Source of the DNA: a virus
Virus record (IMG/VR): IMGVR_UViG_3300044712_000264
Span: 1-64,000 of that record
Reading direction: 5' to 3' (one strand)
Length of the DNA: 64,000 nucleotides
Shown here: positions 1-64,000 of the stretch, piece by piece
Position numbering within the stretch: position 1 is the first letter of the stretch
Layout: the number at the start of each line of letters is the position of its first letter
Program-made: the position numbers and the translations under genes
Notes under the pieces: generated by a model
The model's database searches: none
What the model saw: only the letters and a program-made list of their open reading frames with translations
Told to the model about the DNA's origin: nothing

Positions 1-179
1 GCCACCGGTCATCGTTGCGGAGTCGCCACCGGTCATCGTTGCGGAGTAGCCACCGGTCATCTTTGCGGAGTCGCCACCGGTCATCGTTGCGGAGTCGCCA
101 CCGGTCATCGTTGCGTAGTCGCCACCGGTCATCTTTGCGGAGTAGCCACCGGTCATCTTTGCGGAGTCGCCACCGGTCA
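1..179 (-). repeat. 24-bp tandem repeat, 7.5 copies, in frame
   Basis: Seven full 24-bp units start at 1, 25, 49, 73, 97, 121 and 145, with an 11-base partial at 169. Each begins GCCACCGGTCAT on the plus strand. Units differ by single bases (G/T at position 14, A/C at position 24). Read on the minus strand each unit is exactly eight codons, so copy number can change without breaking the frame. The array runs off the left edge, where the contig or window was cut. Confidence 0.95.
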
Positions 180-609
180 ACACAGACAACGCGCCTCCCT
201 GCACAACTCCGTTATCACCGCACTCAAGTACCGCGCCAATCACAGCAACATTCGCGGCTTTAGGCTCATTTTCAATGATGTACTTCGCGGCTTCTGATTT
301 GCTCCCAACAAACACAACCTCCCCAGACGGAAATTTGCATTTACCTCCGAGCATTCGAACGTCGGCAATCGCGACCTTTACGACCAGCCATTTTGCATTG
401 ACATTTGAAAAATAATCGCTTGTGCTGTGATCGCCTTGCCCATACAGCCATCCATGCAGGCCATTTCCGCATTCGGTGTTATCTATCCAATCTGGTGCCG
501 TTGCAACACACCCGACACCTGGCCACACAAAGCCGTTTTTACTGCTCATATCAGCGTTGCAGCAGCGAAGTACGAGTGCTGTTTCAGACGTTTGCTTGCT
601 TTCTTCCAT
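1..609 (-). CDS. DUF7666-type phage protein with octapeptide repeats (3' end cut by window edge)
   Basis: Open to the window edge: 203 codons are visible and the stop is missing. The start is ATG at 609, with GGAG six bases upstream. The N-terminal ~120 residues have the Trp/Cys/Gly-rich look of the small phage family I recall as DUF7666 (motifs GFVWPG, ECGNGLHGWLYGQGD). From about residue 144 the chain becomes tandem 8-residue units of the type GDSATMTG, superficially like ice-nucleation or beta-solenoid repeats. It is the first gene downstream of the leftward promoter PL, so it should be repressed in the lysogen. Function is unknown. Family assignment is by recall, and the true length cannot be given. 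Confidence 0.72.
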   Translation of the reverse strand, partial: MEESKQTSETALVLRCCNADMSSKNGFVWPGVGCVATAPDWIDNTECGNGLHGWLYGQGDHSTSDYFSNVNAKWLVVKVAIADVRMLGGKCKFPSGEVVFVGSKSEAAKYIIENEPKAANVAVIGAVLECGDNGVVQGGALSVLTGGDSAKMTGGYSAKMTGGDYATMTGGDSATMTGGDSAKMTGGYSATMTGGDSATMTGG

Positions 610-827
610 TGTTTACTCCATTGAAAAACGTCTGCCCGCTGTCTCCAACTGGCACACGTTTCGCCCCGCGTGAGCAGGGCTTAACTTTTCTCACTCTGGC
701 TTCACAGCCACGTGATTCGACGGCCTTGTATTCATTCCGTCATCAGTCCCGGCTTCAGGTGGCGGGATTACCTCTTTGTTCGTCGTTTTTGCTGACTGTC
801 GCTACGATGATTCGCTGCGATGGCGTT
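610..827 (-). other. Long leader between PL and the first leftward gene
   Basis: If the PL call is right, the transcript starts near 821 and has a leader of about 210 bases. It holds a hairpin (663-680) with 7-bp arms and a 4-base loop, and a possible 14-codon minus-strand ORF (ATG followed by NTRPSNHVAVKPE). I see no convincing larger gene. In a lambda-type phage this is where antitermination (nut) signals would lie, but I cannot recognise one. Confidence 0.4.
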
Positions 828-867
828 ATTCTAGCTAGAAAATCTATCACTGCAAGTAAAACTAGCA
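828..867 (-). promoter_or_regulatory. PL: leftward early promoter with two repressor operators
   Basis: On the minus strand: TTGCAG (850-855), a 16-base spacer, then TAGAAT (828-833). A perfect 12-bp palindrome TTCTAGCTAGAA (829-840) overlaps the -10, and a second half-like site TGCTAG (862-867) lies just upstream of the -35, 31 bp from the first CTAG. The rightward promoter at 1671-1710 has exactly the same arrangement. Binding of the repressor or Cro is inferred from this symmetry and position. Confidence 0.75.
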
Positions 868-895
868 TTTATTTGCAAAATTTTTTCCGTAGGCG

Positions 896-920
896 AAAAA
901 AAACCGCCTCGGCGGGCGGT
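896..920 (-). terminator. Intrinsic terminator after the repressor gene
   Basis: Stem ACCGCC/GGCGGT (903-920) is followed on the minus strand by a run of eight T residues (896-903). It lies just past the repressor stop codon. Confidence 0.85.
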
Positions 921-938
921 GTGTTGGGTTGCGTCTTG

Positions 939-1655
939 TCAGATTTGCTCAGTTTGTCGGTAAACAACCTCGCCAATGATCTCAGTACCGCCGTTGCACT
1001 TGACGCGCGGGTAACGACGCTGGTCTGGGTTGTCGCTCGTTAGCCACCACTGGCCATCGTCACGCACTAAGCGTTTTACGACCACCTCGCCCTCGTAAGA
1101 CACCAGGAACGCAATACCCTGCTTGGGATGCTTCTGTTCAGTGTTGATAACGATCAAATCGCCATCGAACAGACTGGGCACCATGCTCTCACCGGATACC
1201 CGAATGGCGATCATTCTGTCTGGCCTGTAACCTTTTGACTCATACCAATCACGCCGAAAGAAGATAGGCGGGCGTTCTTCGTCCACATAATCGACTGCAT
1301 ATCCAGTCACCCCAGCCTTGGCTGAGATGTTCACCCTACGGATGGCCGGATAGTCCGGGTTGTTCTCAAGGTCTATCAATTCAGTAGTGCGTCCCGCACG
1401 TAGCATGCTGGCTAGAGCTGGATTTGATGGTTTCGCACCTGGGGCTAGTAGGTAGGTCGTTGTTTCTGCCATAAGTTCAGAAACACTTATCCCCATGAAG
1501 GCAGCAACAGCAGGCTGGTTTTTGCGTGTTGGTGCTGTGACGCCGAGTTCCCATTGCTGCACTGCCCCACGCGACACGCCAACCGCATCACCAAATTGCT
1601 GATGCGTCATCCGGCGTGACTCGCGGAAATTCTTAATGAGTGTGCTGTAAGACAT
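939..1655 (-). CDS. LexA/CI-like phage repressor (XRE HTH plus S24 peptidase)
   Basis: 238 residues. An N-terminal Cro/CI helix-turn-helix (about residues 5-60) is followed by a C-terminal S24 self-cleaving domain. The likely scissile Ala-Gly is residues 114-115, the Ser nucleophile is 157 (in SGESMVPS) and the Lys is 194 (VVVKRL). It should bind the CTAGCTAG operators in PL and PR, keep the lysogen silent, and be inactivated by RecA-stimulated cleavage. I chose ATG 1655: the frame stays open to a TTG at 1688, but that would place coding sequence inside the PR -35 and add residues not seen in the HTH family. It is divergent from the Cro-like gene and ends in an intrinsic terminator. Confidence 0.92.
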   Translation of the reverse strand: MSYSTLIKNFRESRRMTHQQFGDAVGVSRGAVQQWELGVTAPTRKNQPAVAAFMGISVSELMAETTTYLLAPGAKPSNPALASMLRAGRTTELIDLENNPDYPAIRRVNISAKAGVTGYAVDYVDEERPPIFFRRDWYESKGYRPDRMIAIRVSGESMVPSLFDGDLIVINTEQKHPKQGIAFLVSYEGEVVVKRLVRDDGQWWLTSDNPDQRRYPRVKCNGGTEIIGEVVYRQTEQI

Positions 1656-1670
1656 TTTTACTATCTTATC

Positions 1671-1710
1671 TGCTAGGGTATCTTGCAAAGCAAGAAAATC
1701 TAGCTAGAAT
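1671..1710 (+). promoter_or_regulatory. PR: rightward early promoter with two repressor operators
   Basis: TTGCAA (1683-1688), 16 bases, TAGAAT (1705-1710). The palindrome TCTAGCTAGA (1699-1708) overlaps the -10, and TGCTAG (1671-1676) lies upstream of the -35. Spacing is identical to PL. The predicted transcription start falls on or next to the A of the Cro-like ATG at 1717, so the first gene may be translated from a leaderless mRNA. The divergent repressor promoter must overlap this region. Confidence 0.78.
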
Positions 1711-1716
1711 CAGCGT

Positions 1717-1959
1717 ATGGAAACAAATCAAATCGACTACGCCATTGAACTCCTTGGAGGTACATCGGAGGCAGTTCGTAAATTGGGACTCAATGGGCAC
1801 GCTACCGTATACCAGTGGCGCATCCAGGGCAGAGTGCCAGCAAAGTACTGCCCTGATATTGAGGTGCGCACAGGCATACCGTGCGAACTTTTGAATGCGG
1901 ATGTTCCGTGGGCGCTGATTCGTGGAACAGAAGCGCAGCAAGAGAAAGAAGCGGCTTGA
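1717..1959 (+). CDS. Cro-like / YdaS-type DNA-binding protein
   Basis: 80 residues. The pattern is an N-terminal helix pair, then VYQWRIQGRVPAKYCP as recognition region, then IEVRTGIPCELL, typical of YdaS/Cro-like regulators divergent from phage repressors. It is the first gene from PR, with its start codon at the predicted +1 and no Shine-Dalgarno upstream. The expected role is to compete with the repressor for the same operators and favour lytic growth. The family call is from motif pattern and position. Confidence 0.85.
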   Translation: METNQIDYAIELLGGTSEAVRKLGLNGHATVYQWRIQGRVPAKYCPDIEVRTGIPCELLNADVPWALIRGTEAQQEKEAA

Positions 1960-1962
1960 GCC

Positions 1963-2463
1963 ATGAAAACAATAACGCTTTCCGATGACATCCATGTCAC
2001 GATTGATGATGACGATTTTGATCGTGTAGCCAAAATAAATTGGGTCCCAGTTCTCTGTGGCAAAAAGACGAAAAAAGTTTATGTAATGGGATGGTGTAAA
2101 GAGAAAAAACGCAACTTCTATATGCATAGGTTGTTGACTATGGCTAATAGTGGCCAGCTCGTTGACCATATAAATGGAAATCCGCTCGACAACAGAAAGG
2201 CAAATCTTAGGATTTGTACACCTACTGAAAATTGCGGGAACATGCGATGCAATGTAGGGAAGAGTGGGTTCCGTGGAGTTGAAAAAACTCGTAGCGGGAA
2301 GTTCAGGGCATACATACAAATGCATTACAAGAATATGCATCTTGGCGTAAAAGAAACAGCCGAAGAAGCTGCAAGACTGTATGACTTCGCTGCAATTAGA
2401 CACTTTGGTGAGTTTGCAACACTCAATTTCCCCGTCCTGCGCAACCAACACGCTGAGGCATAG
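1963..2463 (+). CDS. HNH homing-type endonuclease with AP2 DNA-binding domain
   Basis: 166 residues starting 3 bases after the Cro-like gene. The middle has an HNH core (MHRLLT, then VDHINGNPLDNRKANLR, then NCGNM). The C-terminal ~50 residues (SGFRGVEKTRSGKFRAYI to the LYDFAA segment) match the AP2 domain found in phage HNH endonucleases. Such genes are usually free-standing homing elements that nick related DNA and spread by gene conversion. It probably plays no regulatory role despite its place in the immunity operon. Confidence 0.88.
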   Translation: MKTITLSDDIHVTIDDDDFDRVAKINWVPVLCGKKTKKVYVMGWCKEKKRNFYMHRLLTMANSGQLVDHINGNPLDNRKANLRICTPTENCGNMRCNVGKSGFRGVEKTRSGKFRAYIQMHYKNMHLGVKETAEEAARLYDFAAIRHFGEFATLNFPVLRNQHAEA

Positions 2464-2661
2464 ATGGAAAAGTGCATCCGCCAACTCCCACAGGTTCGCG
2501 TGCCCGAGTCGCTGGAAACCGCCCTTATGCGCCTGGCAGCGGGACACGAACGCACTCTTTCTGAGTACATCAAGCTGGTACTTAGTCATCATGTTTTTGG
2601 TCATGCCGTAACTATCGACGCTCACGCATCAGATAGCAACCAGGATCGGGCAACGCAATGA
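2464..2661 (+). CDS. Small ribbon-helix-helix-like protein
   Basis: 65 residues; the start codon directly abuts the previous stop. RVPESLETALMRLAAG followed by ERTLSEYIKLVL fits an Arc/MetJ-type ribbon-helix-helix fold (short strand, then two helices). A small DNA-binding regulator of early genes is the natural guess. Nothing visible identifies its target. Confidence 0.6.
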   Translation: MEKCIRQLPQVRVPESLETALMRLAAGHERTLSEYIKLVLSHHVFGHAVTIDAHASDSNQDRATQ

Positions 2662-2777
2662 ATTGCATTGGCTACGGAGGCTTAGGCGGTTGCACCGCGT
2701 TGCACCGTGACGGTGGGGGGATCCTCGCTGTCGGCGCGAAACCGGGCAGCGTGGTGCAACCTCCTAAGCTGATTCGC

Positions 2778-2807
2778 TTGCACACCGCCCAATTCCCGCG
2801 CTATACT
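2778..2807 (+). promoter_or_regulatory. Predicted promoter of the c4 / HNH / KilA-N transcript (locus A)
   Basis: TTGCAC (2778-2783), 18 bases, TATACT (2802-2807). It sits just upstream of the c4-like RNA, so RNA and downstream antirepressor operon would share one transcript as in phage P1. Confidence 0.6.
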
Positions 2808-2831
2808 TACGGTGCCTCGAAAGAGGTCGGA

Positions 2832-2972
2832 TGTGCAAGTCCGGTGAGACGCGGCAAAAAGCCGCACCCCGCAAGGTCTGCGGCTTTTTCAATTCTGGTC
2901 ACCAGTTATGGCGGCCCGGATGGGAGGGTCCAGGCCCTGCCGGTCGCGCTCCGCGTCTCCCGGTCTTGCACA
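2832..2972 (+). ncRNA. c4: c4-type antisense RNA, locus A
   Basis: About 141 bases closed by a long-range stem. TGTGCAAG plus TCCGG (from 2833) pairs with CCGG plus TCTTGCACA (2960-2972), with one T-T mismatch. Inside are a strong GCCGCA/TGCGGC hairpin (about 2860-2886) and a conserved block shared with loci B and C, including CAGTTATG and TCCCGGTCTT (2958-2967). The P1/P7 c4 RNA is known to block translation of the linked antirepressor. Three such loci occur here and their stems co-vary. Family identity is inferred from structure, position and recall of the Rfam c4 motif. Confidence 0.75.
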
Positions 2973-2992
2973 CCCATTCGGGCTGCCGCCAA

Positions 2993-3002
2993 ATGTGCAA
3001 GT
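2993..3002 (+). promoter_or_regulatory. Predicted c4 target site, locus A
   Basis: ATGTGCAAGT repeats the 5' arm of the c4 RNA (2832-2841) and is complementary to its 3' arm CTTGCACA (2965-2972). It lies 42 bases before the HNH start codon, almost the same distance as at loci B and C. Pairing here would affect translation of the HNH/KilA-N mRNA. Confidence 0.65.
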
Positions 3003-3043
3003 TTGTCGGCAGTTGTTCCACAGAGACGACTGGAGATGCCATC

Positions 3044-3496
3044 ATGGCTAAAACAAACTTCGACCTCATTCGAGGTGACTTCCCCGATTCGTGTATTACT
3101 GGCAACGGAATTCCTGATGACGACGGATACTTACGAATCGGAATTGGTAGCAAAAAAGAGTGCAAAAGGTATTACCTGCACCGCCTCGTATTTCGTGCAT
3201 TCGTTGGCGAAATACCAGCCAAGCATGTTGTCATGCACACCTGCGATAACCCGGGATGTATCAACCCGAAGCATCTCAAAGTTGGCACGCACGACGACAA
3301 CATGCTCGACATGGTTGAAAAACGTCGCCACCAGTGGGGACAGGATCACTACAAAGCGAAACTCACAGAAACCCAAGTCAGGGAAATTCGGGAAGACAAG
3401 CGACTTCACAAAGAAATCGCTGCCGAATACGGGATTGTCCGATCAACTGTCTCCAACATCCGCGCAAAACGGATTTGGAAACACTTGGAGGATTAA
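3044..3496 (+). CDS. HNH endonuclease in the antirepressor operon
   Basis: 150 residues. HNH_3-like core: YYLHRLVFRAF, HVVMHTCDNPGCINPKHL, then a C-terminal helix-turn-helix-like tail (IAAEYGIVRSTVSNIRA) resembling the DNA-binding tails of phage HNH enzymes. Start ATG 3044 has GGAG about 8 bases upstream. The frame is open further upstream to 2831, but that part is the c4 RNA and leader. Because it lies between the c4 target and the KilA-N gene, its translation should be under the same antisense control. It looks like an insertion that took over the position of the antirepressor start. Confidence 0.88.
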   Translation: MAKTNFDLIRGDFPDSCITGNGIPDDDGYLRIGIGSKKECKRYYLHRLVFRAFVGEIPAKHVVMHTCDNPGCINPKHLKVGTHDDNMLDMVEKRRHQWGQDHYKAKLTETQVREIREDKRLHKEIAAEYGIVRSTVSNIRAKRIWKHLED

Positions 3497-3500
3497 GATC

Positions 3501-4076
3501 ATGTCGCAATCCGTCATCACCATCGGTGATTTTTCCGTTCGTCAACACGACGGCCTTTTCTCTCTAAATGATCTTCATAAAGCTGCTGGCGGAGAACTTC
3601 GCCATCGCCCAGTCGAATTCATACGACTTGAGCAAACACGGGCGCTTTTGAATGAATTGCAAAAAGGTGGGGATCACCACCTTTTCACGAATACGGTAAA
3701 AGGCCGAAACGGTGGAACTTACGTTTGCCGTGAACTGGTAATCGCTTACGCGGCCTGGATCAGCGCGGCGTTTCACCTCAAAGTCATTCGGGTGTTTCTC
3801 AACGCCAAAGCACACCCCCAGGTCGCAGCAACCCCCGCACCACCAAAGCGCAACGTGATTCGCTGCAAAGTCGAGTCCGTCTCCGTCACCATGCGCTTGA
3901 CCAGCGGCGGCGTGGGCTTCGGCATCCGACTCCAGGGCGACCACTACAACATGCACCGCTTCACACCCGGCGAGTCCATCGAACTCGAATACGCACAAGG
4001 CGCAACTCCCCTGGCTGATTTGCCTATAGGCGTGAACAGGATCGCACAACCAGGCAGGAAGGCCGCTACAGCATGA
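3501..4076 (+). CDS. KilA-N domain antirepressor-like protein
   Basis: 191 residues. The N-terminal ~100 residues are a KilA-N domain (FSLNDLHKAAGG, then RNGGTYVCRELVIAYAAWIS, FHLKVIRVF). Residues ~115-185 form a separate small domain (RCKVESVSV to ELEYAQGATPLADL) that also occurs at the N-terminus of the BRO antirepressor at 46365-47516. It follows the HNH gene by 4 bases. The expected role is antirepression or another DNA-binding regulatory function; KilA-N proteins are also known as kil-type growth inhibitors. A longer in-frame reading from 2658 is rejected because it would cross the c4 RNA and HNH gene. Confidence 0.85.
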   Translation: MSQSVITIGDFSVRQHDGLFSLNDLHKAAGGELRHRPVEFIRLEQTRALLNELQKGGDHHLFTNTVKGRNGGTYVCRELVIAYAAWISAAFHLKVIRVFLNAKAHPQVAATPAPPKRNVIRCKVESVSVTMRLTSGGVGFGIRLQGDHYNMHRFTPGESIELEYAQGATPLADLPIGVNRIAQPGRKAATA

Positions 4077-4175
4077 TTTTCAACCCGGCTAGGTTCGCTA
4101 CCGAAAAGCGGCTACTCCACCCGCCTGCCGGGGTGTTCTATGTGGGGGGACTATTGTTTTCTGGAGAAAAACAGT

Positions 4176-5099
4176 ATGCGTGATTACGGGAAAGTCCATA
4201 CGTCATTTTGGACAAGCCCAAACATTAGAGCGCTTTCAGATGATGGCCGTGCGCTGGCAATATATTTGTTGACATGCCCACACGGGACCATTGCCGGGGT
4301 ATTCAGACTGCCAGATGGATACGCTTGTGATGACTTGCAATGGGATTCTAAAAGGATAAAAAAAACCCTTTCGGAACTGTTGGCGAACGGTTTCGCAACC
4401 CGTTGCGAAGCTACAAAATGGGTATGGGTAACGAAACATTTCGTATGGAATCCACCAGAAAACCCAAATCAAAAAAAATCTGCATTAAAGGTTGTCATGC
4501 AAATTCCAGACGAGTGTTCATGGAAGGCTGATTTCATTGGTAAATGTGGCATTTATTTCGGAATTGATCCGTCCAAATCAGAACACTTGCGAAACCCTTC
4601 TGAAACCCTTCCAGAACCCTTGCCTAATCAGGAACAGGAACAGGATATAAACATCCTTACGTCCGTAGCCGACGGAATTTTGTCGCCGGACAAGCCGACG
4701 ACCGCAGTGGAGCAAGCAACTGCCGATCAATCGACAAAGGCAAATACCTCACCTGCACCACGATTTCCGCCTTGCCCAGCTGAGCAAATCGTCGAGCTGT
4801 ACCGGGAGGCGTTGCCGGAACTCCCCAACGTCCGGGTCATGGTTGACGACCGCAAACGTGCCATCAAAAAACGCTGGGAATGGGTGCTGTCGAGCACCAG
4901 ACCAGACGGAAGCCGCCGGGCAGAAAACGCACAACAGGCGGTTGACTGGTTCCGGGATTTCTTCGAGTTGGCCCGAGAAAACGATTTCCTCATGGGCAGA
5001 ACTCCCAAAGCAACCGGGCACAAAGGATGGACATGCGACATTGATTTTTTGATGACTGACAAAGGTTTGACGCAAGTTTTAGAAAAGGCAACAGCATGA
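4176..5099 (+). CDS. Replication initiation / helicase-loader-like protein
   Basis: 307 residues from ATG 4176, with GGAG 9 bases upstream; an in-frame GTG at 4140 lacks a site. The N-terminus (VHTSFWTSPNIRALSDDGR, LLTCPHGTIAGVFRLP) matches the winged-helix replication proteins found just before phage dnaB genes. Residues ~145-205 are a Pro/Gln/Thr-rich linker and the rest is a compact helical domain. Its last 4 bases overlap the DnaB start, so the two are co-translated. By analogy to lambda O or host DnaT it should recognise the origin or load the helicase. I see no obvious iteron array inside the gene. Confidence 0.7.
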   Translation: MRDYGKVHTSFWTSPNIRALSDDGRALAIYLLTCPHGTIAGVFRLPDGYACDDLQWDSKRIKKTLSELLANGFATRCEATKWVWVTKHFVWNPPENPNQKKSALKVVMQIPDECSWKADFIGKCGIYFGIDPSKSEHLRNPSETLPEPLPNQEQEQDINILTSVADGILSPDKPTTAVEQATADQSTKANTSPAPRFPPCPAEQIVELYREALPELPNVRVMVDDRKRAIKKRWEWVLSSTRPDGSRRAENAQQAVDWFRDFFELARENDFLMGRTPKATGHKGWTCDIDFLMTDKGLTQVLEKATA

Positions 5100-6430
5100 A
5101 TCAAGAGATTTGCAACCTTGAAGCCGAAAACGCGCTTATTGGCGGGCTGCTGTTAGACAACCGTGCATTTGATTTGATCGACGAAAGCCTCAAGCCTGAG
5201 CATTTTTCCAACGAGTTGACTCGCATGGTTTTTGCAGAAATTGCACGGCAAATTTCCTCCGGGAAACTGTGTGACCCCGTTACCGTTTTTCATGCCATGG
5301 AAAACCGGATTTCAATGCAAAAACTAAACGAGTTCCCGCAGTACATGCCAAGCGCTTCCAGCATCCGGCGCTACGCAGGGATCGTAATTGAGCGCGCAAA
5401 GAGCCGGTCTCTTTTGTCGGTAAGCGCGGAAATTTCCGGTTTTGCACATGACCATAGCCGATCAATAGCAGAACGCATCGAGTCAGCTCAAGGACAGCTT
5501 GTGAAGCTCATGGACGAAGCGCCACGCGATGAGTGGGTGAGCGCTTATGACGGTATGGTCCAGCACACGCAAACCCTGGATGACAGGGCGGATGGAAAGG
5601 TTAAAGCGTGGGCGACTGGGCTTGTCGATGTTGATGACTACCTTGAAGGTGGATTGCGCCCTGGCGAGCTTGTGATTATTGGCGCGCGCCCAAGTATGGG
5701 GAAAACAGCGCTGGCCATGACTATCGGCCTGAACATGGCCCGCGATCATGTGGTTTCCATGCTTTCGATGGAGATGCCACACAGCGAACTGCGCGACCGT
5801 CAAATTGCAATTTTGGGTGGTGTGAGCTTGTCAGATGTGAAACGACCTAGCAAAAACGGCCTGAACTGGGAGAGAGTTTCGCATGGGATTGATTGTGCAA
5901 AAAGGCTTAACTTTTACGCATCAGACCAAGGCGGATTGAACATCAACCAAGTGCGCAGCAAGGCCAGGAACATAAAGCGATTGCATGGGCTGCATGTGTT
6001 GATCGTGGATTACATCGGCCTGATGTCTGGAATTGACTCAAAGCAAAGCCGGGTCTATCAACTGGAAGAAATCAGCCGTGGCCTCAAAACGCTCGCCAAA
6101 GAGCTTGGAATCTCCGTTGTGTGCCTTGCACAGCTTAATCGCAAAGTTGAAGAGCGGACAGATTCGACTCCACAGCTTGGGGACTTCCGCGACTCTGGCG
6201 CGATTGAGCAAGACGCAGACACCGTGATTTTTGTTCATCGTCCAATCCAGGCGAAACCGGACATGGGGCCAGAGTGGACAAACTACGCCAAGGCCAGCAT
6301 TGCGAAAAATAGAAATGGTCGCTGCGGTGTTGTCAACCTGTTTTATCAAGGCTCGCAAACAAAGTTTGGATCGTGGTCCGGACCTGCACCGTCATCCACA
6401 ACATCAACAGTCAAAGGGAGGAATTTGTAA
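5096..6430 (+). CDS. dnaB: Replicative DNA helicase, DnaB family
   Basis: 444 residues, close to the usual DnaB length. The N-terminal helical domain (AENALIGGLLLDNRAF) is followed by a RecA-like ATPase with Walker A GARPSMGKT at residues 196-204, Walker B LIVDYIGLM, and the late motif DSGAIEQDADTVIF. It unwinds the phage replication fork and would be loaded by the preceding gene product. The operon is tight: 4-base overlaps on both sides. Confidence 0.95.
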   Translation: MNQEICNLEAENALIGGLLLDNRAFDLIDESLKPEHFSNELTRMVFAEIARQISSGKLCDPVTVFHAMENRISMQKLNEFPQYMPSASSIRRYAGIVIERAKSRSLLSVSAEISGFAHDHSRSIAERIESAQGQLVKLMDEAPRDEWVSAYDGMVQHTQTLDDRADGKVKAWATGLVDVDDYLEGGLRPGELVIIGARPSMGKTALAMTIGLNMARDHVVSMLSMEMPHSELRDRQIAILGGVSLSDVKRPSKNGLNWERVSHGIDCAKRLNFYASDQGGLNINQVRSKARNIKRLHGLHVLIVDYIGLMSGIDSKQSRVYQLEEISRGLKTLAKELGISVVCLAQLNRKVEERTDSTPQLGDFRDSGAIEQDADTVIFVHRPIQAKPDMGPEWTNYAKASIAKNRNGRCGVVNLFYQGSQTKFGSWSGPAPSSTTSTVKGRNL

Positions 6431-6660
6431 TGTCTGAATCTTCTGTTGATCTTACAAACCAATGGGTATTGCTGTGGAGTCAAAAGCAAAACGCCCTGCA
6501 CGTTGAAACGCTTCCAGAAACATTGGCCATCAATCGACGCGCATGTATCCACAACAAGCCAGGAGATTACCGGGTATTGATGATTGGAAGCCATGAAGAT
6601 GTATCTGCTACATCGCGGTCCTTTGTGCAAATGCTCCAACAACGTCGGAGCGCAGCATGA
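6430..6660 (+). CDS. Hypothetical protein
   Basis: 76 residues. The ATG overlaps the DnaB stop (TAATG), with AGGAGG-like sequence about 11 bases upstream. No recognised motif; mixed charge, with a short hydrophobic stretch near YRVLMIG. The gene is kept because of translational coupling on both sides. Confidence 0.7.
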   Translation: MSESSVDLTNQWVLLWSQKQNALHVETLPETLAINRRACIHNKPGDYRVLMIGSHEDVSATSRSFVQMLQQRRSAA

Positions 6661-7103
6661 ACAAGTGGGACGCAATCCGAGAGTTTTACCGCATCAACCT
6701 GCCAAAGATCATGGCTGAAAAGCGCAACGAGTGGGGAATTGATCCTTACGCATGGGATGAAGGAAAAGGCATCATTTTTTTTACGCCGATTGAGCAATGG
6801 CTGTGGCACGACATTCGTGCGGTAGATGTTGTGCTTTATCCGCAATTTCCAATTGGCAAATTCTTTGTTGATTTTGCAAATCCAGTCGCAAAAGTCGCCA
6901 TCGAATGTGATGGACAGGCGTTTCATCTCGACAAAGAAAAAGACGCAAAACGTGATGCGGGGCTACGTGAAGCTGGATGGCACGTTTACCGCATAAGTGG
7001 CAGCGATTGCCGCAGAGACTTTGACGAAGAAACGATGACCAGCAGCGTTGCACACAATTTCATTACCGACATTGCCCGTACTCATGGGATTGCCAGGGCG
7101 TGA
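6657..7103 (+). CDS. DUF559/Vsr-like PD-(D/E)XK nuclease
   Basis: 148 residues. KFFVDFANP, VAIECDGQAFH and the following KEKDAKRDAGLREAGWHVYRIS reproduce the D...ExD core and downstream helix of the DUF559/very-short-patch endonuclease group. A role in processing replication or recombination intermediates, or in host DNA degradation, is plausible. It is one of two nucleases in this operon, the other being RusA. The start overlaps the previous stop by 4 bases. Confidence 0.82.
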   Translation: MNKWDAIREFYRINLPKIMAEKRNEWGIDPYAWDEGKGIIFFTPIEQWLWHDIRAVDVVLYPQFPIGKFFVDFANPVAKVAIECDGQAFHLDKEKDAKRDAGLREAGWHVYRISGSDCRRDFDEETMTSSVAHNFITDIARTHGIARA

Positions 7104-7399
7104 CTATCGAATGCCAATCATGCCAACACGCCAACAACACGCCCATCAGCGGCCAGTACAACGTCAATTGCATCCAGTGCATGGCGCGAATGATCGTCAA
7201 CGCACGCCCGAGCAAGGCGATGCAGGAGCGCCAGATTGCGTTTCTGCAACGTCATCACAAAAACGCTTGGCTTGATCTGTGGCCACAAATCCAAAACCAA
7301 CTCAAACAGAGGAACAACACCAATGCACCACCCATACCCGGACCCACAAGTCCATCCCTCCCCGCACAGCCGGGCACATCCGCAACACGCCAGCGCTGA
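7100..7399 (+). CDS. Small zinc-ribbon-like protein
   Basis: 99 residues from GTG 7100, which overlaps the previous stop. A CQSC pair (residues 5-8) and a CIQC pair spaced by ~17 residues could bind one zinc. The C-terminal third is Pro/Ser/Thr-rich and disordered. It overlaps the next gene by 77 bases in another frame, so the true end of the functional part may be earlier. Confidence 0.6.
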   Translation: MTIECQSCQHANNTPISGQYNVNCIQCMARMIVNARPSKAMQERQIAFLQRHHKNAWLDLWPQIQNQLKQRNNTNAPPIPGPTSPSLPAQPGTSATRQR

Positions 7400-7508
7400 C
7401 GAAAAAGCCAGTTTGCTAAACCGCTACTGCGGCCCAGGGCAGACTGACTGCCCGGTGTTGAGCGATGAATACGACATGGAAGTCGGGCTGGCGGGAGCGC
7501 TGCAATGA
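7323..7508 (+). CDS. Small hypothetical protein
   Basis: 61 residues from ATG 7323, AGGAAC 8 bases upstream. His/Pro-rich N-terminus, acidic C-terminus. Support comes mainly from its stop overlapping the next start (ATGA at 7505). It overlaps the preceding gene, so one of the two reading frames may be spurious in the shared stretch. Confidence 0.5.
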   Translation: MHHPYPDPQVHPSPHSRAHPQHASADEKASLLNRYCGPGQTDCPVLSDEYDMEVGLAGALQ

Positions 7509-7684
7509 TCGAGCAGGACGACCTCCGCGATCTGACGATGGCAATTGTCCTTGGCGGCATCATGGCAAAAGTGGCTCACTCGGCTATGCCCCCCAGCAGC
7601 ATACATGCCGCTGTCTCGCTCGCCATGCAAGTTGCTGACGTGGCAATGCAAGAGCGGTACAAGCAGGCTGAGGTTGTGGAATGA
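7505..7684 (+). CDS. Small hypothetical helical protein
   Basis: 59 residues, coupled at both ends by ATGA overlaps (7505-7508 and 7681-7684). Translation begins MIEQDDLRDLTMAIVLGG and is strongly alanine/valine helical. Not recognised. Confidence 0.65.
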   Translation: MIEQDDLRDLTMAIVLGGIMAKVAHSAMPPSSIHAAVSLAMQVADVAMQERYKQAEVVE

Positions 7685-8037
7685 ACTGCACTCTCACACT
7701 CCCTTGGCCACCAAAACAGCTCTCGCCTAATGCCCGCATCCATTGGGCGACTCGCGCAAGGCATGCTAAAGGCTATAAATCGGCTTGCTATGCCATCACA
7801 AAGAGTGCCGGGCTACTACCCCCTTGCCCCACAGGGGAAATCGCTCTGAGGCTTGATTTTTTCGCACCTACTCGACGCAAGAGGGACTTAGACAACTTGC
7901 TTGCCAGCATGAAGGCTGGTCTTGATGGTGTGGCGTGGGCGCTGGGCGTTGACGATTCGCGGTTCACATTCGCTATCGCGCTGGCGGATGAGGTTGGTGG
8001 ATTCGTAAAACTGCACATTGGAGATTCTGAACAATGA
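7681..8037 (+). CDS. rusA: RusA-family Holliday junction resolvase
   Basis: 118 residues, normal for the family. LPWPPKQLSPNARIHW at the N-terminus and the acidic core RRKRDLDNLLASMKAGLDG are RusA hallmarks, the two Asp of RDLDN coordinating metal. It cleaves four-way junctions during phage recombination and replication. It overlaps both neighbours by 4 bases. Confidence 0.93.
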   Translation: MNCTLTLPWPPKQLSPNARIHWATRARHAKGYKSACYAITKSAGLLPPCPTGEIALRLDFFAPTRRKRDLDNLLASMKAGLDGVAWALGVDDSRFTFAIALADEVGGFVKLHIGDSEQ

Positions 8038-8498
8038 ACATCAACATCCAACAACTTCACACTAACGCCAAAGTTCCAACTTACGCACATCACGGCGATG
8101 CCTGCTTTGATCTTTACGCGGCCACTGTAGACGGGAATACGCACATCGGAAAGATCGTCTATGAAGGCGCGCCGGTTGTGTGTGGCACCGGATGGTCTTT
8201 CGAGATCCCGGCAGACCATGCCATGCTCGTATTCAGCCGCAGCGGGCACGGGTTCAATTACGACCTTCGGCTGGCCAATTGCGTGGGCATCGTGGACGCT
8301 GGATACCGGGGAGAAGTAATGGTGAAGCTCACCTGCGATGCGCCGGATGATGATGTATCGCCGCCCTACAAAATCAATCCGGGTGATCGCATAGCCCAGG
8401 CAATGATTATCCCTGTTGAGCGCGTTTCGTTTGATGTGGTGGATGAGCTGTCAGAAACGGAGCGTGGGGATGGCGGGCTTGGGAGTTCTGGGCTATGA
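8034..8498 (+). CDS. dut: dUTP diphosphatase
   Basis: 154 residues with all five dUTPase motifs in order: GDACFDLYA, FSRSG, GIVDAGYRGEVMVK, PGDRIAQAMI and the C-terminal P-loop-like ERGDGGLGSSG. The trimeric enzyme hydrolyses dUTP to dUMP, keeping uracil out of phage DNA and feeding dTMP synthesis. Overlaps of 4 bases at both ends. Confidence 0.95.
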   Translation: MNINIQQLHTNAKVPTYAHHGDACFDLYAATVDGNTHIGKIVYEGAPVVCGTGWSFEIPADHAMLVFSRSGHGFNYDLRLANCVGIVDAGYRGEVMVKLTCDAPDDDVSPPYKINPGDRIAQAMIIPVERVSFDVVDELSETERGDGGLGSSGL

Positions 8499-8680
8499 CG
8501 CCACCAGTTGAAAAGTACGGCTGTTTTAATCGCCCGCCAATCGTCACATTCGGCCAGCAGGATTGTCAATTTACACGGACCTGGCTTGGCATGCACGACC
8601 CGAAGTGCGAAGGCTGCAAACACAAGGAGCAAAGAACTGATGGACAAAACACCGAAACTCACGAACCAGCTCGTATTTGA
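8495..8680 (+). CDS. Small Cys-containing hypothetical protein
   Basis: 61 residues, ATGA-coupled to dut. FNRPPIVTFGQQDC and KCEGCKHK give a possible Cys/His metal site. It overlaps the next gene by 41 bases. Not recognised. Confidence 0.6.
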   Translation: MTPPVEKYGCFNRPPIVTFGQQDCQFTRTWLGMHDPKCEGCKHKEQRTDGQNTETHEPARI

Positions 8681-8984
8681 GTGCATCCAGGATTTGCACA
8701 ATCGAGAGAAGCCAGCAACACGGGAGCACCTGGCGTCTCGCTTCGGCGTGGCACTGATGGTTGTGGACCATCACATCAAGCAGCTGCTTTCGTCGGACAG
8801 GATTGTCAAAATCAAATCTGGCGTGTACACACCAGCGTTTGTCGAGCCTCAGTCACGCCCAGTCAGCACGACTTTTCTCAACAACGGATTTATCAAGCTC
8901 GAAATCGGGGATGACGTGTTGCAGCTCACGCCGAGTGAGAGCAAGAAGGTTGCCCTTGCTATGGCTGGGTTGGTGGCTGTGTAA
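8640..8984 (+). CDS. Winged-helix protein, candidate late-gene regulator
   Basis: 114 residues from ATG 8640 (AAGGAG upstream). The segment TREHLASRFGVALMVVDHHIKQLLSSDRIV followed by VYTPAF reads as a helix-turn-helix plus wing. It is the last gene before the first CAGAGTTTG promoter (8989), the place where lambda keeps Q. A role in switching on late transcription is therefore attractive but is inference from position only. Confidence 0.65.
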   Translation: MDKTPKLTNQLVFECIQDLHNREKPATREHLASRFGVALMVVDHHIKQLLSSDRIVKIKSGVYTPAFVEPQSRPVSTTFLNNGFIKLEIGDDVLQLTPSESKKVALAMAGLVAV

Positions 8985-8988
8985 TTTA

Positions 8989-9023
8989 CAGAGTTTGACT
9001 AGACGCTTGACGCTGCGCAATAT
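8989..9023 (+). promoter_or_regulatory. Late promoter 1 (terminase)
   Basis: CAGAGT (8989-8994), then TTGACT (8995-9000), 17 bases, CAATAT (9018-9023). Same plan as the sites at 13500, 14492 and 44007. The predicted start lies 2-3 bases before the ATG at 9032, so that mRNA would be nearly leaderless. Confidence 0.6.
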
Positions 9024-9031
9024 TCGCAGCT

Positions 9032-9700
9032 ATGGAAAAAGCAGCGCCAAGGAAAAAGCGTAAGACAGACTGGGACGCGGTAGAGCGAGATTACCGTACG
9101 GGGAAATTCACAAGTCGTGAACTGGCTGAAAAATATCAGGTGAGTTTCAGCCTGATAGCCCGGAACGCCAAGAAGCACGGATGGACTCAAGACCTAGCTA
9201 CTGCTATTCGACAAGCTACCAACGCAAAGTTAATTGACGATCTTGTAAGCCGAGAAGTTCACGGAACTTCACAAAAAGTACACAACACAATCGAGGCCGC
9301 AGCCGATGTAAATGTCGGAGTAATCCTCGGGCATCGAGTCGGCCTAAAGCGAATCACAACAATCAAAGAGCTGCTGCTAGACCAGGTTGAGCAAGCAACC
9401 ATAAACATGGTTGACCTGGCCGATGTGATCGAGATGGTGCGAAACCCGGACGAAAACGGGATTGATCGGGCGAATGATGCGCTCAAGAAAGCAATGGGTC
9501 GCAGTGCATTGGTGGATGATCTCAAGAAGCTGACCGATGTGGATGAAAAGGTTCGCAAAGGTGAGCGAGAGGCGTTCAGTATTGACAGCACACCCCCTGC
9601 CGAAGCCGATGCGTTCACGACGCTACTGCTCAAAATCAGCACAGGCAACAGTTCATCATTCCAGCCAGTGCAGCAAGACCCTGCGCACGACGAGGACTGA
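9032..9700 (+). CDS. terS: Terminase small subunit-like protein
   Basis: 222 residues. The N-terminus KKRKTDWDAVERDYRTGKFTS followed by RELAEKYQVSFSLIARNAKKHGW is the helix-turn-helix found in many phage small terminase subunits. The middle is helical and the C-terminus acidic. It sits directly before the large subunit. It should recognise the packaging site and regulate the motor. No Shine-Dalgarno sequence precedes ATG 9032, consistent with the near-leaderless promoter call. Confidence 0.82.
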   Translation: MEKAAPRKKRKTDWDAVERDYRTGKFTSRELAEKYQVSFSLIARNAKKHGWTQDLATAIRQATNAKLIDDLVSREVHGTSQKVHNTIEAAADVNVGVILGHRVGLKRITTIKELLLDQVEQATINMVDLADVIEMVRNPDENGIDRANDALKKAMGRSALVDDLKKLTDVDEKVRKGEREAFSIDSTPPAEADAFTTLLLKISTGNSSSFQPVQQDPAHDED

Positions 9701-9702
9701 CC

Positions 9703-11286
9703 GTGGCACAGGCTCAAGAGATTCAGCCCGCACTGCCGACGAACAAGGAGGAGCTTGCCCGTTGCCTGGCTGATCCTGAGTGGCGATTGTTCTCAGGGGC
9801 TTTGTACAAAATTATGATTAAAGGCGATGACGGCGAAGTGGAGGCCGTCATTCCATTTAAGCCAAACCGCGCCCAGCGTCGATTTGTCACTCGACTATGG
9901 CACCGCAATATCATACTCAAGGCCCGCCAGCTTGGATTTACCACTCTGGTATCAATTCTGTGGCTGGATCATGCCCTGTTCAACGCAAACCAGCGGTGCG
10001 GCATCATCGCACAGGACAGGGACGCAGCAAAGGTCATATTCCGCGACAAAGTTAAGTTCGCGTATCAGAATCTCCCGCCAGAGGTGCGAGACAGGTTCCC
10101 GCTGGAGGCCGACAATGCCGACGAACTGCTATTTGCCCACAATAATTCCAGTGTTCGCGTTGCGACATCCATGCGCTCGGGCACCATCCACCGGTTGCAC
10201 ATTTCAGAGTTCGGAAAGATTTGCGCCAAGTACCCGGAGAAAGCCGCCGAGGTCATCACTGGATCAATACCTTCTGTGCCTACGAACGGCATACTGGTCA
10301 TTGAATCGACCGCAGAGGGACGCGAAGGCGAGTTCTATGAACTGGTGCAGCGCGCGGAGGGGATGGACGCAAGTAAGGCGCTACTGACACCCAAGGACTA
10401 CCGCTTCCACTTCTATGCGTGGTGGCAAGAGCCAAAGTACCGGCTGCCAGCCAACACGGTTCACATCAGCGACAAGGAGCATGAATACTTCGACCTGATC
10501 GAAGCCAAGATGCAATGCCGCATCGACCCGGACCAGCGCGCCTGGTACATCGCCACCCGAGCATCTGATTTTTCAGGGGCCGAAGAACGGATGTGGCAAG
10601 AGTATCCGTCAACGCCCGAGGAAGCCTTCCAGATCAGCACCGAGGGCAACTACTACGCCAAGGACATGATCGCCGTGCGCAAGCGTGGAGGCGTCACCCG
10701 CGTACCTGTGCTCGACCTTCCAGTGAATACGTTTTGGGACATTGGCAATAGCGACGGATGCGCAGTCTGGTTTCATCAAGAGCTGCGCGGCGAAGACCGC
10801 TTCATTGACTATTACGAGGCCCACGGAGAGGACTTGCGCCACTACGTCAAAGAGTTGACCGCCAAGGGCTATGTGTTTGGTGCTCACTTCCTACCGCACG
10901 ACGCCGACCACAAGCGCCTGGGCGACTACAACAAGAGCACCCGCCAAATGATGATGGAGCTGATGCCAGGTCAAAAGTTCATTGTTGTGCCCCGCATCAC
11001 AGAGCTAATCACCGGCATCCAGCAGACCCGAAAGCACCTAAAAGGCATTTTCATTGACGCAGACAGGTGTAAGAAGGGCATCGAGCGCATTGAAGGCTAC
11101 AAGAAGAAGTTTAGCCGCGCAGACAACCGATTCACGGACGATCCAGACAAGGCTAACGGATGCAGCGAAGGTGCAGACGCCTTGCGCCAGTATGCCCAGG
11201 CCAAGGAAACCGGCTTGTTGACTTATTCCGGCCAAGCATCCAACGAAGAACGCCCACCACCACCACCACCAGCCTGGTATCTATGA
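9703..11286 (+). CDS. terL: Terminase large subunit
   Basis: 527 residues from GTG 9703. The ATPase part carries an atypical Walker A (KARQLGFTT, residues ~73-81) and the Walker B/IESTAEG region. The C-terminal nuclease begins at TFWDIGNSDGCA (about residue 345), whose Asp should bind metal, and continues with the FLPHDADHK segment. It pumps DNA into the prohead and cuts it. The C-terminus ends in a run of six prolines. It overlaps the portal start by 4 bases. Confidence 0.94.
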   Translation: MAQAQEIQPALPTNKEELARCLADPEWRLFSGALYKIMIKGDDGEVEAVIPFKPNRAQRRFVTRLWHRNIILKARQLGFTTLVSILWLDHALFNANQRCGIIAQDRDAAKVIFRDKVKFAYQNLPPEVRDRFPLEADNADELLFAHNNSSVRVATSMRSGTIHRLHISEFGKICAKYPEKAAEVITGSIPSVPTNGILVIESTAEGREGEFYELVQRAEGMDASKALLTPKDYRFHFYAWWQEPKYRLPANTVHISDKEHEYFDLIEAKMQCRIDPDQRAWYIATRASDFSGAEERMWQEYPSTPEEAFQISTEGNYYAKDMIAVRKRGGVTRVPVLDLPVNTFWDIGNSDGCAVWFHQELRGEDRFIDYYEAHGEDLRHYVKELTAKGYVFGAHFLPHDADHKRLGDYNKSTRQMMMELMPGQKFIVVPRITELITGIQQTRKHLKGIFIDADRCKKGIERIEGYKKKFSRADNRFTDDPDKANGCSEGADALRQYAQAKETGLLTYSGQASNEERPPPPPPAWYL

Positions 11287-13514
11287 TTAACTCACTCTCC
11301 CACGAAACAATCAGCCCGGTAGACCAGCCTGCAGACGATGGCGGTCTGTCATTGCGCCAGTTTGAACGCTTCTTCATCGAGATACGCAAACAGCCATCCT
11401 GGCGAGCACGAGCAGACAAAGAAATGGAGTACGTCGATGGCAATCAGCTCAACAGTGAGGTGTTGCAGGCACAGAAAGCCATCGGTATGCCTCCGGCTAT
11501 CGAGCCGTTGATTGGGCCTGCTATCGAGGCGGTACTGGGCCTGGAGGCCAAAACGCGCACTGACTGGCGTATCACTGCCGATGGCACAGATGGTGATGAT
11601 GTGGCCGACGCGCTCAATGAGAAGCTGAACCACGCAGAGCGCCAATCCGGTGCCGACCGTGCGTGCTCAGACGCATTCAAGACGCAGGTATGCGTTGGCA
11701 TTGGTTGGGTGGAGGTTCTGCGTGAGACTGACCCGTTCAAGCCGTTCCCGTACCGCTGCGAAACCGTGCATCGCAACGAAATCTACTGGGATTTTTTGAG
11801 CAAGAAGCCTGATTTGAGCGATGCACGCTACCTCGTGCGCCGACGCTGGGTTGATGTGGCGCAGGCCAGATTGATGTTCAAGGAGCATGCCGAACTGATA
11901 GACCGTGCATTTGGACGCTGGACTGATAAATATGAGCTGGCTACCGATGGCGGAACATCCACCAATATGGGGCGTTCATGGGACGATCAACGCGGATCAA
12001 GCATCGAAGAACAGGAATGGATGGACTCAGAGAATAACCGCGTCTGTCTGTTCGAGGTCTGGTATCGACGCTGGGCCGATGTCGTCATTCTCAAATCGCC
12101 CGATGGCCGCGTGGTTGAGTACGACGAAACCAACGATATGCACAACGAGGCTTTGGCCCTTGGTTTTATACAGCCACAGCGAGCCATCATCGCCAAGATG
12201 CATGTCTCGTTCTGGATGGGGCCGCACAAGCTGCACGACGGGCCGACACCGTACCCACATCAGGACTTCCCCTACGCGCCATTCTGGGGCCACAGAGAAG
12301 ATAGAACCGGCGTGCCTTACGGCAGCGTGCGCGGCATGGTCTATCTGCAAGATAACGTAAACAGCGCAATATCCAAGATCCGCTGGGGCTTATCAGCCAT
12401 TCGCACAGAGCGCACTCGCGGCGCAGTGGTGTACACGGATGAAGTGTTCAGGCAACAGATAGCCCGCCCGGACGCTGACATTGTGCTCAACGCCGAGCAC
12501 ATGGCGCAGCCTGGCGCCAAGTTCGAGGTATTCAGAGACTTCCAGCTCAACGAACAGCAGTACAAGATGCTCATGGATGCCCGCATGGGTATCGAGCGGG
12601 CATCGGGCATCACTGCGTCGTTTGCTGGCCAGCGCGGCACAGCAAACAGCGGGCTGCAGGAGGCCACCCAGATCGAGCAGGCCACGCAGTCGCTGGCAAG
12701 CCTTATGGATAACTTCCGCTATGGCCGTACCAAAGTGGGAGAACTGCTGCTGTCGCTCATCATCGAGGATATGGTTGGCAAGCCAGAGACTGTCACGATC
12801 CGTGGCAATGCCGTGCTTCCTGATCGTGATGTGGCACTCAATCAGCCGACATCGGACGACGAAACTGGCATGCAGTACCTGACAAATGACGTTGCGCGCA
12901 CGCGGTTGAAGGTGGCATTGAGCGACGTGCCGAGTACACCCAGCTTCCGCACACAACAACTGGCCGCAATGAGCGAGGCGTTCAAGTCCATGCCTCCGCA
13001 GTATCAGGACGTGGCATTGCCGCATCTGCTGGCCCTGATGGATATTCCGAACAAGCAGGAGATCATCCAGGCCATCCAAGAGGCCAAGTCGCAGCCGTCG
13101 CCAGAGCAGGTGCATGCGGAATGGGAGCGCGACTACAAAGACCGCGAGCTACTGGCACGCTACAACCCGGACAAACTTGAGGCCGATATAAAGAAAATCA
13201 CGGCTGAAGCTGTGTCCACTGGCGTGAAGTCGGCGTTTGGCGCCGTGCAGGCTGGTCAACTCATTGCACAAATGCCACAGATCGCGCCGGTGGCGGACGT
13301 GGTGCTCCAGAACGCAGGATGGACGCCACCAAATCCATCCGGGCAAGACCCCAACCTGCCGCAGCCAAACATTGCTGTGCCACCTGGCCCTGTAAACCCA
13401 GGCGATACATCGCCGCAGACACCAACGGACCCGACATCGCCGCAAGGGAGCGCAGTCGTGGGTGAAAACGCAGGTATCAACACAATGCGAGAAGATTCGC
13501 AGAGTTTGCAGTAA
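11283..13514 (+). CDS. Portal protein, P22-like
   Basis: 743 residues from ATG 11283; the longer in-frame reading from 11160 only runs back through terL. Motifs typical of P22-type portals include EMEYVDGNQLNSEVLQ, RTDWRITADGTDGDD, VGIGWVEV and YRCETVHRNEIYWD. The long helical region IERASGITASFAGQRG to ATQIEQATQSLASL fits the barrel and wing. The last ~60 residues are Pro/Gly/Thr-rich. Twelve copies should form the DNA entry vertex. A late promoter overlaps the 3' end of the gene. Confidence 0.93.
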   Translation: MINSLSHETISPVDQPADDGGLSLRQFERFFIEIRKQPSWRARADKEMEYVDGNQLNSEVLQAQKAIGMPPAIEPLIGPAIEAVLGLEAKTRTDWRITADGTDGDDVADALNEKLNHAERQSGADRACSDAFKTQVCVGIGWVEVLRETDPFKPFPYRCETVHRNEIYWDFLSKKPDLSDARYLVRRRWVDVAQARLMFKEHAELIDRAFGRWTDKYELATDGGTSTNMGRSWDDQRGSSIEEQEWMDSENNRVCLFEVWYRRWADVVILKSPDGRVVEYDETNDMHNEALALGFIQPQRAIIAKMHVSFWMGPHKLHDGPTPYPHQDFPYAPFWGHREDRTGVPYGSVRGMVYLQDNVNSAISKIRWGLSAIRTERTRGAVVYTDEVFRQQIARPDADIVLNAEHMAQPGAKFEVFRDFQLNEQQYKMLMDARMGIERASGITASFAGQRGTANSGLQEATQIEQATQSLASLMDNFRYGRTKVGELLLSLIIEDMVGKPETVTIRGNAVLPDRDVALNQPTSDDETGMQYLTNDVARTRLKVALSDVPSTPSFRTQQLAAMSEAFKSMPPQYQDVALPHLLALMDIPNKQEIIQAIQEAKSQPSPEQVHAEWERDYKDRELLARYNPDKLEADIKKITAEAVSTGVKSAFGAVQAGQLIAQMPQIAPVADVVLQNAGWTPPNPSGQDPNLPQPNIAVPPGPVNPGDTSPQTPTDPTSPQGSAVVGENAGINTMREDSQSLQ

Positions 13515-13534
13515 TGCCGGGTAGAAACTATCGT
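13500..13534 (+). promoter_or_regulatory. Late promoter 2 (inside portal 3' end)
   Basis: CAGAGT (13500-13505), TTGCAG (13506-13511), 17 bases, TATCGT (13529-13534); the next gene starts at 13563. Member of the four-site family. The motif overlaps the last codons of the portal gene. Confidence 0.55.
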
Positions 13535-13562
13535 TTGGGCCTTATTTCACAAAGGTCAAACC

Positions 13563-14480
13563 ATGTTTTTCTCGAACAATTTGCGCAGTCTGACTGTAGT
13601 CTCCAACGCCACAGCCACGACAACCGAACCCAGCTACTCTGCCTCATATGTCGATACGGTTGAAAGTGGTGTTAAAAACTATGCAGACAGCGTTGGCGCG
13701 CTAACAGGCGCCACCGCAGTAACAGTAGTCGATGCACTGCCAACTGGCACTGTTTCACGTGAAATCAGGGATGTTGTGGTTCTCAACCGCGACACGGTAT
13801 CGCACACCATTACGGTATCGAAAAAGAACAGCGGCACCAATTACACCGTGTTCAAAGCCACACTGGGTACGCTTGAGTCGGCAGTCTATGACGGCTTCAA
13901 GTGGTCCGTGTACACATCCTCTGGTGAACTGAAGGTGTCCACGCTTGGAGCGGCATCGTCCACCGCAGGCGTCAAGAACGGTGCAACAGTTACCGCCACC
14001 GAAGCTGGAACTGGTGTCGTGCATCAGACCACGCTCACACTGGCAGCAACGCCCATCACTATGCGCAACACCGAACAGGGCGGCGGCGTGAAAATTTACG
14101 ACTTCCCCGAAGGCCGCATCTTGGTACTTGGCGCAACCGCATCCATCGCTGTGACGACAACATCAGTCCTGGCTGACACGCTCAACGCAGGCGTGACATG
14201 TAATTACGGCATCGGAACAGTGACTCAGAGCAACGCCACCGTTGCCACAACTGAGCAAGACATTGTGCAGGTAACTGCGTTCACATCCAGCGCGACGGTT
14301 GACGTTGCAGGAGCAGTCGCCAAAGGTGTAGGCGTATTGGCACCATTCGACGGCACCACAACGCCCGTCGATGCATACCTGAATCTGGCCGTGGCCGGTG
14401 CAACAGACATTGACGCTGATGCAACCGTAACTGTGTCGGGCACCGTCAATATCACATGGATCAACCTGGGCGATTATTGA
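13563..14480 (+). CDS. Putative virion structural protein
   Basis: 305 residues, Thr/Val/Ala/Ser-rich with very few charged residues and alternating hydrophobic pattern, typical of beta-rich capsid decoration or fibre proteins. SREIRDVVVLNRDTVSHTITV suggests an immunoglobulin- or jelly-roll-like strand pattern. It lies between portal and scaffold, where phages often encode a head decoration or spike protein. No family recognised with certainty. Confidence 0.65.
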   Translation: MFFSNNLRSLTVVSNATATTTEPSYSASYVDTVESGVKNYADSVGALTGATAVTVVDALPTGTVSREIRDVVVLNRDTVSHTITVSKKNSGTNYTVFKATLGTLESAVYDGFKWSVYTSSGELKVSTLGAASSTAGVKNGATVTATEAGTGVVHQTTLTLAATPITMRNTEQGGGVKIYDFPEGRILVLGATASIAVTTTSVLADTLNAGVTCNYGIGTVTQSNATVATTEQDIVQVTAFTSSATVDVAGAVAKGVGVLAPFDGTTTPVDAYLNLAVAGATDIDADATVTVSGTVNITWINLGDY

Positions 14481-14491
14481 TCCTCAATTTG

Positions 14492-14526
14492 CAGAGTTTG
14501 ATATTTCTTTGACATAGCTTGAAACT
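14492..14526 (+). promoter_or_regulatory. Late promoter 3 with ~120-base structured leader
   Basis: CAGAGT (14492-14497), TTGATA (14498-14503), 17 bases, GAAACT (14521-14526). The leader up to 14666 contains short hairpins, such as GCACT/AGTGC at 14640-14655. The -10 is weak, so an activator may be needed. Confidence 0.45.
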
Positions 14527-14666
14527 TGTGCTTGCATCCTCGTGAGAGGTCGCAATAGAGCAACGCCGGGATGGCGTGGCATTCCTTTAAATGGAGAGTG
14601 ACGGGGACGTATGTGCCCCCTAGCTCGTCCCTCTAGCGGGCACTGCGATAAGTGCCGGGACAAAAG

Positions 14667-15692
14667 ATGAATCAAGCCGAGTATTTCGAGGCAAATCAGG
14701 TGGATGGTCAACTGACCGATGCGCAAGCCATGCAGATGCTGGTATTGCAAGAGGGTGATAGCGGTACTGCACAAACGCAGCAGCCGCAAAGCAGCGATTC
14801 GCCCGGCGCTGCAACCGAGTCAGAAACCGAAGCCAAAAGCGAAGTTGTTGAAAGCGCAGACAGTTCTACTCCAGAACCTGAGCCGACGCCGGTTGTGCTA
14901 GCGAAAGATGGTGTTCACACCATCCCGTATGAGCAACTGGAGGAGGCCCGCAAGGCCGCGCAGCATTACAAGCAGCAGGTAGATGCCTACCAGCGAAAGC
15001 TGGAGGAAGCGCAGTCACAAGCTGCGCAACGTCAGACACCTGCTGACCCCAATGCAACGCAGGCCACAGGCTGGATCAGCCCTGATGAGATTGCTAACGC
15101 ATTTGGAGACTTCTCAGAAGCTGGCATCGCCAAGGGTGTTGCATCCCTGGTTGATAAGCGCACGCAAGCAATGTTGGCCGACGTAGAGGCGCGAGCCGAA
15201 GCGAAAGCCACAGAGCGTGTGCGTGCTGAACTTGCAGCGCGGGACTTTGAATTGCAGAAGTTGTCGCATTTCGATGCGATAAACAAAGCACATCCAGATG
15301 CCGAATCCATTGCGCAAAGCGTAGAGCTTGATGGATGGATCAAGCAACAGCCTTCGTATGCGCAAGCAGGCATTGCCCAGGCGTTACAGCATGGCACTGC
15401 CGCGCAGGTCATCGAGGCGCTGGACGCATTCAAAGCCGCAACAACTCCGCAAAAACCCGCAGCGGTTACGCCGCCACCTGTTGACAAACAGGCGACGGTG
15501 GCCGCTGCAAAGGCAGTAATTGCCAAAGCCAAAGCTACTCCGCCCATGAGCCTGTCTGCAATGCCAGCAGGCTCAAGCGCCGCAGTAGACGAAGCCAACG
15601 CAATGCTGGAAATGTCGGATAGGGATTTGATGACCAAGTTCGGGAACAAATCCCCGGACCAGATCATGGCCCTCATGAGTCGGGTTCTTTGA
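14667..15692 (+). CDS. Scaffolding / head morphogenesis protein
   Basis: 341 residues from ATG 14667. An acidic Glu/Ser/Thr-rich N-terminus is followed by long helices rich in Ala/Glu/Gln/Lys (EEARKAAQHYKQQVDAYQRK and beyond). The C-terminal helix ends MTKFGNKSPDQIMALMSRVL. This helical, Ala-rich composition directly before the major capsid gene fits scaffolds of N4-gp56-type phages. A GTG 15 bases upstream is an alternative start. Confidence 0.78.
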   Translation: MNQAEYFEANQVDGQLTDAQAMQMLVLQEGDSGTAQTQQPQSSDSPGAATESETEAKSEVVESADSSTPEPEPTPVVLAKDGVHTIPYEQLEEARKAAQHYKQQVDAYQRKLEEAQSQAAQRQTPADPNATQATGWISPDEIANAFGDFSEAGIAKGVASLVDKRTQAMLADVEARAEAKATERVRAELAARDFELQKLSHFDAINKAHPDAESIAQSVELDGWIKQQPSYAQAGIAQALQHGTAAQVIEALDAFKAATTPQKPAAVTPPPVDKQATVAAAKAVIAKAKATPPMSLSAMPAGSSAAVDEANAMLEMSDRDLMTKFGNKSPDQIMALMSRVL

Positions 15693-15750
15693 ACCATTTT
15701 TGATTTGGCATCGCTGTGAAGCGTAGCCGGTCCCACCGCTGGAGATTTTT

Positions 15751-17031
15751 ATGGCAACCAATATTCCGTATGGATCAGCCCTTGCAATCAAGTTGCAGAG
15801 TGCTGGTCTTTTTGCTGCAAACATGCAGCGCAACACGACGCTCAACCGTCTCACAGGCAAGTTTCCACAGCAAGCCGACGCAGAGAGCACGATCCGCAGC
15901 CAGTCCAGCAACGAGATGCCCATCGTTCGCTGCATGGACTTGCAAAAAACTGCGGGTGACGAGATCACGTTTGACCTGATTAACCCCATGGGTGGCAAGC
16001 CCATCATGGGTTCTCGCATGGCCGAGGGCTTGGGACGCAGCATGTCCTTCAGCCAAGACCGTCTGCGCATCAACCAGGCGCGTTACCCCATCTCTGCTGG
16101 CGACACCATGACGCAGCAACGTACACCGCATGAGCTGCGCAAGCTGGCACGTGCGTTGGGAGAAAACTACATGAACCGCTTGAGCGATCAGTTGATTCTG
16201 ACGCATTTGGCCGGTGCGCGTGGTTTCCACAACAACATCGAGTGGGCATTGCCGCCGGCGTCCGATCCTGATTTTGCTGAAATTGCTGTGAACCCGGTCA
16301 AGGCTCCTACCAAGAACCGCCACTTCATCAGCACTGGGAGCGGCATTGAAACAGTCAAAGCATCCGGTAACGAAATCACCATCGCTACAACCGATGTCAT
16401 GAATTCTGACCTGATTGATGCCCTGCGCACCACGCTTGATGGCATGGCAGTTCCTCCCCCTCCTGTGATTTTCGAGGGTGACAAGATGGCTAGCGACTCA
16501 CCGTTGCGCGTGTTGCTGGTATCGAGTGAGCAATACACCTCCATTCTGCAATCTAACTCCGGCTCCTTCCGCACGTTTCAGGCAAACGCCATGGCACGCT
16601 CGCAGCAAGCCGGGCAGAACCCGCTCTTCATGGGTGAGGCTGGACTGTGGAATGGTATTTTGATCGTCAAGATGCCCAAGCCAATTCGCTTCTACGCTGG
16701 CGACTCTCTGCGTTGGTGCGCAAGCTACACCAGCGAGACGGAGACCACTACGGACTTGATCCCTGCCGGTTTCAGCACTACTCACGCAGTGGATCGCGCT
16801 ATTCTGCTGGGTGGACAAGCACTGGCCGAGGCATGGGGCAAGCACACCAAGTCGGGTTTCCCGTTCTTCTTCTCCGAGAAGGAGTTGGACCACGGCGACA
16901 AGCTGGAATTGCTGCTGGGTGCCATAAATGGCCGCTCGAAGATTCGCTTCGAGATTGACCATGGTGATACCAAGCAGTTCACCGACTACGGCGTGATTGC
17001 GATTGATACCGCTGTCAAGCTGCCCGCCTAA
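15751..17031 (+). CDS. Major capsid protein, N4-gp56 family
   Basis: 426 residues. Features of this HK97-fold subgroup: N-terminal ALAIKLQSAGLFAANMQRN, TAGDEITFDLINPMGGKPIMG, MSFSQDRLRINQARYPISAG, and the C-terminal TKQFTDYGVIAIDTAVKLPA. It forms the shell on the preceding scaffold. A GGAG-type site (CTGGAG) lies ~7 bases upstream. Confidence 0.93.
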   Translation: MATNIPYGSALAIKLQSAGLFAANMQRNTTLNRLTGKFPQQADAESTIRSQSSNEMPIVRCMDLQKTAGDEITFDLINPMGGKPIMGSRMAEGLGRSMSFSQDRLRINQARYPISAGDTMTQQRTPHELRKLARALGENYMNRLSDQLILTHLAGARGFHNNIEWALPPASDPDFAEIAVNPVKAPTKNRHFISTGSGIETVKASGNEITIATTDVMNSDLIDALRTTLDGMAVPPPPVIFEGDKMASDSPLRVLLVSSEQYTSILQSNSGSFRTFQANAMARSQQAGQNPLFMGEAGLWNGILIVKMPKPIRFYAGDSLRWCASYTSETETTTDLIPAGFSTTHAVDRAILLGGQALAEAWGKHTKSGFPFFFSEKELDHGDKLELLLGAINGRSKIRFEIDHGDTKQFTDYGVIAIDTAVKLPA

Positions 17032-17052
17032 CCCTTAACGGAGGATAACAAA

Positions 17053-17538
17053 ATGGCAACTACCTTTACCCGCAAGCAGCTGGCATCACAGCAGCAATTC
17101 GGCGGCACGCCTTACGGCAATCTGTCTGTTTTGCAATTCAACGTCACTACAAACTCTAGTGGCGTGTGGACAAACGGCGACGGTGCAGCCGCCCCCACGG
17201 CAGCTGATGAACTGCTGATTGGCATCCTGCCCGCAGGATTCCAGTTGCAGGATGCGCTGATGATTGTGTCCAACGCATTCACAGCAGCCACAGCCGCCAA
17301 GGTGGGATTCCGCTATGTCGATGGTGTTGACGTGACGGCAGTACCGCAGGATGCCGACTACTTCACAGCATCTTTGGTGCTGAATGCAGTAGGCCGCTAT
17401 CGCGCTGACAACACCGCTGTGGCACCTGTAACGCTGCCGAAAGCTGCGTACCTTGTGCTTGACTGGGATACCGCCACCAACGACTCCGTGGGCGTGCTGG
17501 ATGTTCTGGTGTATGGCGTTCTGACTGGCGCTCCCTAA
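17053..17538 (+). CDS. Putative head decoration protein
   Basis: 161 residues; GGAGG upstream (AACGGAGGATAAC). Beta-rich, few charges, with a central LQDALMIVSNAFTAATAAKVGF segment. A small abundant protein just after the major capsid gene is commonly the head decoration or stabilising protein. The role is inferred from position. Confidence 0.65.
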   Translation: MATTFTRKQLASQQQFGGTPYGNLSVLQFNVTTNSSGVWTNGDGAAAPTAADELLIGILPAGFQLQDALMIVSNAFTAATAAKVGFRYVDGVDVTAVPQDADYFTASLVLNAVGRYRADNTAVAPVTLPKAAYLVLDWDTATNDSVGVLDVLVYGVLTGAP

Positions 17539-17557
17539 GCGCAAGGGGGACACAGCA

Positions 17558-17926
17558 ATGGATCACGTATCAGTCAAGTACATCGGCAAGCGTGCGCAGT
17601 ATGTTGATGGCGCTTTTGGGACTCGCATTCTGTTCAATCAGGGTGAGTCCCGCTTAGTCCCAGCAGACAAAGCACGTCTGATGCTCAAGCACCCGGACGT
17701 TTACGTCCTAGGCGTAGCTGATGCGCCCATTGCTGTTGTCCCAGCTACCAAAACGGAGGCCGATGACACGCAAGATTTGCGCGATGCGGTTTCCGCTATG
17801 AGCGACAAAGACTCGCTCTCAGATTTTGCTCAAATGAAGTACGGCATCAAGCTGGACAAGCGTAAGAGCATTGATGACCTTCGCTTTCAGGCCATCGGCT
17901 TGATCGACCAGTACGGCGCGAACTAG
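17558..17926 (+). CDS. Hypothetical head-associated protein
   Basis: 122 residues. The N-terminal ~60 residues (VSVKYIGKRAQYVDGAFGTR) look like a small beta domain; the remainder is helical (KMDDLR-type ending KRKSIDDLRFQAIGLIDQYG). Many phages have such a protein between capsid and connector genes. Not recognised further. Confidence 0.65.
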   Translation: MDHVSVKYIGKRAQYVDGAFGTRILFNQGESRLVPADKARLMLKHPDVYVLGVADAPIAVVPATKTEADDTQDLRDAVSAMSDKDSLSDFAQMKYGIKLDKRKSIDDLRFQAIGLIDQYGAN

Positions 17927-17935
17927 GCCAGTGCC

Positions 17936-18598
17936 ATGACGCAAGAAGAGCTGATTGCAATTTTCAGGCGTGACACGGATGACCTTGTCGCGCCATATCT
18001 CTCGTCTGATGCGTCAATCATTCAGTGGCTGGCAGAGGCAGAGCAAGAGGCTGCAATCCGGGCGCGGTTAATCCATGACGTATCCACCGCTGCCGTGTGT
18101 CGGATCAACGTCATTTCTCCAACATCAACATACAACCTGCACCCGGCAATTATTGAAATGTCCAGGGCAGCATTTACGCCTGCTGGTTCTACGACTGAGA
18201 CAGAGCTATATCTCACAGACACCGTAGAGCAAGACAGGATGTTTCCTGGTTGGCGCACGACGATAGACACGCCACGGCAGGCCATCCAGACAGACACGCA
18301 ATTGCGCCTGTGCTGCATACCTGGCAATGATGGCGTTATCGCGCTTGAGGCATACCGGCTTCCGCTGTCAGATCCTGATGATTCGTGGGAGCCTGAGATT
18401 GCCGCTATCCATCATCGGCATCTAGTCCTATGGGCGCTTTACCGCTGCTACAGCAGACCAGACGAAGAGCTGTTTAACCAAAAGAAGTCGGACGTTGCGT
18501 TACTGGATTTCACCCGCGTGTTTGGCCTTCGACCAGAAACCAATATGCGGCGTGACTCCCAGGCGAATAGGCCGCTTTTCAATAAGGCGGTGTGGTAG
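17936..18598 (+). CDS. Head-tail connector (adaptor) protein
   Basis: 220 residues. The N-terminal helix bundle (MTQEELIAIFRRDTDD, WLAEAEQEAAIRARLI) and the helical HRHLVLWALYRCYSRPDEE with downstream basic C-terminus match adaptor proteins that bind under the portal in short-tailed phages. The order capsid, decoration, connector, tail supports it. Confidence 0.72.
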   Translation: MTQEELIAIFRRDTDDLVAPYLSSDASIIQWLAEAEQEAAIRARLIHDVSTAAVCRINVISPTSTYNLHPAIIEMSRAAFTPAGSTTETELYLTDTVEQDRMFPGWRTTIDTPRQAIQTDTQLRLCCIPGNDGVIALEAYRLPLSDPDDSWEPEIAAIHHRHLVLWALYRCYSRPDEELFNQKKSDVALLDFTRVFGLRPETNMRRDSQANRPLFNKAVW

Positions 18599-18874
18599 AT
18601 GAGCAGCCCCTTCAAAAAAGACCCCGACGCTGTCCTCGACTACACATTCAACTGGGGTTCCTGGCTGACTGATGCCGAGGATGTCATCGACACAGTCGAG
18701 TGGATCCCTGACGAAGGGTTGACGGTAGCCAACTCCACATACACCTCAACGACCGCCACTGCGTTCGTCTCGGGTGGGGCTGTCGGGGACACGCTCAAGC
18801 TCACATGCCGCATCACAACGCTGGGAGGTCGCACTGATGACCGGACCATCACCCTCAAGATCGTTGACCGTTAA
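18599..18874 (+). CDS. Fiber-tail adaptor-like small protein
   Basis: 91 residues, starting one base after the previous stop. DYTFNWGSWLTDAEDVIDTVEW then a Thr-rich Ig-like strand series ending TDDRTITLKIVDR. This matches small phage proteins that link tail hub to fibres, a family I recall from podovirus and siphovirus tail clusters. Confidence 0.72.
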   Translation: MSSPFKKDPDAVLDYTFNWGSWLTDAEDVIDTVEWIPDEGLTVANSTYTSTTATAFVSGGAVGDTLKLTCRITTLGGRTDDRTITLKIVDR

Positions 18875-18885
18875 AGGAACCGCAA

Positions 18886-19350
18886 ATGGCCCTCACAACT
18901 TGCATATCCCCCGCCTTCAAAGCTGCGCTGCTGGCAATGACACCACATACCGCGTCAGATACCTACAAATTCGTACTCATTAAGTCTGGGCACGCCGGTA
19001 CATATGACACCACACTGACCGCAGGCGGCACGCCGGGCACAGGCACGCCCAGCACGTCGAATATCGGCACGGACGAGATTACGCCATCCGGGTCTTATTC
19101 GTCCGGGGGGATCACGATGACTGGATTCAGCGCCTCCCTACAGGGTGCTACGGGGTGCCTCGACTTCACCATCCCTGATGTGACCTCCGCGACCATCAGC
19201 GCAGTGGGCGGCGTGATTGTCAACTCCAGCCGCAGTAACGCGGTGGTGGCGATCATGGACTTCGGCGGGACAGTCACCAGCACCAACGGCACGTTCTCAT
19301 GCGTGGAGCCTGCCGTCGGTGCTACCACGTCGATGATCCGTTTCGCGTGA
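18886..19350 (+). CDS. Tail/adhesion protein, paralogue of the gene at 22987
   Basis: 154 residues. The pattern FKAALL...YKFVLIKSG...YDTTLT...TDEITPSGSYSSGGITMTG, then a beta-rich C-terminus, is shared with the 22987-23415 product (SFKVMLL...TNEVTGSGYSAGG). It is probably a short tail component that presents or trims fibres. Confidence 0.62.
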   Translation: MALTTCISPAFKAALLAMTPHTASDTYKFVLIKSGHAGTYDTTLTAGGTPGTGTPSTSNIGTDEITPSGSYSSGGITMTGFSASLQGATGCLDFTIPDVTSATISAVGGVIVNSSRSNAVVAIMDFGGTVTSTNGTFSCVEPAVGATTSMIRFA

Positions 19351-19357
19351 TGGTGCG

Positions 19358-20251
19358 ATGGCAGCACTTTCTGGCACAGTTAAGGACAGCAACAATGCGA
19401 ACGCCGCACGGCTAGTGCGCGTCTATCGGCGCGATTCTGGCTCGCATGTCGGCACAGTGGTATCTGACGGCACCACTGGCGCGTGGAGCGTAACGACGGC
19501 GGATACGACGGAGCACTTCGCCATCGTGCATGACGGGACTGTAGACGACGCCAACGTGCTCGCCGTCTCCTTGTTGCTGCACGGGGACGGGGCGAATAAC
19601 TCAACGGTGTTTACTGACATTAGCAAAGGGAAAGTGCTCACCCCCTACGGCGGTGCAAAGATAAGCACAACGCAGAGTAAGTTCGGCGGGTCCAGCATGT
19701 ATTTTGACGGGGCTGGTGACTACATAGGAGCGCCATCTGCCTCGGACCTCATATTCGGCTCAGGAGCCTTCACAGTAGAGTTATTTTTTTACAGGGCGGG
19801 GGCCGGGGATCAGTCGTACATGGAAACGCTTATTGATTTCCGCGCTTCCGACACCAACTCAACCGCATTTAGTGTGGGCACAAAAAGCACAGGGGATGTG
19901 GGTACATACGGCTACCCGACAGGGAGCTCGTGGACTGCGCGGGGGACATTCACGGCGAACGCCTGGAACCATATTGCGGTCGTATCCACAGGATCGACAG
20001 GCTATTTCTTCCTGAACGGCGTGCAGCAGTGGACAGGCTCTATGGGCTCCACTAACTACACCGAAGGCACCTTGAAAATAGGCGCAGCGGTATCGACAAC
20101 CTATACGTTCAATGGCTACGTCGACGAGGTTCGGGTAACCAAAGGTGTGGCGCGGTATACAGCGGACTTTACACCCCCCAATGCGGCGTTCTCCTTTGTA
20201 TCCGGCGGCACCAGTAACGCCATCATCTACGACAGGCTGGTGCCAGTATGA
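19358..20251 (+). CDS. LamG-type (concanavalin A-like) tail protein
   Basis: 297 residues. The N-terminal ~65 residues form a small beta domain with LVRVYRRDSGSHVGT and FAIVHDG, found in phage tail proteins. From ~70 on is a LamG domain: LLLHGDGANNSTVF, SSMYFDGAGDYI, FTVELFFY, WNHIAVV and VDEVRVTKGVARY. LamG domains bind polysaccharide, so adhesion to the host envelope is likely. Related LamG domains occur three more times in 23428-26919. Confidence 0.85.
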   Translation: MAALSGTVKDSNNANAARLVRVYRRDSGSHVGTVVSDGTTGAWSVTTADTTEHFAIVHDGTVDDANVLAVSLLLHGDGANNSTVFTDISKGKVLTPYGGAKISTTQSKFGGSSMYFDGAGDYIGAPSASDLIFGSGAFTVELFFYRAGAGDQSYMETLIDFRASDTNSTAFSVGTKSTGDVGTYGYPTGSSWTARGTFTANAWNHIAVVSTGSTGYFFLNGVQQWTGSMGSTNYTEGTLKIGAAVSTTYTFNGYVDEVRVTKGVARYTADFTPPNAAFSFVSGGTSNAIIYDRLVPV

Positions 20252-21231
20252 GTTACACGCCACCGAACGGGGATGCTGCGAACTTCTCCTTTTATGGGGC
20301 GAGTGCATACACCGCTCCAGCGGGGAATGCTGCGAATTTCACGTTCTTTGTGGCCGTTAATGCCTCCGTCAACCTGTCAGGTGCATCGGTAACATCCTCA
20401 GCCGGGGCGGTTGTCGCCAAAGGTTACGCCAACGCTGCGGCTGCGGGATCGTCGGTAGCGACGGGTGCAGGCGCGGTAGCCGCCCAAGGAACCGCCAGTA
20501 CCACGCTTTCCGGCGCGCAAGTCACAGCATCTGTAGGGGACATGTCGGCTCAGGGGGTGGAGATAGCCCTCGTGACAGGCTCTGAATGCGAGTCCGGCGC
20601 CGGTACGGTAACGGTTACCGGGGACGCAGCAGTACCTCTCCAGGGCACGGCGGCTACGGCAGCGGCGTATCCAGTATCCGCCCAGGCCGGAGCAGTTGGC
20701 ACCCTCACCGGCGCTGAGGCTGTAGCAGCGGTTGGCACCCTCACAGGATCGGGTACCGGATCAACATCCGTCACAGGCACAGAGGCCACCAGCTCGGCGG
20801 GCACGGTTACGGCGCAGGGCATTGCAGCCGCTGCGCCACCAGGCGTACAGACCCAGTCTGCAGCCGGCGCGCTAAGCGCTGTAGGCACAGCCAGCGTGAC
20901 GCTGCAGGACTCACAAGGCCAAACTGAGATCAGCGCAATGCTTGCGCTCGGTGAGGCGCGCGCGCTGCTGGCAGGTATCTCCGCAGCGGTTAGCGCAGGC
21001 TCAATGAGTGCCACCGGAGCGGCTCAGGCGCTGCTGGCCAGCATCGCCATCAGCTCGTCTGCTGGGCGGATAAACAGGTTCGACCCGGCTGCTGCGCGCA
21101 CTGCCGCCGTCCCACCAGAGTCGCGCAGGATGGTGGTTGCAGCAGAGCCAAGAACACTACTTGTCGCCGCAGAAAGCAGGACTGCACCTGTTTTGCGCGA
21201 ACACCGCACGCTGGTCGTGGCGGCAGCATAA
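20248..21231 (+). CDS. Ala/Thr-rich repeat protein of the tail cluster
   Basis: 327 residues, 4-base overlap with the LamG gene. Residues ~40-280 are degenerate ~20-residue repeats of the type hydrophobic-G-x-x-A-T-S-x-A-G-T-V-x-A-x-G. The C-terminus has tandem REHRTLVVAA-like units (ESRR, EPRT, ESRT, EHRT). Such low-charge repeat proteins occur in phage tail clusters and may form fibres or collars. Function not known. Confidence 0.65.
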   Translation: MSYTPPNGDAANFSFYGASAYTAPAGNAANFTFFVAVNASVNLSGASVTSSAGAVVAKGYANAAAAGSSVATGAGAVAAQGTASTTLSGAQVTASVGDMSAQGVEIALVTGSECESGAGTVTVTGDAAVPLQGTAATAAAYPVSAQAGAVGTLTGAEAVAAVGTLTGSGTGSTSVTGTEATSSAGTVTAQGIAAAAPPGVQTQSAAGALSAVGTASVTLQDSQGQTEISAMLALGEARALLAGISAAVSAGSMSATGAAQALLASIAISSSAGRINRFDPAAARTAAVPPESRRMVVAAEPRTLLVAAESRTAPVLREHRTLVVAAA

Positions 21232-21240
21232 GGGGAACTG

Positions 21241-22464
21241 ATGGACATCAAACAGTTCTCGGGCCTGGCAAACAAGGTAGCGCAAGAGGCCATCCCTCTA
21301 GGCGCCCTCACCGCTGCCACCAACACAGACATCGACAACGCCGGGAAACTGCGCCGCCGCCGTGGCACCACGCTCATAAGTGCCGGTGGGTTCCACAGCC
21401 TGTTCGCAGTCTCCGACACAGAAGGCTATGCCGTCAAAGATGGCGACCTGTGCCGGTTCTCGCAGTCCATGGCCCTAGACGTCATCGCCCAAGGAGTCGG
21501 TGACGACCCGTTGTCTTACGTACGCGTGGGCGACCGCATCTACGCCAAATCCCGCACCCAGGCGCTGACATTCGCGGCACAGGGCATGGCCCAACAGTGG
21601 GGTGTCCCGCTCGTCCCTGGGTTCGCCGTCGCCCCCATAGGCAGCGCAACAGTCAGCGCACGTCTGGTGGCCTTGACGTACCGCAGGGACTCGGATGGGC
21701 TGGAAGGTGGTGTGGTCGACACCAGGATCGTCTACGGCGATGCGGTTGCGATCTCATCTATCCCGACAGTCTCAGGGCACACCGCTTCGATCTACATGAC
21801 GGCCCCGAATGGCGAAACGCTGCTGCTGGCGGCGGAAGGAGTCATCGGCGCCATCAATGTGTACCCGGACGCCATCAGGGACGTACCGCTGCGCACACTG
21901 AACAAGACGCCGCCGACTGGTCCTGGCCCGCTTGCGTGGCTATTCGGGCGGATTCTGCTGGCCGACGGCAATGTGCTGTGGGAGACGGACCCGTACCAGT
22001 ACGAGCTGGTGGACGCCGTCGGAGGGTACAAGCTGCTGGAGTCCGAGATCACATTCCTCGGAGGCGTCAGCGATGGCGTGTTCATCGGCACACAGACGGG
22101 CGTGTTCTTCATGGGCGGCACGTTCGACGCAGCGCAACTAACACGGGTATCCACTCGCCGCGCTCCGAACCAACAACCACAGCAGATCGACATGTCTGAC
22201 GTGCTCAAAGGCGACGCCCCCGGCGTTGGCGTCCTCTTCCTCACCGATGGAGGTGTGTGCGTCGGTATGCCGGGAGGTCAGCTGGTGAATCTGACCAACA
22301 AGATTTTTGAATTTCCAAAGGCCGAGTCCATGAGCGTGATGGTGCGCGCACAGGACGGCATGAACCAGTTTGTTGGGGTGGCATCACACCCCGGATCACC
22401 TACCGGCTCCGCACGGTTTGGCGATTTTGTTGATGCGGAGATTGTCAGATTTAGGGGTAATTGA
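21241..22464 (+). CDS. Tail hub / DNA stabilisation-like beta-propeller protein
   Basis: 407 residues. MDIKQFSGLANKVAQEAIP, then NTDIDNAGKLRRRRGTTLI, followed by repeated beta-blades (FHSLFAV, VRVGDRIYAKS, GRILLADGNVLWETDP, GVFIGTQTGVFFMGG). The N-terminal pattern is that of podovirus proteins that plug the connector and hold packaged DNA. Similarity to P22 gp10-type proteins is my inference from architecture. Confidence 0.65.
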   Translation: MDIKQFSGLANKVAQEAIPLGALTAATNTDIDNAGKLRRRRGTTLISAGGFHSLFAVSDTEGYAVKDGDLCRFSQSMALDVIAQGVGDDPLSYVRVGDRIYAKSRTQALTFAAQGMAQQWGVPLVPGFAVAPIGSATVSARLVALTYRRDSDGLEGGVVDTRIVYGDAVAISSIPTVSGHTASIYMTAPNGETLLLAAEGVIGAINVYPDAIRDVPLRTLNKTPPTGPGPLAWLFGRILLADGNVLWETDPYQYELVDAVGGYKLLESEITFLGGVSDGVFIGTQTGVFFMGGTFDAAQLTRVSTRRAPNQQPQQIDMSDVLKGDAPGVGVLFLTDGGVCVGMPGGQLVNLTNKIFEFPKAESMSVMVRAQDGMNQFVGVASHPGSPTGSARFGDFVDAEIVRFRGN

Positions 22465-22465
22465 A

Positions 22466-22975
22466 ATGCATTGTGATAACGAGACACGTCTGGCAATGTC
22501 AGGCAAATACATCGGCCAGATCATCCGTAAGGGTGAGGTCATCGACCAGTTCGAGTTCGACAACCTAGTCGTCGATCAGGGTCTGAACTACGCGCTCAAT
22601 GCGTCGTTCGGTCAAACCTCGGCGCTGAGCAGCTGGTACATCGGTCTGTTCGAGGGTAACTACACCCCTGTGGCTGGAGTGACTGCAGCGACCATTGCCG
22701 GGCTGGCGACAGAGACTACGGCCTACACCTCGGGCACACGCCCCGCGTGGACCACGGTGTCGGCTACTGCCAAGTCACTCACCAACGGCGCCAGTCGTGC
22801 GAGCTTCACGTTCAACGCCACGAAGACGATCTACGGAGCATTCTTGGTTTCCAGCAGCACCAAGAGCGGAACGAGCGGCACGCTGTTCAGTGCGGCACGC
22901 TTCACGACGGCTAAGACAGTCGATTCCGACGATGAGCTGCTCGTCACCTACGTTCTGACAGCAGCTGACGCATAA
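22466..22975 (+). CDS. Tail/adhesion protein
   Basis: 169 residues from ATG 22466; upstream in-frame sequence belongs to the preceding gene. An N-terminal FDNLVVDQGLNYALNASFG and WYIGLFEGNYTPVAG are typical of small phage fibre-associated proteins; the rest is a Thr/Ser-rich beta domain. It shares organisation with the genes at 18886 and 22987. Confidence 0.62.
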   Translation: MHCDNETRLAMSGKYIGQIIRKGEVIDQFEFDNLVVDQGLNYALNASFGQTSALSSWYIGLFEGNYTPVAGVTAATIAGLATETTAYTSGTRPAWTTVSATAKSLTNGASRASFTFNATKTIYGAFLVSSSTKSGTSGTLFSAARFTTAKTVDSDDELLVTYVLTAADA

Positions 22976-22986
22976 GGGAGCAACCC

Positions 22987-23415
22987 ATGGCATCAAGTGG
23001 ATTTGTATTCAACTCTGCCATGCGCGACGAAGCGCTTGGCAACATCACCTACAACAACGACTCCTTCAAGGTCATGCTGCTGACATCAACAGCGACGCCG
23101 AACAAGGATACGTGGACGCGGCGCAGCGATGTTACCAACGAGGTGACAGGCTCTGGATATAGCGCTGGGGGTACGGCCTGCACGGTTACGGTGGGGGCGA
23201 CAGACACCACCAATGACCGGGTGGACACTTCCCTCGGCGCTGTGACATGGCCAGCATCTACCATCACTGCCCGCTACGCGATTTACTACAAGACACGGGG
23301 TGGGGCGTCGAGCGCTGATGAGCTGATCGCGTGTGTGGATTTTGGGCAGGACGTGTCTACCATCTCTGACACGTTCAGCCTGACAGCCAGCACGCTGCGT
23401 AAGACCAACCCTTAA
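22987..23415 (+). CDS. Tail/adhesion protein, paralogue of the gene at 18886
   Basis: 142 residues. ITYNNDSFKVMLLTSTATPNK, TNEVTGSGYSAGGTACT and the beta-strand C-terminus (ADELIACVDFGQDVS) match the short virion proteins found beside fibre genes. The shared GYSAGG/SYSSGG signature suggests tandem duplication within the adhesion cluster. Confidence 0.62.
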   Translation: MASSGFVFNSAMRDEALGNITYNNDSFKVMLLTSTATPNKDTWTRRSDVTNEVTGSGYSAGGTACTVTVGATDTTNDRVDTSLGAVTWPASTITARYAIYYKTRGGASSADELIACVDFGQDVSTISDTFSLTASTLRKTNP

Positions 23416-23427
23416 CCGTAGAACGCA

Positions 23428-26400
23428 ATGGCTGACGGCGCGGTTGTAACGGTCCATGTTGTCTTGCTCCCAGGCGAGGCGCTCAATCTCGATCTATTCC
23501 ACACGGGGTTTAAGTACGGGAGCGACACATCGTGGTCGTTTAGCTGCGAGGACGAGGTAGGCTACGGCTACGCCACGGAGGACAGCGAAAGCGCGTATTT
23601 CCCTACGGGGGCCATGTTCCTGACGTACGGTGCCGCCAACGCAGACACCGTCCACAAGTTCGGGAGTACGTCTATTTTCTTTCCCGCCGGGGTGTATCAG
23701 GAGCTTCCGTCGGGGTCAGGGACCATCGCCGCGTATGCCGATTTCACTCTGGAGTTCTTTTTGAACTTCGCGTCCATGGCGAACGACACCTCCGTTATAG
23801 ATGGCAGCGGGGTGTACATATACGAGCGAAATGGCATCCTGTACACCCCGCCAGGGGTTTCCCCAGCTATGTCCACGGCCACGTGGTACCACGTGGCTGT
23901 CTGTCGGAAGGCGAACGTCATCCGGTACTTCCTGAATGGCGTAAAGTTTGCCGAAGGTGTAAGCACAGCCGCGCTGTCCATAACCCAATTCGGCGCTGTG
24001 GCGGTACGCGGGTCGTTCTACATCGACTCGGTTGGGTTTTCCAGCCACTACGGGCACTACGACGGCAGTGGGTTCATCGCCCCAATCCTACCGTTCTACA
24101 ACCCACCGTCATCGAGCGGCGTGCGCATGACGGTCATTTGTGCGTTCACCCCCGCTGAGGCGAGCGGATCGCGCATAACGCCAGCAGAGGCAGACGGACA
24201 GTGGGCGCGCACGGTCCTGCTACTTAGCGGCGGGGGCACGGTAGGGTCAAAGGCAATCGTGGACGCCAAAGGGCGGCTGATCTACAACCAGGCCGATACC
24301 GTGTACACGGACGCGCACAAGAAGTTCGCGCCCACAAGCCTGTATTTCAACGGCACCTCGGCCAAGCTGGCAATGGTCGCCGCGCGTAACCTGGACCTCG
24401 TTGACGGCGACTTCACTATCGAGTTCTGGATATACCCGACCAGGATACAGACCTCAGCGCTGATGGCCAAGTGGAACGGCAACGGCGTCAGCGCCCGGAG
24501 CTACGCCCTCTACATGACCGCAGAGGGGGTGATCAGCTTCAAGTTCTACGACGGCCCCTCCAACACCGATACCACTATCCTCAGTACAGAGGCACTGAGC
24601 GTCAACACGTTCTCGTTCGTGGCAGTCTGCCGCTATGGGGACGACTACCGCGTGTTTGTGAACGGCTCAAGCGGTCCGGTAGTGACTACGACCAAGACAC
24701 CGTACCGGTACACCTCCAGAACATACGGCGACAGCACGACCTGGGACACGCATGTAGTCATCGGGGCTGGGTCGGCTGACGGGTCAGGCCCCGGCGAATA
24801 TTTTCAGGGGTACCTTGAGGACTTCCGTGTCACTAACGGGTTTGCCCGATATACGACGGACCCTCACGCAGTGCCATCAACGGCTTTTCTCCCGCGCGGG
24901 TCGGGCAGCGACGGAGACCCATACTGGGGGCAAGTGGCGCTGCTGTGCCACTTCGATGAGCCGAATGGCGCGGTGTCGAACCTTCGGGATGCCAAAGGGC
25001 ACCCGCTGTACGCCTCCGGGGGGTACGTCACCAGTTTTGGGCTTTATGGCGGGAGTTTTTACGATGGCGGTGGAACGCTACGCACCCCATACGGGGCAGA
25101 GTTCGACCTCTCCATGGGTGACTTTACTATCGAGTTGTGGGGTGCCGAGCTAGCAACTGGCGTTGTCGCTGGGAATTCGTACAACCAGGGGTCTAAAGGC
25201 TGGCAGATTAGCGTAGATAAAAACGATGCCGACCCGGCGAATGAGAGGCTTCGGGGCTACCTGAAGTGGACGCAGTGGGACGAAAACGGCGTGCAGGACA
25301 TCGCCATCAGCACGCTGTACCCTTTCTACCACGACAATGTGTATGGTGGGGCAAAACGCTGGTGGCACATAGCCGTCGTGCGTAAAGACTACGACGTGAC
25401 GTTGTTTGTCGATGGGGTGGGGGCCACGACAGCTATCCCCCGGCTACCTGCGTACTCCGAGGCTGATGTGTACCTCTGTTCGTACCCAGGCAGTCGTGGC
25501 TTTGGCTACATTGACGAGCTGCGCTTCACACGTGCCGCCCGCTACCCGAGTACCGGCTACAAAGTTCCGGCTGGCAAGCTACCAGAGACAGCGTTCAGCT
25601 ACGGCGCGGCTGTATCCACGATTGTGCATAGCTTCATACCAGCCAGCGCAAAGTCTGCCGTGACCATAGATGGGGTAGTGGCGTCATTTGTACACTCGGT
25701 CATACCCCCGCTAATCATCGGTCAACCGTCGGCCTATGGCCCGACCATGGAGCATGCATACTCGCTGGTGGCACCGACCATCACCGGGGGGGAAGGCATC
25801 CCCGAGGATGTGGCGTTCTCTGTAGCTATCAACACCCGGCAGGCGCACAGCCATGCTCAGGTGTTCTATGTGGACGATACGGTTGTCGCGCAAGCAGCGA
25901 AAGGCGTTTCGATCCGGTTCGGGATTACGGACACTGCATCGGCGGCAATGTACTCTGTAGGGTTGACTGACGGTATTCAGGTGGGTGAAAGTGCCCCGCT
26001 GGTCACGTACAAAACGCGGGCTTTGGGCGAGGCGATAGACTTCGCGGATAGCACCCCAGTCGGCGTGGTTGGGGTCGTCATAGCTGTAGAACTTGCAGTC
26101 TCGGATGCCCCGGCGCCCGCATTCCACAAGCTGCTTACCCAGACACTGGCGGCGTCTGACACCGCACACACCCGGCAAACAACAGGTGCCACTGACTCCA
26201 TAGGGGTCAGTGCTGCGCCTGCTTACGCTGGGCACAAGACCGCTTCTGATGGTGTTGCATTCACATCGACTGTGGCACGCCGTGCTGGGTTCGTCACGAC
26301 GCTGGCAGAAACGGTCGAAGTCAGCGACGCACCGGCGACGGACGTGCTCCTGTACGCGACGGTTAGCGAGGACGTGGCCCTGGCCGATGCACCTGCGCAG

Positions 26401-26919
26401 ACGCTGCTGTTCCAGGCCATCGTGCGGGAGCACGTGCAGCTCAAAACATTCTTCGCGTCGCCCGCGTACACCACCTGGGCGATGAACACCAGGAACGCTG
26501 CCGTTACCCAGTACACAGGCTACAACTTCAACAGCTTCGCCAAGATGGGCGAGCGCTACATGGGCGCGAACGACCAGGGCTTGTACTGGCTTGATGGTGA
26601 CGACGACGCAGGGCGTGACATAAAGAGCCGGATCACAACGGGCGTCATCCAGCCGAACGGCAACAAGCTCTCGGGGGTGCAGTATGCCTACCTGGGGATG
26701 CGCGGCGACGGGGAATTCATCGTCACGGTGACAGACGAGGCCGGTGGGTCGTACAACTATACGCTTACCGGCTCCAGCATGGAGACATCGAGAGTCGCTT
26801 TTGGGCGAGGGTTCAAAACCCGCTATTTCACCTTTTCGCTGGAGTCTCAGGGTCAGGACTTCGACCTGGACAGCGCTGAGTTCGTCACCACTGAGATGGC
26901 GCGAAAGGTTCAGCGATGA
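23428..26919 (+). CDS. Large multi-LamG adhesion / tail protein
   Basis: 1,163 residues. Three concanavalin A-like segments: ~45-225 (FTLEFFLNF, TWYHVAVCRKANVIRYFLNGV), ~250-490 (FTIEFWIYP, VVIGAGSADG, DFRVTNGFARY) and ~505-720 (FTIELWGAE, WWHIAVVRKDYDVTLFVDGVG, IDELRFTRAARY). Residues ~790-1000 are Ala/Val/Asp repeats of the kind 'VxVSDAPAxA'. The last 150 residues form a compact beta domain with YNYTLTGSSMETSRVAFGR. Carbohydrate binding at the host surface is the expected role. It overlaps the next gene by 4 bases. Confidence 0.82.
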   Translation: MADGAVVTVHVVLLPGEALNLDLFHTGFKYGSDTSWSFSCEDEVGYGYATEDSESAYFPTGAMFLTYGAANADTVHKFGSTSIFFPAGVYQELPSGSGTIAAYADFTLEFFLNFASMANDTSVIDGSGVYIYERNGILYTPPGVSPAMSTATWYHVAVCRKANVIRYFLNGVKFAEGVSTAALSITQFGAVAVRGSFYIDSVGFSSHYGHYDGSGFIAPILPFYNPPSSSGVRMTVICAFTPAEASGSRITPAEADGQWARTVLLLSGGGTVGSKAIVDAKGRLIYNQADTVYTDAHKKFAPTSLYFNGTSAKLAMVAARNLDLVDGDFTIEFWIYPTRIQTSALMAKWNGNGVSARSYALYMTAEGVISFKFYDGPSNTDTTILSTEALSVNTFSFVAVCRYGDDYRVFVNGSSGPVVTTTKTPYRYTSRTYGDSTTWDTHVVIGAGSADGSGPGEYFQGYLEDFRVTNGFARYTTDPHAVPSTAFLPRGSGSDGDPYWGQVALLCHFDEPNGAVSNLRDAKGHPLYASGGYVTSFGLYGGSFYDGGGTLRTPYGAEFDLSMGDFTIELWGAELATGVVAGNSYNQGSKGWQISVDKNDADPANERLRGYLKWTQWDENGVQDIAISTLYPFYHDNVYGGAKRWWHIAVVRKDYDVTLFVDGVGATTAIPRLPAYSEADVYLCSYPGSRGFGYIDELRFTRAARYPSTGYKVPAGKLPETAFSYGAAVSTIVHSFIPASAKSAVTIDGVVASFVHSVIPPLIIGQPSAYGPTMEHAYSLVAPTITGGEGIPEDVAFSVAINTRQAHSHAQVFYVDDTVVAQAAKGVSIRFGITDTASAAMYSVGLTDGIQVGESAPLVTYKTRALGEAIDFADSTPVGVVGVVIAVELAVSDAPAPAFHKLLTQTLAASDTAHTRQTTGATDSIGVSAAPAYAGHKTASDGVAFTSTVARRAGFVTTLAETVEVSDAPATDVLLYATVSEDVALADAPAQTLLFQAIVREHVQLKTFFASPAYTTWAMNTRNAAVTQYTGYNFNSFAKMGERYMGANDQGLYWLDGDDDAGRDIKSRITTGVIQPNGNKLSGVQYAYLGMRGDGEFIVTVTDEAGGSYNYTLTGSSMETSRVAFGRGFKTRYFTFSLESQGQDFDLDSAEFVTTEMARKVQR

Positions 26920-28508
26920 GCCTGCTACCGGCCTTCTTTATCAACGGAGAAGCCCGGAAAACCGTCGTACACGTCAACGGCGGGGTTGAGCTTGCGAACA
27001 CCCGTTGGGGGCAGTTCGCGCACGCTTATCACCTGTACCTCGATTCCGTGGTGCGCAACGCAACGCACCAGTCGCCCAGCCACACCTACGTGTTACCCGG
27101 CGGCGACACGATGACCGTCACCACCGAAGGTGACACGGACCACGTGCTGCTGACGGTGGGTGACAAGTCAGAAACGTCCCAGCTGGAAACACCGCAAAAG
27201 GCCCTACAGGGGTTCCTCGTCGTCCCGATGAACGAGAACAAGACCGGGCCGGACAGAGCAAAAGCGCGGCTGTACTCGTTCGGCTTTGACGCGACCAACT
27301 TCTCCTCTGGGGCGGCTGCTGGCATGTACGCAGGCAACACCAGGAAGCATGATGGCGTCGGCAAGTATTTCACCTGGGACGGTACCGGCGGCGGCGACAT
27401 GGCGCATGAGCCGTTTGACAGGATCACCAGCACATCAGGCTACCTGCAGAACCCGAACGCTTACGCACAGCCCTACGCCGCGCTGTCTGGGTGGGTGTAC
27501 TGTGACGGGATCGGGTATCAGTTGCTGAATGGCCAGATCCATGGCATGCGGGTCCGGGGGGGCGACATGCTGATTGCCGACTTCAACGGCAGCACCGTGC
27601 GGATACACTCAGCGAAGATACTGCGCAAGAACAATTCCACAGAGGTCGCTGACGTCAAATATGACCGCATGCTTGGCACGGCAACTGTGAACGGGAAGGC
27701 ACCGGTCAATTTCAGCCAGAACATGAAGATGTGCGTCGTCGGAGACACCATCATCAACATCGAGGCGCCGTTCGCTGCGCAGCGGGTGTTCCCTACCCAG
27801 ACGATACCGACGTCGGATGACTATAAGGTGGTGCGCTCTGGGTACGCAGGTAACGCTCTGTACCTCACAACCCGCAAAACAACCCGCACGGGGGCGATGT
27901 CGAATTTCAGCCCACACGACGCTGCGGAGTACGGGCCACCAGACAGCAACTACGGCCCCATAGACACACACGGGCATGTTGAGTACAGCTACGAATACTT
28001 CGAGATTGCCTATTTCACGCCAGATAACACTGTGTCCACTCCCGCTTGGACGGGGAAGCTGATCAAGGACAACCACTCCACCATCATTAAGAAGCCGGTG
28101 ATTGTCTTTCAGGGCATCTTCCCGACGACTGTGTTCGCGTGGTTGCGCACGGTAAGTGTCACAACCGTCGAGGACACCAATCGGCTGTATTGGTACAAGG
28201 ACTACGACACAGGCGACTTCGTGCGCCTGAACTGGTCCGTCGGCTACGTTTCGACAGTGCAGCACGAGGATTACGGCATCCCAGAGCCGTTTGAGTCAGC
28301 TGTAGCCGTAGGGCGCGGGCTGAACGTCGGCGGGTACGTGGTCGAGGGGAACAACAGCCCGAGTAACTGGCTCTATGCCGTGACGAACAGCAAGGGAGAT
28401 TACATCCTGCGCACTGCCCCGAACGGGCAGAAGTCTGACGCACTGCTGGTATCGAGAACTGGGCAGACGGTACGGGTCAAAGACACGTACTCAGTCGGAA
28501 TAATTTAA
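26916..28508 (+). CDS. Putative tail structural protein
   Basis: 530 residues, no clear family. Beta-rich with many aromatic residues (ANTRWGQFAHAYHLYLD, YFTWDGTGGGDMAHEPF, GYVSTVQHEDYGIP). Position between the adhesion gene and the ejection-type genes and ATGA coupling to the former suggest a tail or baseplate component. Confidence 0.62.
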   Translation: MSLLPAFFINGEARKTVVHVNGGVELANTRWGQFAHAYHLYLDSVVRNATHQSPSHTYVLPGGDTMTVTTEGDTDHVLLTVGDKSETSQLETPQKALQGFLVVPMNENKTGPDRAKARLYSFGFDATNFSSGAAAGMYAGNTRKHDGVGKYFTWDGTGGGDMAHEPFDRITSTSGYLQNPNAYAQPYAALSGWVYCDGIGYQLLNGQIHGMRVRGGDMLIADFNGSTVRIHSAKILRKNNSTEVADVKYDRMLGTATVNGKAPVNFSQNMKMCVVGDTIINIEAPFAAQRVFPTQTIPTSDDYKVVRSGYAGNALYLTTRKTTRTGAMSNFSPHDAAEYGPPDSNYGPIDTHGHVEYSYEYFEIAYFTPDNTVSTPAWTGKLIKDNHSTIIKKPVIVFQGIFPTTVFAWLRTVSVTTVEDTNRLYWYKDYDTGDFVRLNWSVGYVSTVQHEDYGIPEPFESAVAVGRGLNVGGYVVEGNNSPSNWLYAVTNSKGDYILRTAPNGQKSDALLVSRTGQTVRVKDTYSVGII

Positions 28509-28517
28509 GGGGGAGAT

Positions 28518-30365
28518 ATGGGTAATGGAGTTCCAATAGCAGACGTAACCAGCGGTATAAACGTCATCACAGAGGCGAGAAACAACGGGGTCACGCTGGT
28601 GAATTCACTGCTCGGCCAGATAAACAGGTTCTCAGGGGATCTGGCGAGCTATGGCAGCCAGTTTAGGGAGTCTGTTGGGAGCGTGTCGATAAACATCGCT
28701 CCACCGGCTGCGCCCGCCATGAACGCGCCGCCCGCGCCAGTCGCGTTTACCCCATCGCCGCTGGACTTCGGGTCTGAGCCACCGCTCACAACCCCTGAGA
28801 GCGTCCCCACGCTCACGCTGCCGACGAAGCCGACAAACAGCATCGGGTATGTCCCGAGCATTCCGGGGCCGTTCGACACTATGGCCCCTGGGAGTGCGCC
28901 GGGGATCACGTTGCCGACGCTACCGTCCAGGCCGCAGCTGGACCAGCCCACCAGGCCGTTGCTGGAGGTTCCGCGTATCTCTGCCTTCATTGGGGTGAAG
29001 CCGACGTACTCGATAATCAGCGAAATGCCCGAGGCGTTCAAAGGGGAAATCGTGACGTATGTGGAGCCAGCGGATAACGCTGTGTCTACTGCGCTGTGGG
29101 ACCACCTTACCCTACTCAAGAACCGGGTGCAGGCCGGAGGGACGGGCCTTCCGGCGGCCATCGAGGGTGCTATCTGGAGCCGTGCGGCTGACCGAGAACG
29201 AGGGCTTGCGCTCGGGGCTGAGACAGATGCGCTACGCCAGGATGCGGCGCGTGGGTTCCACACCCCGACCGGTGCGGCCCAGGCGAAACTGCTGCAGGTC
29301 AGGAACGAGTACGGCAGCAAGATGATCTCCCTCGGTCGTGATGTGGCCATCAAACAGGCTGAGCTGGAGATTGCGAATATCCAGAAGGCGCTGGAGCAGA
29401 TCATCCCTATGGAGCAGCTGCTCGTCACGCACGAGAACGAGGCCCGGCGCAGGGCACTGGATGCGGCCACGCAGGCGAACACCGCCGCTGGGCAGATATA
29501 TGACATCTACATGCGCGGCTTCCTTGGGGGCCAGGAGAGTCGCAAGATCGGTCTGGGCATTTACCAGGGTGAGATCCAGGCGTACGAGGCTGAGACCCGT
29601 GCGTATTCCGCGCTGATAGATGCCGAGCGCGCGAAGACAGACATCAACAAGGCACTGATTGAGCAGTACACCGCCGAGATCGGCGTGAATGCACAGCTCA
29701 TCGAGATGTACAAGACGGAGGTGGATGCTGCGGTTGCTGCCGGGCGTCTGGAAGAGCTCAAGCTGAAGATGTTTGAGCTCGAAATTACCGCGTTCGAGGC
29801 CCAGACCAAAACCTACATCGCCCTGCTGCAGGGCAAAACCGCCGAGGCGCAGATTTACGGCGAGCGCGTGCGGGCTTACCAAGCCGAACTGCAAGGGTAT
29901 AGCGCAGAGGTCGAGGCGGCGACGAGAGTGCACCAGAGCCTGGTCGAGCGGTTCAAGCTGCAACAAGGCACTGACCAGTTGCGCGTCGAGATGTACAAAG
30001 CCCGCGTGGACGCAAACGCGTCAAAAGCAAAGGCGGAAACGGATTTCGCTGCAGTGAACAACCAGGCCAACTCGACCTACGCCCAGGCCATTGCCTCGTT
30101 CAACGCGATACAGGCGAAGGTGTGGGAAGCATCTACCCAGGCTCACATCAGTGCTCAGACCGCTGCTGCCCAGGTGGCGAAGATGAACCTGGATGCGGTC
30201 CAGGCATCGAAGGCGTTGTCCCAGGACGCGACGAAGGCCGCGTCGCAGGTATACGCGCAGCTTATCAGCTCGGCGCTCAGCCAGCAGCACTACAGCGTCA
30301 GCGCTTCGGGAAGCTCCAGCCTTGGAGCGAACCTGTCCGAGAGCCACAGTTTTTCAGGAGAATAA
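28518..30365 (+). CDS. Coiled-coil internal virion / ejection-type protein
   Basis: 615 residues. A Pro-rich segment (residues ~55-160) is followed by a long, almost uninterrupted helical region from ~205 to ~600 rich in Ala/Glu/Gln (AIKQAELEIANIQKALEQI, YQAELQGYSAEVEAATRV). The C-terminus is Ser-rich. In short-tailed phages such proteins sit inside the head and form part of the DNA ejection conduit. GGGGGAGAT precedes the ATG. Confidence 0.68.
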   Translation: MGNGVPIADVTSGINVITEARNNGVTLVNSLLGQINRFSGDLASYGSQFRESVGSVSINIAPPAAPAMNAPPAPVAFTPSPLDFGSEPPLTTPESVPTLTLPTKPTNSIGYVPSIPGPFDTMAPGSAPGITLPTLPSRPQLDQPTRPLLEVPRISAFIGVKPTYSIISEMPEAFKGEIVTYVEPADNAVSTALWDHLTLLKNRVQAGGTGLPAAIEGAIWSRAADRERGLALGAETDALRQDAARGFHTPTGAAQAKLLQVRNEYGSKMISLGRDVAIKQAELEIANIQKALEQIIPMEQLLVTHENEARRRALDAATQANTAAGQIYDIYMRGFLGGQESRKIGLGIYQGEIQAYEAETRAYSALIDAERAKTDINKALIEQYTAEIGVNAQLIEMYKTEVDAAVAAGRLEELKLKMFELEITAFEAQTKTYIALLQGKTAEAQIYGERVRAYQAELQGYSAEVEAATRVHQSLVERFKLQQGTDQLRVEMYKARVDANASKAKAETDFAAVNNQANSTYAQAIASFNAIQAKVWEASTQAHISAQTAAAQVAKMNLDAVQASKALSQDATKAASQVYAQLISSALSQQHYSVSASGSSSLGANLSESHSFSGE

Positions 30366-30367
30366 AG

Positions 30368-32701
30368 ATGACTTGCAAACCTAAACACATGACACTGCGG
30401 GCTTTTAACGGGTTCGGCATGCCTGGGTATGCCCCACAGGATGACCCCCTGGCCAGGATGACTGCAGCCCGCAATTTTGACTGGTCTGCTCAGGACAGGA
30501 GCCGGGCGCAGGGGATGCAGGACACTCAGTTTGCCTCGTCCCTGCAGGATAAGGCACTGGAGCGCCAGTACCGTGCTCAGCGGGAGCAGCGCATCGCCGC
30601 TGACTTCAACCGGGCGCAGAATAGCTTGACCCGACCAATGACGCCCATGACGCCTTACCAGCTGCGCAACGGCGGGGAGATCCACGCGAATGCCGGGTTC
30701 GTGATGGGCGGTTTCGCTGAGAAGGCCAACGGCATCAAGTGGCTGTCGCCACGCGATCAGATGGACTATCAGGCCAAGATGGCGCAGGTCGATGCTGACC
30801 TGGAGCTGAAGAATGCGCGGGCGGCTCAGATGATGCCGCCAGGCGTCGACACCCAGCTGAAGCCCGTAGGGTATGGGCTGCGGCCAGTGGGTTTGCGCAA
30901 CGGCGGCGAGATTCACGCAGCCAAGGGCGGACTGTGGGGTGCCATCAAGGGTGCCGTGGGCATGGGCGAGTCAGACGAGGCGTTCGCTGCCAGAAAAGCA
31001 GCGGCAGAGAAAGCAGCAGCGCAGGCCAAGCAGCAGCAACCGAACACAATGCCAGATGTGCGCCGTGGTCTTGATGGCCAAGGTGGTAACAGCATCGAGA
31101 ACCGGCTAAAGGCAGCGGGGGCTGTGAACGGTGGCACCCTACAGACTGGCAAAGGCGGCGAGGTTCCAGGCAAAGGCAAAGGCGACAAGATTCCTGCACT
31201 CTACGAGCCGCATGAGTTCGTGGTGAGCAATGACATGCTGGCCGCTGATCCTGCGCTGTTGCCACACCTGCGCGAGTTGCGCAAAGCTGTACTGGCGAAA
31301 AAGGGTATGACACCGGAGCAGGCCGACGCGAAGGCTATCCACATGGATTCAGAAGGCCCAGGTGACATGATGGGGTCCAAGGACGAGAAAGAGCCGAAGG
31401 CGGTGAAGCGGGGGTTTGGGATTAGGGCGGAGGACAGTTTTTTTGGCCCTGACTTCTTTGGCAGTGACAAAGCGAATAAACGATTGGTAGAAGGACTGGC
31501 CGCCCAGCAAGCAGCCAAAGATGCGGAAGCCAACAGGGCATTTGTCGATGCCAAAGGAAGTCCACGCATTGGTTTAGACAAATGGATTGGTGTTACGAAT
31601 GGGTATAAAGAGGTTACACCGAAGGCTGATAGCGCCCCACCAGAGAGTGGGGACGGTGGCTCGCGTGACAGACAACGCTCTGGAGCAAATCCCGCAACCA
31701 ACGCAAACTACAGCAACGAAGGCCGGAGCATCCCTGCGCCTCCTGTTACAAAGCCATCCGCCAAAGATACGCCCGCCGTGCTGCAAGGCGCAACAGGCCA
31801 GAACGTAGGCTTTGGCGTCACGCGCTTCAACGCGCCCGGCCAGTCGCCGTTGTTCACCAACATGACGGACGCAGCGGGTATGGCCAGCAATGAGGCGTTA
31901 ATCAGCCGCAAGCCGCAGAGCGATCAGGATCGAATTGCAACAGACAACCTTGTGGCACGCGGTAATGCAAGGATGGATGCAGAAGCGCGCATGGCGCAAC
32001 GTCAGGCAGAGTTGCAGGCTGAATACCAGCAGGGGCAGGTTGATAATAGGGCGATAGACAGCCGCGCACGGCAAACTGAACTGGCTAAAGAAATCGAAAA
32101 TCTCAATACACACCTTAGCAGTCGAAGCCTGACACCAGAGGAATACCGCAGGGGTGAGAAGCAATTGGAGTTGCTGCAAACAGCTCGATTGAATGAGGGC
32201 GCGGGCTTCGGTTTGCATGAGACCCAGCTTGCAACAAACGCTGCAACCAATGCTACAAACTTCGGCATCCATGCTGCGGATAACCAAGCGCGATTGCAAG
32301 GCGAGAGCATGAAGTTGGCTCAGACTGCGCCCGGTGAAGCGTTGAAGAATCAATTGACCCAGCAGCTTGTCAACGCTCAAGCGCAATACGCTTTAGCCAA
32401 AACGCCAGAAGAAAAAGCAGCAGCCGAGCACATGTTACGTGCAGCACAGGGTAAATGGGATGCGTTCAAACCATCTGTTGTGCCTCTAGCAGACAAGATG
32501 GCCCCTGATGGCTTCACAAAATTAAATGGTGGGTCTACGCTTTATGTCCCTGCTGCAGATGGTGGAGTAGGTCGTTTTGTTTCACCTTCTCAGTCGGAAG
32601 CACAGAGCGCTGGTACACAGGAACGAGTTGTCGGGCAAATATACGTGGATGCAAAAGGCAACCGCGCCAAATGGGATGGCAAGAACTTTGTCCCAGCTTA
32701 A
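30368..32701 (+). CDS. Putative internal virion (ejection) protein
   Basis: 777 residues from ATG 30368; the frame runs further upstream only as shadow of the previous gene. It has LRNGGEIHA twice (about residues 100 and 177), a Gly/Lys-rich stretch (TGKGGEVPGKGKGDKIPALY), and PHEFVVSNDMLAADPALLPHLRELRK, a signature seen in phage proteins made with giant ejected proteins. The C-terminal third is helical and Gln/Ala-rich. Probably delivered with DNA. Confidence 0.68.
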   Translation: MTCKPKHMTLRAFNGFGMPGYAPQDDPLARMTAARNFDWSAQDRSRAQGMQDTQFASSLQDKALERQYRAQREQRIAADFNRAQNSLTRPMTPMTPYQLRNGGEIHANAGFVMGGFAEKANGIKWLSPRDQMDYQAKMAQVDADLELKNARAAQMMPPGVDTQLKPVGYGLRPVGLRNGGEIHAAKGGLWGAIKGAVGMGESDEAFAARKAAAEKAAAQAKQQQPNTMPDVRRGLDGQGGNSIENRLKAAGAVNGGTLQTGKGGEVPGKGKGDKIPALYEPHEFVVSNDMLAADPALLPHLRELRKAVLAKKGMTPEQADAKAIHMDSEGPGDMMGSKDEKEPKAVKRGFGIRAEDSFFGPDFFGSDKANKRLVEGLAAQQAAKDAEANRAFVDAKGSPRIGLDKWIGVTNGYKEVTPKADSAPPESGDGGSRDRQRSGANPATNANYSNEGRSIPAPPVTKPSAKDTPAVLQGATGQNVGFGVTRFNAPGQSPLFTNMTDAAGMASNEALISRKPQSDQDRIATDNLVARGNARMDAEARMAQRQAELQAEYQQGQVDNRAIDSRARQTELAKEIENLNTHLSSRSLTPEEYRRGEKQLELLQTARLNEGAGFGLHETQLATNAATNATNFGIHAADNQARLQGESMKLAQTAPGEALKNQLTQQLVNAQAQYALAKTPEEKAAAEHMLRAAQGKWDAFKPSVVPLADKMAPDGFTKLNGGSTLYVPAADGGVGRFVSPSQSEAQSAGTQERVVGQIYVDAKGNRAKWDGKNFVPA

Positions 32702-32713
32702 CTGGAGTCACAG

Positions 32714-35700
32714 ATGGCTTTTGAATTTGATAGCAGTACAGCGCAAGCAGAAAATACGTTTGATTGGGCTACTGCAGTTCCATACGAGTCACCAAAACCA
32801 CCATCTCTAACAGACCGTCTTGGCTTTGGCATCCGCAACACCATAGACTATGGCCGCATCGCTGCAACCAATGACAAAGACGAGATAGCTGGAATCGTTG
32901 CTGATGTTGATAGCAGACGCACAGCACCTACGCATGAACAGGTGCAGATGCAGAAGGAATACGACCCATACCGCCAGCGCGCAAACGAAGCGGATGGCGT
33001 AGTCGATACGACGCTTGCATACGGGTCTGCTGCTGCTAAACGGTTGGGACAATTTGCGCAGCACCCACGTGAATTTGCGGGGATGATTGCCGAGAATCTG
33101 CCCAATTCAGCGCCAGGTATGGCTGCAGGTCTCGCCGGTGCGGCATTAGGCTCTCAGGTATTACCTGGATGGGGAACGGCAGTAGGTGGCGTTGTAGGAG
33201 GCACTGCTGGCGGATATGCGGTTGAGCAAGGTTCCTCCATGCTTGAGCAAATCCAAAAAGAGGCTCAAGCACGGGGCATCAACCCACAAGACAAGGCCGC
33301 AATGTCGGCCATGATCGGGGAGAAATACTCCGAATTCTTGCCAGCTTCACAGCGCAAAGGTGTCGGCACAGCAGGGACAGACGCACTACTCAACACCTTG
33401 ACAATGGGTGTTGCTGGGGCAGGTGAGCGAGTCCTTGCAAAAGAAGCCAGAGCACTTGCCGAAGGCGTAAAAGACGGTTCTATCAGCGCAACAAAAGCCG
33501 CTGAAATATCGGCTGACATTTCAGCGCGTAACGCTGCAATGAATACGCTTGGTGCCAAGACACTACGCGGAGCAGGCATCACCGGCAGTGAGATGGCTGG
33601 AGAAGGCTTGTCTGAGGCCGCAGGGCAGAAGTACGCCTATGGGAATGTCGATGCTGGCGACGTGATTGATGAATCCTTGCTTGGCTTAGGTCAAGGTGTC
33701 GGCATGGCAGCTGGGCATAAGGCGATTGATAGGGTTACTGGTGCATCGGATAGCAACCAGATTGACGATTACCTAAAAGCTACTGCACCTCAACAACAAG
33801 AAACACCCCCAGATCAACCTCCCCTGATTGGCTCAAACCCGGATGCAGGGGCAATGGTTGTATTCAAAGACGGTACAACCGCATATCGTTCTGACTTTGA
33901 AAACGCTCTTGCTGCAATGCCAGAAGATGAGCGTGCAGCAACCATGGCGCGCGTCATGGGGTATGCGCCACAGTCAGCGAACCCGGATGAATCGGCGATC
34001 AACCCGGACGACCCGGCTATACCGCCCCAACAGACAAAATCAGAGGCAATGGGGCTGGTCCCCACTGATGCTCCGTCCATCACCAATGCCGCAATCGCCG
34101 CCGTTGAAACTGGCGCGCATGACATCGAGCAAGAGAATGCCGCACAAGAGCAAGCGTCAACACTTGAACAGGCTGCGCATGCAACCAAAGTCGAAGCGCC
34201 AAAGGTTGACCAGAAGAATATCGCTATCGAGATAGCCAAGTCTTTGCGCGAGGGAATTGCAGCAGACGCGCAAGCCGGAGTAATCCGCCCGCCACAAGAA
34301 CAAGAGCGTTCAATGCTGCTTGGATTGCTTGATGTACAAGATGGCGGCAACCTCAGCAACCAGGAACTTGAGAGCAGGCTATCCGCCAAACAACGAAAGG
34401 ATTTTGAGTGGCTGCAAAACTTTTCAGCCAGCGAAAGTATCGCAACGGCACGGCGCAATGCGCAACAACAGCCGACAACGCAATCAGATTTACCCACCAC
34501 GCCAACTACAGGAGAAACCTATGGCAACCAAAACCCCAGTACCCAGCAAAAAATCAGCTCCCAGCAAAGCCCCGGCCAAGATGCCAATGCAGATGCCCAA
34601 GGGCAAAAAGGGCTGCTAAACCCGCAGACTCTTGCGCAACACCCCTACTCCACCAACTCGGGGGATGCTCAAAACAATGATCAAACCACCCAAGCCATCG
34701 CGCCAGAAGCGCAACAACCGGCCCAGCAGCCCGGCGCCAAGCCTACCCCAGCGCCCCTGAGCGTGCCGGATAGGCTTCGGGCACAGAGGGAGCAGCTATC
34801 TGCTCCCGCCCTGCCATCTATCAATCTTCCGAAGGACGAGCGCCAACGCCAGCAGGCGCTCAAGGGAGAATTGCGAGACAGACTCGGACTAACCCCAGGC
34901 CAAACCCAAGCCGCCCCGAAGCGTAGTCCGTTCAAAGAATTCATTGTTGCCAACGGTATCAGCGACTCACCCGCCGACGTAGTTGGCGAAAGCAACGCAT
35001 TCCGGGCAAACAATATCCTGCCGCGTGCATTCCGCAAGAACGGGTTAAGCCTGGACGCACTGGCCGAGAGAGCGGTTCAAGCCGGGTACATCACCCAGGA
35101 CGATCTTGATGCAGGGAACGCGCATACTGTGCTGGCATCCATGATCCAGGACGAGGTTGCAGGGCGCAAGGTGCATCTCCCGATGAACATGCAGACGGAT
35201 GATGCTGCGGCAAAAATGGAATCGTACCGGCGCGCAGAGATGGAGGATGCGGCGGATAAGTATGGTTTGCCATACGACCAGTACACGCGCACAGACAATT
35301 TGGCGAGCATGGTCCGCCGTGTTCAAACCAGACTTGAACAACCAGACCCCACCGGCCTACTGAAACCAGAGCGCATCTTGCGCAATGCCCAAGATGCAGT
35401 AGCACGCATCGAGCGCAAACGCGCCCAAGAATCGGAGCGTTATCAACAGTTCGCAAAGCTGACTTCCAACGAGCAGGATGCTGCAATCGACGTGCTGACC
35501 GGCGACAATGGGCATCCAATATTTGCGCGTCGTGCTGACCTTGATGCACACGCCGCATGGCACCAGGCACAGCAACAATGGAGCGACTTATATGGCGAAG
35601 CCTACACCCCCGACAATGCCGAACAACAGAGTGTCGGAAAAGATCAAGCACCTACCGCTGGAATCACAGAAGCGAGTCCTGGAAGCGCTCAAGGAAATGA

Positions 35701-38700
35701 TACCGCAGCACAACCGGGAAGCGCTCCAGTTCAAGATGGAACAGGCCAAGACCAGCAAGAGCAAACCTTCGGACTGACCAGCCCGAACCGCTCAGATGTT
35801 CTGACGCAGCAGGCAGCGATTGAGGCCGAAGCAGCACGCAAAGAACAGGGCGGCGATAAACCTATCACGCGCAAGGTGACTGCGGATCAGGTTGACTTGT
35901 TCAATCCTCAAGGTGGATTGTTTGATGCGCCGGCAGATGATCCTGCCCCGCCACCAACCAATCTCAAGGAAGGATTGGAGAGGATAAGGGCGAAGAATGC
36001 GCCCGCAGAAAAATTACCAGCAGGCTGGACAGAAAGCGCGCCAGGGCGACTCGCAACAAACGAAGACCCCGCAACAGGCGGCATAGTGGATACCGCAATA
36101 GGGACCGGCAAGTGGTTTGCAATCAGCAATGAAACCAATGGACGGATACCTGGAGATTTCAATACAAGGGCAGAAGCTATTGCTGCACTCGGGACGCAGG
36201 ATAAGACAGGTAGCACGACAGACGCAACCGACTTAAACGCCATGTTTGACGATGTTTTGTCAGAAGAACTGGCAAGGCGTCAACCGGCAGAATCACCTAA
36301 GAGTGTTCCTGAAAAGATACGTGCAGCAAGAGCAAAGCGCAAGCAAGGCCCACGCACAGCCACCCAGGCCACAGTAAGCGCTGTAAAGAATACCGCATCG
36401 GCACTGAACAACGCAATCGACGGACTGGGCGCATTATTTGGCGGAAATACTAGCGGAAGGCTTGGTTCTGGTCTATCCTTTGACGAGGACACATACGCAA
36501 AGGCCAAGCCGCTATTCCAAGCTGCTATTGCCAATCTGGCAGACGCAGGCAGTGACATCAAGGAAGCCATGCGCGCCATTGTGAAGATGGTGTTAGACAA
36601 GTTTGGGAGTGCTGCTGCGCAAAATATGAAACCGTATGTTGTGCGGTTCATTCAAGATGTGCAAAGCGGAAACGATGCAGCGACAACCGATAATCATGGC
36701 AACGGAGTATCAAATGTACCAAGTACCGACAATAGTGTGGAACGAAATAGCGCAGTCGCAAGCGCTGAGCGAACCGTGGGGTACGCTATTCAGGATGACG
36801 CAGGAGGAACTACCGTCCGGCCTGGAGAAGCTGGTGGACGAACCACTGGAAGCACAGGGCGCGGACAACAGGACGGTGATAGCGTACCGACTGGTAGCAC
36901 CACTGCTACAGGAGAACGAGGCAATCAGCGACTACATCATGTTGGTGGACAATCCGAGCTTACGAGCATCGTTACCGGAGCTGACTTCAGTGAACGAGGC
37001 GGTGATTCTGGCATCACAGGAGTACCTCCTGAACCCATCTCAACAAGCCAAGTTGACGCAGCTGCTGACCAAAGCCATACAGGGTTAAAAGCTGGGATTG
37101 AGCGCGCACGCGCCAATAAAGTCCCGGTAACAACGGGCGACATCGATAACATCCGAGCCACGTTACCCCAGCTACTACCCGGCCAGCAAGAAGATGTAAA
37201 ACTGGCAGAAACACGCTTTGCCAAGGTTGACGGCTACGGAATGCTGTTTACCAATGGGACTGGTACAGGCAAGACATTTTCAGGTCTTGGAGTTATAAAG
37301 CGGTTTGCATTGCAAGGCAAGAACAACACGCTGATCGTTGCGCCAGATAACAAAATTGGAACCGACTGGATAGATGCAGGCAAGCGGCTTGGCCTGGATA
37401 TAACCTTGCTGAAAGACACCAAGGACTCAGGCAAGGGTATTGTCATCACGACTTACGCCAACCTTGGAGAGAACGATACTCTGGCAAGTCGCAAGTGGGA
37501 TTTGGTTGTATCAGATGAGGCGCACTCGCTCATGCAAGCGGCGAACGGTGAGCCGACAAGCTACCTGTACAACCTGCGCGCTATCACCAATCACCCGGAC
37601 GGCGCACATACCCGCTTCAACATGCTGCACCGTGCGGAACTTGATCGAGCCACAGCACTTGGCAAGGGAATAGAAGAAATCGAACGCGACATGTCAGCAT
37701 CGGACACAACCGATATGCGCCGTTCCTCACTCGAAGCCAAGAGCGAAAAGATGCAATCTGAGCTTGGTGATTTGCGTAAAAAACTCGATGCCGCCAAGGC
37801 CAAAGTACTGGCAGAAGTTAAAGCCAGCCAGGGTGCAGGCCGCACACGACTGGTCGCACTATCTGCTACGCCCTTCGCCTACGAAAAAACAATCGACTGG
37901 GCCAACGGCTACCTGTTTGACTACAACGAAGGGCAGGCAAGCGAAGAAGGATCATTCCGAGGCTACAACGCGGGCAGCAACAAAGACCGCTACATGATGC
38001 AGCACTTCGGTTACTCGATGCGCTACAACAAACTCACACAGCCTGATTCAAAGGTGGATCGCGGACTGATGCAGCGCCAGTGGAATGCCAGCCTGAAAAA
38101 GTCGGGCGCATTGTCGGGCCGGATGCTTGAGGTGAAACCCGACTATGACAGGCGCTTCATTTTGGTGGAATCAGCCATTGGCAACCGCATTGACGAAGCG
38201 CTGGATTGGATCAGCGAGCAACGACAGGCAGAAAAAGGCCAAGGCCCATATTCCGATCTTGGAGATGCGATCAATGAGCAATTCAAGTACCTGCAAAAAC
38301 GCTATCTACTGGAGGCGATCAAGGCCACTGAGGTAATTCCGATTGTGAAGCAGCACCTCGCAATGGGACGCAAGGTAGTGGTGTTCCACGATTACAAGAA
38401 GGGTGGAGGCTTCAATCCGTTTCGTGTCAATACGGCGGTGAAGTCGGACATGGCCGCTGCAGTGCGGGAGTTCGAAGCAAAGTTCAAGGACTTGGTGAAT
38501 GCGCCGCTTGGTTCTATGCCTTCGCCCATTGAGGTATTCAGCCGGGAATTACCACAGACTCTGTTGATAAATGGCGACGAAAAGCAAGCTGATTTACTCA
38601 AGCGCTACAAGTCGTTCCAAGACGATGCCAATGGGCCGCAGGTCATGCTGGTGCAGTCTGCCAAGAACAAAGGCTGGAGTGGGCACGACACCACAGGCAA

Positions 38701-41700
38701 GCATCAGCGTGTGCTAATCAACCTGGGGCAACCCACAGCCCCCACACTGGCGATACAGCAAGAGGGTCGAATCTACCGCACAGGGCAAGCATCAGACGCG
38801 ATCATGCGCTACATGAACACCGGTACCAACTGGGAGCGCTGGACGTTTGCAACCACCATTGCAGGGCGGGCAAGTACCGCCGAGAACCTTGGCATGGGAG
38901 AGATGGCGCGCGCGCTCAAAGACTCGTTCATCCAGTCGTTTGAAGAATCAGACGCTTACCCGCCAGGGCATGAAAACGAGGGCAAAGGCGGAAAGGAGCG
39001 AGACAAAGCCGCTAATGATGCGATCACCGAGTACGACCGGGCAAAGACCTTCTACTTCGGGCAACAGAAAAAGAACAGCAAAACCAAAGCGCAAGAGGGT
39101 GCCGACTACTTCGCCACGCCTGAGCCTATCGGCCTGAAAATGGCGCAATGGCTGGATGCGCGAGGCGGTGAGGATGTTCTTGAACCAAGCGCAGGGCATG
39201 GAGCAATTGCACGATGGATACCAGACAACACCAGCCGTACCGCAATTGAGCCAAGCCTGACGCTGCGCTCACGCATGGCAATGGTGATGAATCCTACCGA
39301 GGATCGCATTATTGATGGTACGTTTGAAGATCACCACGTTGGAAACAAGTACGACGGCATTGCGATGAATCCGCCATTTGGATCAGGCGGGAAGACGGCC
39401 ATTGACCATCTGGCAAAAGCTGCGACCCACTTGCGAGACGGTGGACGCATTGTTGCGCTGATACCCACCGGGCCAGCAGCAGATAAGAAGTTTGATAAGT
39501 GGTTTTATGACAAGAGCGAGAGGCCGGTCAAGCCACTATTCAAGTCTGATGCGGGCGATGTTCGTAAGGGCGATACGGTCTATGTCTACGATGAATATCA
39601 GAAGAAAGAACGGCCTTTTATTGTTGGGTCGTATGACTCAAAGAACAACCTCTTCTTTGACGTTGGTAGAACAATCGGATGGGGCACGCACGAAGTTCGT
39701 AGGGTTGAGCGCACAGGCACGCAAACCGAGTCATTCAACGCCGCAGAAGGCTTGCAGTTGGTTGCCAACATCAAACTGCCACAAGTTGCATTTGAACGCG
39801 CTGGAACGTCAGTAGCTACGCGCATTGTGGTTCTTGAGAAAGGTGGCGCAAATGTGATGCAGCGTGACCGGGATTACTCGGGTATCACGGACATCAACGA
39901 ACTGTTCGACAAACTTGAGCACCTGGACTTTGCAGCCAGAACCAAGCCGGTAGAAGCTGCGCCTGTTGAAGCTACAAAGGCTGAAAAGCCAGCAACAGCA
40001 CCCAAGCCCGCAAAGTCAGCCGCCAATGAAGGAGACGAAGTTTCTATCAACGGCAAGAAGTACGAAATCCAGATTTACACCACCAACGTAGGCAAGGCGA
40101 AGCGCGGTATTTGGATGGACTCAAAAACAGAGGCCAGCAAGTACAGCGCCCGCACATTCACGCACAGCTCCAACAAGGGCAAGTGGTTTGTTGATGAATA
40201 CTGGTTCCCGAAGGATTCTGAGATCATCAAACCATCCACACAACAATCCCACATCAGCAACGGCGACTCCAGCTACGAAGAGACTGCCAAGGTGCAAGCT
40301 GGCATCGAGGGCAAAAGCCTTATTGACGCAGCTCGATTCATTGAGCAAACAGGCACACCAGCACAGGCCGAGATTGCAAAGCAAGTCATCTCCAAACTGG
40401 AGCGATTACAGGCCAGTAGTGTCAAACTGGAATTGATCGTTGCGCATCGTGGCGACCAGGTTCCTGCACAAATGGGTAAGTCCAGGGGGTACACAGAATC
40501 CGGGTTTGACAACAAAGGCCGCGATATTACTGTGTGGGTAGCTGGTGCCGATGTGACTGGCCGGGTAGGGACGGATTACGAAACGGTGCTGCATGAGATG
40601 GTACACGCTGCGACGATGGGCGTTGTTCAGTTCGGTAGAACAAATCCCAATTCTTTGGCCGGTAAGCATGTCCGGGATCTGTCCGCCGTAACGAGCGCTA
40701 TATCCAGCCACATCATCGACAGGTTCGCCCAGGCCGACAGCGGCAAAACAGAATTGACCGAGTTTGAAAAGGATGTGCGAGCTGGGGCAAACAACGCCTT
40801 CCGTGGTATTGACGAGGTGCTTTCATGGGCTTTGACAAGTCCTCAAGCACAGTCATATCTTGAAGGGATACCATACAAAAACCAGAACCTGTGGACCAAG
40901 TTGGTGCAGGCGATTCGCACTCTGCTTGGCCTTTCGCCAACAGCAGACACGGCCTTGTCAGAAGTCTTGCGCGTTGCTGAAAACCTGATGGCATCCGATC
41001 TGAACGACCACGCTATGCAGGCATTTTGGCACAAGCGAGGGATAGGGATGAGCACCATTCAGGCGGCAGGCTCCATTGTCCTGCCAAAGAAAAACGGGCC
41101 GAAATCCCTAATCACAAACCAAGCCCTGCCAACAACATGGCAAGCACCAGATGCCACCAAGATGGACGACTTCATCTACTCGATGCAGGACAAGAACATC
41201 GACACGCGACGAGTCATTGACACCATCAACCAGACCATAGGGGCCATCAATGAGCAGCAAAACCCGTACCTGCAGGAAGAGTTGTACCACGGGCGCGCAG
41301 CCATGGCCACCAAGGAGTTCTTGGAGAAGCAGGTGCGCCCGTTGTTGGTTGAACTGCGCACACGCGGCATAACGATGGAGGACTTGGAAGCGTATCTGCA
41401 CAATCGACACGCCGAAGCGCGCAACATCCAGGCGGCGAAGATCAATCCCGACAACCAAGACATGCAGGACGGCGGCAGCGGCATCAAGACTGCCGATGCT
41501 CGCGCCTACCTTGCTGCATTGACCCCTGCGCAAACCACGGCATTCAAGTCGCTGGCGGCCAAGGTTGAGAAGATCACCCAATCCACCCGTGAGTTGCTGG
41601 TTTCCAGCGGTCTTGAAAAGCAGTCAACCATCGGAGCATGGGAACAAGCCTACGGCGACGAGTACGTCCCACTGCAACGTGAGGAAATGGAGAACGGCAT

Positions 41701-43831
41701 GGGCATCGGCCAGGGCATCAGCACCCGTGGAAGTGCCAGCAAGCGATTCATGGGAAGCGATAAGAAGGTGGTAAACATCTTCTCAAACATCGTCATGGCG
41801 CATGAGCGGGCCATCACCCGCAGCGAGAAAAAGCGTATTGGTGAAGCGCTCTACGGCCTGGTGCTCAAGGCGCCCAACCCCGACTTCTGGTTTGCAATTG
41901 ACCCTGCATTGCAGCAAAACCCGAAGAAGGTCATGGACACCATGATGCAGCTTGTCAACATGGGCCTGGACCCCGCAGACGCGGACAGCATTGCCAGAGA
42001 GCCGACGACACGCTACATCAACCCAATCACCAAGACGGTGGAGTCACGCATCAATCCAGCCATGCGCAATGCAGAAAACGTTCTGGCCGTTCGCATTGAT
42101 GGCGAGGATAAGTTCGTGTTCTTCAACAAGAAGGATGAGCGTGCCATGCGTATGGTCAAGGCGCTAAAAAATCTTGATTCTGACCAGTTGGGAGAGGTAA
42201 TGGGCGCTGTATCCAAGGCCACCCGCTACTTTTCGGCCATCAATACGCAGTTCAATCCGATCTTCGGCGTGACCAACCTGCTGCGCGACATTCAGACGGG
42301 CATGCTCAATCTGCAATCCACCGCACTCAAAGGCAAGCAAGGTGCCATCGCCAAGAACGTGGTACCGGCACTGATGGGCATCTATTCTGACTTGCGCAAA
42401 CACCGTGCAGGGAAAGCGGCAACATCTGACTATGCGAAGCTGTTCGAAGAGTTTCAGCGCGAAGGTGGCGCAACGGGATACCGTGATATGTTTGCCAATG
42501 CGAAAGAACGCGCAGACGCAATCGAGCAAGAGATCAAAGACATCGGCGCTGGCAAGGCCAAGCAGTTGGGTAAAGGAATCCTTGGCTGGTTGAGTGACTA
42601 CAACGAAGCAATGGAGAACTCTGTGCGATTGTCAGCGTACAAGGTTGCCAAGGAACAGGGCATGAGCAACCAGCAAGCTGCTAGCCTTGCCAAGAATCTG
42701 ACGGTGAACTTCAACCGCAAGGGGCAAGTGGCGCTACAGGCTGGTGCGCTGTATGCGTTCTTCAATGCCAGTGTGCAGGGCACTGCGCGCATCGCCCAGA
42801 CTCTTACCGAAGATGGCAAGCTGTCTACCGTTGGAAAGCAGATCCTCATCGGAGGATTGACGCTGGGTGCCATGCAGGCCGTATTACTGGCCGCTGCGGG
42901 GTTTGACGATGGGGAGCCTCCAGACTTCGTGCGCGAGAGGAATCTGATTATCCCGATTGGCGGAAGCAAGTATGTCTCCATCCCCATGCCGCTGGGCTTC
43001 CACGTGATACCAGGCCTTGCGCGCATTCCTACAGAGTGGGCCATGGGCGGATTCAAGAACACGCCAAAGCGCATCGCCCAGATCGCAGCCATGTTCGCTG
43101 AGGCCATGAACCCCATTGGGTCTGCGGGATTGTCGATGCAAACACTGGCGCCCACAGTGCTCGATCCGTTTGCTGCTTTGACTGAAAACAGAGACTGGAC
43201 AGGTAAGCCGATTGCCAAGTTGGACTTTAACTCCCTGCGCCCCACTGCGGGCCACACGCGGGCAAAGGACACCGCCACGCCCTGGGCTACGTTCCTATCC
43301 AAAGCAGTCAACTACGCAACAGGTGGAGACGAGTACAAACCAGGAGTTGCGAGTCCAACGCCAGACCAGATTGATTACCTGATCGGCCAGGTTACGGGTG
43401 GCGTTGGCCGCGAGATCAGCAAGGCATCACAGGTGGTGAAATCAGCAACGACAGGTGAGGATTTGCCACTGTTCAAGACACCATTGATTGGGCGCTTTGT
43501 CGGAACCACAGAAGGCAATGCAGCCGAATCAAGCCGGTTCTATGAGAACCTGAAACAGATCGGCGCGCACAAAGCCGAGATTGATGGCCTCAAGCGGGAC
43601 CACAAGCCATTGGAAATCATTCGATACCTGCGCGAGAACCCGGATGCGCAACTGTTGACTGCTGCGACGCACGTTGAAGAGCAGATTCAGAAATTGACGC
43701 ACCTACGGCGCGCACTGGTTAAGAAAGATACGCCACCGGAGCGCGTTAAGGCAATAAACGATCAGATCACAGCCAGGATGGCGCAGTTCAACAAGATGGT
43801 GAAGCAGAGGGAGTTGGCGGGGGCGGGGTGA
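32714..43831 (+). CDS. Giant polyvalent virion protein: helicase, methylase, protease-like and LPD domains (DarB-like)
   Basis: 3,705 residues in one frame. A glycine-zipper segment lies at ~132-175. A SNF2/DEAD helicase has Walker A GTGTGKT (Lys1520), DEAH at 1601-1604 and motif VI QQEGRIYRTGQ at 2015-2025. An adenine-methylase-like domain has EPSAGHGA near 2157 and NPPF at 2219-2222. A zinc-protease-like HEMVH is at 2627-2631. The last ~1,000 residues are helical, with membrane-like stretches (ILIGGLTLGAMQAVLLAAA). P1 DarB, which combines methylase and helicase and protects injected DNA, is the closest known idea. Low-complexity linkers at residues ~603-635, 960-1021 and 1334-1458 cover three small genes in another frame. 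Confidence 0.88.
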   Translation: MAFEFDSSTAQAENTFDWATAVPYESPKPPSLTDRLGFGIRNTIDYGRIAATNDKDEIAGIVADVDSRRTAPTHEQVQMQKEYDPYRQRANEADGVVDTTLAYGSAAAKRLGQFAQHPREFAGMIAENLPNSAPGMAAGLAGAALGSQVLPGWGTAVGGVVGGTAGGYAVEQGSSMLEQIQKEAQARGINPQDKAAMSAMIGEKYSEFLPASQRKGVGTAGTDALLNTLTMGVAGAGERVLAKEARALAEGVKDGSISATKAAEISADISARNAAMNTLGAKTLRGAGITGSEMAGEGLSEAAGQKYAYGNVDAGDVIDESLLGLGQGVGMAAGHKAIDRVTGASDSNQIDDYLKATAPQQQETPPDQPPLIGSNPDAGAMVVFKDGTTAYRSDFENALAAMPEDERAATMARVMGYAPQSANPDESAINPDDPAIPPQQTKSEAMGLVPTDAPSITNAAIAAVETGAHDIEQENAAQEQASTLEQAAHATKVEAPKVDQKNIAIEIAKSLREGIAADAQAGVIRPPQEQERSMLLGLLDVQDGGNLSNQELESRLSAKQRKDFEWLQNFSASESIATARRNAQQQPTTQSDLPTTPTTGETYGNQNPSTQQKISSQQSPGQDANADAQGQKGLLNPQTLAQHPYSTNSGDAQNNDQTTQAIAPEAQQPAQQPGAKPTPAPLSVPDRLRAQREQLSAPALPSINLPKDERQRQQALKGELRDRLGLTPGQTQAAPKRSPFKEFIVANGISDSPADVVGESNAFRANNILPRAFRKNGLSLDALAERAVQAGYITQDDLDAGNAHTVLASMIQDEVAGRKVHLPMNMQTDDAAAKMESYRRAEMEDAADKYGLPYDQYTRTDNLASMVRRVQTRLEQPDPTGLLKPERILRNAQDAVARIERKRAQESERYQQFAKLTSNEQDAAIDVLTGDNGHPIFARRADLDAHAAWHQAQQQWSDLYGEAYTPDNAEQQSVGKDQAPTAGITEASPGSAQGNDTAAQPGSAPVQDGTGQDQQEQTFGLTSPNRSDVLTQQAAIEAEAARKEQGGDKPITRKVTADQVDLFNPQGGLFDAPADDPAPPPTNLKEGLERIRAKNAPAEKLPAGWTESAPGRLATNEDPATGGIVDTAIGTGKWFAISNETNGRIPGDFNTRAEAIAALGTQDKTGSTTDATDLNAMFDDVLSEELARRQPAESPKSVPEKIRAARAKRKQGPRTATQATVSAVKNTASALNNAIDGLGALFGGNTSGRLGSGLSFDEDTYAKAKPLFQAAIANLADAGSDIKEAMRAIVKMVLDKFGSAAAQNMKPYVVRFIQDVQSGNDAATTDNHGNGVSNVPSTDNSVERNSAVASAERTVGYAIQDDAGGTTVRPGEAGGRTTGSTGRGQQDGDSVPTGSTTATGERGNQRLHHVGGQSELTSIVTGADFSERGGDSGITGVPPEPISTSQVDAAADQSHTGLKAGIERARANKVPVTTGDIDNIRATLPQLLPGQQEDVKLAETRFAKVDGYGMLFTNGTGTGKTFSGLGVIKRFALQGKNNTLIVAPDNKIGTDWIDAGKRLGLDITLLKDTKDSGKGIVITTYANLGENDTLASRKWDLVVSDEAHSLMQAANGEPTSYLYNLRAITNHPDGAHTRFNMLHRAELDRATALGKGIEEIERDMSASDTTDMRRSSLEAKSEKMQSELGDLRKKLDAAKAKVLAEVKASQGAGRTRLVALSATPFAYEKTIDWANGYLFDYNEGQASEEGSFRGYNAGSNKDRYMMQHFGYSMRYNKLTQPDSKVDRGLMQRQWNASLKKSGALSGRMLEVKPDYDRRFILVESAIGNRIDEALDWISEQRQAEKGQGPYSDLGDAINEQFKYLQKRYLLEAIKATEVIPIVKQHLAMGRKVVVFHDYKKGGGFNPFRVNTAVKSDMAAAVREFEAKFKDLVNAPLGSMPSPIEVFSRELPQTLLINGDEKQADLLKRYKSFQDDANGPQVMLVQSAKNKGWSGHDTTGKHQRVLINLGQPTAPTLAIQQEGRIYRTGQASDAIMRYMNTGTNWERWTFATTIAGRASTAENLGMGEMARALKDSFIQSFEESDAYPPGHENEGKGGKERDKAANDAITEYDRAKTFYFGQQKKNSKTKAQEGADYFATPEPIGLKMAQWLDARGGEDVLEPSAGHGAIARWIPDNTSRTAIEPSLTLRSRMAMVMNPTEDRIIDGTFEDHHVGNKYDGIAMNPPFGSGGKTAIDHLAKAATHLRDGGRIVALIPTGPAADKKFDKWFYDKSERPVKPLFKSDAGDVRKGDTVYVYDEYQKKERPFIVGSYDSKNNLFFDVGRTIGWGTHEVRRVERTGTQTESFNAAEGLQLVANIKLPQVAFERAGTSVATRIVVLEKGGANVMQRDRDYSGITDINELFDKLEHLDFAARTKPVEAAPVEATKAEKPATAPKPAKSAANEGDEVSINGKKYEIQIYTTNVGKAKRGIWMDSKTEASKYSARTFTHSSNKGKWFVDEYWFPKDSEIIKPSTQQSHISNGDSSYEETAKVQAGIEGKSLIDAARFIEQTGTPAQAEIAKQVISKLERLQASSVKLELIVAHRGDQVPAQMGKSRGYTESGFDNKGRDITVWVAGADVTGRVGTDYETVLHEMVHAATMGVVQFGRTNPNSLAGKHVRDLSAVTSAISSHIIDRFAQADSGKTELTEFEKDVRAGANNAFRGIDEVLSWALTSPQAQSYLEGIPYKNQNLWTKLVQAIRTLLGLSPTADTALSEVLRVAENLMASDLNDHAMQAFWHKRGIGMSTIQAAGSIVLPKKNGPKSLITNQALPTTWQAPDATKMDDFIYSMQDKNIDTRRVIDTINQTIGAINEQQNPYLQEELYHGRAAMATKEFLEKQVRPLLVELRTRGITMEDLEAYLHNRHAEARNIQAAKINPDNQDMQDGGSGIKTADARAYLAALTPAQTTAFKSLAAKVEKITQSTRELLVSSGLEKQSTIGAWEQAYGDEYVPLQREEMENGMGIGQGISTRGSASKRFMGSDKKVVNIFSNIVMAHERAITRSEKKRIGEALYGLVLKAPNPDFWFAIDPALQQNPKKVMDTMMQLVNMGLDPADADSIAREPTTRYINPITKTVESRINPAMRNAENVLAVRIDGEDKFVFFNKKDERAMRMVKALKNLDSDQLGEVMGAVSKATRYFSAINTQFNPIFGVTNLLRDIQTGMLNLQSTALKGKQGAIAKNVVPALMGIYSDLRKHRAGKAATSDYAKLFEEFQREGGATGYRDMFANAKERADAIEQEIKDIGAGKAKQLGKGILGWLSDYNEAMENSVRLSAYKVAKEQGMSNQQAASLAKNLTVNFNRKGQVALQAGALYAFFNASVQGTARIAQTLTEDGKLSTVGKQILIGGLTLGAMQAVLLAAAGFDDGEPPDFVRERNLIIPIGGSKYVSIPMPLGFHVIPGLARIPTEWAMGGFKNTPKRIAQIAAMFAEAMNPIGSAGLSMQTLAPTVLDPFAALTENRDWTGKPIAKLDFNSLRPTAGHTRAKDTATPWATFLSKAVNYATGGDEYKPGVASPTPDQIDYLIGQVTGGVGREISKASQVVKSATTGEDLPLFKTPLIGRFVGTTEGNAAESSRFYENLKQIGAHKAEIDGLKRDHKPLEIIRYLRENPDAQLLTAATHVEEQIQKLTHLRRALVKKDTPPERVKAINDQITARMAQFNKMVKQRELAGAG
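34521..34619 (+). CDS. Small basic protein embedded in the giant gene (other frame)
   Basis: 32 residues, MATKTPVPSKKSAPSKAPAK and a tail ending GKKGC. A very good ribosome site precedes it: AGGAG (34510-34514), 6 bases, ATG. The frame is +1 relative to the giant gene, whose own translation here is Gln/Thr/Pro/Ser low complexity. Small Lys/Pro/Ala-rich proteins of this kind occur as separate genes in phages. Whether it is expressed is not known. Confidence 0.45.
   Translation: MATKTPVPSKKSAPSKAPAKMPMQMPKGKKGC
35592..35777 (+). CDS. Small helical protein embedded in the giant gene (other frame)
   Basis: 61 residues: MAKPTPPTMPNNRVSEKIKH, then LPLESQKRVLEALKEM and a Lys-rich tail. GGAG lies 8 bases before ATG 35592. 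It reads as a normal amphipathic helical protein, whereas the giant frame over the same bases is Gln/Gly/Thr/Ala linker. Same relative frame as the other two embedded genes. Confidence 0.5.
   Translation: MAKPTPPTMPNNRVSEKIKHLPLESQKRVLEALKEMIPQHNREALQFKMEQAKTSKSKPSD
36714..37088 (+). CDS. 124-residue protein embedded in the giant gene (other frame)
   Basis: Start ATG 36714 has GGAG 6 bases upstream; an in-frame ATG at 36696 has none. The product (MYQVPTIVWNEIAQSQALSE, EELPSGLEKLVDEPLEAQG, AISDYIMLVDNPSLRASLPE) has ordinary, balanced composition with predicted helices. The giant frame in the same stretch is Gly/Ser/Thr/Asp-rich and featureless. This asymmetry argues that the embedded frame is the older or constrained one. 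Function unknown. Confidence 0.58.
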   Translation: MYQVPTIVWNEIAQSQALSEPWGTLFRMTQEELPSGLEKLVDEPLEAQGADNRTVIAYRLVAPLLQENEAISDYIMLVDNPSLRASLPELTSVNEAVILASQEYLLNPSQQAKLTQLLTKAIQG

Positions 43832-43982
43832 TGTGCCCGTCAAAATGAATCACGCCATACTTTTCTGGATCAAGCACCTCGCCAAATGCGCCGATTGGCG
43901 AGACGCCATCCCAGCCAACTAGGTAGTTGTCAACGATTGGTAAGAAACTCCCGACGATGTTGGTTGCGGTAGGTTTATCCAT
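43788..43982 (-). CDS. Possible small minus-strand gene at the lysis boundary
   Basis: 64 residues from ATG 43982: MDKPTATNIVGSFLPIVDNY, then VGWDGVSPIGAFGEVLDPEK and a Pro/Ser tail. A TATACT -10-like box lies just upstream (about 43990-43995). The 3' 44 bases overlap the end of the giant gene. Composition is protein-like but the ribosome site is weak. Confidence 0.4.
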   Translation of the reverse strand: MDKPTATNIVGSFLPIVDNYLVGWDGVSPIGAFGEVLDPEKYGVIHFDGHITPPPPTPSASPSC

Positions 43983-44006
43983 GCTGCAAGTATAGGCCGC
44001 CAATCG

Positions 44007-44041
44007 CAGAGTTTGTCATTCCAGCGTCACACAAAGACAAT
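44007..44041 (+). promoter_or_regulatory. Late promoter 4 (lysis cassette)
   Basis: CAGAGT (44007-44012), TTGTCA (44013-44018), 17 bases, GACAAT (44036-44041). Member of the four-site family; the next gene starts at 44072. Confidence 0.6.
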
Positions 44042-44071
44042 TGCTTGATACCCAAGCTACCAAGAGGGTCT

Positions 44072-44503
44072 ATGACCGCTGAAATCCCCCCCATTGTCCC
44101 CGCACCATCAGACGAACGACGCGCCGGTGAGCGCCGCAAAGGCTGGCACACCCCAGACGACTGCCCAAAGGTGACTGAGTTCAAGGATGCTGTCGATTCT
44201 ATTTTCGCTCACCTTAAAGAAGGCAACGCCCGCATGGAGGCCATGGAGGCGGCGATCTTCGAGAACAACCGCATCGCCACAGAGAACCTGCAGCGGCTCG
44301 AAAAGAAGCAGGACGTGAACCAGGCAGTCACGGACGGCATCGCTGAAATCCTCGAAATGGGCCGGGGAGTATTCAAGTTTTTCTTTTTCACAGGCAAATG
44401 GCTGCGCAGGATCGTCATGTTTCTCGGCCCACCTATCACAGTAATCGTCACCCTGTTTACGGCCTGCATCGGACTGTGGTACGCACTCAAGCCGCCCAAA
44501 TGA
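44072..44503 (+). CDS. Membrane protein, candidate holin
   Basis: 143 residues from ATG 44072 (GAGGG upstream). A soluble, partly coiled N-terminal ~100 residues is followed by a C-terminal hydrophobic segment (IVMFLGPPITVIVTLFTACI) and a short basic tail. Single-span proteins of this layout open the membrane in some phage lysis cassettes. Order (membrane protein, endolysin, spanins) supports the role, but family membership is not recognised. Confidence 0.62.
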   Translation: MTAEIPPIVPAPSDERRAGERRKGWHTPDDCPKVTEFKDAVDSIFAHLKEGNARMEAMEAAIFENNRIATENLQRLEKKQDVNQAVTDGIAEILEMGRGVFKFFFFTGKWLRRIVMFLGPPITVIVTLFTACIGLWYALKPPK

Positions 44504-44504
44504 T

Positions 44505-44576
44505 ATGGACCCCGCACTAATCACCTACATCTGTATCACCACAGTTGCACTAATCGTGGCGTTCCCAAGGTTTTGA
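44505..44576 (+). CDS. Tiny membrane peptide
   Basis: 23 residues, MDPALITYICITTVALIVAF ending PRF: one transmembrane segment. It starts one base after the previous stop. It may assist or modulate the holin. Confidence 0.45.
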   Translation: MDPALITYICITTVALIVAFPRF

Positions 44577-44577
44577 T

Positions 44578-44688
44578 ATGCACGCCAAGCCCCACAGCAC
44601 AGCGTACCGGGCTGCAAATGCCGTTGTTCTGCTGTGGTGGACGGCAATTGTGTTTATTGCAAGGAGGACACCATGGAAATCACTTTAG
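44578..44688 (+). CDS. Tiny membrane protein
   Basis: 36 residues with one membrane span (AAANAVVLLWWTAIVFIA-like segment) and a basic C-terminus. It starts one base after the preceding small gene and overlaps the next start. Possibly a second holin-like component or antiholin. Confidence 0.45.
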   Translation: MHAKPHSTAYRAANAVVLLWWTAIVFIARRTPWKSL

Positions 44689-44843
44689 CCATGCGGGTGC
44701 TGGATGCAATGGCATCCCAACTTGAAGCGCTGAAAGAACGAATTGAGATGGCCGAAGCGCGCATCAAAGAGTTGCAGAAAAAAGGCGAATGCTCTTGTCA
44801 GACGTGGCGGGAGCATACCCAGTTGCCCAGGGATGAAGGATGA
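44673..44843 (+). CDS. Small coiled-coil protein in lysis cassette
   Basis: 56 residues from ATG 44673, with AAGGAGG 5 bases upstream. SQLEALKERIEMAEARIKEL is a heptad-like helix. Its last 4 bases overlap the endolysin start. Not recognised. Confidence 0.7.
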   Translation: MEITLAMRVLDAMASQLEALKERIEMAEARIKELQKKGECSCQTWREHTQLPRDEG

Positions 44844-45310
44844 ACAAGCGCATAACAACTGCCCTGGCCATCGCCACAGCGCTGGCGATACCAGCAGAGG
44901 GCATATTCACCCGTTGGTATTTTGATCCGGTTGGTATCGCTACTGTCTGTGCAGGACACACGAAGAATGTGGACAAGTCCAAGGTCTACACAGTTGCTGA
45001 ATGCAAAGCGTTGTTGAACAAGGAGATGGGTGATGTCGTACAGAGGTTGGACACGTGTAGGCCAGGGCTACCGATCAACGTACTCGCGGCGTTCAGCGAT
45101 GCAGCTTTCAACGTCGGAGAACACATCGCCTGCGACTCAACCCGCTCAACAGCAGCTCGCCTACTTGCAGCGGGAAGATACGCAGAGGCATGTGCCCAGC
45201 TTCCGCGCTGGAATAGGGCTGTCGTCGGTGGAGTCTCAGTACCCTTATCAGGTCTGACTAAGCGTAGAGAGATGGAGCGTCAGGTCTGCTTGGGTGAGAG
45301 GCTTGAATGA
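44840..45310 (+). CDS. Endolysin: SAR-type lysozyme (glycoside hydrolase 24)
   Basis: 156 residues. An N-terminal signal-anchor-release segment (TTALAIATALAIP) leads into the T4-type triad with canonical spacing: Glu20, Asp29 and Thr35 (E-x8-D-x5-T). C-terminal SGLTKRREMERQVCL is typical. The enzyme cuts the peptidoglycan glycan strand after release from the membrane. ATGA overlaps both neighbours. Confidence 0.93.
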   Translation: MNKRITTALAIATALAIPAEGIFTRWYFDPVGIATVCAGHTKNVDKSKVYTVAECKALLNKEMGDVVQRLDTCRPGLPINVLAAFSDAAFNVGEHIACDSTRSTAARLLAAGRYAEACAQLPRWNRAVVGGVSVPLSGLTKRREMERQVCLGERLE

Positions 45311-45747
45311 TGCGCTTGTGGCTGATTTGCGGAATACCGATGTGTCTCGTTTTGGCTTTTTTTGCGACATATCGCACCGGATATGTACACGGAAGCGACA
45401 CAATTCAAGCTAAATGGGACGCCGAGAAAGCCGCAATCGTCACCGCCCAGCGCGACAAAGAGGCCGCGCTCCAGGCCAACATGGACAACCTCAGGACGGA
45501 GAAAAACAATGAACTTGCACGCCTTAATCGCCATGTGCGCGCTCTATCTGACAGCCTGCGCGACCGCCCCGACCGCCCCGCCGTGCCAGCGTCTACCCAA
45601 ATTGGAGATGGTGCCATTGGATGCACTGGAGCAACCCTTTACCGTTCAGATTCAGAATTTCTTATCAGGTTCTCTGAGCGAGCCGACACCCTCCGACTTG
45701 CCTTGAAAGCTTGCCAAGAGGCGTATCAAGCTGCATCCGGGCAATAA
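45307..45747 (+). CDS. Rz: Rz-like inner-membrane spanin
   Basis: 146 residues: N-terminal membrane anchor (LWLICGIPMCLVLAFFATY), then a long periplasmic coiled coil (KAAIVTAQRDKEAALQANMD and beyond). Together with the embedded lipoprotein it should bridge and fuse inner and outer membranes at the last step of lysis. Confidence 0.88.
   Translation: MMRLWLICGIPMCLVLAFFATYRTGYVHGSDTIQAKWDAEKAAIVTAQRDKEAALQANMDNLRTEKNNELARLNRHVRALSDSLRDRPDRPAVPASTQIGDGAIGCTGATLYRSDSEFLIRFSERADTLRLALKACQEAYQAASGQ
45509..45706 (+). CDS. Rz1: Rz1-like outer-membrane spanin lipoprotein (embedded in Rz)
   Basis: 65 residues in the +1 frame inside Rz, from ATG 45509 with GGAG about 8 bases upstream. A signal peptide ends in lipobox LTAC (Cys17), followed by a Pro-rich segment (APTAPPCQRLPK). 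The nested arrangement is that of lambda Rz/Rz1. Confidence 0.87.
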   Translation: MNLHALIAMCALYLTACATAPTAPPCQRLPKLEMVPLDALEQPFTVQIQNFLSGSLSEPTPSDLP

Positions 45748-45751
45748 AAAT

Positions 45752-45778
45752 CCCGCTACCTGAGCGGGCGTGGTTTTA
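45752..45778. terminator. Bidirectional terminator between lysis genes and minus-strand operon
   Basis: CCCGCT/AGCGGG stem (45752-45768), a T-rich tail on the plus side and ATTTTTATT on the minus side. It separates convergent transcription units. Confidence 0.85.
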
Positions 45779-45784
45779 ATTCCG
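45765..45784. repeat. 20-bp direct repeat, copy 1
   Basis: The 20 bases here are identical to 46131-46150, and the flanking bases differ on both sides. The copy spans the terminator tail and the last codons of the 45776 gene. Confidence 0.9.
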
Positions 45785-46096
45785 ATGGTTATGCGCCGTG
45801 GCACCTAATCCTTCGTCCATGAGTTTATAAACCTCAGCGACGCTTAACCATCTGCCAGGGAATCCATTTTTAATGGCAACAGCATCAACATCTCTCTTCC
45901 ATCGTGCGGAGTATTCGTCAGTTCTCTCCCAGCTACCCATTGGCTTCGGAGTAAGACATGGACCATAATAGTCGCGTGCATGCGACAAAACTGCCATAAG
46001 AGCACGAGGTGAATCTGGGTGCGCACCAGGCGGTTTTTCTACTGTGATTTCAAAGATTTCTCCGTTTGTTCCCCGCATTTGTTTGGTGATCTTCAT
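45776..46096 (-). CDS. Hypothetical protein, last gene of the BRO operon
   Basis: 106 residues: ITKQMRGTNGEIFEITVEK, then RALMAVLSHARDYYGPCL and DVDAVAIKNGFPGRWLSVAEVY. Start ATGA-coupled to the gene at 46093-46368. Mixed alpha/beta composition; not recognised. Bracketed by a 20-bp direct repeat, which may mark a later insertion. Confidence 0.7.
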   Translation of the reverse strand: MKITKQMRGTNGEIFEITVEKPPGAHPDSPRALMAVLSHARDYYGPCLTPKPMGSWERTDEYSARWKRDVDAVAIKNGFPGRWLSVAEVYKLMDEGLGATAHNHRN

Positions 46097-46368
46097 ATCT
46101 TCCCCTTGCGAATTAGACCCGGCGCGTGGCCGGGCGTGGTTTTAATTCCGTCGAATTCGACAGAATTAGACTTGCATCCGGCTTGCTGCAAACGCTTGGA
46201 CAAGGCATCAACGCCAGCGCTCACAATGGCATCCACCTTGCAACAGCGCCCGAACGGCATGTCTTTGGCCGCGCATGTGCATTCTCCCGGAGCTGCCACT
46301 TTTACTAACTCAGACGCCGGGATTCCGCGTTCAATGTCTGCATCCTGAAATGGTGTGGATGCACTCAT
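46093..46368 (-). CDS. Hypothetical protein of the BRO operon
   Basis: 91 residues, ATGA-coupled at both ends. CTCAAKDMPFGRCCKVDAIV gives a Cys cluster (possible metal site). The C-terminal ~20 residues are encoded by a terminator-like hairpin plus copy 2 of the 20-bp repeat, so its 3' end may have been altered. Confidence 0.68.
   Translation of the reverse strand: MSASTPFQDADIERGIPASELVKVAAPGECTCAAKDMPFGRCCKVDAIVSAGVDALSKRLQQAGCKSNSVEFDGIKTTPGHAPGLIRKGKI
46131..46150. repeat. 20-bp direct repeat, copy 2
   Basis: Identical to 45765-45784, 366 bp away. It also lies next to a GC hairpin (46108-46133, CCGGC/GCCGG), so each copy looks like the tail of a terminator. Confidence 0.9.
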
Positions 46369-47516
46369 GCTACTACCTCCACTTTGGCAGGCAACACCAG
46401 ATCAAGCAGTTCTTGGAACTTGCTGACATACCACTCTGGCTGCGTTTCCTTCGGGTTGCTTGGATGCGTTGCGTTCTTGCCGTACTCCAAGTTGCGCACA
46501 GATTTGAATGTCTTTGTCCCGTTTGTGGACTTGCGCTCTACATCCTCCAGAATTCCATTTTCTACCAGTAAGCGATTGAACTTCACGGCACTCATACCAA
46601 CATCAAACTCAGCCAACAAAGCGCTTGCCGTTTTTGTCACTTCGCTCGATCCGCTGGTAGAGCTTGCCGGCGCATCGGTGGCGTAATGTGGCAGCAGGCC
46701 GGCAACGCCAAGCTGTTGCTCGATCCGCTGATACCCACCAAGCACAGCCGAAGGTGCCAGCTTCAAATCCTTGGCAGCGCTGCGAAGCAACAGGACACAG
46801 GCCGACACGTGGTCGCGGTTGCTTGAAATCCTTTTCTTTGGTTCCGGCTGTGGCTTCGCGCTGTAGCTCCCAGTCTTGCGGATCGTCGGCAACACTTCTT
46901 CAAAAAACCACGCCTCGAACTTTTGGGCTTCTGGCAGTTCGCTTTTGACTATCAGCCGGTACACGTCTGGTTCCGTCAGAACGCGCACATCCTGCATTCC
47001 TCCAGCGGTTTGAAGGGGGTAGCGTTTTGCTACCCCCTTGCAATGTTGCTTAATAGCGTCACTGGCATTGACGTATCCGAGCGCTTCGCACACGTCTTTC
47101 CCGACAAACAGAGGCTCGCCATCTTCGTCAGTTACGACACGGATAGTTTTCGACTCAAAATTGAAAGGGGTGATTGAATTCATGATTTCTTTCTTTGCAG
47201 AAGGTTGTGGTGGTTGGGGAACTGTTGTGACTGCATCGGCGTGATAGCCAGCCGTGTAGTCGGCCAAAGGGTTTTGACCTTTGGGATATTCGAGAATCAG
47301 CCTGTCGTCCTTCTTGAAGTCAGGGCGACCTGGAAGGTTGAAGATAGTGACTCCAAAGCGGACATTTCCGCTGACGACATCCAGATGCAAACTGCCGTCT
47401 GGTTTAGTCGTGACCGATTGAACCGTGACCTTGAGGTGGGCGACGGTTGATTGATCGGGTGCAGGGGAAAAGAAAGGCAAGGCAGGCGCGGGCGCGCCAA
47501 GAGATGGTTTAGCCAT
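46365..47516 (-). CDS. BRO-N antirepressor with extra N-terminal module
   Basis: 383 residues. Residues ~25-100 (LKVTVQSVTT to LEYPKGQNPLADY) resemble the C-terminal domain of the KilA-N protein at 3501. Residues 112-215 are a BRO-N domain (VVTDEDGEPLFVGKDVCEALGY, ALKQ-type YPLQTAGGMQDVRVLTEPD, FEAWFFEEVLPTIRKTG). Residues ~240-380 are the antirepressor C-terminal domain with GMSAVKFNRLLVENGILEDV, also found alone at 52345. BRO antirepressors bind and inactivate the phage repressor. It is preceded by a c4-type leader and target site. Confidence 0.88.
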   Translation of the reverse strand: MAKPSLGAPAPALPFFSPAPDQSTVAHLKVTVQSVTTKPDGSLHLDVVSGNVRFGVTIFNLPGRPDFKKDDRLILEYPKGQNPLADYTAGYHADAVTTVPQPPQPSAKKEIMNSITPFNFESKTIRVVTDEDGEPLFVGKDVCEALGYVNASDAIKQHCKGVAKRYPLQTAGGMQDVRVLTEPDVYRLIVKSELPEAQKFEAWFFEEVLPTIRKTGSYSAKPQPEPKKRISSNRDHVSACVLLLRSAAKDLKLAPSAVLGGYQRIEQQLGVAGLLPHYATDAPASSTSGSSEVTKTASALLAEFDVGMSAVKFNRLLVENGILEDVERKSTNGTKTFKSVRNLEYGKNATHPSNPKETQPEWYVSKFQELLDLVLPAKVEVVA

Positions 47517-47556
47517 GATTTACTCTTGTCAACAGGTTGTAAACCTGCCGCCAACG

Positions 47557-47565
47557 CTTCCAACG
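47557..47565 (-). promoter_or_regulatory. Predicted c4 target site, locus B
   Basis: The minus strand reads CGTTGGAAG, complementary to the c4 3' arm CTTCCAACG (47586-47594). It lies 41 bases before the BRO start codon. Confidence 0.62.
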
Positions 47566-47585
47566 TTGGTGACAGACCGTGTGGG

Positions 47586-47731
47586 CGTTGGAAGACCGGG
47601 ACAAGGACCGGCGCATCTTGCGATGCCACCCACACAGCCCGTCATAACTGAGCATGTGTGTTGCGCATTAAAAAAGCAGCTAACCGTTACGGCGCTGCTT
47701 GTCGTTGCGCCTTGTCTTTTGGGCTTCCACA
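47586..47731 (-). ncRNA. c4: c4-type antisense RNA, locus B
   Basis: About 146 bases. The 5' arm TGTGGAAGCC (near 47721-47731) pairs with the 3' arm GGTCTTCCA. It contains TCCCGGTCTT (47592-47601 on the minus strand) and the CAGTTATG block, as at loci A and C. Short overlapping frames across it (for example 47529-47732) resemble Icd/Ash-like readings, probably translation of the RNA region rather than a true gene. Confidence 0.72.
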
Positions 47732-47741
47732 CCCAGGCGCG

Positions 47742-47769
47742 ATTGTAGCGTAGACTTTTTCATCTGCAA
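47742..47769 (-). promoter_or_regulatory. Predicted promoter of c4/BRO operon
   Basis: The minus strand reads TTGCAG (47764-47769), 16 bases, TACAAT (47742-47747). The c4 5' arm begins about 11 bases downstream. Confidence 0.65.
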
Positions 47770-48143
47770 GGGTATGCTTTTACCATGGCTGTGTAAACGA
47801 ACATCGCGCCGCCTTGGTCGGTTGCAGGGAAAGCGGATATGTCTGAGTTGCGCAGTGTTTGGTACAGGTTGAAACTCACGACAAAATTATCGGGGCGACC
47901 GTCTTTCCCCATCGGAGGGCAAATCGCCCGAGGTGCCAGGCCCAAATCCTGTACTGTCAGCACCGCAGACAGCATGCCACCAGATATAGACATGATCTCC
48001 AGCAACGTACTGACACCGATAAGAAGATTGACATTTTGCGCCGACCGCTTCAAATATGCAGGAGTGTATAAATCATCTGCGTGTGCCGATGTTGCCATAG
48101 ACACAGTCAATGCCGCAGACATAATGATGGGTAACAGTTTCAT
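47760..48143 (-). CDS. Secreted Rap1a/Tai-like protein
   Basis: 127 residues. Signal peptide MKLLPIIMSAALTVSMATSA with cleavage after AHA. The mature part has the pattern of the Rap1a/Tai immunity group: ICPP, a helix with VVSFNLYQTL, PATDQGG and a final AYPC, the two Cys probably forming a disulfide. Members are periplasmic immunity proteins against type VI amidase effectors. Near attP and outside lytic operons it looks like a lysogenic-conversion gene. AAAGG precedes the ATG. Confidence 0.58.
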   Translation of the reverse strand: MKLLPIIMSAALTVSMATSAHADDLYTPAYLKRSAQNVNLLIGVSTLLEIMSISGGMLSAVLTVQDLGLAPRAICPPMGKDGRPDNFVVSFNLYQTLRNSDISAFPATDQGGAMFVYTAMVKAYPCR

Positions 48144-48308
48144 GGTTTACCTTTCAGGTGGTTGTTGTAAAAAAGCAGGCTAACCTATGGCCTGCGGCGA
48201 AACTTGCCAATGCTTGCAATGTCTACGCTTTGGGGCGTAGACATCCATAGGAAGAAAAGTTATTGTTTCGCTGAAAACTTTCCATAAGTTGCGCCCCACA
48301 AACAGAAA

Positions 48309-48347
48309 ACCCGCCAGGGTGCGCTTACATGTAGAGGCGGGGCGGGT
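48309..48347 (-). terminator. Possible minus-strand terminator
   Basis: ACCCGCC (48309-48315) pairs with GGCGGGT (48341-48347); the minus strand then reads TTTTCTGTTT. The loop is long (25 bases). Confidence 0.5.
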
Positions 48348-48453
48348 GTTGTTGGGGGGATTGTAAAACTGGTAAAACCACGAGTTTTCCGCTGTTTATG
48401 GCATTGAACATGGTATTCAGTAGGTTAGAACGTTGATTTATAACGTTTTCTGG

Positions 48454-48471
48454 CTCCCCCCTGCTCCGCCA
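48454..48471 (+). other. attP: attP core candidate (tRNA 3'-end-like)
   Basis: CTCCCCCCTGCTCCGCCA ends like a tRNA: 3' T-stem strand, a 7-base acceptor strand CTGCTCC, discriminator G and CCA. No tRNA body precedes it. This is what a phage attachment core copied from a host tRNA (probably Ser or Leu type) looks like. It lies ~160 bases before the integrase. Phage genes flank both sides, so the site appears unrecombined. Confidence 0.55.
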
Positions 48472-48493
48472 GTATCAATCCAAGACAATCCAC

Positions 48494-48527
48494 AAAAGCC
48501 CCATACTGTCTAAGTATCGGGGCTTTT
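48494..48527. terminator. Bidirectional terminator before integrase
   Basis: AAAAGCCCC (48494-48502) and GGGGCTTTT (48519-48527), with an inner TAC/GTA pairing. Strong in both directions; it isolates int from upstream transcription. Confidence 0.85.
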
Positions 48528-48570
48528 CCATTGGGCGGACGGTGCATAATAGTCCCAGCTAATCCATAGC

Positions 48571-48616
48571 GATACCACGCAAGCCACGATACAAACATGG
48601 TACCCGTCGTGGTATC
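48571..48616 (+). promoter_or_regulatory. Inverted repeat around the integrase promoter
   Basis: GATACCACG (48571-48579) and CGTGGTATC (48608-48616) form a perfect 9-bp inverted repeat, with a third related ACGATAC in between. It ends 15 bases before the int start. It could be an Int/AlpA arm site or an RNA hairpin masking int translation. Confidence 0.5.
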
Positions 48617-48631
48617 CACCGGGACAATACC

Positions 48632-49792
48632 ATGACCTTGACTGTGCGCACCATTGACGCTGCAAAACCTCGTGAAAAAGGCTACAAGCTGGCCGACGGT
48701 GCCGGGCTGTACCTCTACGTGGCACCAACAGGCGTAAAAAGCTGGCGTGCAAACTACACACGGGCAGGGAAACAAGCCACGCGCACCTATGGCCGGATGC
48801 CGGATATGACACTGGCCGACGCACGCAAGGCACACGCAGCTGCGCGCGATACCACGACGGATGCCCTTGCCAAGGCTCCGAAGTTTGAAGCCGTGGCGCG
48901 TGACTGGCTAAAAATCAAGCTGCCGACGCTTTCAAATTCCAAACACCAGATACAGGTTGAGAACACCCTGGAGCGGTTTGTTTTCCCGGCCATCGGTGCC
49001 AGACCGATTGACACACTGCGCCGTGCTGATCTTGTTGCGTGCGTCCAAGCGGTGCAGGCCGGAGGGCAGATTGAAACGGCGCACCGGGTTGCCGGGCGCA
49101 TAGCGGCTGTGCTTGACTACGCCCAGGATTCTGGTTTGATCGAAACGCATCCAGCCAGCGGCCTGGCGCGTGTGCTGCAATCGCGCAAAGTCAAAAAGCC
49201 AATGGCCAGCATACCGCCAGAAGAAACCGGCGCACTGTTGCGCGCCATCGCCGACTATGACGAACCCGTTACCAGGCTTGGATTGCAACTGCTGGCCCAT
49301 GTGTTTGTCCGGGTTGGCGAATTGCGCGGTATGAAATGGGATGAATTGCGCGAAGGTAGCGCAGTGTGGGTGGTCCCTGAAGAGCGCATGAAGCTGCGCC
49401 TACCACATGTTGTCCCATTATCAGCGCCTGCACAGTGTTTGCTGGAGTCGCTGCGCGTCATAAATGGCGATCGTGAGTATGTGTTTGATTCGCCTATTCG
49501 CCCAGGGCACCCGATCTCGGAAAACACATTTTTGTTTGCGCTCTACCGACTCGGATACCGTGGGCGCATGACTGCCCACGGATTCCGTGCGCTTGCCAGC
49601 ACTGTTCTCAATGAACAATCTGACTTTGCGCACGATGTTATTGAGCGGCAGCTGGCGCACAAAGAGACTGACGCGGTACGAGCTGCATACAACCGGGCAG
49701 AATATCTCGATGCACGCCGCGATCTCATGACGTGGTGGAGTGATTGGCTGGCTGCGCAAACCGATGCAAATCAGAAACCCGCCAGCGGGTAA
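48632..49792 (+). CDS. int: Tyrosine recombinase (site-specific integrase, P4/DUF4102 type)
   Basis: 386 residues. N-terminal DUF4102-like domain (GYKLADGAGLYLYVAPTGVK), core-binding domain (~90-180), catalytic domain with Arg in RVGELRGMKW, HGFR (TAHGFRALAS), a His in RQLAHKE and the nucleophile Tyr in AAYNRAEY. It integrates at a tRNA 3' end through attP. The last 68 bases overlap the convergent excisionase gene. Confidence 0.94.
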   Translation: MTLTVRTIDAAKPREKGYKLADGAGLYLYVAPTGVKSWRANYTRAGKQATRTYGRMPDMTLADARKAHAAARDTTTDALAKAPKFEAVARDWLKIKLPTLSNSKHQIQVENTLERFVFPAIGARPIDTLRRADLVACVQAVQAGGQIETAHRVAGRIAAVLDYAQDSGLIETHPASGLARVLQSRKVKKPMASIPPEETGALLRAIADYDEPVTRLGLQLLAHVFVRVGELRGMKWDELREGSAVWVVPEERMKLRLPHVVPLSAPAQCLLESLRVINGDREYVFDSPIRPGHPISENTFLFALYRLGYRGRMTAHGFRALASTVLNEQSDFAHDVIERQLAHKETDAVRAAYNRAEYLDARRDLMTWWSDWLAAQTDANQKPASG

Positions 49793-49913
49793 TGCCGCCG
49801 ATTTTGACGGGTTGCGGCAGATTCCCTTTTGCTACCTCTCGCCAAAATGTTGATTTCCCCATACTCAGAAGCGTTGCAGCTTCTGCCGCCGGGATAAGTA
49901 TCTTTTCGTTCAT
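49725..49913 (-). CDS. AlpA-type excisionase / regulator
   Basis: 62 residues from ATG 49913; upstream in-frame sequence contains a terminator. LIPAAEAATLLSMGKSTFWR, GNLPQPVKIGGITRWR and VSDLHRFA are AlpA/MerR-like features: helix-turn-helix plus wing. It converges on and overlaps int, as expected for an excisionase. Lying just past a terminator on the minus strand, it would be expressed only when leftward transcription reads through. Confidence 0.85.
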   Translation of the reverse strand: MNEKILIPAAEAATLLSMGKSTFWREVAKGNLPQPVKIGGITRWRVSDLHRFAQPANHSTTS

Positions 49914-49924
49914 ATTCATTTCCA

Positions 49925-49955
49925 AAAACAAAAACCCCGCTGCTTGAGCGGGGTT
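49925..49955 (-). terminator. Intrinsic terminator before the excisionase gene
   Basis: AACCCCGCT/AGCGGGGTT stem (49933-49955), followed on the minus strand by a T-rich run (49925-49934). Confidence 0.85.
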
Positions 49956-50037
49956 GGTGGTGATTGCCCTGGTGTATTTCAACCCAAGCGCGGCGGACCT
50001 TGCGGCTAAGTTGGGGTAGGCGGCATGGGCTGTTAAG

Positions 50038-50304
50038 TCACACGCGAATGCATTCCTTGGCTTTGTCGGTGAGGTACACCAGCCCGTCACGTTCATAGAA
50101 AAATCCGCCAGTGTCGTCAAGAGCCTTTGAACCCTCTCGATGATCCCCTGGTCCGTTACGGCCAATAGTCATTACCCTCCAGTAATAGTCGTCCTTGAAC
50201 AGGCCCCGAGGTACTCCGTCGTCTAGTGTTCGTGCGTTCTGCACAAACAACAGCAGCTCGGATTCTGTTTCTGATGATCCTGTAAAAATACCTTTGTAGT
50301 CCAT
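50038..50304 (-). CDS. Hypothetical protein
   Basis: 88 residues: YKGIFTGSSETESELLLFVQ, then LFKDDYYWRVMTIGRNGPG and FFYERDGLVYLTDKAKECI. The C-terminal part resembles a small winged-helix. AGGAA precedes the ATG. Not recognised. Confidence 0.68.
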   Translation of the reverse strand: MDYKGIFTGSSETESELLLFVQNARTLDDGVPRGLFKDDYYWRVMTIGRNGPGDHREGSKALDDTGGFFYERDGLVYLTDKAKECIRV

Positions 50305-50313
50305 GTAAATTCC

Positions 50314-50496
50314 TTAATGCCTGTGATTCGAGCGCGTCGGGATTGTCCCCCGGCGCTCCATGTTGCGCAGGGTCTGCGGCGTGCATGTGTACCGTGCGCA
50401 CATCTCTTCGGTTGACAGCCACGGCGACAGGCTGGCAATCAGGCGCTCAACTTCCATGCTAAGGCGGCGCACTTCCAATATCGCTGCTTCGGTCAT
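50314..50496 (-). CDS. Small helix-turn-helix protein (MerR-like)
   Basis: 60 residues. STEEMCARYTCTPQTLRNME and RRGTIPTRSN is a compact excisionase/MerR-like helix-turn-helix. The start overlaps the RNA ligase stop by 4 bases. Confidence 0.72.
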   Translation of the reverse strand: MTEAAILEVRRLSMEVERLIASLSPWLSTEEMCARYTCTPQTLRNMERRGTIPTRSNHRH

Positions 50497-51080
50497 TTAA
50501 CCCCCTTGTGCCCATCGTTGCCCAGCGTCTTCTTGAAGCCCACATTCCCAGCGGTGTGGAACACAACCAAGCCCTCTGGCTTCATAAATCCGGGCGCTGC
50601 CACGCTTCCAGCAGCCTGAAGGTAGTTCATCCACATATCCACGGTGTTCGTGTCAAACGTGCATCTGTCTAACACCGGCACAAGTCCGCAACAAGGCGGC
50701 AAGAAGTCTTGTGTGCGTGTGACTCGCGGGTCCATAGTAGGGTACGTTTTAGGTTCTGTGCCATGAAGCGCCCAGCGTTGCACATTGAACAGGCTGAACC
50801 GTTTTTCTTTCAGCCCGTAATTGCGCTGGATGCCTTGACCCCACCACTCGCCGAAGTGACGACCTGGCCCAAGAGTTAGCAGTTCGTCCCTGTGCGCTTC
50901 GGCCCATTTTGCAAAGCCATGATTGTCATCTGTTGTGGTGATCCAGCGTGTGCGGCTCCCGATAAACATGGTTTTCCCATCATCGCTGATGTAAATCTGT
51001 GCATTCGTGCCGTCTATTTTTTCGGTGATTATCACTTCACGGGACAATCGCGCCATCTTAGGAAATTCTCTAAATTCCAT
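50493..51080 (-). CDS. RNA ligase family protein
   Basis: 195 residues. Nucleotidyltransferase motif I is EKIDGTN with Lys21 as the AMP-acceptor. FGEWWGQGI fits motif III/IIIa and KPEGLVVF motif IV; the C-terminal Lys-rich tail fits motif V. Such phage enzymes seal or repair RNA nicks, for example tRNA cut by host defence nucleases. No kinase or tRNA gene accompanies it, so the substrate is unknown. ATGA-coupled to the downstream gene. Confidence 0.85.
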   Translation of the reverse strand: MEFREFPKMARLSREVIITEKIDGTNAQIYISDDGKTMFIGSRTRWITTTDDNHGFAKWAEAHRDELLTLGPGRHFGEWWGQGIQRNYGLKEKRFSLFNVQRWALHGTEPKTYPTMDPRVTRTQDFLPPCCGLVPVLDRCTFDTNTVDMWMNYLQAAGSVAAPGFMKPEGLVVFHTAGNVGFKKTLGNDGHKGVK

Positions 51081-51108
51081 TGTTTAATCCTTTGTTTGTC
51101 TTTGTTCG

Positions 51109-51633
51109 TTACATTGCCAAAATAGACCTCAGTGGCCGTGGTGTGTAATTCCGCGAGCTGTCCGGCGCAGGCCTGTACACCTCATACGGATGATGAACCC
51201 CGTAGGTAATGCGCACCTCTCGCCCGCCGATCTCAGCCACCATTTCATTCACGTTCGGCTTCCGATCTGGTATCACAAACGTTTCCATTCGGTGTAGCTG
51301 CTGTGGTGTGGCCACCTTGAGCGCCTGCATCTGCCTTGCTGGCGGAAAGTCCAAGTTCTGTAGCAGCATGCGCCCTCTATCAGTGATCGCGTACAAGTGC
51401 ATTGCCCGTGTGCGTATCTTGTGCGCCGGATTTTGATTTGCCATTTGGCGCATCACCGCCCTGGTAGTGCATATGTATTCGCAGCGCTTTAGCGAGTTGA
51501 TGCATTCTTTCGCATCGAATCCAAGTTCCGCGTTTACGTCATGCAACCCCGCCTCTCCTAGTTTTCTTATCGCCCGCAGCGTGGCTTCGTTCTTTTTGAT
51601 TAGCTTGGCTATCCGTGTCAATCCCCCAGCCAA
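51109..51633 (-). CDS. Winged-helix-like hypothetical protein
   Basis: 174 residues from TTG 51633 (a second TTG at 51621 is possible); 16-base overlap with the upstream gene. LGFDAKECINSLKRCEYI and YAITDRGRMLLQN read as a winged helix. The C-terminal RPLRSILAM pattern recurs in phage proteins of unknown role. Probably DNA-binding. Confidence 0.6.
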   Translation of the reverse strand: MAGGLTRIAKLIKKNEATLRAIRKLGEAGLHDVNAELGFDAKECINSLKRCEYICTTRAVMRQMANQNPAHKIRTRAMHLYAITDRGRMLLQNLDFPPARQMQALKVATPQQLHRMETFVIPDRKPNVNEMVAEIGGREVRITYGVHHPYEVYRPAPDSSRNYTPRPLRSILAM

Positions 51634-51929
51634 TACTCAATCGCCCGCACCGGCTCCATTTCTAGCTGCGTGGCAATGTGCATCTCCAGAATCGACAGCC
51701 TTGAGTCGTGCGCGCCCTTCAGCACAGCAAGACCGCTGCACTGCATCATCTCGGCTATGTTGACGCGCATACGTAGCTGCCACGGTGCGTCAATCTCAAT
51801 GCCATTCTCAAGTGGATTGAAAACGTCAAAGCCAGCACCTCGCAAGGCACTTGCGGCGTCATTGAATGCCGTTTTGTTGTATCCAGGTATGCCCGTTATT
51901 GGGCCGCAAAGGTAAAGTCGTTTTTTCAT
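51618..51929 (-). CDS. DUF4406 / nucleoside deoxyribosyltransferase-like protein
   Basis: 103 residues. RLYLCGPITGIPGYNKTAFN, GFDVFNPLEN and the helix IAEMMQCSGLAVLKG match DUF4406, related to nucleoside 2-deoxyribosyltransferases. GAGG 7 bases before ATG. It may act on nucleotides. Confidence 0.82.
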   Translation of the reverse strand: MKKRLYLCGPITGIPGYNKTAFNDAASALRGAGFDVFNPLENGIEIDAPWQLRMRVNIAEMMQCSGLAVLKGAHDSRLSILEMHIATQLEMEPVRAIEYWLGD

Positions 51930-51933
51930 TTTG

Positions 51934-52145
51934 TCACCTCGTTGTTTGCTTTTTGATTTCCCGCCTGCAATTCTGGCATGTCACGCCCCCGGCTGGCTGT
52001 TCGTAGTCGATATACCACCGGCCATCATCAATGTCGCCACGGCCACATAACAGACCTTTGTTGGTAGCTGCGTGGACCATTAAATGCAGCTCGTTTCCGT
52101 GCTTGTGCTTGCATCGCCGGACGAAAAAAATGATTGATCCGTCAT
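51934..52145 (-). pseudogene. Small Cys-rich phage protein, split by a T7 frameshift
   Basis: ATG 52145 overlaps the previous stop (ATGA). The frame reads MTDQSFFS, then ends early. A run of seven T on the minus strand (52124-52130) lies at codons 6-8. A -1 shift there joins it to a 60-residue frame (FVRRCKHKHGNELHLMV, LLCGRGDIDDGRWYIDYEQ, VTCQNCRREIKK) ending at 51934. The joined product (70 residues) has paired Cys as in small phage zinc-finger-like proteins. It could be a sequencing homopolymer error, a real mutation or programmed frameshifting. Confidence 0.6.
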
Positions 52146-52348
52146 TGTTTACCCGTAGATTTGCAGGTTATGGTTAGTGTGCGCAGGTTCCCGTCGTCTA
52201 CCCTGCGCACGGTGAATGTTTCTGCGGAGCAAGTGCTTGCCATGGCTCTAAAAGACATGTTTGCATCGTGGTATGACGTGTCGCATGCGGTCATCAATAT
52301 GGTGGCTGACAGAAGAATCAATGGCCGCATATATGCGCGGCGTATCAT
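52142..52348 (-). CDS. Small lipoprotein
   Basis: 68 residues, ATGA-coupled at both ends. Signal sequence RPLILLSATILMTAC with lipobox LMTAC; the mature part is short with two more Cys. Start at ATG 52348 follows coupling; an internal ATG at 52330 is also possible. Role unknown, perhaps a surface or superinfection function. Confidence 0.72.
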   Translation of the reverse strand: MIRRAYMRPLILLSATILMTACDTSYHDANMSFRAMASTCSAETFTVRRVDDGNLRTLTITCKSTGKQ

Positions 52349-52773
52349 TGCTCATTCTCCGCAGATTGCAACAGTTCGACCACCTTCTCAGACCAGCCTT
52401 TTCCATCGACAAAGAATGCATTGCCTGCTTCGGTTGGTGTTCCAACAGCATCAACAAACCCCATGCTGCACAAGCGTTTTTGTGCAGTTTGCCAATTCGT
52501 TTTCATTCTGTGCCCAATCTGTCCAACGGATAGATACTTTTCTTCTGTCACAGGCGCTGGCGCTTTGACTTGGAACAGCTCAAGCACGTTGATGCCTGTG
52601 ATAACAGCTACAGCGCGGTTTGCGCCCTGGATCGCCGCGTCCTTGTCCAGTCCAAGAGATACCGCAGCTTGTATCGCCTGTGGTATTAGCTTGATTGCGT
52701 CGATCCGTCGCTCGTATTCGGTTTTGGTGAGTTGGCCAGCGATGGCTTCGGTGATTGTTTTGGGTTGTGTCAT
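52345..52773 (-). CDS. Free-standing antirepressor C-terminal-domain protein
   Basis: 142 residues. The helical segment AAVSLGLDKDAAIQGANRAV, GINVLEL and the winged-helix-like VGQIGHRMKTNWQTAQKRLC, GFVDAV, GKGWSEKVVELLQ follow the same order and spacing as the C-terminal ~140 residues of the BRO antirepressor (46365-47516). There is no BRO or KilA-N domain. It may modulate antirepressor activity. It follows a terminator. Confidence 0.62.
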   Translation of the reverse strand: MTQPKTITEAIAGQLTKTEYERRIDAIKLIPQAIQAAVSLGLDKDAAIQGANRAVAVITGINVLELFQVKAPAPVTEEKYLSVGQIGHRMKTNWQTAQKRLCSMGFVDAVGTPTEAGNAFFVDGKGWSEKVVELLQSAENEQ

Positions 52774-52785
52774 GGTGTTGTGGTA

Positions 52786-52812
52786 ATAAAAAACCCGCTG
52801 TTGGAGCGGGTT
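52786..52812 (-). terminator. Intrinsic terminator in the leftward operon
   Basis: AACCCGCT/AGCGGGTT (52792-52812) with T run on the minus strand (52786-52793). Confidence 0.85.
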
Positions 52813-52830
52813 GGGTGGGGTGTGAGTTGG

Positions 52831-53106
52831 TTATCCCTGCAAACGATGCCTGGTCACATTCGCAACAGCAGGAAACGGACTCGCAACCGTGGTTATCCGT
52901 TCAACCGTCGGCTCCAAAAAATTGCTGTGCTCGTTGCCGGTGATCTTCAAATAGTCGCTTTCCACCCTTGCTGTGTCCACCAGCACACTAGCCACACTGG
53001 CCACTGCTTTGGCGCGTTCGATGTCCATCGGTGTTTCTTTGTTTCGCAAATCTGCAAGTGTGTCCAGCAGCGACTGGCGTACTTGGTCAATGTGGGGATT
53101 TGTCAT
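52831..53106 (-). CDS. Hypothetical helical protein
   Basis: 91 residues from ATG 53106 (AAGGAAA upstream; 4-base overlap with the HNH gene). VRQSLLDTLADLRNKETPMD, IERAKAVASVASVLVDTARV is a helical pair common in phage hypothetical proteins; the C-terminus is basic. Not assigned. Confidence 0.7.
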   Translation of the reverse strand: MTNPHIDQVRQSLLDTLADLRNKETPMDIERAKAVASVASVLVDTARVESDYLKITGNEHSNFLEPTVERITTVASPFPAVANVTRHRLQG

Positions 53107-53570
53107 GCGGTTTCCTTTTTGATGCGGTTGACTTGGCGCATGATTGCGCCTTTGAGTTGATAAAGTTTTCCAAGTTCGGTGTTTCTCCATACGCTGTTAC
53201 GGCGCATGTTTTCGTGCCTTGTGATGCACTCCAGTCTGTCTGCCGTGACTTCTTCTTCCGCTACGGTTTTCATGCCTCTACGAAACACAACAATGTGGCC
53301 ATCAGGGATGGGGCCGTGTGCTGCTTGCCACACAAGCCGGTGTACTGGCGTCCAGCGGCGCGTAGTCGGCAGCGATTGGTCATCGGTCATCTTGCGTTCC
53401 AGGTAGCCGTCTTTGCTGATGCGCAGCGTGCCGATTGGCACATAGTTGTGCTGCGCCGCTCCAGACATGTGCCCTTTCTTGAAGCGGGTTTCGTGGCTAC
53501 GTCCACCAGAGTCGAAATTGATTCCTTTGTTCCATGGTGTCTGGCCTGGTTTGAATGATGTTTTGTTCAT
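53103..53570 (-). CDS. HNH endonuclease (third in the window)
   Basis: 155 residues from ATG 53570. NUMOD-like N-terminus (FKPGQTPWNKGI, HETRFKKGHMSG) followed by the HNH core VHRLVWQAAHGPIPDGHIVV, RLECITRHENM. It is probably a homing-type nuclease next to the AntA antirepressor locus. ATGA-coupled to the gene downstream. Confidence 0.88.
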   Translation of the reverse strand: MNKTSFKPGQTPWNKGINFDSGGRSHETRFKKGHMSGAAQHNYVPIGTLRISKDGYLERKMTDDQSLPTTRRWTPVHRLVWQAAHGPIPDGHIVVFRRGMKTVAEEEVTADRLECITRHENMRRNSVWRNTELGKLYQLKGAIMRQVNRIKKETA

Positions 53571-53580
53571 TTTGGGCAAT

Positions 53581-53605
53581 AAAAAGCCCGCATCAGCGGG
53601 CCATT
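53581..53605 (-). terminator. Intrinsic terminator after the AntA gene
   Basis: GCCCGC/GCGGGC stem (53586-53601) and a T run on the minus strand. Confidence 0.82.
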
Positions 53606-53629
53606 GGTTGGTTACAGAAACAGGGGGTT

Positions 53630-54586
53630 TCAGTTCGTTATGCGCTGCATCCTTTGGGCCAGTCTGCTGTTGCAGGCGGCTGCAAGTATTGCCAGTTCGT
53701 GGTTACTCACCAGCATGTCACCTTCGCGCCCAATGGCAACAGCCAGCTTCTGCACTGGCATTGCAATAGCGTCTGTCTCTAACTGTTCAGCGTGTGGCTT
53801 CACGACAGTATCGTCACGGCCATCAGCCATGAACGAAAGCAGCCAGCGCTCATTCCTCCAGCTTTTACCTGCTTGCAGCAGCGTCTTGAACATGGTCTCT
53901 TGCACTTTTGCTGCTACCTGGTTGGAAGCCTCCAATGCTTGATAAATTTTGTCCTGGTTTGTTGGTGTATCGGGTGCTGGCAAGGTTGGAACCTCATTTG
54001 GTAAGTGTTTCTGAATCAAGGTGGCAATGCTCTGGTCGTCAAGCTTGCCTTGCAGGTAGGCCACGGCGTCGGCAAACTTAGACGGGTGCAGCAGCTCATA
54101 TTTGTTGCATCCCATCTTGCGCTGGAATCGCGTCCAGGTGCTCGGGTAGTCCTGCTTGCCACTGGCGACGATCAAATCGACCAGCTCTTTCAGGTGCTGC
54201 TTCTGCGCCGGGCTTATGCGGTCGTAGGGCAACTTACAAGGAATGCTTGACAGTTGCACCTGTTTTTCACAAGCGATGAAGTAACGCCGGGCTTCGCGCC
54301 CTTTGTCGTTGTTTTCCACCATCGCCAGCTCTTTGGCCATGTCCAGGGTCAGGTGGTAATCAATTGCAGCGCCGCGATTGCCGCTCGCCAATTCGGGCGA
54401 GCGGGAAATGCTCAGAAAATCCACACCTTCCACAAACTTGAATTTTTTGATGCGGCCTTTGATCCAGTTTGAGAAGTCGCGCAACACTTCCATAAAGGTG
54501 TGCAGCGTGCGAGCGTCGCAAAGTTGAACGGATTGATCGTTGAGAGTCCCAGTAAAAACGGGGACGAGTGCGAGAGTTTCAGCCAT
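53630..54586 (-). CDS. ant: AntA/AntB-family antirepressor
   Basis: 318 residues from ATG 54586, GGAGG 7 bases upstream. The N-terminal ~100 residues are AntA: LCDARTLHTFMEVLRDFSNW, FVEGVDFL, YHLTLDMAKELAMVEN, KGREARRYFIACEKQ. The C-terminal part has the DNA-binding-like WTRFQRKMGCNKYELL segment. P1 Ant inactivates the CI repressor. Preceded by a c4-type RNA and target site; terminator follows. Confidence 0.9.
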   Translation of the reverse strand: MAETLALVPVFTGTLNDQSVQLCDARTLHTFMEVLRDFSNWIKGRIKKFKFVEGVDFLSISRSPELASGNRGAAIDYHLTLDMAKELAMVENNDKGREARRYFIACEKQVQLSSIPCKLPYDRISPAQKQHLKELVDLIVASGKQDYPSTWTRFQRKMGCNKYELLHPSKFADAVAYLQGKLDDQSIATLIQKHLPNEVPTLPAPDTPTNQDKIYQALEASNQVAAKVQETMFKTLLQAGKSWRNERWLLSFMADGRDDTVVKPHAEQLETDAIAMPVQKLAVAIGREGDMLVSNHELAILAAACNSRLAQRMQRITN

Positions 54587-54627
54587 GATTGGCCTCCAGT
54601 TGTGTCGGTTTGAAAACCGCACACCCG

Positions 54628-54634
54628 CTTTCAA
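54628..54634 (-). promoter_or_regulatory. Predicted c4 target site, locus C
   Basis: The minus strand reads TTGAAAG, complementary to CTTTCAA of the c4 3' arm (54657-54663). It lies about 41 bases before ant. Confidence 0.62.
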
Positions 54635-54656
54635 TCGGGTGGCGACTTGAACAGGG

Positions 54657-54803
54657 TTGAAAGACCGGGACACTGGCGGAGGCCATTAACCGGCGGGCTT
54701 GCGCCCCCCTATTCAAGCCACCATAAACTGGGGCACGAACAAAAAAGCCGCAAACCTTTGCGGTGATGCGGCTTTGCGCCGCCAGCGTCTTCAGGCTTTC
54801 AAT
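54657..54803 (-). ncRNA. c4: c4-type antisense RNA, locus C
   Basis: About 147 bases. The 5' arm ATTGAAAGCC (54794-54803) pairs with the 3' arm CGGTCTTTCAA. The inner GCCGCA/TGCGGC hairpin and conserved TCCCGGTCTT (54661-54670, minus strand) and CCAGTTTATGG blocks are shared with loci A and B. The ant gene follows. Confidence 0.75.
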
Positions 54804-54860
54804 CCCGGCCCCTGTTTTTTGCAGTGACTGGCCCCGGCGCGATCGCTGGAGCGTTCGAGC

Positions 54861-54866
54861 ATTGTA
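54861..54866 (-). promoter_or_regulatory. Predicted -10 of c4/ant promoter
   Basis: The minus strand reads TACAAT preceded by TACGCGC, resembling the locus B promoter (TACGC-TACAAT). The -35 is poor. Confidence 0.4.
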
Positions 54867-54908
54867 GCGCGTAATTTCATTTTGCATAGTGCGTAAAAAA
54901 GCCGCTTG

Positions 54909-55457
54909 TCAGGCTGCTTGTTTCTTCTCTTGATCTTGCATCGTTATCCATCGTAGAGAGGTCATCGCTGCTTCGTGCATCTGGTTAGGGCTGCTCTCAA
55001 GCAGCACATCTTCATACAGGCTTACTCCATCCGTCAGTTCCTGTATTGCTGGTCCATCGAGTCCCCACTGCCCTATACGTCGATAACGCTCCAGCGTGCG
55101 CATAAGTGCATCGGCTGCTTTGTCTATCAATGCAATGGCCGGATTGCCTTGGCCGCCGATGTCCAGGTAACGCGCTTTTGCTTCATTCAGCGCAAAAGCC
55201 AATGCGTTGTACGATTCGCGGTCTTCTGGTGGCACCGTTCGCTTGATGAACCCCTCTAGCGCCAGGTGTACCGGCAGAAGGATGGCTTTGTAGTCAAAAT
55301 AGGTGTTGTCCTTGTACGGAGTGCATCTCGCAACCACGTTGTCAACACCATGCAGCCGCTGTTTTGCGCGGGCAATCACGAAGTCACCGATCTTGTATGT
55401 GACTGTTCCATGCTGGCTTTGCGCCAGTTTTCTAGCGTAGGTTGATGTTTTACGCAT
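54909..55457 (-). CDS. Hypothetical phage protein
   Basis: 182 residues from ATG 55457, overlapping the previous stop. YKIGDFVIARAKQRLHGVDN, YFDYKAILLPVHLALEGFIK and WGLDGPAIQELTDGVSLYED are seen together in conserved phage proteins of unknown role. It is the last gene before the c4/ant locus C. Confidence 0.68.
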   Translation of the reverse strand: MRKTSTYARKLAQSQHGTVTYKIGDFVIARAKQRLHGVDNVVARCTPYKDNTYFDYKAILLPVHLALEGFIKRTVPPEDRESYNALAFALNEAKARYLDIGGQGNPAIALIDKAADALMRTLERYRRIGQWGLDGPAIQELTDGVSLYEDVLLESSPNQMHEAAMTSLRWITMQDQEKKQAA

Positions 55458-55884
55458 CGTCTTCAAGCAGCCGTTGTAGCGCATCACGTGCAGCTTTGCA
55501 CTCTGGCTGCGTTCCGTAGACGCTCATTGTTGAGCGCCCGATGTGCGCTTCGATCTTGTCACGCTGGCGTTGATGCTCTTCCCGCACGGCCTTGGCCACT
55601 GCGTTGCGCAGCTCGACACCGGATCGGTTGCGTTCAGTTTTTAGCTGTTCAACTTCAATTCGCAGTGCCTTCACCGCTTCTTCAAGCTGCCCGCAAAACT
55701 GAGATGTGTTCTGGCCTTTGGCGCACTGACGCCAGCCGTCTGAGCGCATTTGGCTGAATTGCTCAAAAGCAAGTTTCTCAGCAAAGTCGTAGACGTATGG
55801 ATTCAGGTCCATGCGGCCATCCGGCTGCTCGCGGAGTGTGAATCCGCATTCGAGGGCAAGGGCTTTTATTTCGTCTTTGGTCAT
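55450..55884 (-). CDS. Coiled-coil hypothetical protein
   Basis: 144 residues. DEIKALALECGFTLREQPDG, YVYDFAEKLAFEQ is a typical phage N-terminal segment; residues ~60-115 are a charged coiled coil. It overlaps both neighbours. Confidence 0.7.
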   Translation of the reverse strand: MTKDEIKALALECGFTLREQPDGRMDLNPYVYDFAEKLAFEQFSQMRSDGWRQCAKGQNTSQFCGQLEEAVKALRIEVEQLKTERNRSGVELRNAVAKAVREEHQRQRDKIEAHIGRSTMSVYGTQPECKAARDALQRLLEDDA

Positions 55885-56129
55885 TTCAATTCTTCCGATG
55901 TCACTGGTATGTAGCTAGCGCACCCGAAATCCGGCGCTGTGCGCAGCGTCGGCAGGTCGCGTGTAGGCTCTGGATTGTCACGACAGTCTGTGGCTCTGAT
56001 GAGCGTCAACGTTCCGTCCCGTAGCAGTATTGGCAACGCTCTGCATCTGCCGAAACTTCCATCTTTTTGAGACTCTCTATCCCAAAAGCAGCATGTACTG
56101 CATGCGTAAGAATTCCAGTGTGGGTTCAT
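55881..56129 (-). CDS. Cys-rich hypothetical protein
   Basis: 82 residues: YACSTCCFWDRES, GRCRALP, TDCRDNPEP, FGCASYIP. Several Cys suggest a zinc-binding fold. ATGA-coupled to the next gene. Not recognised. Confidence 0.68.
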   Translation of the reverse strand: MNPHWNSYACSTCCFWDRESQKDGSFGRCRALPILLRDGTLTLIRATDCRDNPEPTRDLPTLRTAPDFGCASYIPVTSEELK

Positions 56130-56183
56130 TCCATGTTCCCCCCAATATCCGCCGCCACTTTCAGCACAGCAAGCCTCGCGGTT

Positions 56184-56579
56184 TCATTTGTCGCTCCTAG
56201 TGAAGCTCAACAGCGCCTCTGCGTGGGCGATGGCTGCTTCTTGTGTGAGGTGAACAAGACCTAATTTCAGACAACGCTCTTGTGTTTCGTCGCCATAAAA
56301 ATCATTTCTGTGTGCGCGCATTTTTGAATTTAGATCAACACACCAGTATTCAACATCCGGCGATGATTCCCGCACCGGCGCGGGCACTTCATGGCCGTTG
56401 ATGGTGATGGTTTCTGGCTTGATTCGCCATTCAAATCTGTCATCTGACAGATACTCAAACGGGGTTGGCTCGTCATGCCAAATCTTGCTTTCACGCAGTG
56501 CGTTTCGCATCTGTACCGTTTTGCCACGCGCGATCGCTATCAGGATGTCTGCTTGTGGGTGTGGTGTCAGTTCTTTCAT
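56184..56579 (-). CDS. Hypothetical phage protein
   Basis: 131 residues from ATG 56579, ATGA-coupled to the upstream gene. FEWRIKPETITINGHEVPAP, DVEYWCVDLNSK and LGLVHLTQEAAIAHAEALL recur in small conserved phage proteins of early operons. Role unknown. Between it and 56129 are ~55 bases with an AGGAG-preceded 8-codon frame only. Confidence 0.72.
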   Translation of the reverse strand: MKELTPHPQADILIAIARGKTVQMRNALRESKIWHDEPTPFEYLSDDRFEWRIKPETITINGHEVPAPVRESSPDVEYWCVDLNSKMRAHRNDFYGDETQERCLKLGLVHLTQEAAIAHAEALLSFTRSDK

Positions 56580-56794
56580 TTTAACTGCCGCCCAGCCCAA
56601 GCCGCAAAGCTGCTCAGGTACAGATAATCAAGCGCTCCACTCTGCTCGTACAGCACACCAGGCTCATTCGGAGGCGTGGCACCGAAAAAATGTTTCGGCC
56701 TGTGCTCGTCACCAATGGCCAACACAGTGCGCTTTGTTGTTCCTTTTCCACGGTTGACGTAGGTTTTCCCAACTTCGATTTCACTTGTTTTCAT
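56576..56794 (-). CDS. Hypothetical protein
   Basis: 72 residues from ATG 56794 (coupled). TYVNRGKGTTKRTVLAIGDE and VLYEQSGALDYLYLSSFAAW read as a small beta-rich domain, typical of early-operon proteins. Confidence 0.7.
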   Translation of the reverse strand: MKTSEIEVGKTYVNRGKGTTKRTVLAIGDEHRPKHFFGATPPNEPGVLYEQSGALDYLYLSSFAAWAGRQLK

Positions 56795-57018
56795 TGCGGC
56801 GTCATCCATCCAAACATTGAATCAAACGTAATAACGCCACGCTTGCGCAGCGCTTGCAACCTACCATCAATCACCCGGAATGCCTCCCGTCCGGTTGCTA
56901 CTGCTATGCGCTCACACTCGGCGCGCACTTCGCCGTGCATCACATCGCTCAACCGGCCCGTTTGGATCATGTCCATGCGAGCAACAATCAGAGCGTCCAG
57001 TTTGTCGTATTGGCTCAT
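56791..57018 (-). CDS. Hypothetical winged-helix-like protein
   Basis: 75 residues, ATGA-coupled at both ends. YDKLDALIVARMDMIQTGRL, GREAFRVIDGRLQALRKRGV: short helical protein, possibly DNA-binding. Confidence 0.7.
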   Translation of the reverse strand: MSQYDKLDALIVARMDMIQTGRLSDVMHGEVRAECERIAVATGREAFRVIDGRLQALRKRGVITFDSMFGWMTPQ

Positions 57019-57164
57019 GGTGCCATCCCATCAAGTGCTCGTTGTTTTTGCCGCTCTCTATCACGCGACATAACCCTGTCGCTCCACAGCTTGCGCCGCA
57101 AGCGCGCAATTTGTACTGCTGCATAGGATATTGGTAGTAGCCTGTACTTTTCATTGCGTTTCAT
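57015..57164 (-). CDS. Small basic protein
   Basis: 49 residues, starting MKRNEKYRLLPISYAAVQIA and continuing with LRRKLWSDR. Coupled to both neighbours by ATGA overlaps, which is the main support. Arg/Lys-rich. Confidence 0.65.
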   Translation of the reverse strand: MKRNEKYRLLPISYAAVQIARLRRKLWSDRVMSRDRERQKQRALDGMAP

Positions 57165-57445
57165 GTAATCAATCTTCCATCCGCCTGCATCTGCGCGGCT
57201 TTTTTCTTGGCAGCTTCACGCAATGCATGTTCTACCACTTTATTCACAACGTCATCAAGTTTTGCTTGTGCAGCAGCCTGTATGTATGGCGTAAAGTCCA
57301 TTTGCCGCACATAAGTATGCACCTGTTTCTGGAGCAATTCTGTGCCGAATGCCTTGCCAAACCTCTGGTACGAAAACTGCTCGACAAACATGCTCGCGGC
57401 TGCTTCGCTCAGGATAGATTCGTCAATTTCGATTATGAGATGCAT
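57161..57445 (-). CDS. Hypothetical helical protein
   Basis: 94 residues: MHLIIEIDESILSEAAASM, then FGTELLQKQVHTYVRQMDF and VVEHALREAAKKKAAQM. Mostly helical with a basic C-terminus. It overlaps both neighbours. Confidence 0.7.
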   Translation of the reverse strand: MHLIIEIDESILSEAAASMFVEQFSYQRFGKAFGTELLQKQVHTYVRQMDFTPYIQAAAQAKLDDVVNKVVEHALREAAKKKAAQMQADGRLIT

Positions 57446-57660
57446 ACAGACTCCCTGGTGTGTTGAATCGCAGCCTGCGCGTTCCTGAGAGCGTGAGCAG
57501 GCGTCAGCAGTCGATGGCTGTAGCCCCGGCTCTCACCAAATGAATGCCACGCCAGCAACTGCGCAACGTCGCGCAACGCCTGCAACAGATCGGCCTCTGC
57601 CTGTGCCTCTTTTCTGCTGCGTTGCAGGTACCAATTCATGATTACGTCTGTTCGTTTCAT
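57433..57660 (-). CDS. Hypothetical helical protein
   Basis: 75 residues, coupled by ATGA to the previous gene and overlapping the next by 13 bases. EAQAEADLLQALRDVAQLL is an amphipathic helix. Not recognised. Confidence 0.65.
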   Translation of the reverse strand: MKRTDVIMNWYLQRSRKEAQAEADLLQALRDVAQLLAWHSFGESRGYSHRLLTPAHALRNAQAAIQHTRESVCIS

Positions 57661-57989
57661 GATTCATCTCCTTTGACTTTTGCGATGGCGGCGGTAGCTT
57701 TTTTAGTGTTCCATCCCATTGCCTCACATCCAGGCAATAACTCTTGCAGCGCCTCCAGCAAATCCGGCGCAGCAGCCGCCAGAGTGACATTCGCTACGGT
57801 TTCTGCGGACAAAGACCAGTAGCCACTATCCTTGTCGTATTTCGCGCCCCGTGATGTGAACATCAGTAGATTACTCGGGTAATCGCTCCCCATGCCTGGG
57901 CTATCGTCTGGTTCAGACGATTTGATACCGGCGCATCCTCCGCGAATATCTAAGACCCATGGTCCCGGTGTCGGTTGTTGTGTGCTCAT
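57657..57989 (-). CDS. TPGPW-type hypothetical protein, paralogue 1
   Basis: 110 residues. N-terminal MSTQQPTPGPW and C-terminal VTLAAAAPDLLEALQELLPG place it in a widespread phage family of unknown function. The next gene is a paralogue with the same ends. Confidence 0.75.
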   Translation of the reverse strand: MSTQQPTPGPWVLDIRGGCAGIKSSEPDDSPGMGSDYPSNLLMFTSRGAKYDKDSGYWSLSAETVANVTLAAAAPDLLEALQELLPGCEAMGWNTKKATAAIAKVKGDES

Positions 57990-58291
57990 GCTGCACCTCC
58001 TGTGGCTTTGGCGATGGCTGCATAGGCTGCATCGCGATCTGCTTTGCTGATCCGGTTATCTGGATTGCTCAACAGGAACCGTACAGCATTCAACAAATCA
58101 GGCGCAGCGGCGATAAGGAGGGCGTTGGCTTCGGATTCTTCCTCGTATTGACAGTCGCCAACTTCAACAATTGCAGACCATTCGCCAAAATCAGGATCGT
58201 TTCCACCGTGCGTCGGATAGACCTCAAATGCCTCTTTGTTGCTCCAGTGCGTCCTTACGGCCCACGGCCCCGGTGTGTGTTGTGTGCTCAT
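57986..58291 (-). CDS. TPGPW-type hypothetical protein, paralogue 2
   Basis: 101 residues. MSTQHTPGPW start and ANALLIAAAPDLLNAVRFLL end match the preceding paralogue; the middle differs. Tandem duplication with 4-base overlap. Confidence 0.75.
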   Translation of the reverse strand: MSTQHTPGPWAVRTHWSNKEAFEVYPTHGGNDPDFGEWSAIVEVGDCQYEEESEANALLIAAAPDLLNAVRFLLSNPDNRISKADRDAAYAAIAKATGGAA

Positions 58292-58464
58292 TTCTGTTCC
58301 TTCGATGGTATGTAGTGCTCAAGCCCTTCGCCTTCGCACAAATGCGATACAAAAGGCGTATCTGCTTTGTGGCGCTTCCGCTCTGTGTGGCGTAAGCACT
58401 GCTCGCGTGTCGGGCACTGGAAGCCGTGGCAGCGGGGGGATTCGGCGGGTAGTAGTTGTGTCAT
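58288..58464 (-). CDS. Small Cys/His protein
   Basis: 58 residues, ATGA-coupled to the gene downstream. CHGFQCPTREQCLRHTERK with a later HLC suggests a zinc-binding motif. Starts 12 bases after SSB. Confidence 0.68.
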   Translation of the reverse strand: MTQLLPAESPRCHGFQCPTREQCLRHTERKRHKADTPFVSHLCEGEGLEHYIPSKEQK

Positions 58465-58475
58465 TGTTGTGATCT

Positions 58476-58898
58476 TCAGAACGGAATATCGTCATCCAAA
58501 TCCGCAGCAGGCGCGGACCGTTCAGCCTGTGCTTCTGCCGGGCGGGCCGATGACTGTGACTTAGGCGCGTAGCTTGTGCCACCGTCGTCGTCGCGCTTGC
58601 CGCCTTGCAGCGCAACGTCGGTCACGCGCACGGACATCGCCTTTTTTGTTGTGCCGTCCTTCGCCTGGTACTCGCGCTCCGACACCTGGCCAACGACTGT
58701 CACTTGCTGGCCCTTGCGCATGTACTGCTCCAGTGTGTCGGCGCGTTTGCCGAATAGTCCACATTCCCACCAAAGAGCTGGTTTGTCTTTGCCTGGGCTG
58801 CTGTCTGCCACAGAAAAAGACAGAACCGAAGTTCCGTCTTGTAGCACCCGCTTTTCAGCGTCACGTCCCAAGTTCCCGGTTATCGTGATGAAGTTCAA
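58476..58898 (-). CDS. ssb: Single-stranded DNA-binding protein
   Basis: 140 residues. OB-fold pattern: MNFITITGNLGRDAE, LSFSVADS, WWECGLFGKRAD, YMRKGQQVTVVGQV. The linker is Ser/Ala-rich and the acidic tail ends DDDIPF, the usual docking peptide for recombination proteins. Grouped with the exonuclease and annealing protein. Confidence 0.94.
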   Translation of the reverse strand: MNFITITGNLGRDAEKRVLQDGTSVLSFSVADSSPGKDKPALWWECGLFGKRADTLEQYMRKGQQVTVVGQVSEREYQAKDGTTKKAMSVRVTDVALQGGKRDDDGGTSYAPKSQSSARPAEAQAERSAPAADLDDDIPF

Positions 58899-58912
58899 TT
58901 TGTTTCCTTTGG

Positions 58913-60550
58913 TTATGCTGCAATCTTGCGCGGTCCGCTGGTGCGGTATCCTGGTTTTGATGTGCGGTCCTGGTGCGCAGCGTCGGCGTCAATGCCTAGC
59001 TCGGCACCGTAGCGCGATTGAACGAAGTGAAGTACCCGCTCGATTTGAGAATCAGACAAGCGCACAAGAAGCGCATTCAGCTCGACCAGTATCGAAACCT
59101 GATTCGCCGCCGCTGACACCATAGCCGCAGGAGGTGCAACAGGCTGCTGCACAGCGCTTGCCGCCTTGAGCGCATCTTCTGCCTCGATGCGCGCCGATTC
59201 TTCTTCCTGCCTGCGCTTGGCTGCGCGGGCTTCCTCCGCTGCTGCGGTCTTTGCAGCCTCCGCCACCCGGTAGTTTGAGATGCGCGACTCGACCAGAAGT
59301 TTCAAATCATCTGGTTGCTTGAGCACGATCACCGGCACGTCAGAAAACAGGAAGCCAAACGACTCACGCTCTTTCAGAGTCGCCAGATTCGCCTGGATGC
59401 GCTCGGCAACAATGTTGGCATCAACCTTCGCCGCAGCCAGCATAGTGTTGACTGCATCCCGCATCGAGTCAAAGTTCTTCTTGCCCTTGATGACCCCGGC
59501 AAAGTCGGCACAAATGGCGGGCATCAGTGGCTGGCCACCAAGGCGGTCGTTCAGCGCTGCAATGTGCTGGCCAAGGGCCATGCGCGCGTCTGTCACGATT
59601 TTGGTTTTCATTGCCTCTTTGCGCGACTTCACCAGTTTGTCCAGGTCCAGCCGCCTGCGCTTGGATTCGGCCATGATGTCGTCGATGGTGCGAAACAGCT
59701 CATCTATGTCACGGGTCTGACTCAGAGCGTGCTGCTTTGCCGCTGCAAGCCGGTCCTCAACTTCGCCGCACCATTTCACAGCTTTTTCGGCATCGGCAAA
59801 ATCTTCATCCGTCACCAACTCGGTGATGATCCCATCAAACATAGCCAGGGCGTGCGCCTTGAATTCGGCCAGATTGCTGGCTGTCACCATGCCTGTTACC
59901 GCGATGTGCAGCGCTGGAAGTGTTTCTGGCGTGCGGCCAATGGGTTTTACCTCGATGGCCTGGGGCTGGTACTCGCGCAGGTCAATCTCGAACTGAGCCC
60001 AGCCTTGCATGATGCGCTCGCGCAGCTCAATGTCCGGCTCGTAAATGCAGTGGCGCTCTTCGAGTAGAGAATCACCATCCCATGAGGATGCCATGAACAG
60101 TGCGTATTTCGCCCCGCTCACGGCCAATTGCTGCTCCAACTGGATGCGGTAGTGCAGCGGCAAGTCTTCACCGGTGCAGCCAGGATGCATTGCTTGGCGA
60201 ATGTCGTTGTTGAGCGTTTTGTGCTCAAAAACCACCGACTCATCCATTGTCAAGCCATCGAATGACGCAAGCAGGTTGCCATTGGTGCCGACTACTGGAT
60301 ACAAATCCTCGTCGAGAATCTTTTCAGCAATCTGCCTTGCCAGTGCCTCAAACCTGTGTCCATCATCAAACCTGCGCTGGGTTCCGGCGTCTACGTCAGG
60401 CACAATTCCGGTGCTGCGTTCATGCAGTAGCTGCGACCGTGTTTTGTATGGGCTGGCACCAAGGACGGCAGAGGCCTCCGATGCCGGATAAAACTGCTTG
60501 CGCAGTTGGTGCCAACTTGGCTCACCCTGTACTACGTTATGCGTAATCAT
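58913..60550 (-). CDS. YqaJ-type viral recombinase exonuclease with C-terminal coiled coil
   Basis: 545 residues. The N-terminal ~210 residues are the YqaJ/lambda-exo nuclease: WHQLRKQFYPASEASAVLGA, FDDGHRFEALAR, SFDGLTMDE, VFEHKTLNN, HYRIQLEQQLAVSG, with Asp/Glu/Lys of the active site. The rest is helical and includes KKRRQEEESARIEAEDALK-like coiled coil. It degrades one DNA strand to feed annealing by the next gene product. Longer than usual because of the C-terminal half. Confidence 0.9.
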   Translation of the reverse strand: MITHNVVQGEPSWHQLRKQFYPASEASAVLGASPYKTRSQLLHERSTGIVPDVDAGTQRRFDDGHRFEALARQIAEKILDEDLYPVVGTNGNLLASFDGLTMDESVVFEHKTLNNDIRQAMHPGCTGEDLPLHYRIQLEQQLAVSGAKYALFMASSWDGDSLLEERHCIYEPDIELRERIMQGWAQFEIDLREYQPQAIEVKPIGRTPETLPALHIAVTGMVTASNLAEFKAHALAMFDGIITELVTDEDFADAEKAVKWCGEVEDRLAAAKQHALSQTRDIDELFRTIDDIMAESKRRRLDLDKLVKSRKEAMKTKIVTDARMALGQHIAALNDRLGGQPLMPAICADFAGVIKGKKNFDSMRDAVNTMLAAAKVDANIVAERIQANLATLKERESFGFLFSDVPVIVLKQPDDLKLLVESRISNYRVAEAAKTAAAEEARAAKRRQEEESARIEAEDALKAASAVQQPVAPPAAMVSAAANQVSILVELNALLVRLSDSQIERVLHFVQSRYGAELGIDADAAHQDRTSKPGYRTSGPRKIAA

Positions 60551-61542
60551 TCTGCAACTCCTTCCGCAACTACCGTTGCCCGAATCATCGCCATCTGATC
60601 CTCAGTCAGCCGCGCCTTGGTGCTTGCCATGGAAATAACCTCGTCGGCGGTCTTTTTGCCTGTTTCAATCAGCGCGCGCCACTTTGGCAGGTTGGTGCCG
60701 AACTGCTCATCCGTGTACTCCGGAAGTTCTTGCTTTGGCTTTGTAATCTCTCCCGTGTCTGCGTTTACCGCTTCGAACCACTCATCCGGCTTGCTCATGC
60801 CTTCTTTGAGCGATACGAAAATCTTTCGTAGGCTCACGATTTGTGCGGGCTGGATGGCGTCAAGACGGCGCTGGATGCGCTTTTCGATTTGCTCCTTGCT
60901 TACCCCGTACTCTCCAAAGGCTTTAACCAAATTGGCCACCGCTTGCGGGCCAGTGTCGGCCTTGGCGTTGAGCGTGGCATCACACTGCGCCACAGCTGCT
61001 TCGGTCACGTCTCCGGGGATTACTGCCAGGATGCAGGCCCGCAAGCGGCGCGCGCCCTGGTTTGCGACCAGCTCGTAAATCTCGCGTGGGTCTTCAATCT
61101 TGTAACTGCCTTTTTTTGTGTGGCGAAGGTGTGGCACCTGGAACACGATTTCCCGGCGGGTGTTGGTTTCCACGTCCCAAGCATATGCCTGCACTGTGCT
61201 TTCTCCGTTGACCTGGCTTAGTTCGCGCATTCCGAACTGCATGTTCCCCCAGCTCTGCGCCATTGCTTCTGCCAGCCGGATGCTTGGGCCGGTAATGCTT
61301 GTGCCTCCCTTGGCGTAGCTGTAAACGGCAGCTTCGGCTAGGCTGGGGCGCGTGCAAGCGTTCAGGATGCGGTCCATTGCGGTACGTTGGTCACGCGGAT
61401 TCATGCGGGCAATCATCATTGCGGCCTGCACCTCGGCAATCGCGCGGTGCTGGTCGCTCTGCGCTAACACGTTGCCTGCTACGGCGGATTGGTTGCGTTG
61501 TGCCGATGCGGCAAATGGGTTGATGGCGGATAGATCGTTCAT
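60547..61542 (-). CDS. RecT-like single-strand annealing protein
   Basis: 331 residues. AIAEVQAAMMIARMNPRDQR, YSYAKGGTSITGPSIRLAEA, YAWDVETNTRREIVFQVPHL and YELVANQGARRLRACILAVI. The position between exonuclease and small early genes, and pairing with SSB, support a recombination annealase. The family is one I recall as RecT/Erf-like; which one is uncertain. Confidence 0.78.
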   Translation of the reverse strand: MNDLSAINPFAASAQRNQSAVAGNVLAQSDQHRAIAEVQAAMMIARMNPRDQRTAMDRILNACTRPSLAEAAVYSYAKGGTSITGPSIRLAEAMAQSWGNMQFGMRELSQVNGESTVQAYAWDVETNTRREIVFQVPHLRHTKKGSYKIEDPREIYELVANQGARRLRACILAVIPGDVTEAAVAQCDATLNAKADTGPQAVANLVKAFGEYGVSKEQIEKRIQRRLDAIQPAQIVSLRKIFVSLKEGMSKPDEWFEAVNADTGEITKPKQELPEYTDEQFGTNLPKWRALIETGKKTADEVISMASTKARLTEDQMAMIRATVVAEGVAE

Positions 61543-61545
61543 CTC

Positions 61546-61710
61546 TCAAGTTCTCCAGTTCCAGTTGTGAAATTCGTGTTTGTAGCCAGTCTTGCTACAA
61601 GACAGCCGGCGCGGATTGATCCCGCAGTCTCGGATAGCTGCTCGCAGCGCACGGCTTTTGTTTTTAAAAGCCTGGCGCAAAGCGGCGTACTGTTGGATAA
61701 AGCGTTTCAT
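61546..61710 (-). CDS. Small basic protein
   Basis: 54 residues from ATG 61710 (GGAG upstream, ATGA-coupled). FIQQYAALRQAFKNKSRALR is a basic helix. Not recognised. Confidence 0.6.
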   Translation of the reverse strand: MKRFIQQYAALRQAFKNKSRALRAAIRDCGINPRRLSCSKTGYKHEFHNWNWRT

Positions 61711-61853
61711 GTCCCTGCTCCAGAGTTGAGCCATGCAACCCATGCATAGAACGCGAGCACGCCCAGTGCCAGCACAATGCCCTCTACACGCGACAAAAAT
61801 GGCTGGCGTGGACGGTGCAGCCGGGAATGCTCAATTGCTGATTTCGCTTTCAT
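61707..61853 (-). CDS. Small membrane protein
   Basis: 48 residues, starting MKAKSAIEHSRLHRPRQP, with one transmembrane stretch (GIVLALGVLAFYAWVAWL). AGGAG about 9 bases upstream. ATGA-coupled on both sides. Confidence 0.65.
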   Translation of the reverse strand: MKAKSAIEHSRLHRPRQPFLSRVEGIVLALGVLAFYAWVAWLNSGAGT

Positions 61854-61951
61854 TTTTTGGCTCTCCTGAGTGCAAAGCGGTGACACAAAATGACTGGGTA
61901 TCCGCTCATCCCGTACATGGCAAAGGTCTGTAGGTATGCGGTGATATTCAT
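61850..61951 (-). CDS. Tiny protein
   Basis: 33 residues, MNITAYLQTFAMYGMSGYPV start. Coupled at both ends by ATGA; the middle is hydrophobic. Its 3' end provides the AGGAG of the next gene. Confidence 0.55.
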   Translation of the reverse strand: MNITAYLQTFAMYGMSGYPVILCHRFALRRAKK

Positions 61952-62055
61952 TTTGCGAACCACCATTGCACGGCTACATATGCCAACCCGCTGCCGATTG
62001 CGAGGCACAAAAACACGTCGCTTATCAAGCTCTCTCGATAGTGGTTGTCTTTCAT
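61948..62055 (-). CDS. Tiny membrane protein
   Basis: 35 residues with one membrane span (SDVFLCLAIGSGLAYVAVQW). AGGAG 7 bases before ATG 62055. First of four overlapping short genes. Confidence 0.6.
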   Translation of the reverse strand: MKDNHYRESLISDVFLCLAIGSGLAYVAVQWWFAK

Positions 62056-62079
62056 TTCTTTTCTCCTGTTTTACAAATA

Positions 62080-62101
62080 AAAAACCCGCTCGTCGGCGGG
62101 T
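62080..62101 (-). terminator. Intrinsic terminator in the leftward operon
   Basis: ACCCGC/GCGGGT (62084-62101) with T run on the minus strand. The ~100 bases between it and the next gene (62102-62199) show no gene. Confidence 0.8.
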
Positions 62102-62199
62102 GCCGTTGGTTGCATGCGTTGATTGGCGTGCGGTTTATGCTGCGCAATCAATAGCAGTTTCAAGATGATGTTCTACACGTTTCAAGATAAATAACGAAC

Positions 62200-62388
62200 T
62201 TACGTGTCTTCATCCTGTGCTTGTGCGTCTTCCTGTGCTTTTTGTTCTGCTTCGAATTCTTCTCGCACCTTGGCCCGCATCTCGCGGGCGTTATCAAAAG
62301 CTTCTACCACCTTGGAATACCTAAATTGCTCTTCAATCGAATGAAACGATTCACAGCAACTTCCACGGCCGCATATGTCGCAACTCAT
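62200..62388 (-). CDS. Small Cys-rich protein
   Basis: 62 residues from ATG 62388 (GGAGG 6 bases upstream). MSCDICGRGSCCESFHS gives a Cys cluster; the remainder is an acidic helix (REEFEAEQKAQEDAQAQDED). Not recognised. Confidence 0.68.
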   Translation of the reverse strand: MSCDICGRGSCCESFHSIEEQFRYSKVVEAFDNAREMRAKVREEFEAEQKAQEDAQAQDEDT

Positions 62389-62432
62389 ATTTCTCCTCCC
62401 CCGTGTGAATGCTTTGCAGCACAAAACTTCAT
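62385..62432 (-). CDS. Possible 15-residue peptide
   Basis: MKFCAAKHSHGGGEI, coupled by ATGA overlaps at both ends. It may serve only to carry ribosomes to the next gene. Confidence 0.35.
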   Translation of the reverse strand: MKFCAAKHSHGGGEI

Positions 62433-62578
62433 GTGTGAACACCCTGAAGCACAAAAAAGCAGCGCGGGTATTCGTCGCACAAATCTCGCAACGTTTCCCC
62501 CAGCGCTCTCAAATTCGTTATGGTGATAACACGCAGATTGCGGGTTCTGCGGCGCACGGTGATTCGGTATGTCGTCAT
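62429..62578 (-). CDS. Small basic protein
   Basis: 49 residues, MTTYRITVRRRTRNLRVITI start, then LGETLRDLCDEYPRCFFVLQ. Starts 5 bases after the upstream gene. Beta-then-helix pattern; not recognised. Confidence 0.62.
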   Translation of the reverse strand: MTTYRITVRRRTRNLRVITITNLRALGETLRDLCDEYPRCFFVLQGVHT

Positions 62579-62583
62579 GTCCG

Positions 62584-62919
62584 CTACCCCAGAAAGCAGG
62601 CTAGGCTGCGATGATGGCTGCGCACTGGGCGCGGGAACTCGATTTGACGATCATCATCCTCCAGCCGCGCCCGCTGCATAGTCTCAAGTGCGACGGTTTC
62701 GATAAACCCCTTGAGCTGTGGGCTGATGATTTCAAACACGTCTTTATCGCCAAGCCATGCATGGCACAGCTCAAGAGCTTCATCAGCTCCAGGGTCGAAC
62801 AGTGTTTGTGGCTCATGCGGCTGGTGGTCAAAATAACACTCCAGCTGCAAGCTGCCGTGCGTGCAATGGATGAATTTATGCATGCCCTCCATGCCGGGCC
62901 TGGTTGCCGTTGCGCTCAT
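62584..62919 (-). CDS. Hypothetical protein
   Basis: 111 residues from ATG 62919; the frame runs further upstream through a terminator (translated as SQPPCWLFS), which I exclude. HKFIHCTHGSLQLECYFDHQ and FEIISPQLKGFIETVALETM. Soluble, acidic. Not recognised. Confidence 0.65.
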   Translation of the reverse strand: MSATATRPGMEGMHKFIHCTHGSLQLECYFDHQPHEPQTLFDPGADEALELCHAWLGDKDVFEIISPQLKGFIETVALETMQRARLEDDDRQIEFPRPVRSHHRSLACFLG

Positions 62920-62933
62920 GATTAACCCCCATG

Positions 62934-62957
62934 AAAAAAGCCAGCACGGTGGCTGGC
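62934..62957 (-). terminator. Intrinsic terminator in the leftward operon
   Basis: GCCAGC/GCTGGC (62940-62957) with a run of T on the minus strand (62934-62939). Confidence 0.85.
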
Positions 62958-63129
62958 TTGGTTGAAATTTAAATAAATGGTGTGGGTGCCGGATGTGATC
63001 CCGGCTTGTTCGTGTTCTCGATTCGTCAGCAAAAACAGGCCTACGTAATTTCTCTGCCCGCGCATCACAACTGCGCAATAACCCACGTAAATGATTAGCC
63101 ACGCGGCTGGATTGTTGAAATTCTGTTGC
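62958..63129 (-). other. Ambiguous stretch with two open minus frames
   Basis: One frame reads VANHLRGLLRSCDARAEKLR, another reads VGYCAVVMRGQRNYVGLFLL and then YLNFN. Neither has a clear ribosome site. It is a plausible place for a small regulator or untranslated RNA. Confidence 0.3.
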
Positions 63130-63387
63130 TTAACTTGTGGTAGGCATCCAACGCCGCCATCTGGCCTTTGCTGCGGCGATGTTCTTTTGACGTGCTCCAC
63201 GCATAAACGGCAACGGCATCCATTCGCCGTCTTCCCATTCGCGGCCACAGCGTAGGCATGTCGTCGAGTCTCCGTACCACTCAACAAACCAGGATAAAAA
63301 CCGCGTGCGCTTCTTGCAATCCGGGCACGTGCCTGCAAAGCATCGGCGCATAGTCGGCTGTGGCGCGTGGATGTGTATCGCAGTCAA
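63130..63387 (-). CDS. Zinc-ribbon protein
   Basis: 85 residues from TTG 63387, preceded by AGGGG at 6 bases. CPDCKKRTRFLSWFVEWYGD and CLRCGREWEDGEW form a two-pair Cys zinc ribbon; the C-terminus is basic (AAAKARWRRW). An ATG at 63351 is the alternative start. Confidence 0.72.
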   Translation of the reverse strand: MTAIHIHAPQPTMRRCFAGTCPDCKKRTRFLSWFVEWYGDSTTCLRCGREWEDGEWMPLPFMRGARQKNIAAAKARWRRWMPTTS

Positions 63388-63406
63388 GGTTTGCCCCTTC
63401 TGTCGC

Positions 63407-63703
63407 TTAGATTGCGTTTTGCCGCTTGCAGGCAATGTCGCCGCACCATGTGGTGCATCCGCCTTTTATCCCGCAGTGCGGGTTTGGTGTAGGATCGTGC
63501 TTTGTCATTGCATCGCCGCATGCGGACAACTTCGTGTACTGATTCAATGCTTTCGCAATAAGCTCTGCATTCGCATAATCACTACACCAGCAAACAGCAG
63601 GCCCATTCATAGCCCTTACTCCCGGTGATGTATCGCCGTTTGCACACCGAAAAATTGCGGTTTCAAAGTGCACTGTTACTCCTTGCATTTGTATGCATGT
63701 CAT
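63407..63703 (-). CDS. Small Cys-rich hypothetical protein
   Basis: 98 residues from ATG 63703 (AAGGA upstream). VTVHFETAIFRCANGDTSPG, VCWCSDYANAELIAKALNQY, then CGIKGGCTTWCGDIACKRQN, a four-Cys tail. Not recognised. Confidence 0.62.
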   Translation of the reverse strand: MTCIQMQGVTVHFETAIFRCANGDTSPGVRAMNGPAVCWCSDYANAELIAKALNQYTKLSACGDAMTKHDPTPNPHCGIKGGCTTWCGDIACKRQNAI

Positions 63704-64000
63704 GGTTGGTCCTTGTTGATCCATCAGGTCAAGAATGATGGTTGCCCGTTTCGTGGGCAAGTCGGCTGAAAAATCAGCACCAGGTTCGGTGGGCCACTTG
63801 TGAAGTAAAGGTAGGAACTCAGCATTTCTGCTGCGCGTCCGGCGAAACGACGTTCCAAGGTGTCCGGTGACAGTCTCTAACCAACCGTGATCGCTGTCTC
63901 TATCACGATAGGAACAATTGGTTTGCTGCCATCGGTTCCGAAGTTTTGGCAGCTCTCTCTGCGGTCACGCTATGCGCACAGTCCCGCCGCCCGTAGCAGT
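63704..64000 (-). other. Unassigned right edge
   Basis: About 300 bases with no gene I can support. There is a hairpin TTGCCC/GGGCAA (about 63744-63762) and an inverted repeat CTATC-AC-GATAG (63901-63914 region). Short minus frames exist (ending VIETAITVG and FLT) but lack starts. This may be a leader in the PL transcript. Confidence 0.3.

Follow-up and report, generated by a model that had tools for sequence, protein, structure and literature searches.

In phages P1 and P7, an antirepressor operon is controlled by a c4 unit (Rfam RF01695), in which a three-stem antisense RNA carries the pairing loops a' and b', with targets a1 and b1 upstream and targets a2 and b2 downstream, over the first ribosome-binding site. 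The P1/P7 C4 RNA is processed to about 77 nt by RNase P, b' occludes the ribosome-binding site and a' gives specificity (PMC5320573), which is restricted by a 4-nt change between the two phages (PMC5320573; PMC12197685). In P4 immunity (CI RNA, seqA and seqC), a processed antisense RNA pairs up- and downstream of itself and acts by transcription termination (PMC4825925). IsrK of the Gifsy-1 isrK-orf45-anrP locus (RF01394) was presented as a unique RNA with its own mRNA as target and likened to P4 seqA/CI, not to c4; the term c4 RNA is nowhere mentioned in that study (PMC4825925), and a 2025 review treats IsrK and c4 as separate entries (PMC12197685). Many C4-type RNAs are expressed by A. baumannii AB5075, where Group 1 C4-like sRNAs with variable a' share one genome and were read as possibly co-opted bacterial sRNAs (PMC5320573), and two C4s 11 kb apart are listed for Xylella (PMC12189769). 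No published description of several c4 units in one phage was found in the part of the literature covered.

Three such units, U1, U2 and U3, were analyzed in a window of 64,000 bp from a virus record of 65,022 bp (Table 1). Very probably they are independent c4-type antisense cassettes gathered by one temperate F116-like phage, each silencing its own operon. The record is one F116-like temperate phage: its terminase matched those of F116 and 8P at 73-75%, the portal is of the P22 type, the capsid belongs to Phage_capsid_3 (Pfam), and most long terminase relatives fall at 60-67 kb, F116 itself (65,195 bp) being near the 65 kb of this phage, so that terminase, portal, capsid and length all agree with an F116-like temperate podovirus. 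One integrase, one S24 repressor and a lysozyme are also present, and the repressor is a candidate target of the antirepressors, judging from its domains. Tandem prophages as the source of the three units were ruled out by the single terminase/portal/capsid/integrase set in the profile search, by both record ends lying within one common tandem repeat of about 23-24 bp, and by the length of the record. The host is probably a beta- or gammaproteobacterium.

Table 1. Features of the three c4 units and the repressor gene; positions are counted in nt from the first base of the window
Unit	Feature	Position	Strand	Sequence	Remark
	S24-peptidase/HTH repressor	939..1688	-		Pfam Peptidase_S24 2.8e-20, HTH_3 2.5e-8
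U1	Probable sigma-70 promoter	2778..2807	+	TTGCAC - 18 nt - TATACT	consensus match only
U1	a1 target	2832..2839	+	TGTGCAAG	8 bp with a'
U1	b1 target	2846..2854	+	GAGACGCGG	9 bp with b'
U1	isrK-like leader, predicted antiterminator/terminator	2851..2889	+	GCGGC-5 nt-GCCGC vs AAAGCCGC...GCGGCTTTTT	
U1	C4 antisense RNA	2904..2993	+		RF01695 52.6 bits; fold z -3.6
U1	b' loop	2944..2959	+	TCGCGCTCCGCGTCTC	C4 hairpin-3 (P3) loop
U1	a'	2965..2972	+	CTTGCACA	pairs with a1 and a2
U1	a2 target	2994..3001	+	TGTGCAAG	8 bp with a'
U1	b2 target	3023..3035	+	GAGACG..GGAG	pairs with b'; covers Shine-Dalgarno GGAG
U1	HNH endonuclease, cistron 1	3044..3496	+		Pfam HNH_3 6e-14
U1	KilA-N domain protein, 191 aa, cistron 2	3501..4076	+		Pfam KilA-N 3.9e-20; phrog_129
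U2	Probable sigma-70 promoter	47742..47769	-	TTGCAG - 16 nt - TACAAT	by eye, under scanner threshold
U2	a1 target	47724..47731	-	TGTGGAAG	6 bp with a'; two positions unpaired
U2	b1 target	47710..47716	-	GACAAGG	7 bp with b'
U2	isrK-like leader, predicted antiterminator/terminator	47670..47711	-		isrK 25.9 bits, below cut-off
U2	C4 antisense RNA	47565..47649	-		RF01695 61.9 bits; fold z -5.2
U2	b' loop	47600..47607	-	TCCTTGTC	C4 P3 loop
U2	a'	47587..47594	-	CTTCCAAC	pairs with a1 and a2
U2	a2 target	47557..47564	-	GTTGGAAG	8 bp with a'
U2	b2 target	47523..47530	-	GACAAGAG	6 bp with b'; ribosome-binding region
U2	Bro-N antirepressor, 383 aa, cistron 1	46365..47516	-		Pfam Bro-N 5.3e-23; phrog_130 anti-repressor Ant 9.5e-59
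U3	Possible sigma-70 promoter	54861..54887	-	ATGCAA - 15 nt - TACAAT	weak, by eye
U3	a1 target	54796..54803	-	ATTGAAAG	7 bp with a'; core TTGAAAG at 54796-54802
U3	b1 target	54779..54789	-	GACGCTGGCGG	11 bp with b' including one G-U; longest Watson-Crick run 7
U3	isrK-like leader, predicted antiterminator/terminator	54741..54782	-		isrK 42.8 bits, E 6.7e-6, cut-off 50
U3	C4 antisense RNA	54635..54728	-		RF01695 62.9 bits; fold z -5.2
U3	b' loop	54669..54684	-	GGCCTCCGCCAGTGTC	C4 P3 loop
U3	a'	54657..54663	-	CTTTCAA (CTTTCAAC)	pairs with a1 and a2
U3	a2 target	54628..54635	-	ATTGAAAG	7 bp with a'; core TTGAAAG at 54628-54634
U3	b2 target	54591..54606	-	GACACAACTGGAGGCC	8-bp run with b'; covers Shine-Dalgarno GGAGG
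U3	AntA antirepressor, 318 aa, cistron 1	53630..54586	-		Pfam AntA 5.2e-24; phrog_5817

An earlier note on this DNA had assigned the three loci to the c4 type, and the Rfam C4 search agreed, with all three matches above the gathering cut-off of 45 bits, E-values of 2.8e-7, 1.4e-9 and 7.9e-10 for U1, U2 and U3 in the whole-window search, and no fourth match in the record outside these units. The minimum free energy folds are the canonical three-stem C4 and are more stable than shuffled sequences. When each C4 was folded alone, a' remained unpaired in the multiloop and b' lay in the loop of the third hairpin. In every unit a' can pair with a1 on its 5' side and with a2 on its 3' side, and a second pairing arm, which also covaries, joins b' to b1 in the leader and to b2 in the Shine-Dalgarno region of the first gene. 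The recurring layout of the a arms was found where the note had placed it, as was the spacing from a2 to the start codon (40-42 nt, against about 41 in the note), with one exception in U2: a2 and a' are as described there, but the upstream arm reads TGTGGAAG, of which 6 bases pair, and not TTGGAAG. The open frame through C4 ('orf45'-like) is not conserved, with 47, 38 and 3 codons in U1, U2 and U3. An antirepressor operon lies directly 3' of each C4. The proposal of a different antirepressor class per unit held for the families KilA-N, Bro-N and AntA. In U2 and U3 the antirepressor gene comes first in its operon, but the start codon under U1 c4 control belongs to an HNH endonuclease, and the KilA-N protein that follows it is a probable antirepressor by its domain. 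An HNH first cistron was unique to U1 among 78 proteins encoded at c4-controlled starts or close to them; the P1 first gene is icd. The HNH gene in first place, not being an antirepressor, was counted against the best explanation.

The earlier note had also proposed compensatory covariation within one genome and predicted that the three RNAs would be orthogonal, and both were upheld in silico by a cross-talk test with core arms and position-limited windows; long segments are uninformative, because the conserved GT/CCC flanks pair with everything. The longest Watson-Crick run in U1/U2/U3 was 8/6/7 for cognate a1 against 5/4/5 for the best noncognate partner in the row, 8/8/7 against 5/4/4 for a2, 9/7/7 against 6/4/4 for b1, and 6/6/8 against 4/4/5 for b2, so that the cognate run was the longest in 12/12 rows (four arms in three units). 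U1 and U3 overlap in the RNAduplex energies of their GC-rich b' arms, and b alone is therefore not fully discriminating. The same arm-extraction rule was applied to 79 distinct C4 units from P1, N15, Gifsy-1, bacterial genomes and viral records, with mean cognate runs of 6.6-7.3 bp compared to 3.9-4.2 bp in 10,000 partner permutations (z = 21-28 for each of a1, a2, b1 and b2). Arm covariation is thus a hallmark of the C4 family, here present three times in one genome. The a' of U1 differs from the others at several of 8 positions and its b' is quite different. The a' of U2 and U3 are one core base apart (CTTCCAAC vs CTTTCAAC), with specificity leaning on b', which makes these two the likeliest pair for cross-talk. 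Since a 4-nt change separates P1 from P7, the arm differences in the window predict orthogonal circuits, and orthogonal repression by the three C4s is a prediction well supported in silico. The further proposal in the earlier note, that the three RNAs would provide three independent induction inputs, over-reached. Among co-resident C4 pairs, 0/32 matched in both arms, but random pairs seldom match in both, so the count is no sign of selection for orthogonality between units of one genome; the automatic arm parse failed for G097a, G104b, G109b, G115b and others.

In comparison to P1, where one C4 was found (68.8 bits), as the earlier note had held and as is also the case in N15 and Gifsy-1, the window phage has three units with mutually nonmatching arms and three antirepressor classes. 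A C4 was present in 1/50 terminase-related viral records, and AntA in 0/38 terminase relatives. In the other C4-bearing viral records, two units scored above the cut-off in 6/48 and three in 0/48; these 48 were found via a DNA pattern or an antirepressor and many are fragments, so the counts are lower bounds. Two C4s in a phage record are thus not rare, and three are an extension and not a new principle. Bacterial genomes contained up to eight C4s, and pairs within 60 kb on a single contig occur; compared to the A. baumannii sRNAs, the three of the window sit in one phage with intact targets. The mutual identity of U1-U3 was 55-62%, not far from the mean of 53% for all C4 units, the nearest unit to U1 belongs to another phage (80%, G140), and U2 lies far from U1 and U3 in the C4-unit tree. 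Recent duplication of one unit was ruled out by these identities, the differing tree positions and the external neighbor of U1, and inheritance within the lineage by the scarcity of C4 and AntA in the terminase relatives. Because C4 is rare in the lineage and no three-unit record occurred among the 48, the cassettes look independently acquired, and by sequence they were probably taken up separately as c4-antirepressor units. No close relative of the cassettes was found in DNA searches of named phages. Among the 78 c4-controlled proteins, Bro-N, P22_AR_N, KilA-N, pRha, AntA and ORF6N recur, a variety that indicates that c4 is promiscuous as to antirepressor class. Individually, U1-U3 are ordinary c4 units; their number and combination are unusual.

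Upstream of each C4 in the window, the leader gave an isrK match below the gathering cut-off of 50 bits (24.8, 25.9 and 42.8 bits in U1, U2 and U3), and c4-a1b1 (RF03163, cut-off 46.7 bits) reached 24.3 bits in U3 alone, so 'isrK-like' refers here to position and architecture only. An isrK match lay directly upstream of C4 in 17/20 loci (11 above cut-off), in 9/10 loci of a second set including SfV, phiV10 and cdtI, and also in N15, P1 and Gifsy-1. As in U1-U3, the C4 of N15, phiV10, SfV and cdtI (68-82 bits) has its isrK-like leader just upstream, and in phiV10 a Bro-N gene follows, as in U2; these phages differ in having one unit per locus examined, in N15 one in the whole record. The co-occurrence indicates that the isrK family is the leader half of C4 units. 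In most leaders, a short helix (such as GGCGC/GCGCC or GCGGC/GCCGC) that overlaps b1 or lies just 3' of it competes with the terminator's 5' arm. Across units there is covariation in this antiterminator helix, which overlaps the terminator arm (z 4.9, p 5e-5; with 28 distinct arms, p 3.5e-4). By the criteria used, a terminator was absent in 25/89 leaders, P1 included, where GCGG/CCGC plus a T-run is visible by eye. The U3 leader fold was no better than shuffles. Terminator and antiterminator in the window leaders are predictions.

The Gifsy-1 layout is that of U1-U3, with isrK above the cut-off there and below it in the window. Its isrK match (79.3 bits) overlaps a c4-a1b1 match (48.1 bits), and a C4 (69 bits) follows 25 nt downstream. 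Counted from the isrK match start at 34316, the compensatory pairs of the published mutants, G28/C162 and G31/C159, map exactly onto a1 (UUGGCG) and a' (CGCCAA) of the C4 match, the conserved AUGG of C4 serves as the start codon (A107) of 'orf45', and 'orf45/STnc1160', a stretch from which the processed STnc1160 RNA of about 80 nt derives, overlaps C4. Judged from this mapping, the characterized IsrK is the a1/b1 leader of a c4 unit. IsrK in trans lifts anrP translation 139-fold and transcription 8-fold, IsrK mutated in a1 (G28A, G31A) has no effect in trans, and derepressed expression rises from 4 to 484 and 926 with the a' mutations C162U and C159U (PMC4825925, Table 1 therein). In cis, G28A and G31A raise basal expression to 93 and 218 compared to 4, and the double mutants stay at 224 and 327 (PMC4825925); they restore a1-a' and not a2-a', so an incomplete return is what the c4 reading predicts. 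Coexpressed STnc1160 did not counter IsrK (PMC4825925). As the short helix at b1 competes with the terminator in most leaders, C4 bound to b1 could favor termination upstream of C4, a predicted negative feedback. The place of IsrK as the a1/b1 leader and the overlap of 'orf45/STnc1160' with C4 suggest that a decoy or attenuator is built into c4 units. A pure decoy leaves the raised basal level of the a1 mutants in cis unexplained, so the decoy is put forward as a hypothesis.

In the preferred reading, transcription from each promoter would produce the leader with a1, b1 and an intrinsic terminator, then the C4 RNA, then a2/b2 over the ribosome-binding site of the first gene. C4 would be cut from this transcript, presumably as by RNase P in P1, and its pairing through a' and b' with a2 and b2 would switch off translation of HNH and then KilA-N, of Bro-N or of AntA. 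With a' and b' matching their own targets only, each C4 would silence its own operon, and we infer that the units are expressed and do not cross-talk in vivo. The proteins behind them would inactivate a repressor, and these genes are probable triggers of lysis. The promoter matches count against this explanation in U2 and U3, where they are weak; the promoter scanner gave no call at U3, and at U1 it scored the alternative spacing TGCACA - 17 - TATACT.

An extension of this reading, not a negation of it, makes the leader itself a regulator: a terminated a1/b1 RNA of the IsrK type would be a C4 decoy, and C4 on b1 would release the terminator's 5' arm and attenuate its own transcript, giving a two-way switch. 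We regard this as conceivable, on the side of doubt. It draws on the isrK matches that precede C4 so regularly, on the covarying antiterminator helix and on the Gifsy-1 experiments, in which IsrK acted in trans through an intact a1 and a' mutations derepressed; it has to contend with the raised basal level of the a1 mutants in cis, not expected of a pure decoy, the failure of STnc1160 to counter IsrK, the window isrK scores under the family cut-off and the unremarkable fold of the U3 leader.

The cassettes might instead be directed mainly at other phages and prophages, with C4 silencing the matching antirepressor mRNA of superinfecting relatives and the antirepressors of this phage hitting foreign repressors. 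Such heteroimmunity has its precedent in P1/P7 immunity (PMC5320573; PMC12197685) and would suit cassettes that look acquired and are no more alike than C4 units on average, but it is unlikely, since every C4 has its own target in cis and its own antirepressor, and self-control is more economical. The closest relatives in the lineage mostly lack C4, and the units could therefore be passengers and not integrated controls, decaying without a regulatory role in this phage, as the two unpaired positions in U2 a1 might also suggest; retention of four arms in all three units, with intact folds and reading frames, makes this very improbable. Chance inverted repeats, for which no support was found, were ruled out by the covariance-model matches at all three loci (E-values 1e-7 to 1e-10), and together with the 12/12 cognate pairings these leave chance a negligible probability.

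The independent cassettes of the preferred reading mean that several antisense RNA switches, probably orthogonal to one another, can be combined in one phage, with a different antirepressor class under each. That these would be three mutually orthogonal antisense/anti-antisense switches, with IsrK and c4 as one system under two names, is a tentative step further, which we hold to be rather less than an even chance. U1-U3 constitute ready-made RNA pairs for working out the specificity rules of a' versus b'. Through the link between isrK and c4, a Salmonella prophage RNA that has been well studied is tied to P1 c4, and the a1/b1 sites acquire a testable role.

Residues 111-189 of the KilA-N protein, in its C-terminal part, are similar to residues 17-107 in the N-terminal part of Bro-N, with 31% identity and an E value of 5e-7, which applies to a single comparison. 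Judged from sequence, the two proteins share an unnamed domain at swapped ends. HNH_3 endonuclease genes adjoin two of the three antirepressors in the window and are possible agents of cassette movement. Directly 3' of the KilA-N stop codon starts an int-alpA RNA, which overlaps the beginning of the following gene at 4140. Among the other genes, the LPD38/ResIII protein is a large polyvalent protein. The same tandem repeat was found at both ends of the record, and the point at which the circle was opened probably lies within this array.

Features of the window and of the full virus record (G000:C1)
Feature	Position	Strand	Details
Tandem array	1-120 and G000:C1:64681-65022		Repeat of ~23-24 bp, GCCACCGGTCATCGTTGCGGAGT
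HNH_3 endonuclease gene	3044-3496	+	
KilA-N protein	3501-4076	+	
int-alpA RNA	4082-4148	+	Rfam match, 51 bits (cut-off 35.8)
3705-aa protein	32714-43831	+	LPD38 and helicase-like (ResIII) domains
Bro-N protein	46365-47516	-	
RNA ligase-like protein	50493-51080	-	phrog_548, 8e-29
HNH_3 endonuclease gene	53103-53579	-	

In the Salmonella prophage Gifsy-1 (locus L005, NC_010392, 34131-34316, minus strand), the a1/b1 leader of the C4 unit is the characterized IsrK RNA, and the C4 RNA is overlapped by "orf45"/STnc1160. The Rfam C4 clan does not include isrK, and the family is kept outside it.

An Acinetobacter genome (locus L215, G025:C14:314500-319500) carries two C4 units on opposite strands, ~0.7 kb apart, with the same b' and different a'. 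The many Group 1 C4-like sRNAs of A. baumannii were interpreted as possibly co-opted host sRNAs (PMC5320573), in a paper whose text gave no match for "prophage". These sRNAs may simply be c4 units from several prophages.

Follow-up and report, generated by a model that had tools for sequence, protein, structure and literature searches.

Small reading frames inside a giant phage gene

When short open reading frames lie wholly inside a much longer gene, it must be asked whether they are genes at all and, if so, which of the two superimposed frames came first. We asked this for a window of 64,000 nt (positions 1 to 64,000 of IMG/VR record IMGVR_UViG_3300044712_000264), where a first-pass annotation had pointed out three such frames, ORF1 to ORF3, in one alternative frame of a giant gene, each behind a good GGAG-type site at 6 to 8 bases. 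All three were found as described (Table 1), each +1 to the giant frame, with AGGAG 6 nt before ORF1, GGAG 8 nt before ORF2 and GGAG 6 nt before ORF3. Our main conclusion concerns ORF3, which we regard as a genuine protein-coding gene, contained entirely within the giant gene and read in its +1 frame; taken jointly with its translation, the linker and the fusion scenario set out below, we give this reading a probability of about 0.85.

Table 1. Coordinates of the giant gene, the embedded reading frames and associated features (window positions unless a locus is named)
Feature	Position	Strand	Remarks
Giant polyvalent gene	32714..43831	+	3705 aa; host frame of the nested frames
ORF1, 32-aa +1 reading frame	34521..34619	+	no relatives, no codon signal
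ORF2, candidate nested gene, 61 aa, +1 frame	35592..35777	+	lineage-restricted; relatives, reversed periodicity (35570-35782), resampling
"U" domain of the giant frame (FDEDTY...MKPYVVRF)	36478..36690	+	immediately 5' of ORF3
Predicted disordered giant-frame stretch	36677..37018	+	pLDDT below 50; residues 79-192 of the modelled segment; mostly over ORF3
Putative Shine-Dalgarno GGAG of ORF3	36704..36707	+	6 nt 5' of the ATG
ORF3, putative nested gene, 124 aa, +1 frame	36714..37088	+	predicted compact helical protein; best supported of the three ORFs
Predicted helicase and methyltransferase core	37154..39520	+	first motif LPxLLxxQ
50-aa +1 reading frame, example	L025 6842-7000		directly before ORF3

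The phage is temperate and has portal, major head and integrase genes, and the giant gene is positioned after the virion genes. A domain search of the giant gene returned Pfam LPD38 (1.5e-38), ResIII (8.9e-10) and PHROGs 10691 and 5143, and the 3705-aa product combines a type III/strawberry-notch-like SF2 helicase, an adenine-methyltransferase-like region and LPD38. The three elements that mark a DarB-like protein, SF2 helicase, adenine methyltransferase and polyvalent-associated domain, are all found in this single chain, and by its sequence the giant gene resembles a DarB-like polyvalent, antirestriction-type phage protein. DarB of P1 is reported to be packaged in the virion and to be active against restriction in cis (PMC5512222). 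The DarB-like polyvalent proteins of Iyer et al. 2017 share the SF2 helicase, the methyltransferase and the phage-type LPD38 with the giant gene, but the nested genes do not belong to the family as described, and the main text is silent on overlap (PMC5512222).

Across loci the LPxLLxxQ motif starts a median of 65 nt 3' of the ORF3 stop. On the other side of ORF3 the giant domain is of at least three interchangeable types over many loci, several of them ending in KPY-like motifs; the U domain of the window was judged by eye to be of the same type as that in locus L090. A leftover internal helicase start just 3' of ORF3 was also considered and set aside, as a start codon with a Shine-Dalgarno (SD) match was present in only 23 of 101 loci and at inconsistent positions.

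Conservation and distribution of ORF3

The proposal of embedded genes depends on the frames being kept in relatives, and for ORF3 this is what we found. A tblastn search with ORF3 matched eight phage records, corresponding to six distinct isolated phages of Serratia, Pseudomonas, Klebsiella, Vibrio and Ruegeria, at 33-43% identity. All six have the match within the giant gene as annotated, +1 to its frame, and ORF3 itself is annotated in none of the eight records. A Comamonas plasmid record also has a homologue in the same frame. With a profile search 48 IMG/VR loci were retrieved, and in each of them an undamaged ORF3 of 119-140 aa sits within a giant frame that is open. As these searches start from ORF3, the helicase was used as query to avoid the resulting bias, distinct genes being counted by shared sequence; ORF3 was nested at offset +1 in 80 of 80 loci, and after adding a divergent-helicase search it was carried by 95 of the 100 distinct helicase genes in IMG/VR. 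The homologues share 21-84% identity, very distant viruses being among their carriers, and hardly any of the related loci sampled is without one in this frame.

ORF3 and the helicase are inherited together (r=0.73, Mantel p 0.001), and in the phage collection the helicase is present only in the eight records that also have ORF3. Outside the giant gene ORF3 is rare, with a handful of copies among about 1250 bacterial genomes. Two partial matches in bacteria (G994 and G1110, E 3e-4 and 8e-4), each limited to the C-terminal half and lying within a 260-aa frame, were disregarded. We found no annotation of the nested gene, nor a paper describing it in the literature searched, which included few subscription papers and preprints. 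Standard annotation overlooks a near-universal gene of this phage group.

Constraint on the two overlapping frames

Over ORF3, substitutions at ORF3 codon positions 1/2/3 numbered 542/430/922 in 27 pairs; it should be noted that the sequences are related by descent, and that such pair counts are not independent. This phase is the reverse of that of the giant gene, whose third position is the slowest there, while 3' of ORF3 the giant frame returns to an ordinary pattern (1851/1410/4203 at its own positions 1/2/3). When the giant gene of the window was scanned against that of locus L007, codon periodicity was reversed only at ORF2 (35480-35782) and ORF3 (36701-37150). Resampling of synonymous codons with the giant amino acids held fixed showed that the similarity of ORF3 exceeds prediction, with z of 9-14.

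Stronger constraint on the giant frame than on the embedded one would speak against the proposal and was not observed. Averaged over all pairs, identity in the giant frame was no higher than in the unused third frame at nearly every divergence level (where ORF3 is 0.35 identical, 0.213 for the giant frame versus 0.239 for the third frame), and substitutions gather at position 3 of ORF3. The giant frame is nevertheless open over ORF3 in 57 of 57 sequences, the third frame in 0 of 57, and synonymous shuffles of ORF3 leave the giant frame open in 25% on average. The giant is thus read through here, but only openness and a flexible composition seem to matter.

The composition agrees with the earlier description of the giant frame as filler over the embedded genes, since order-promoting residues make up 14% of it over the ORF3 homologues. 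The companion claim, that the embedded frames are of ordinary protein composition, holds for ORF3 (32%, compared with 31% for the helicase) and fails for ORF1, which has 8 Lys and 6 Pro in 32 residues.

Predicted structure of the ORF3 product

A model of ORF3 built with 88 sequences has eight helices, a mean pLDDT of 96 and a pTM of 0.89, and the product, small and helical, is most likely soluble. Over the bases of ORF3 most of the giant frame was modelled as disordered, between a helical domain and the well-modelled helicase. The ORF3 model gave no structural match at E 0.001 in PDB or BFVD, and Pfam, PHROGs, PDB sequence and Foldseek searches with ORF3 gave nothing significant; as modelled, ORF3 is a protein family without known structural relative. 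The helix pattern of its C-terminal half has a weak, non-significant likeness to the PrmC/HemK N-terminal domain (PF17827), which we rejected as too weak (5 of 88 members, best E 0.0022; PDB 2b3t at E 0.75; no Foldseek match).

Possible roles of ORF3

We tentatively suggest, at slightly short of even odds, that ORF3 is a partner of the giant protein; bound to it in the producing cell, ORF3 might for instance keep it inactive, help it fold or load it into the particle. The suggestion comes from co-occurrence, as ORF3 is co-inherited with the helicase, missing beside unfused helicases and rare elsewhere. Against it count the variation of the domain before ORF3 and the existence of a fused giant, in locus L226, that lives without ORF3.

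It is less likely, though still to be reckoned with, that ORF3 is real but independent of the giant protein and serves in host takeover or counter-defence, its position being fixed by the overlap. Copies without the helicase do occur, in Geomonas, at the end of a Desulfamplus contig and on a beta-proteobacterial contig, and the other linker genes vary freely between lineages. The Geomonas copy (locus L142) moreover lies near genes for a NucS-like nuclease, a SIR2-resembling protein and a TIR-domain protein (7632-13471, on the other strand beside the ORF3 pair), a neighbourhood that looks like defence cargo of an integrated element. The rarity of ORF3 outside the giant gene and its absence beside unfused helicases speak against independence.

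Relative age of the frames

In 81 of 100 loci the codons of ORF3 agree better with the gene's own usage than do those of the giant frame over it; codon usage is a criterion applied to viral overlaps (PMC8227390). Younger frames shifted by +2 tend to have few hydrophobic residues and to be disordered (PMC8227390), and the linker, poor in hydrophobic residues and predicted to be disordered, fits this pattern.

The first-pass annotation had suggested looking for relatives with the small genes outside a split giant gene, and such an arrangement exists. In Geomonas a free-standing ORF3 follows an AGGAGG site directly after a separate 111-aa ORF, a homologue (38% over 104 aa) of the domain that precedes ORF3 in the giant frame of L090. 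In direct BLASTP this 111-aa ORF did not align with the U domain of the window, and used by itself as a query it found no relative in viral contigs. The Geomonas copy may be a secondary remnant of the fused form; ancestry aside, it shows that ORF3 can stand alone. In L143 and L144 the giant frame stops inside ORF3, and these forms, like the Geomonas element, could be derived. Upstream of the contig-end ORF3 in L143 (1-413) a short motif resembling CATGAGGGGTTATGAG occurs twice, as seen in translations only.

Of the helicase relatives without ORF3, four are unfused, have a start of their own and are about 840 aa long. The fifth non-carrier, L226 (513-8507), a natural deletion control, is a fused giant in which both ORF3 and the linker are missing and a few dozen residues separate the upstream domain from the helicase. 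Taken together, codon usage, the Geomonas copy, the unfused helicases and L226 favour, without proving, a giant frame drawn across an older gene; the polarity of the fusion rests on five non-carriers, too few to settle it firmly. Over the shared bases, the sequence evidence suggests, the giant frame is the younger of the two.

We propose that a fusion would have joined the helicase to the preceding part of the giant in one polypeptide, the frame running through a small gene that was already there. The second reading of that gene would then have become a disordered linker on whose sequence no constraint is visible except to stay open and flexible, and by equal logic ORF2 and the small +1 ORFs of other lineages may sit in such linkers. 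The earlier idea that the giant grew by fusion through intergenic small genes would in this form apply to ORF3 and largely to ORF2, and not to ORF1. We also think it rather probable that polyvalent phage proteins in general can grow by fusion through intact, still expressed genes, the out-of-phase reading serving as disordered linker.

Classical overprinting, in which ORF3 would have arisen de novo inside a pre-existing giant gene, appears improbable. Most internal +1 viral overlaps are read as de novo genes (PMC8227390) and nearly all known copies of ORF3 are nested, but codon usage, constraint and fold all speak for the ORF3 frame being the older one, and the L226 giant does without the stretch. 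In phiX174, as with ORF3, one coding frame encloses another on the same strand (gene E in gene D); E is read as de novo (PMC8227390), whereas ORF3 seems, by codon usage and constraint, to be older than the frame that encloses it.

Overlapping genes are usually viewed as young genes born in old ones, while the evidence here points to a long frame laid over an older gene, and about 100 natural variants make this a clean, testable case. Nested overlapping genes are already known in phages. Rz1-type o-spanins of dsDNA phages, for instance, are encoded by a small gene wholly nested in the +1 frame of Rz. ORF3 likewise lies wholly inside a dsDNA phage gene at +1, but it is modelled as a helical bundle, it lies in the linker of a giant gene, and here the host frame is unconstrained and the nested frame constrained. 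As an Rz1-type o-spanin itself ORF3 was rejected, the window copy having no cysteine for a lipobox. Other giant phage proteins may likewise deserve a search of their linkers for expressed genes.

Start signals and probable translation of ORF3

The start codon and ribosome site of ORF3 are conserved among relatives. The start is ATG in all 98 distinct sequences tallied; one copy found later and outside these 98, in L141, has a GTG start behind a TAAGGAGG site. An SD match of at least 4 nt precedes 88 of the 98 starts, compared with 15.9% for the remaining +1 ATGs of these genes, and one of at least 5 nt precedes 51 of the 98, compared with 3.5%. In 12 loci a +1 stop codon lies directly 5' of the ORF3 ATG and ends a separate 50-aa Lys-rich +1 ORF, an arrangement like that of ordinary tandem genes. 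Translation of ORF3 most likely begins internally on the giant mRNA, at the ATG and ribosome site of ORF3 itself.

The +1 phase is constant in all loci, as would be seen if programmed frameshifting from the giant frame gave a truncated giant protein with an ORF3 tail. We consider this very improbable, given the ATG at the homologous place in 98 of 98 sequences, the SD enrichment, the stop codon directly before the ATG in the 12 loci, and the Geomonas copy as a free-standing cistron with its own ribosome site.

ORF2, ORF1 and other nested reading frames

ORF2 has +1 relatives in L007/L010 and L014, with the core KIKHLPxESQKKVLEMAxKLAP, and resampling gave z of 5.8, 7.4 and 6.7 on few sequences. 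These data support ORF2 as a probable genuine nested gene, with less depth of relatives than ORF3. ORF1 was rejected as a gene, as neither tblastn nor motif search found relatives in any locus and codon periodicity is not reversed over it; its open frame is probably due to chance. The giant gene holds eight +1 ATG ORFs of at least 28 aa with an SD-like match, hence one such ORF by itself means little. The possibility that low-complexity DNA left all three frames open by chance, as seems true for ORF1, can practically be dismissed, in-frame conservation excluding it for ORF3 and making it unlikely for ORF2.

If the reading given here is right, one giant gene carries several small functional genes in its linkers, ORF3 being near-universal and the others lineage-specific. 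Further small +1 ORFs were noted in other loci. The 50-aa Lys-rich ORF that abuts the ORF3 ATG, with its own SD and z of 4-5, occurs in L020, L024, L025, L026, L030-L036 and L045. L016 and L019 (10307-10579) have a 90-aa ORF in a later linker, with an AAGGA site and reversed codon periodicity. A 94-aa Lys-rich ORF behind a strong SD is shared by L008 (6474-6758) and L060 (3983-4267), the two being 66% identical with z of 8.2, and L015, L073 and L039 hold a further family of small +1 ORFs.
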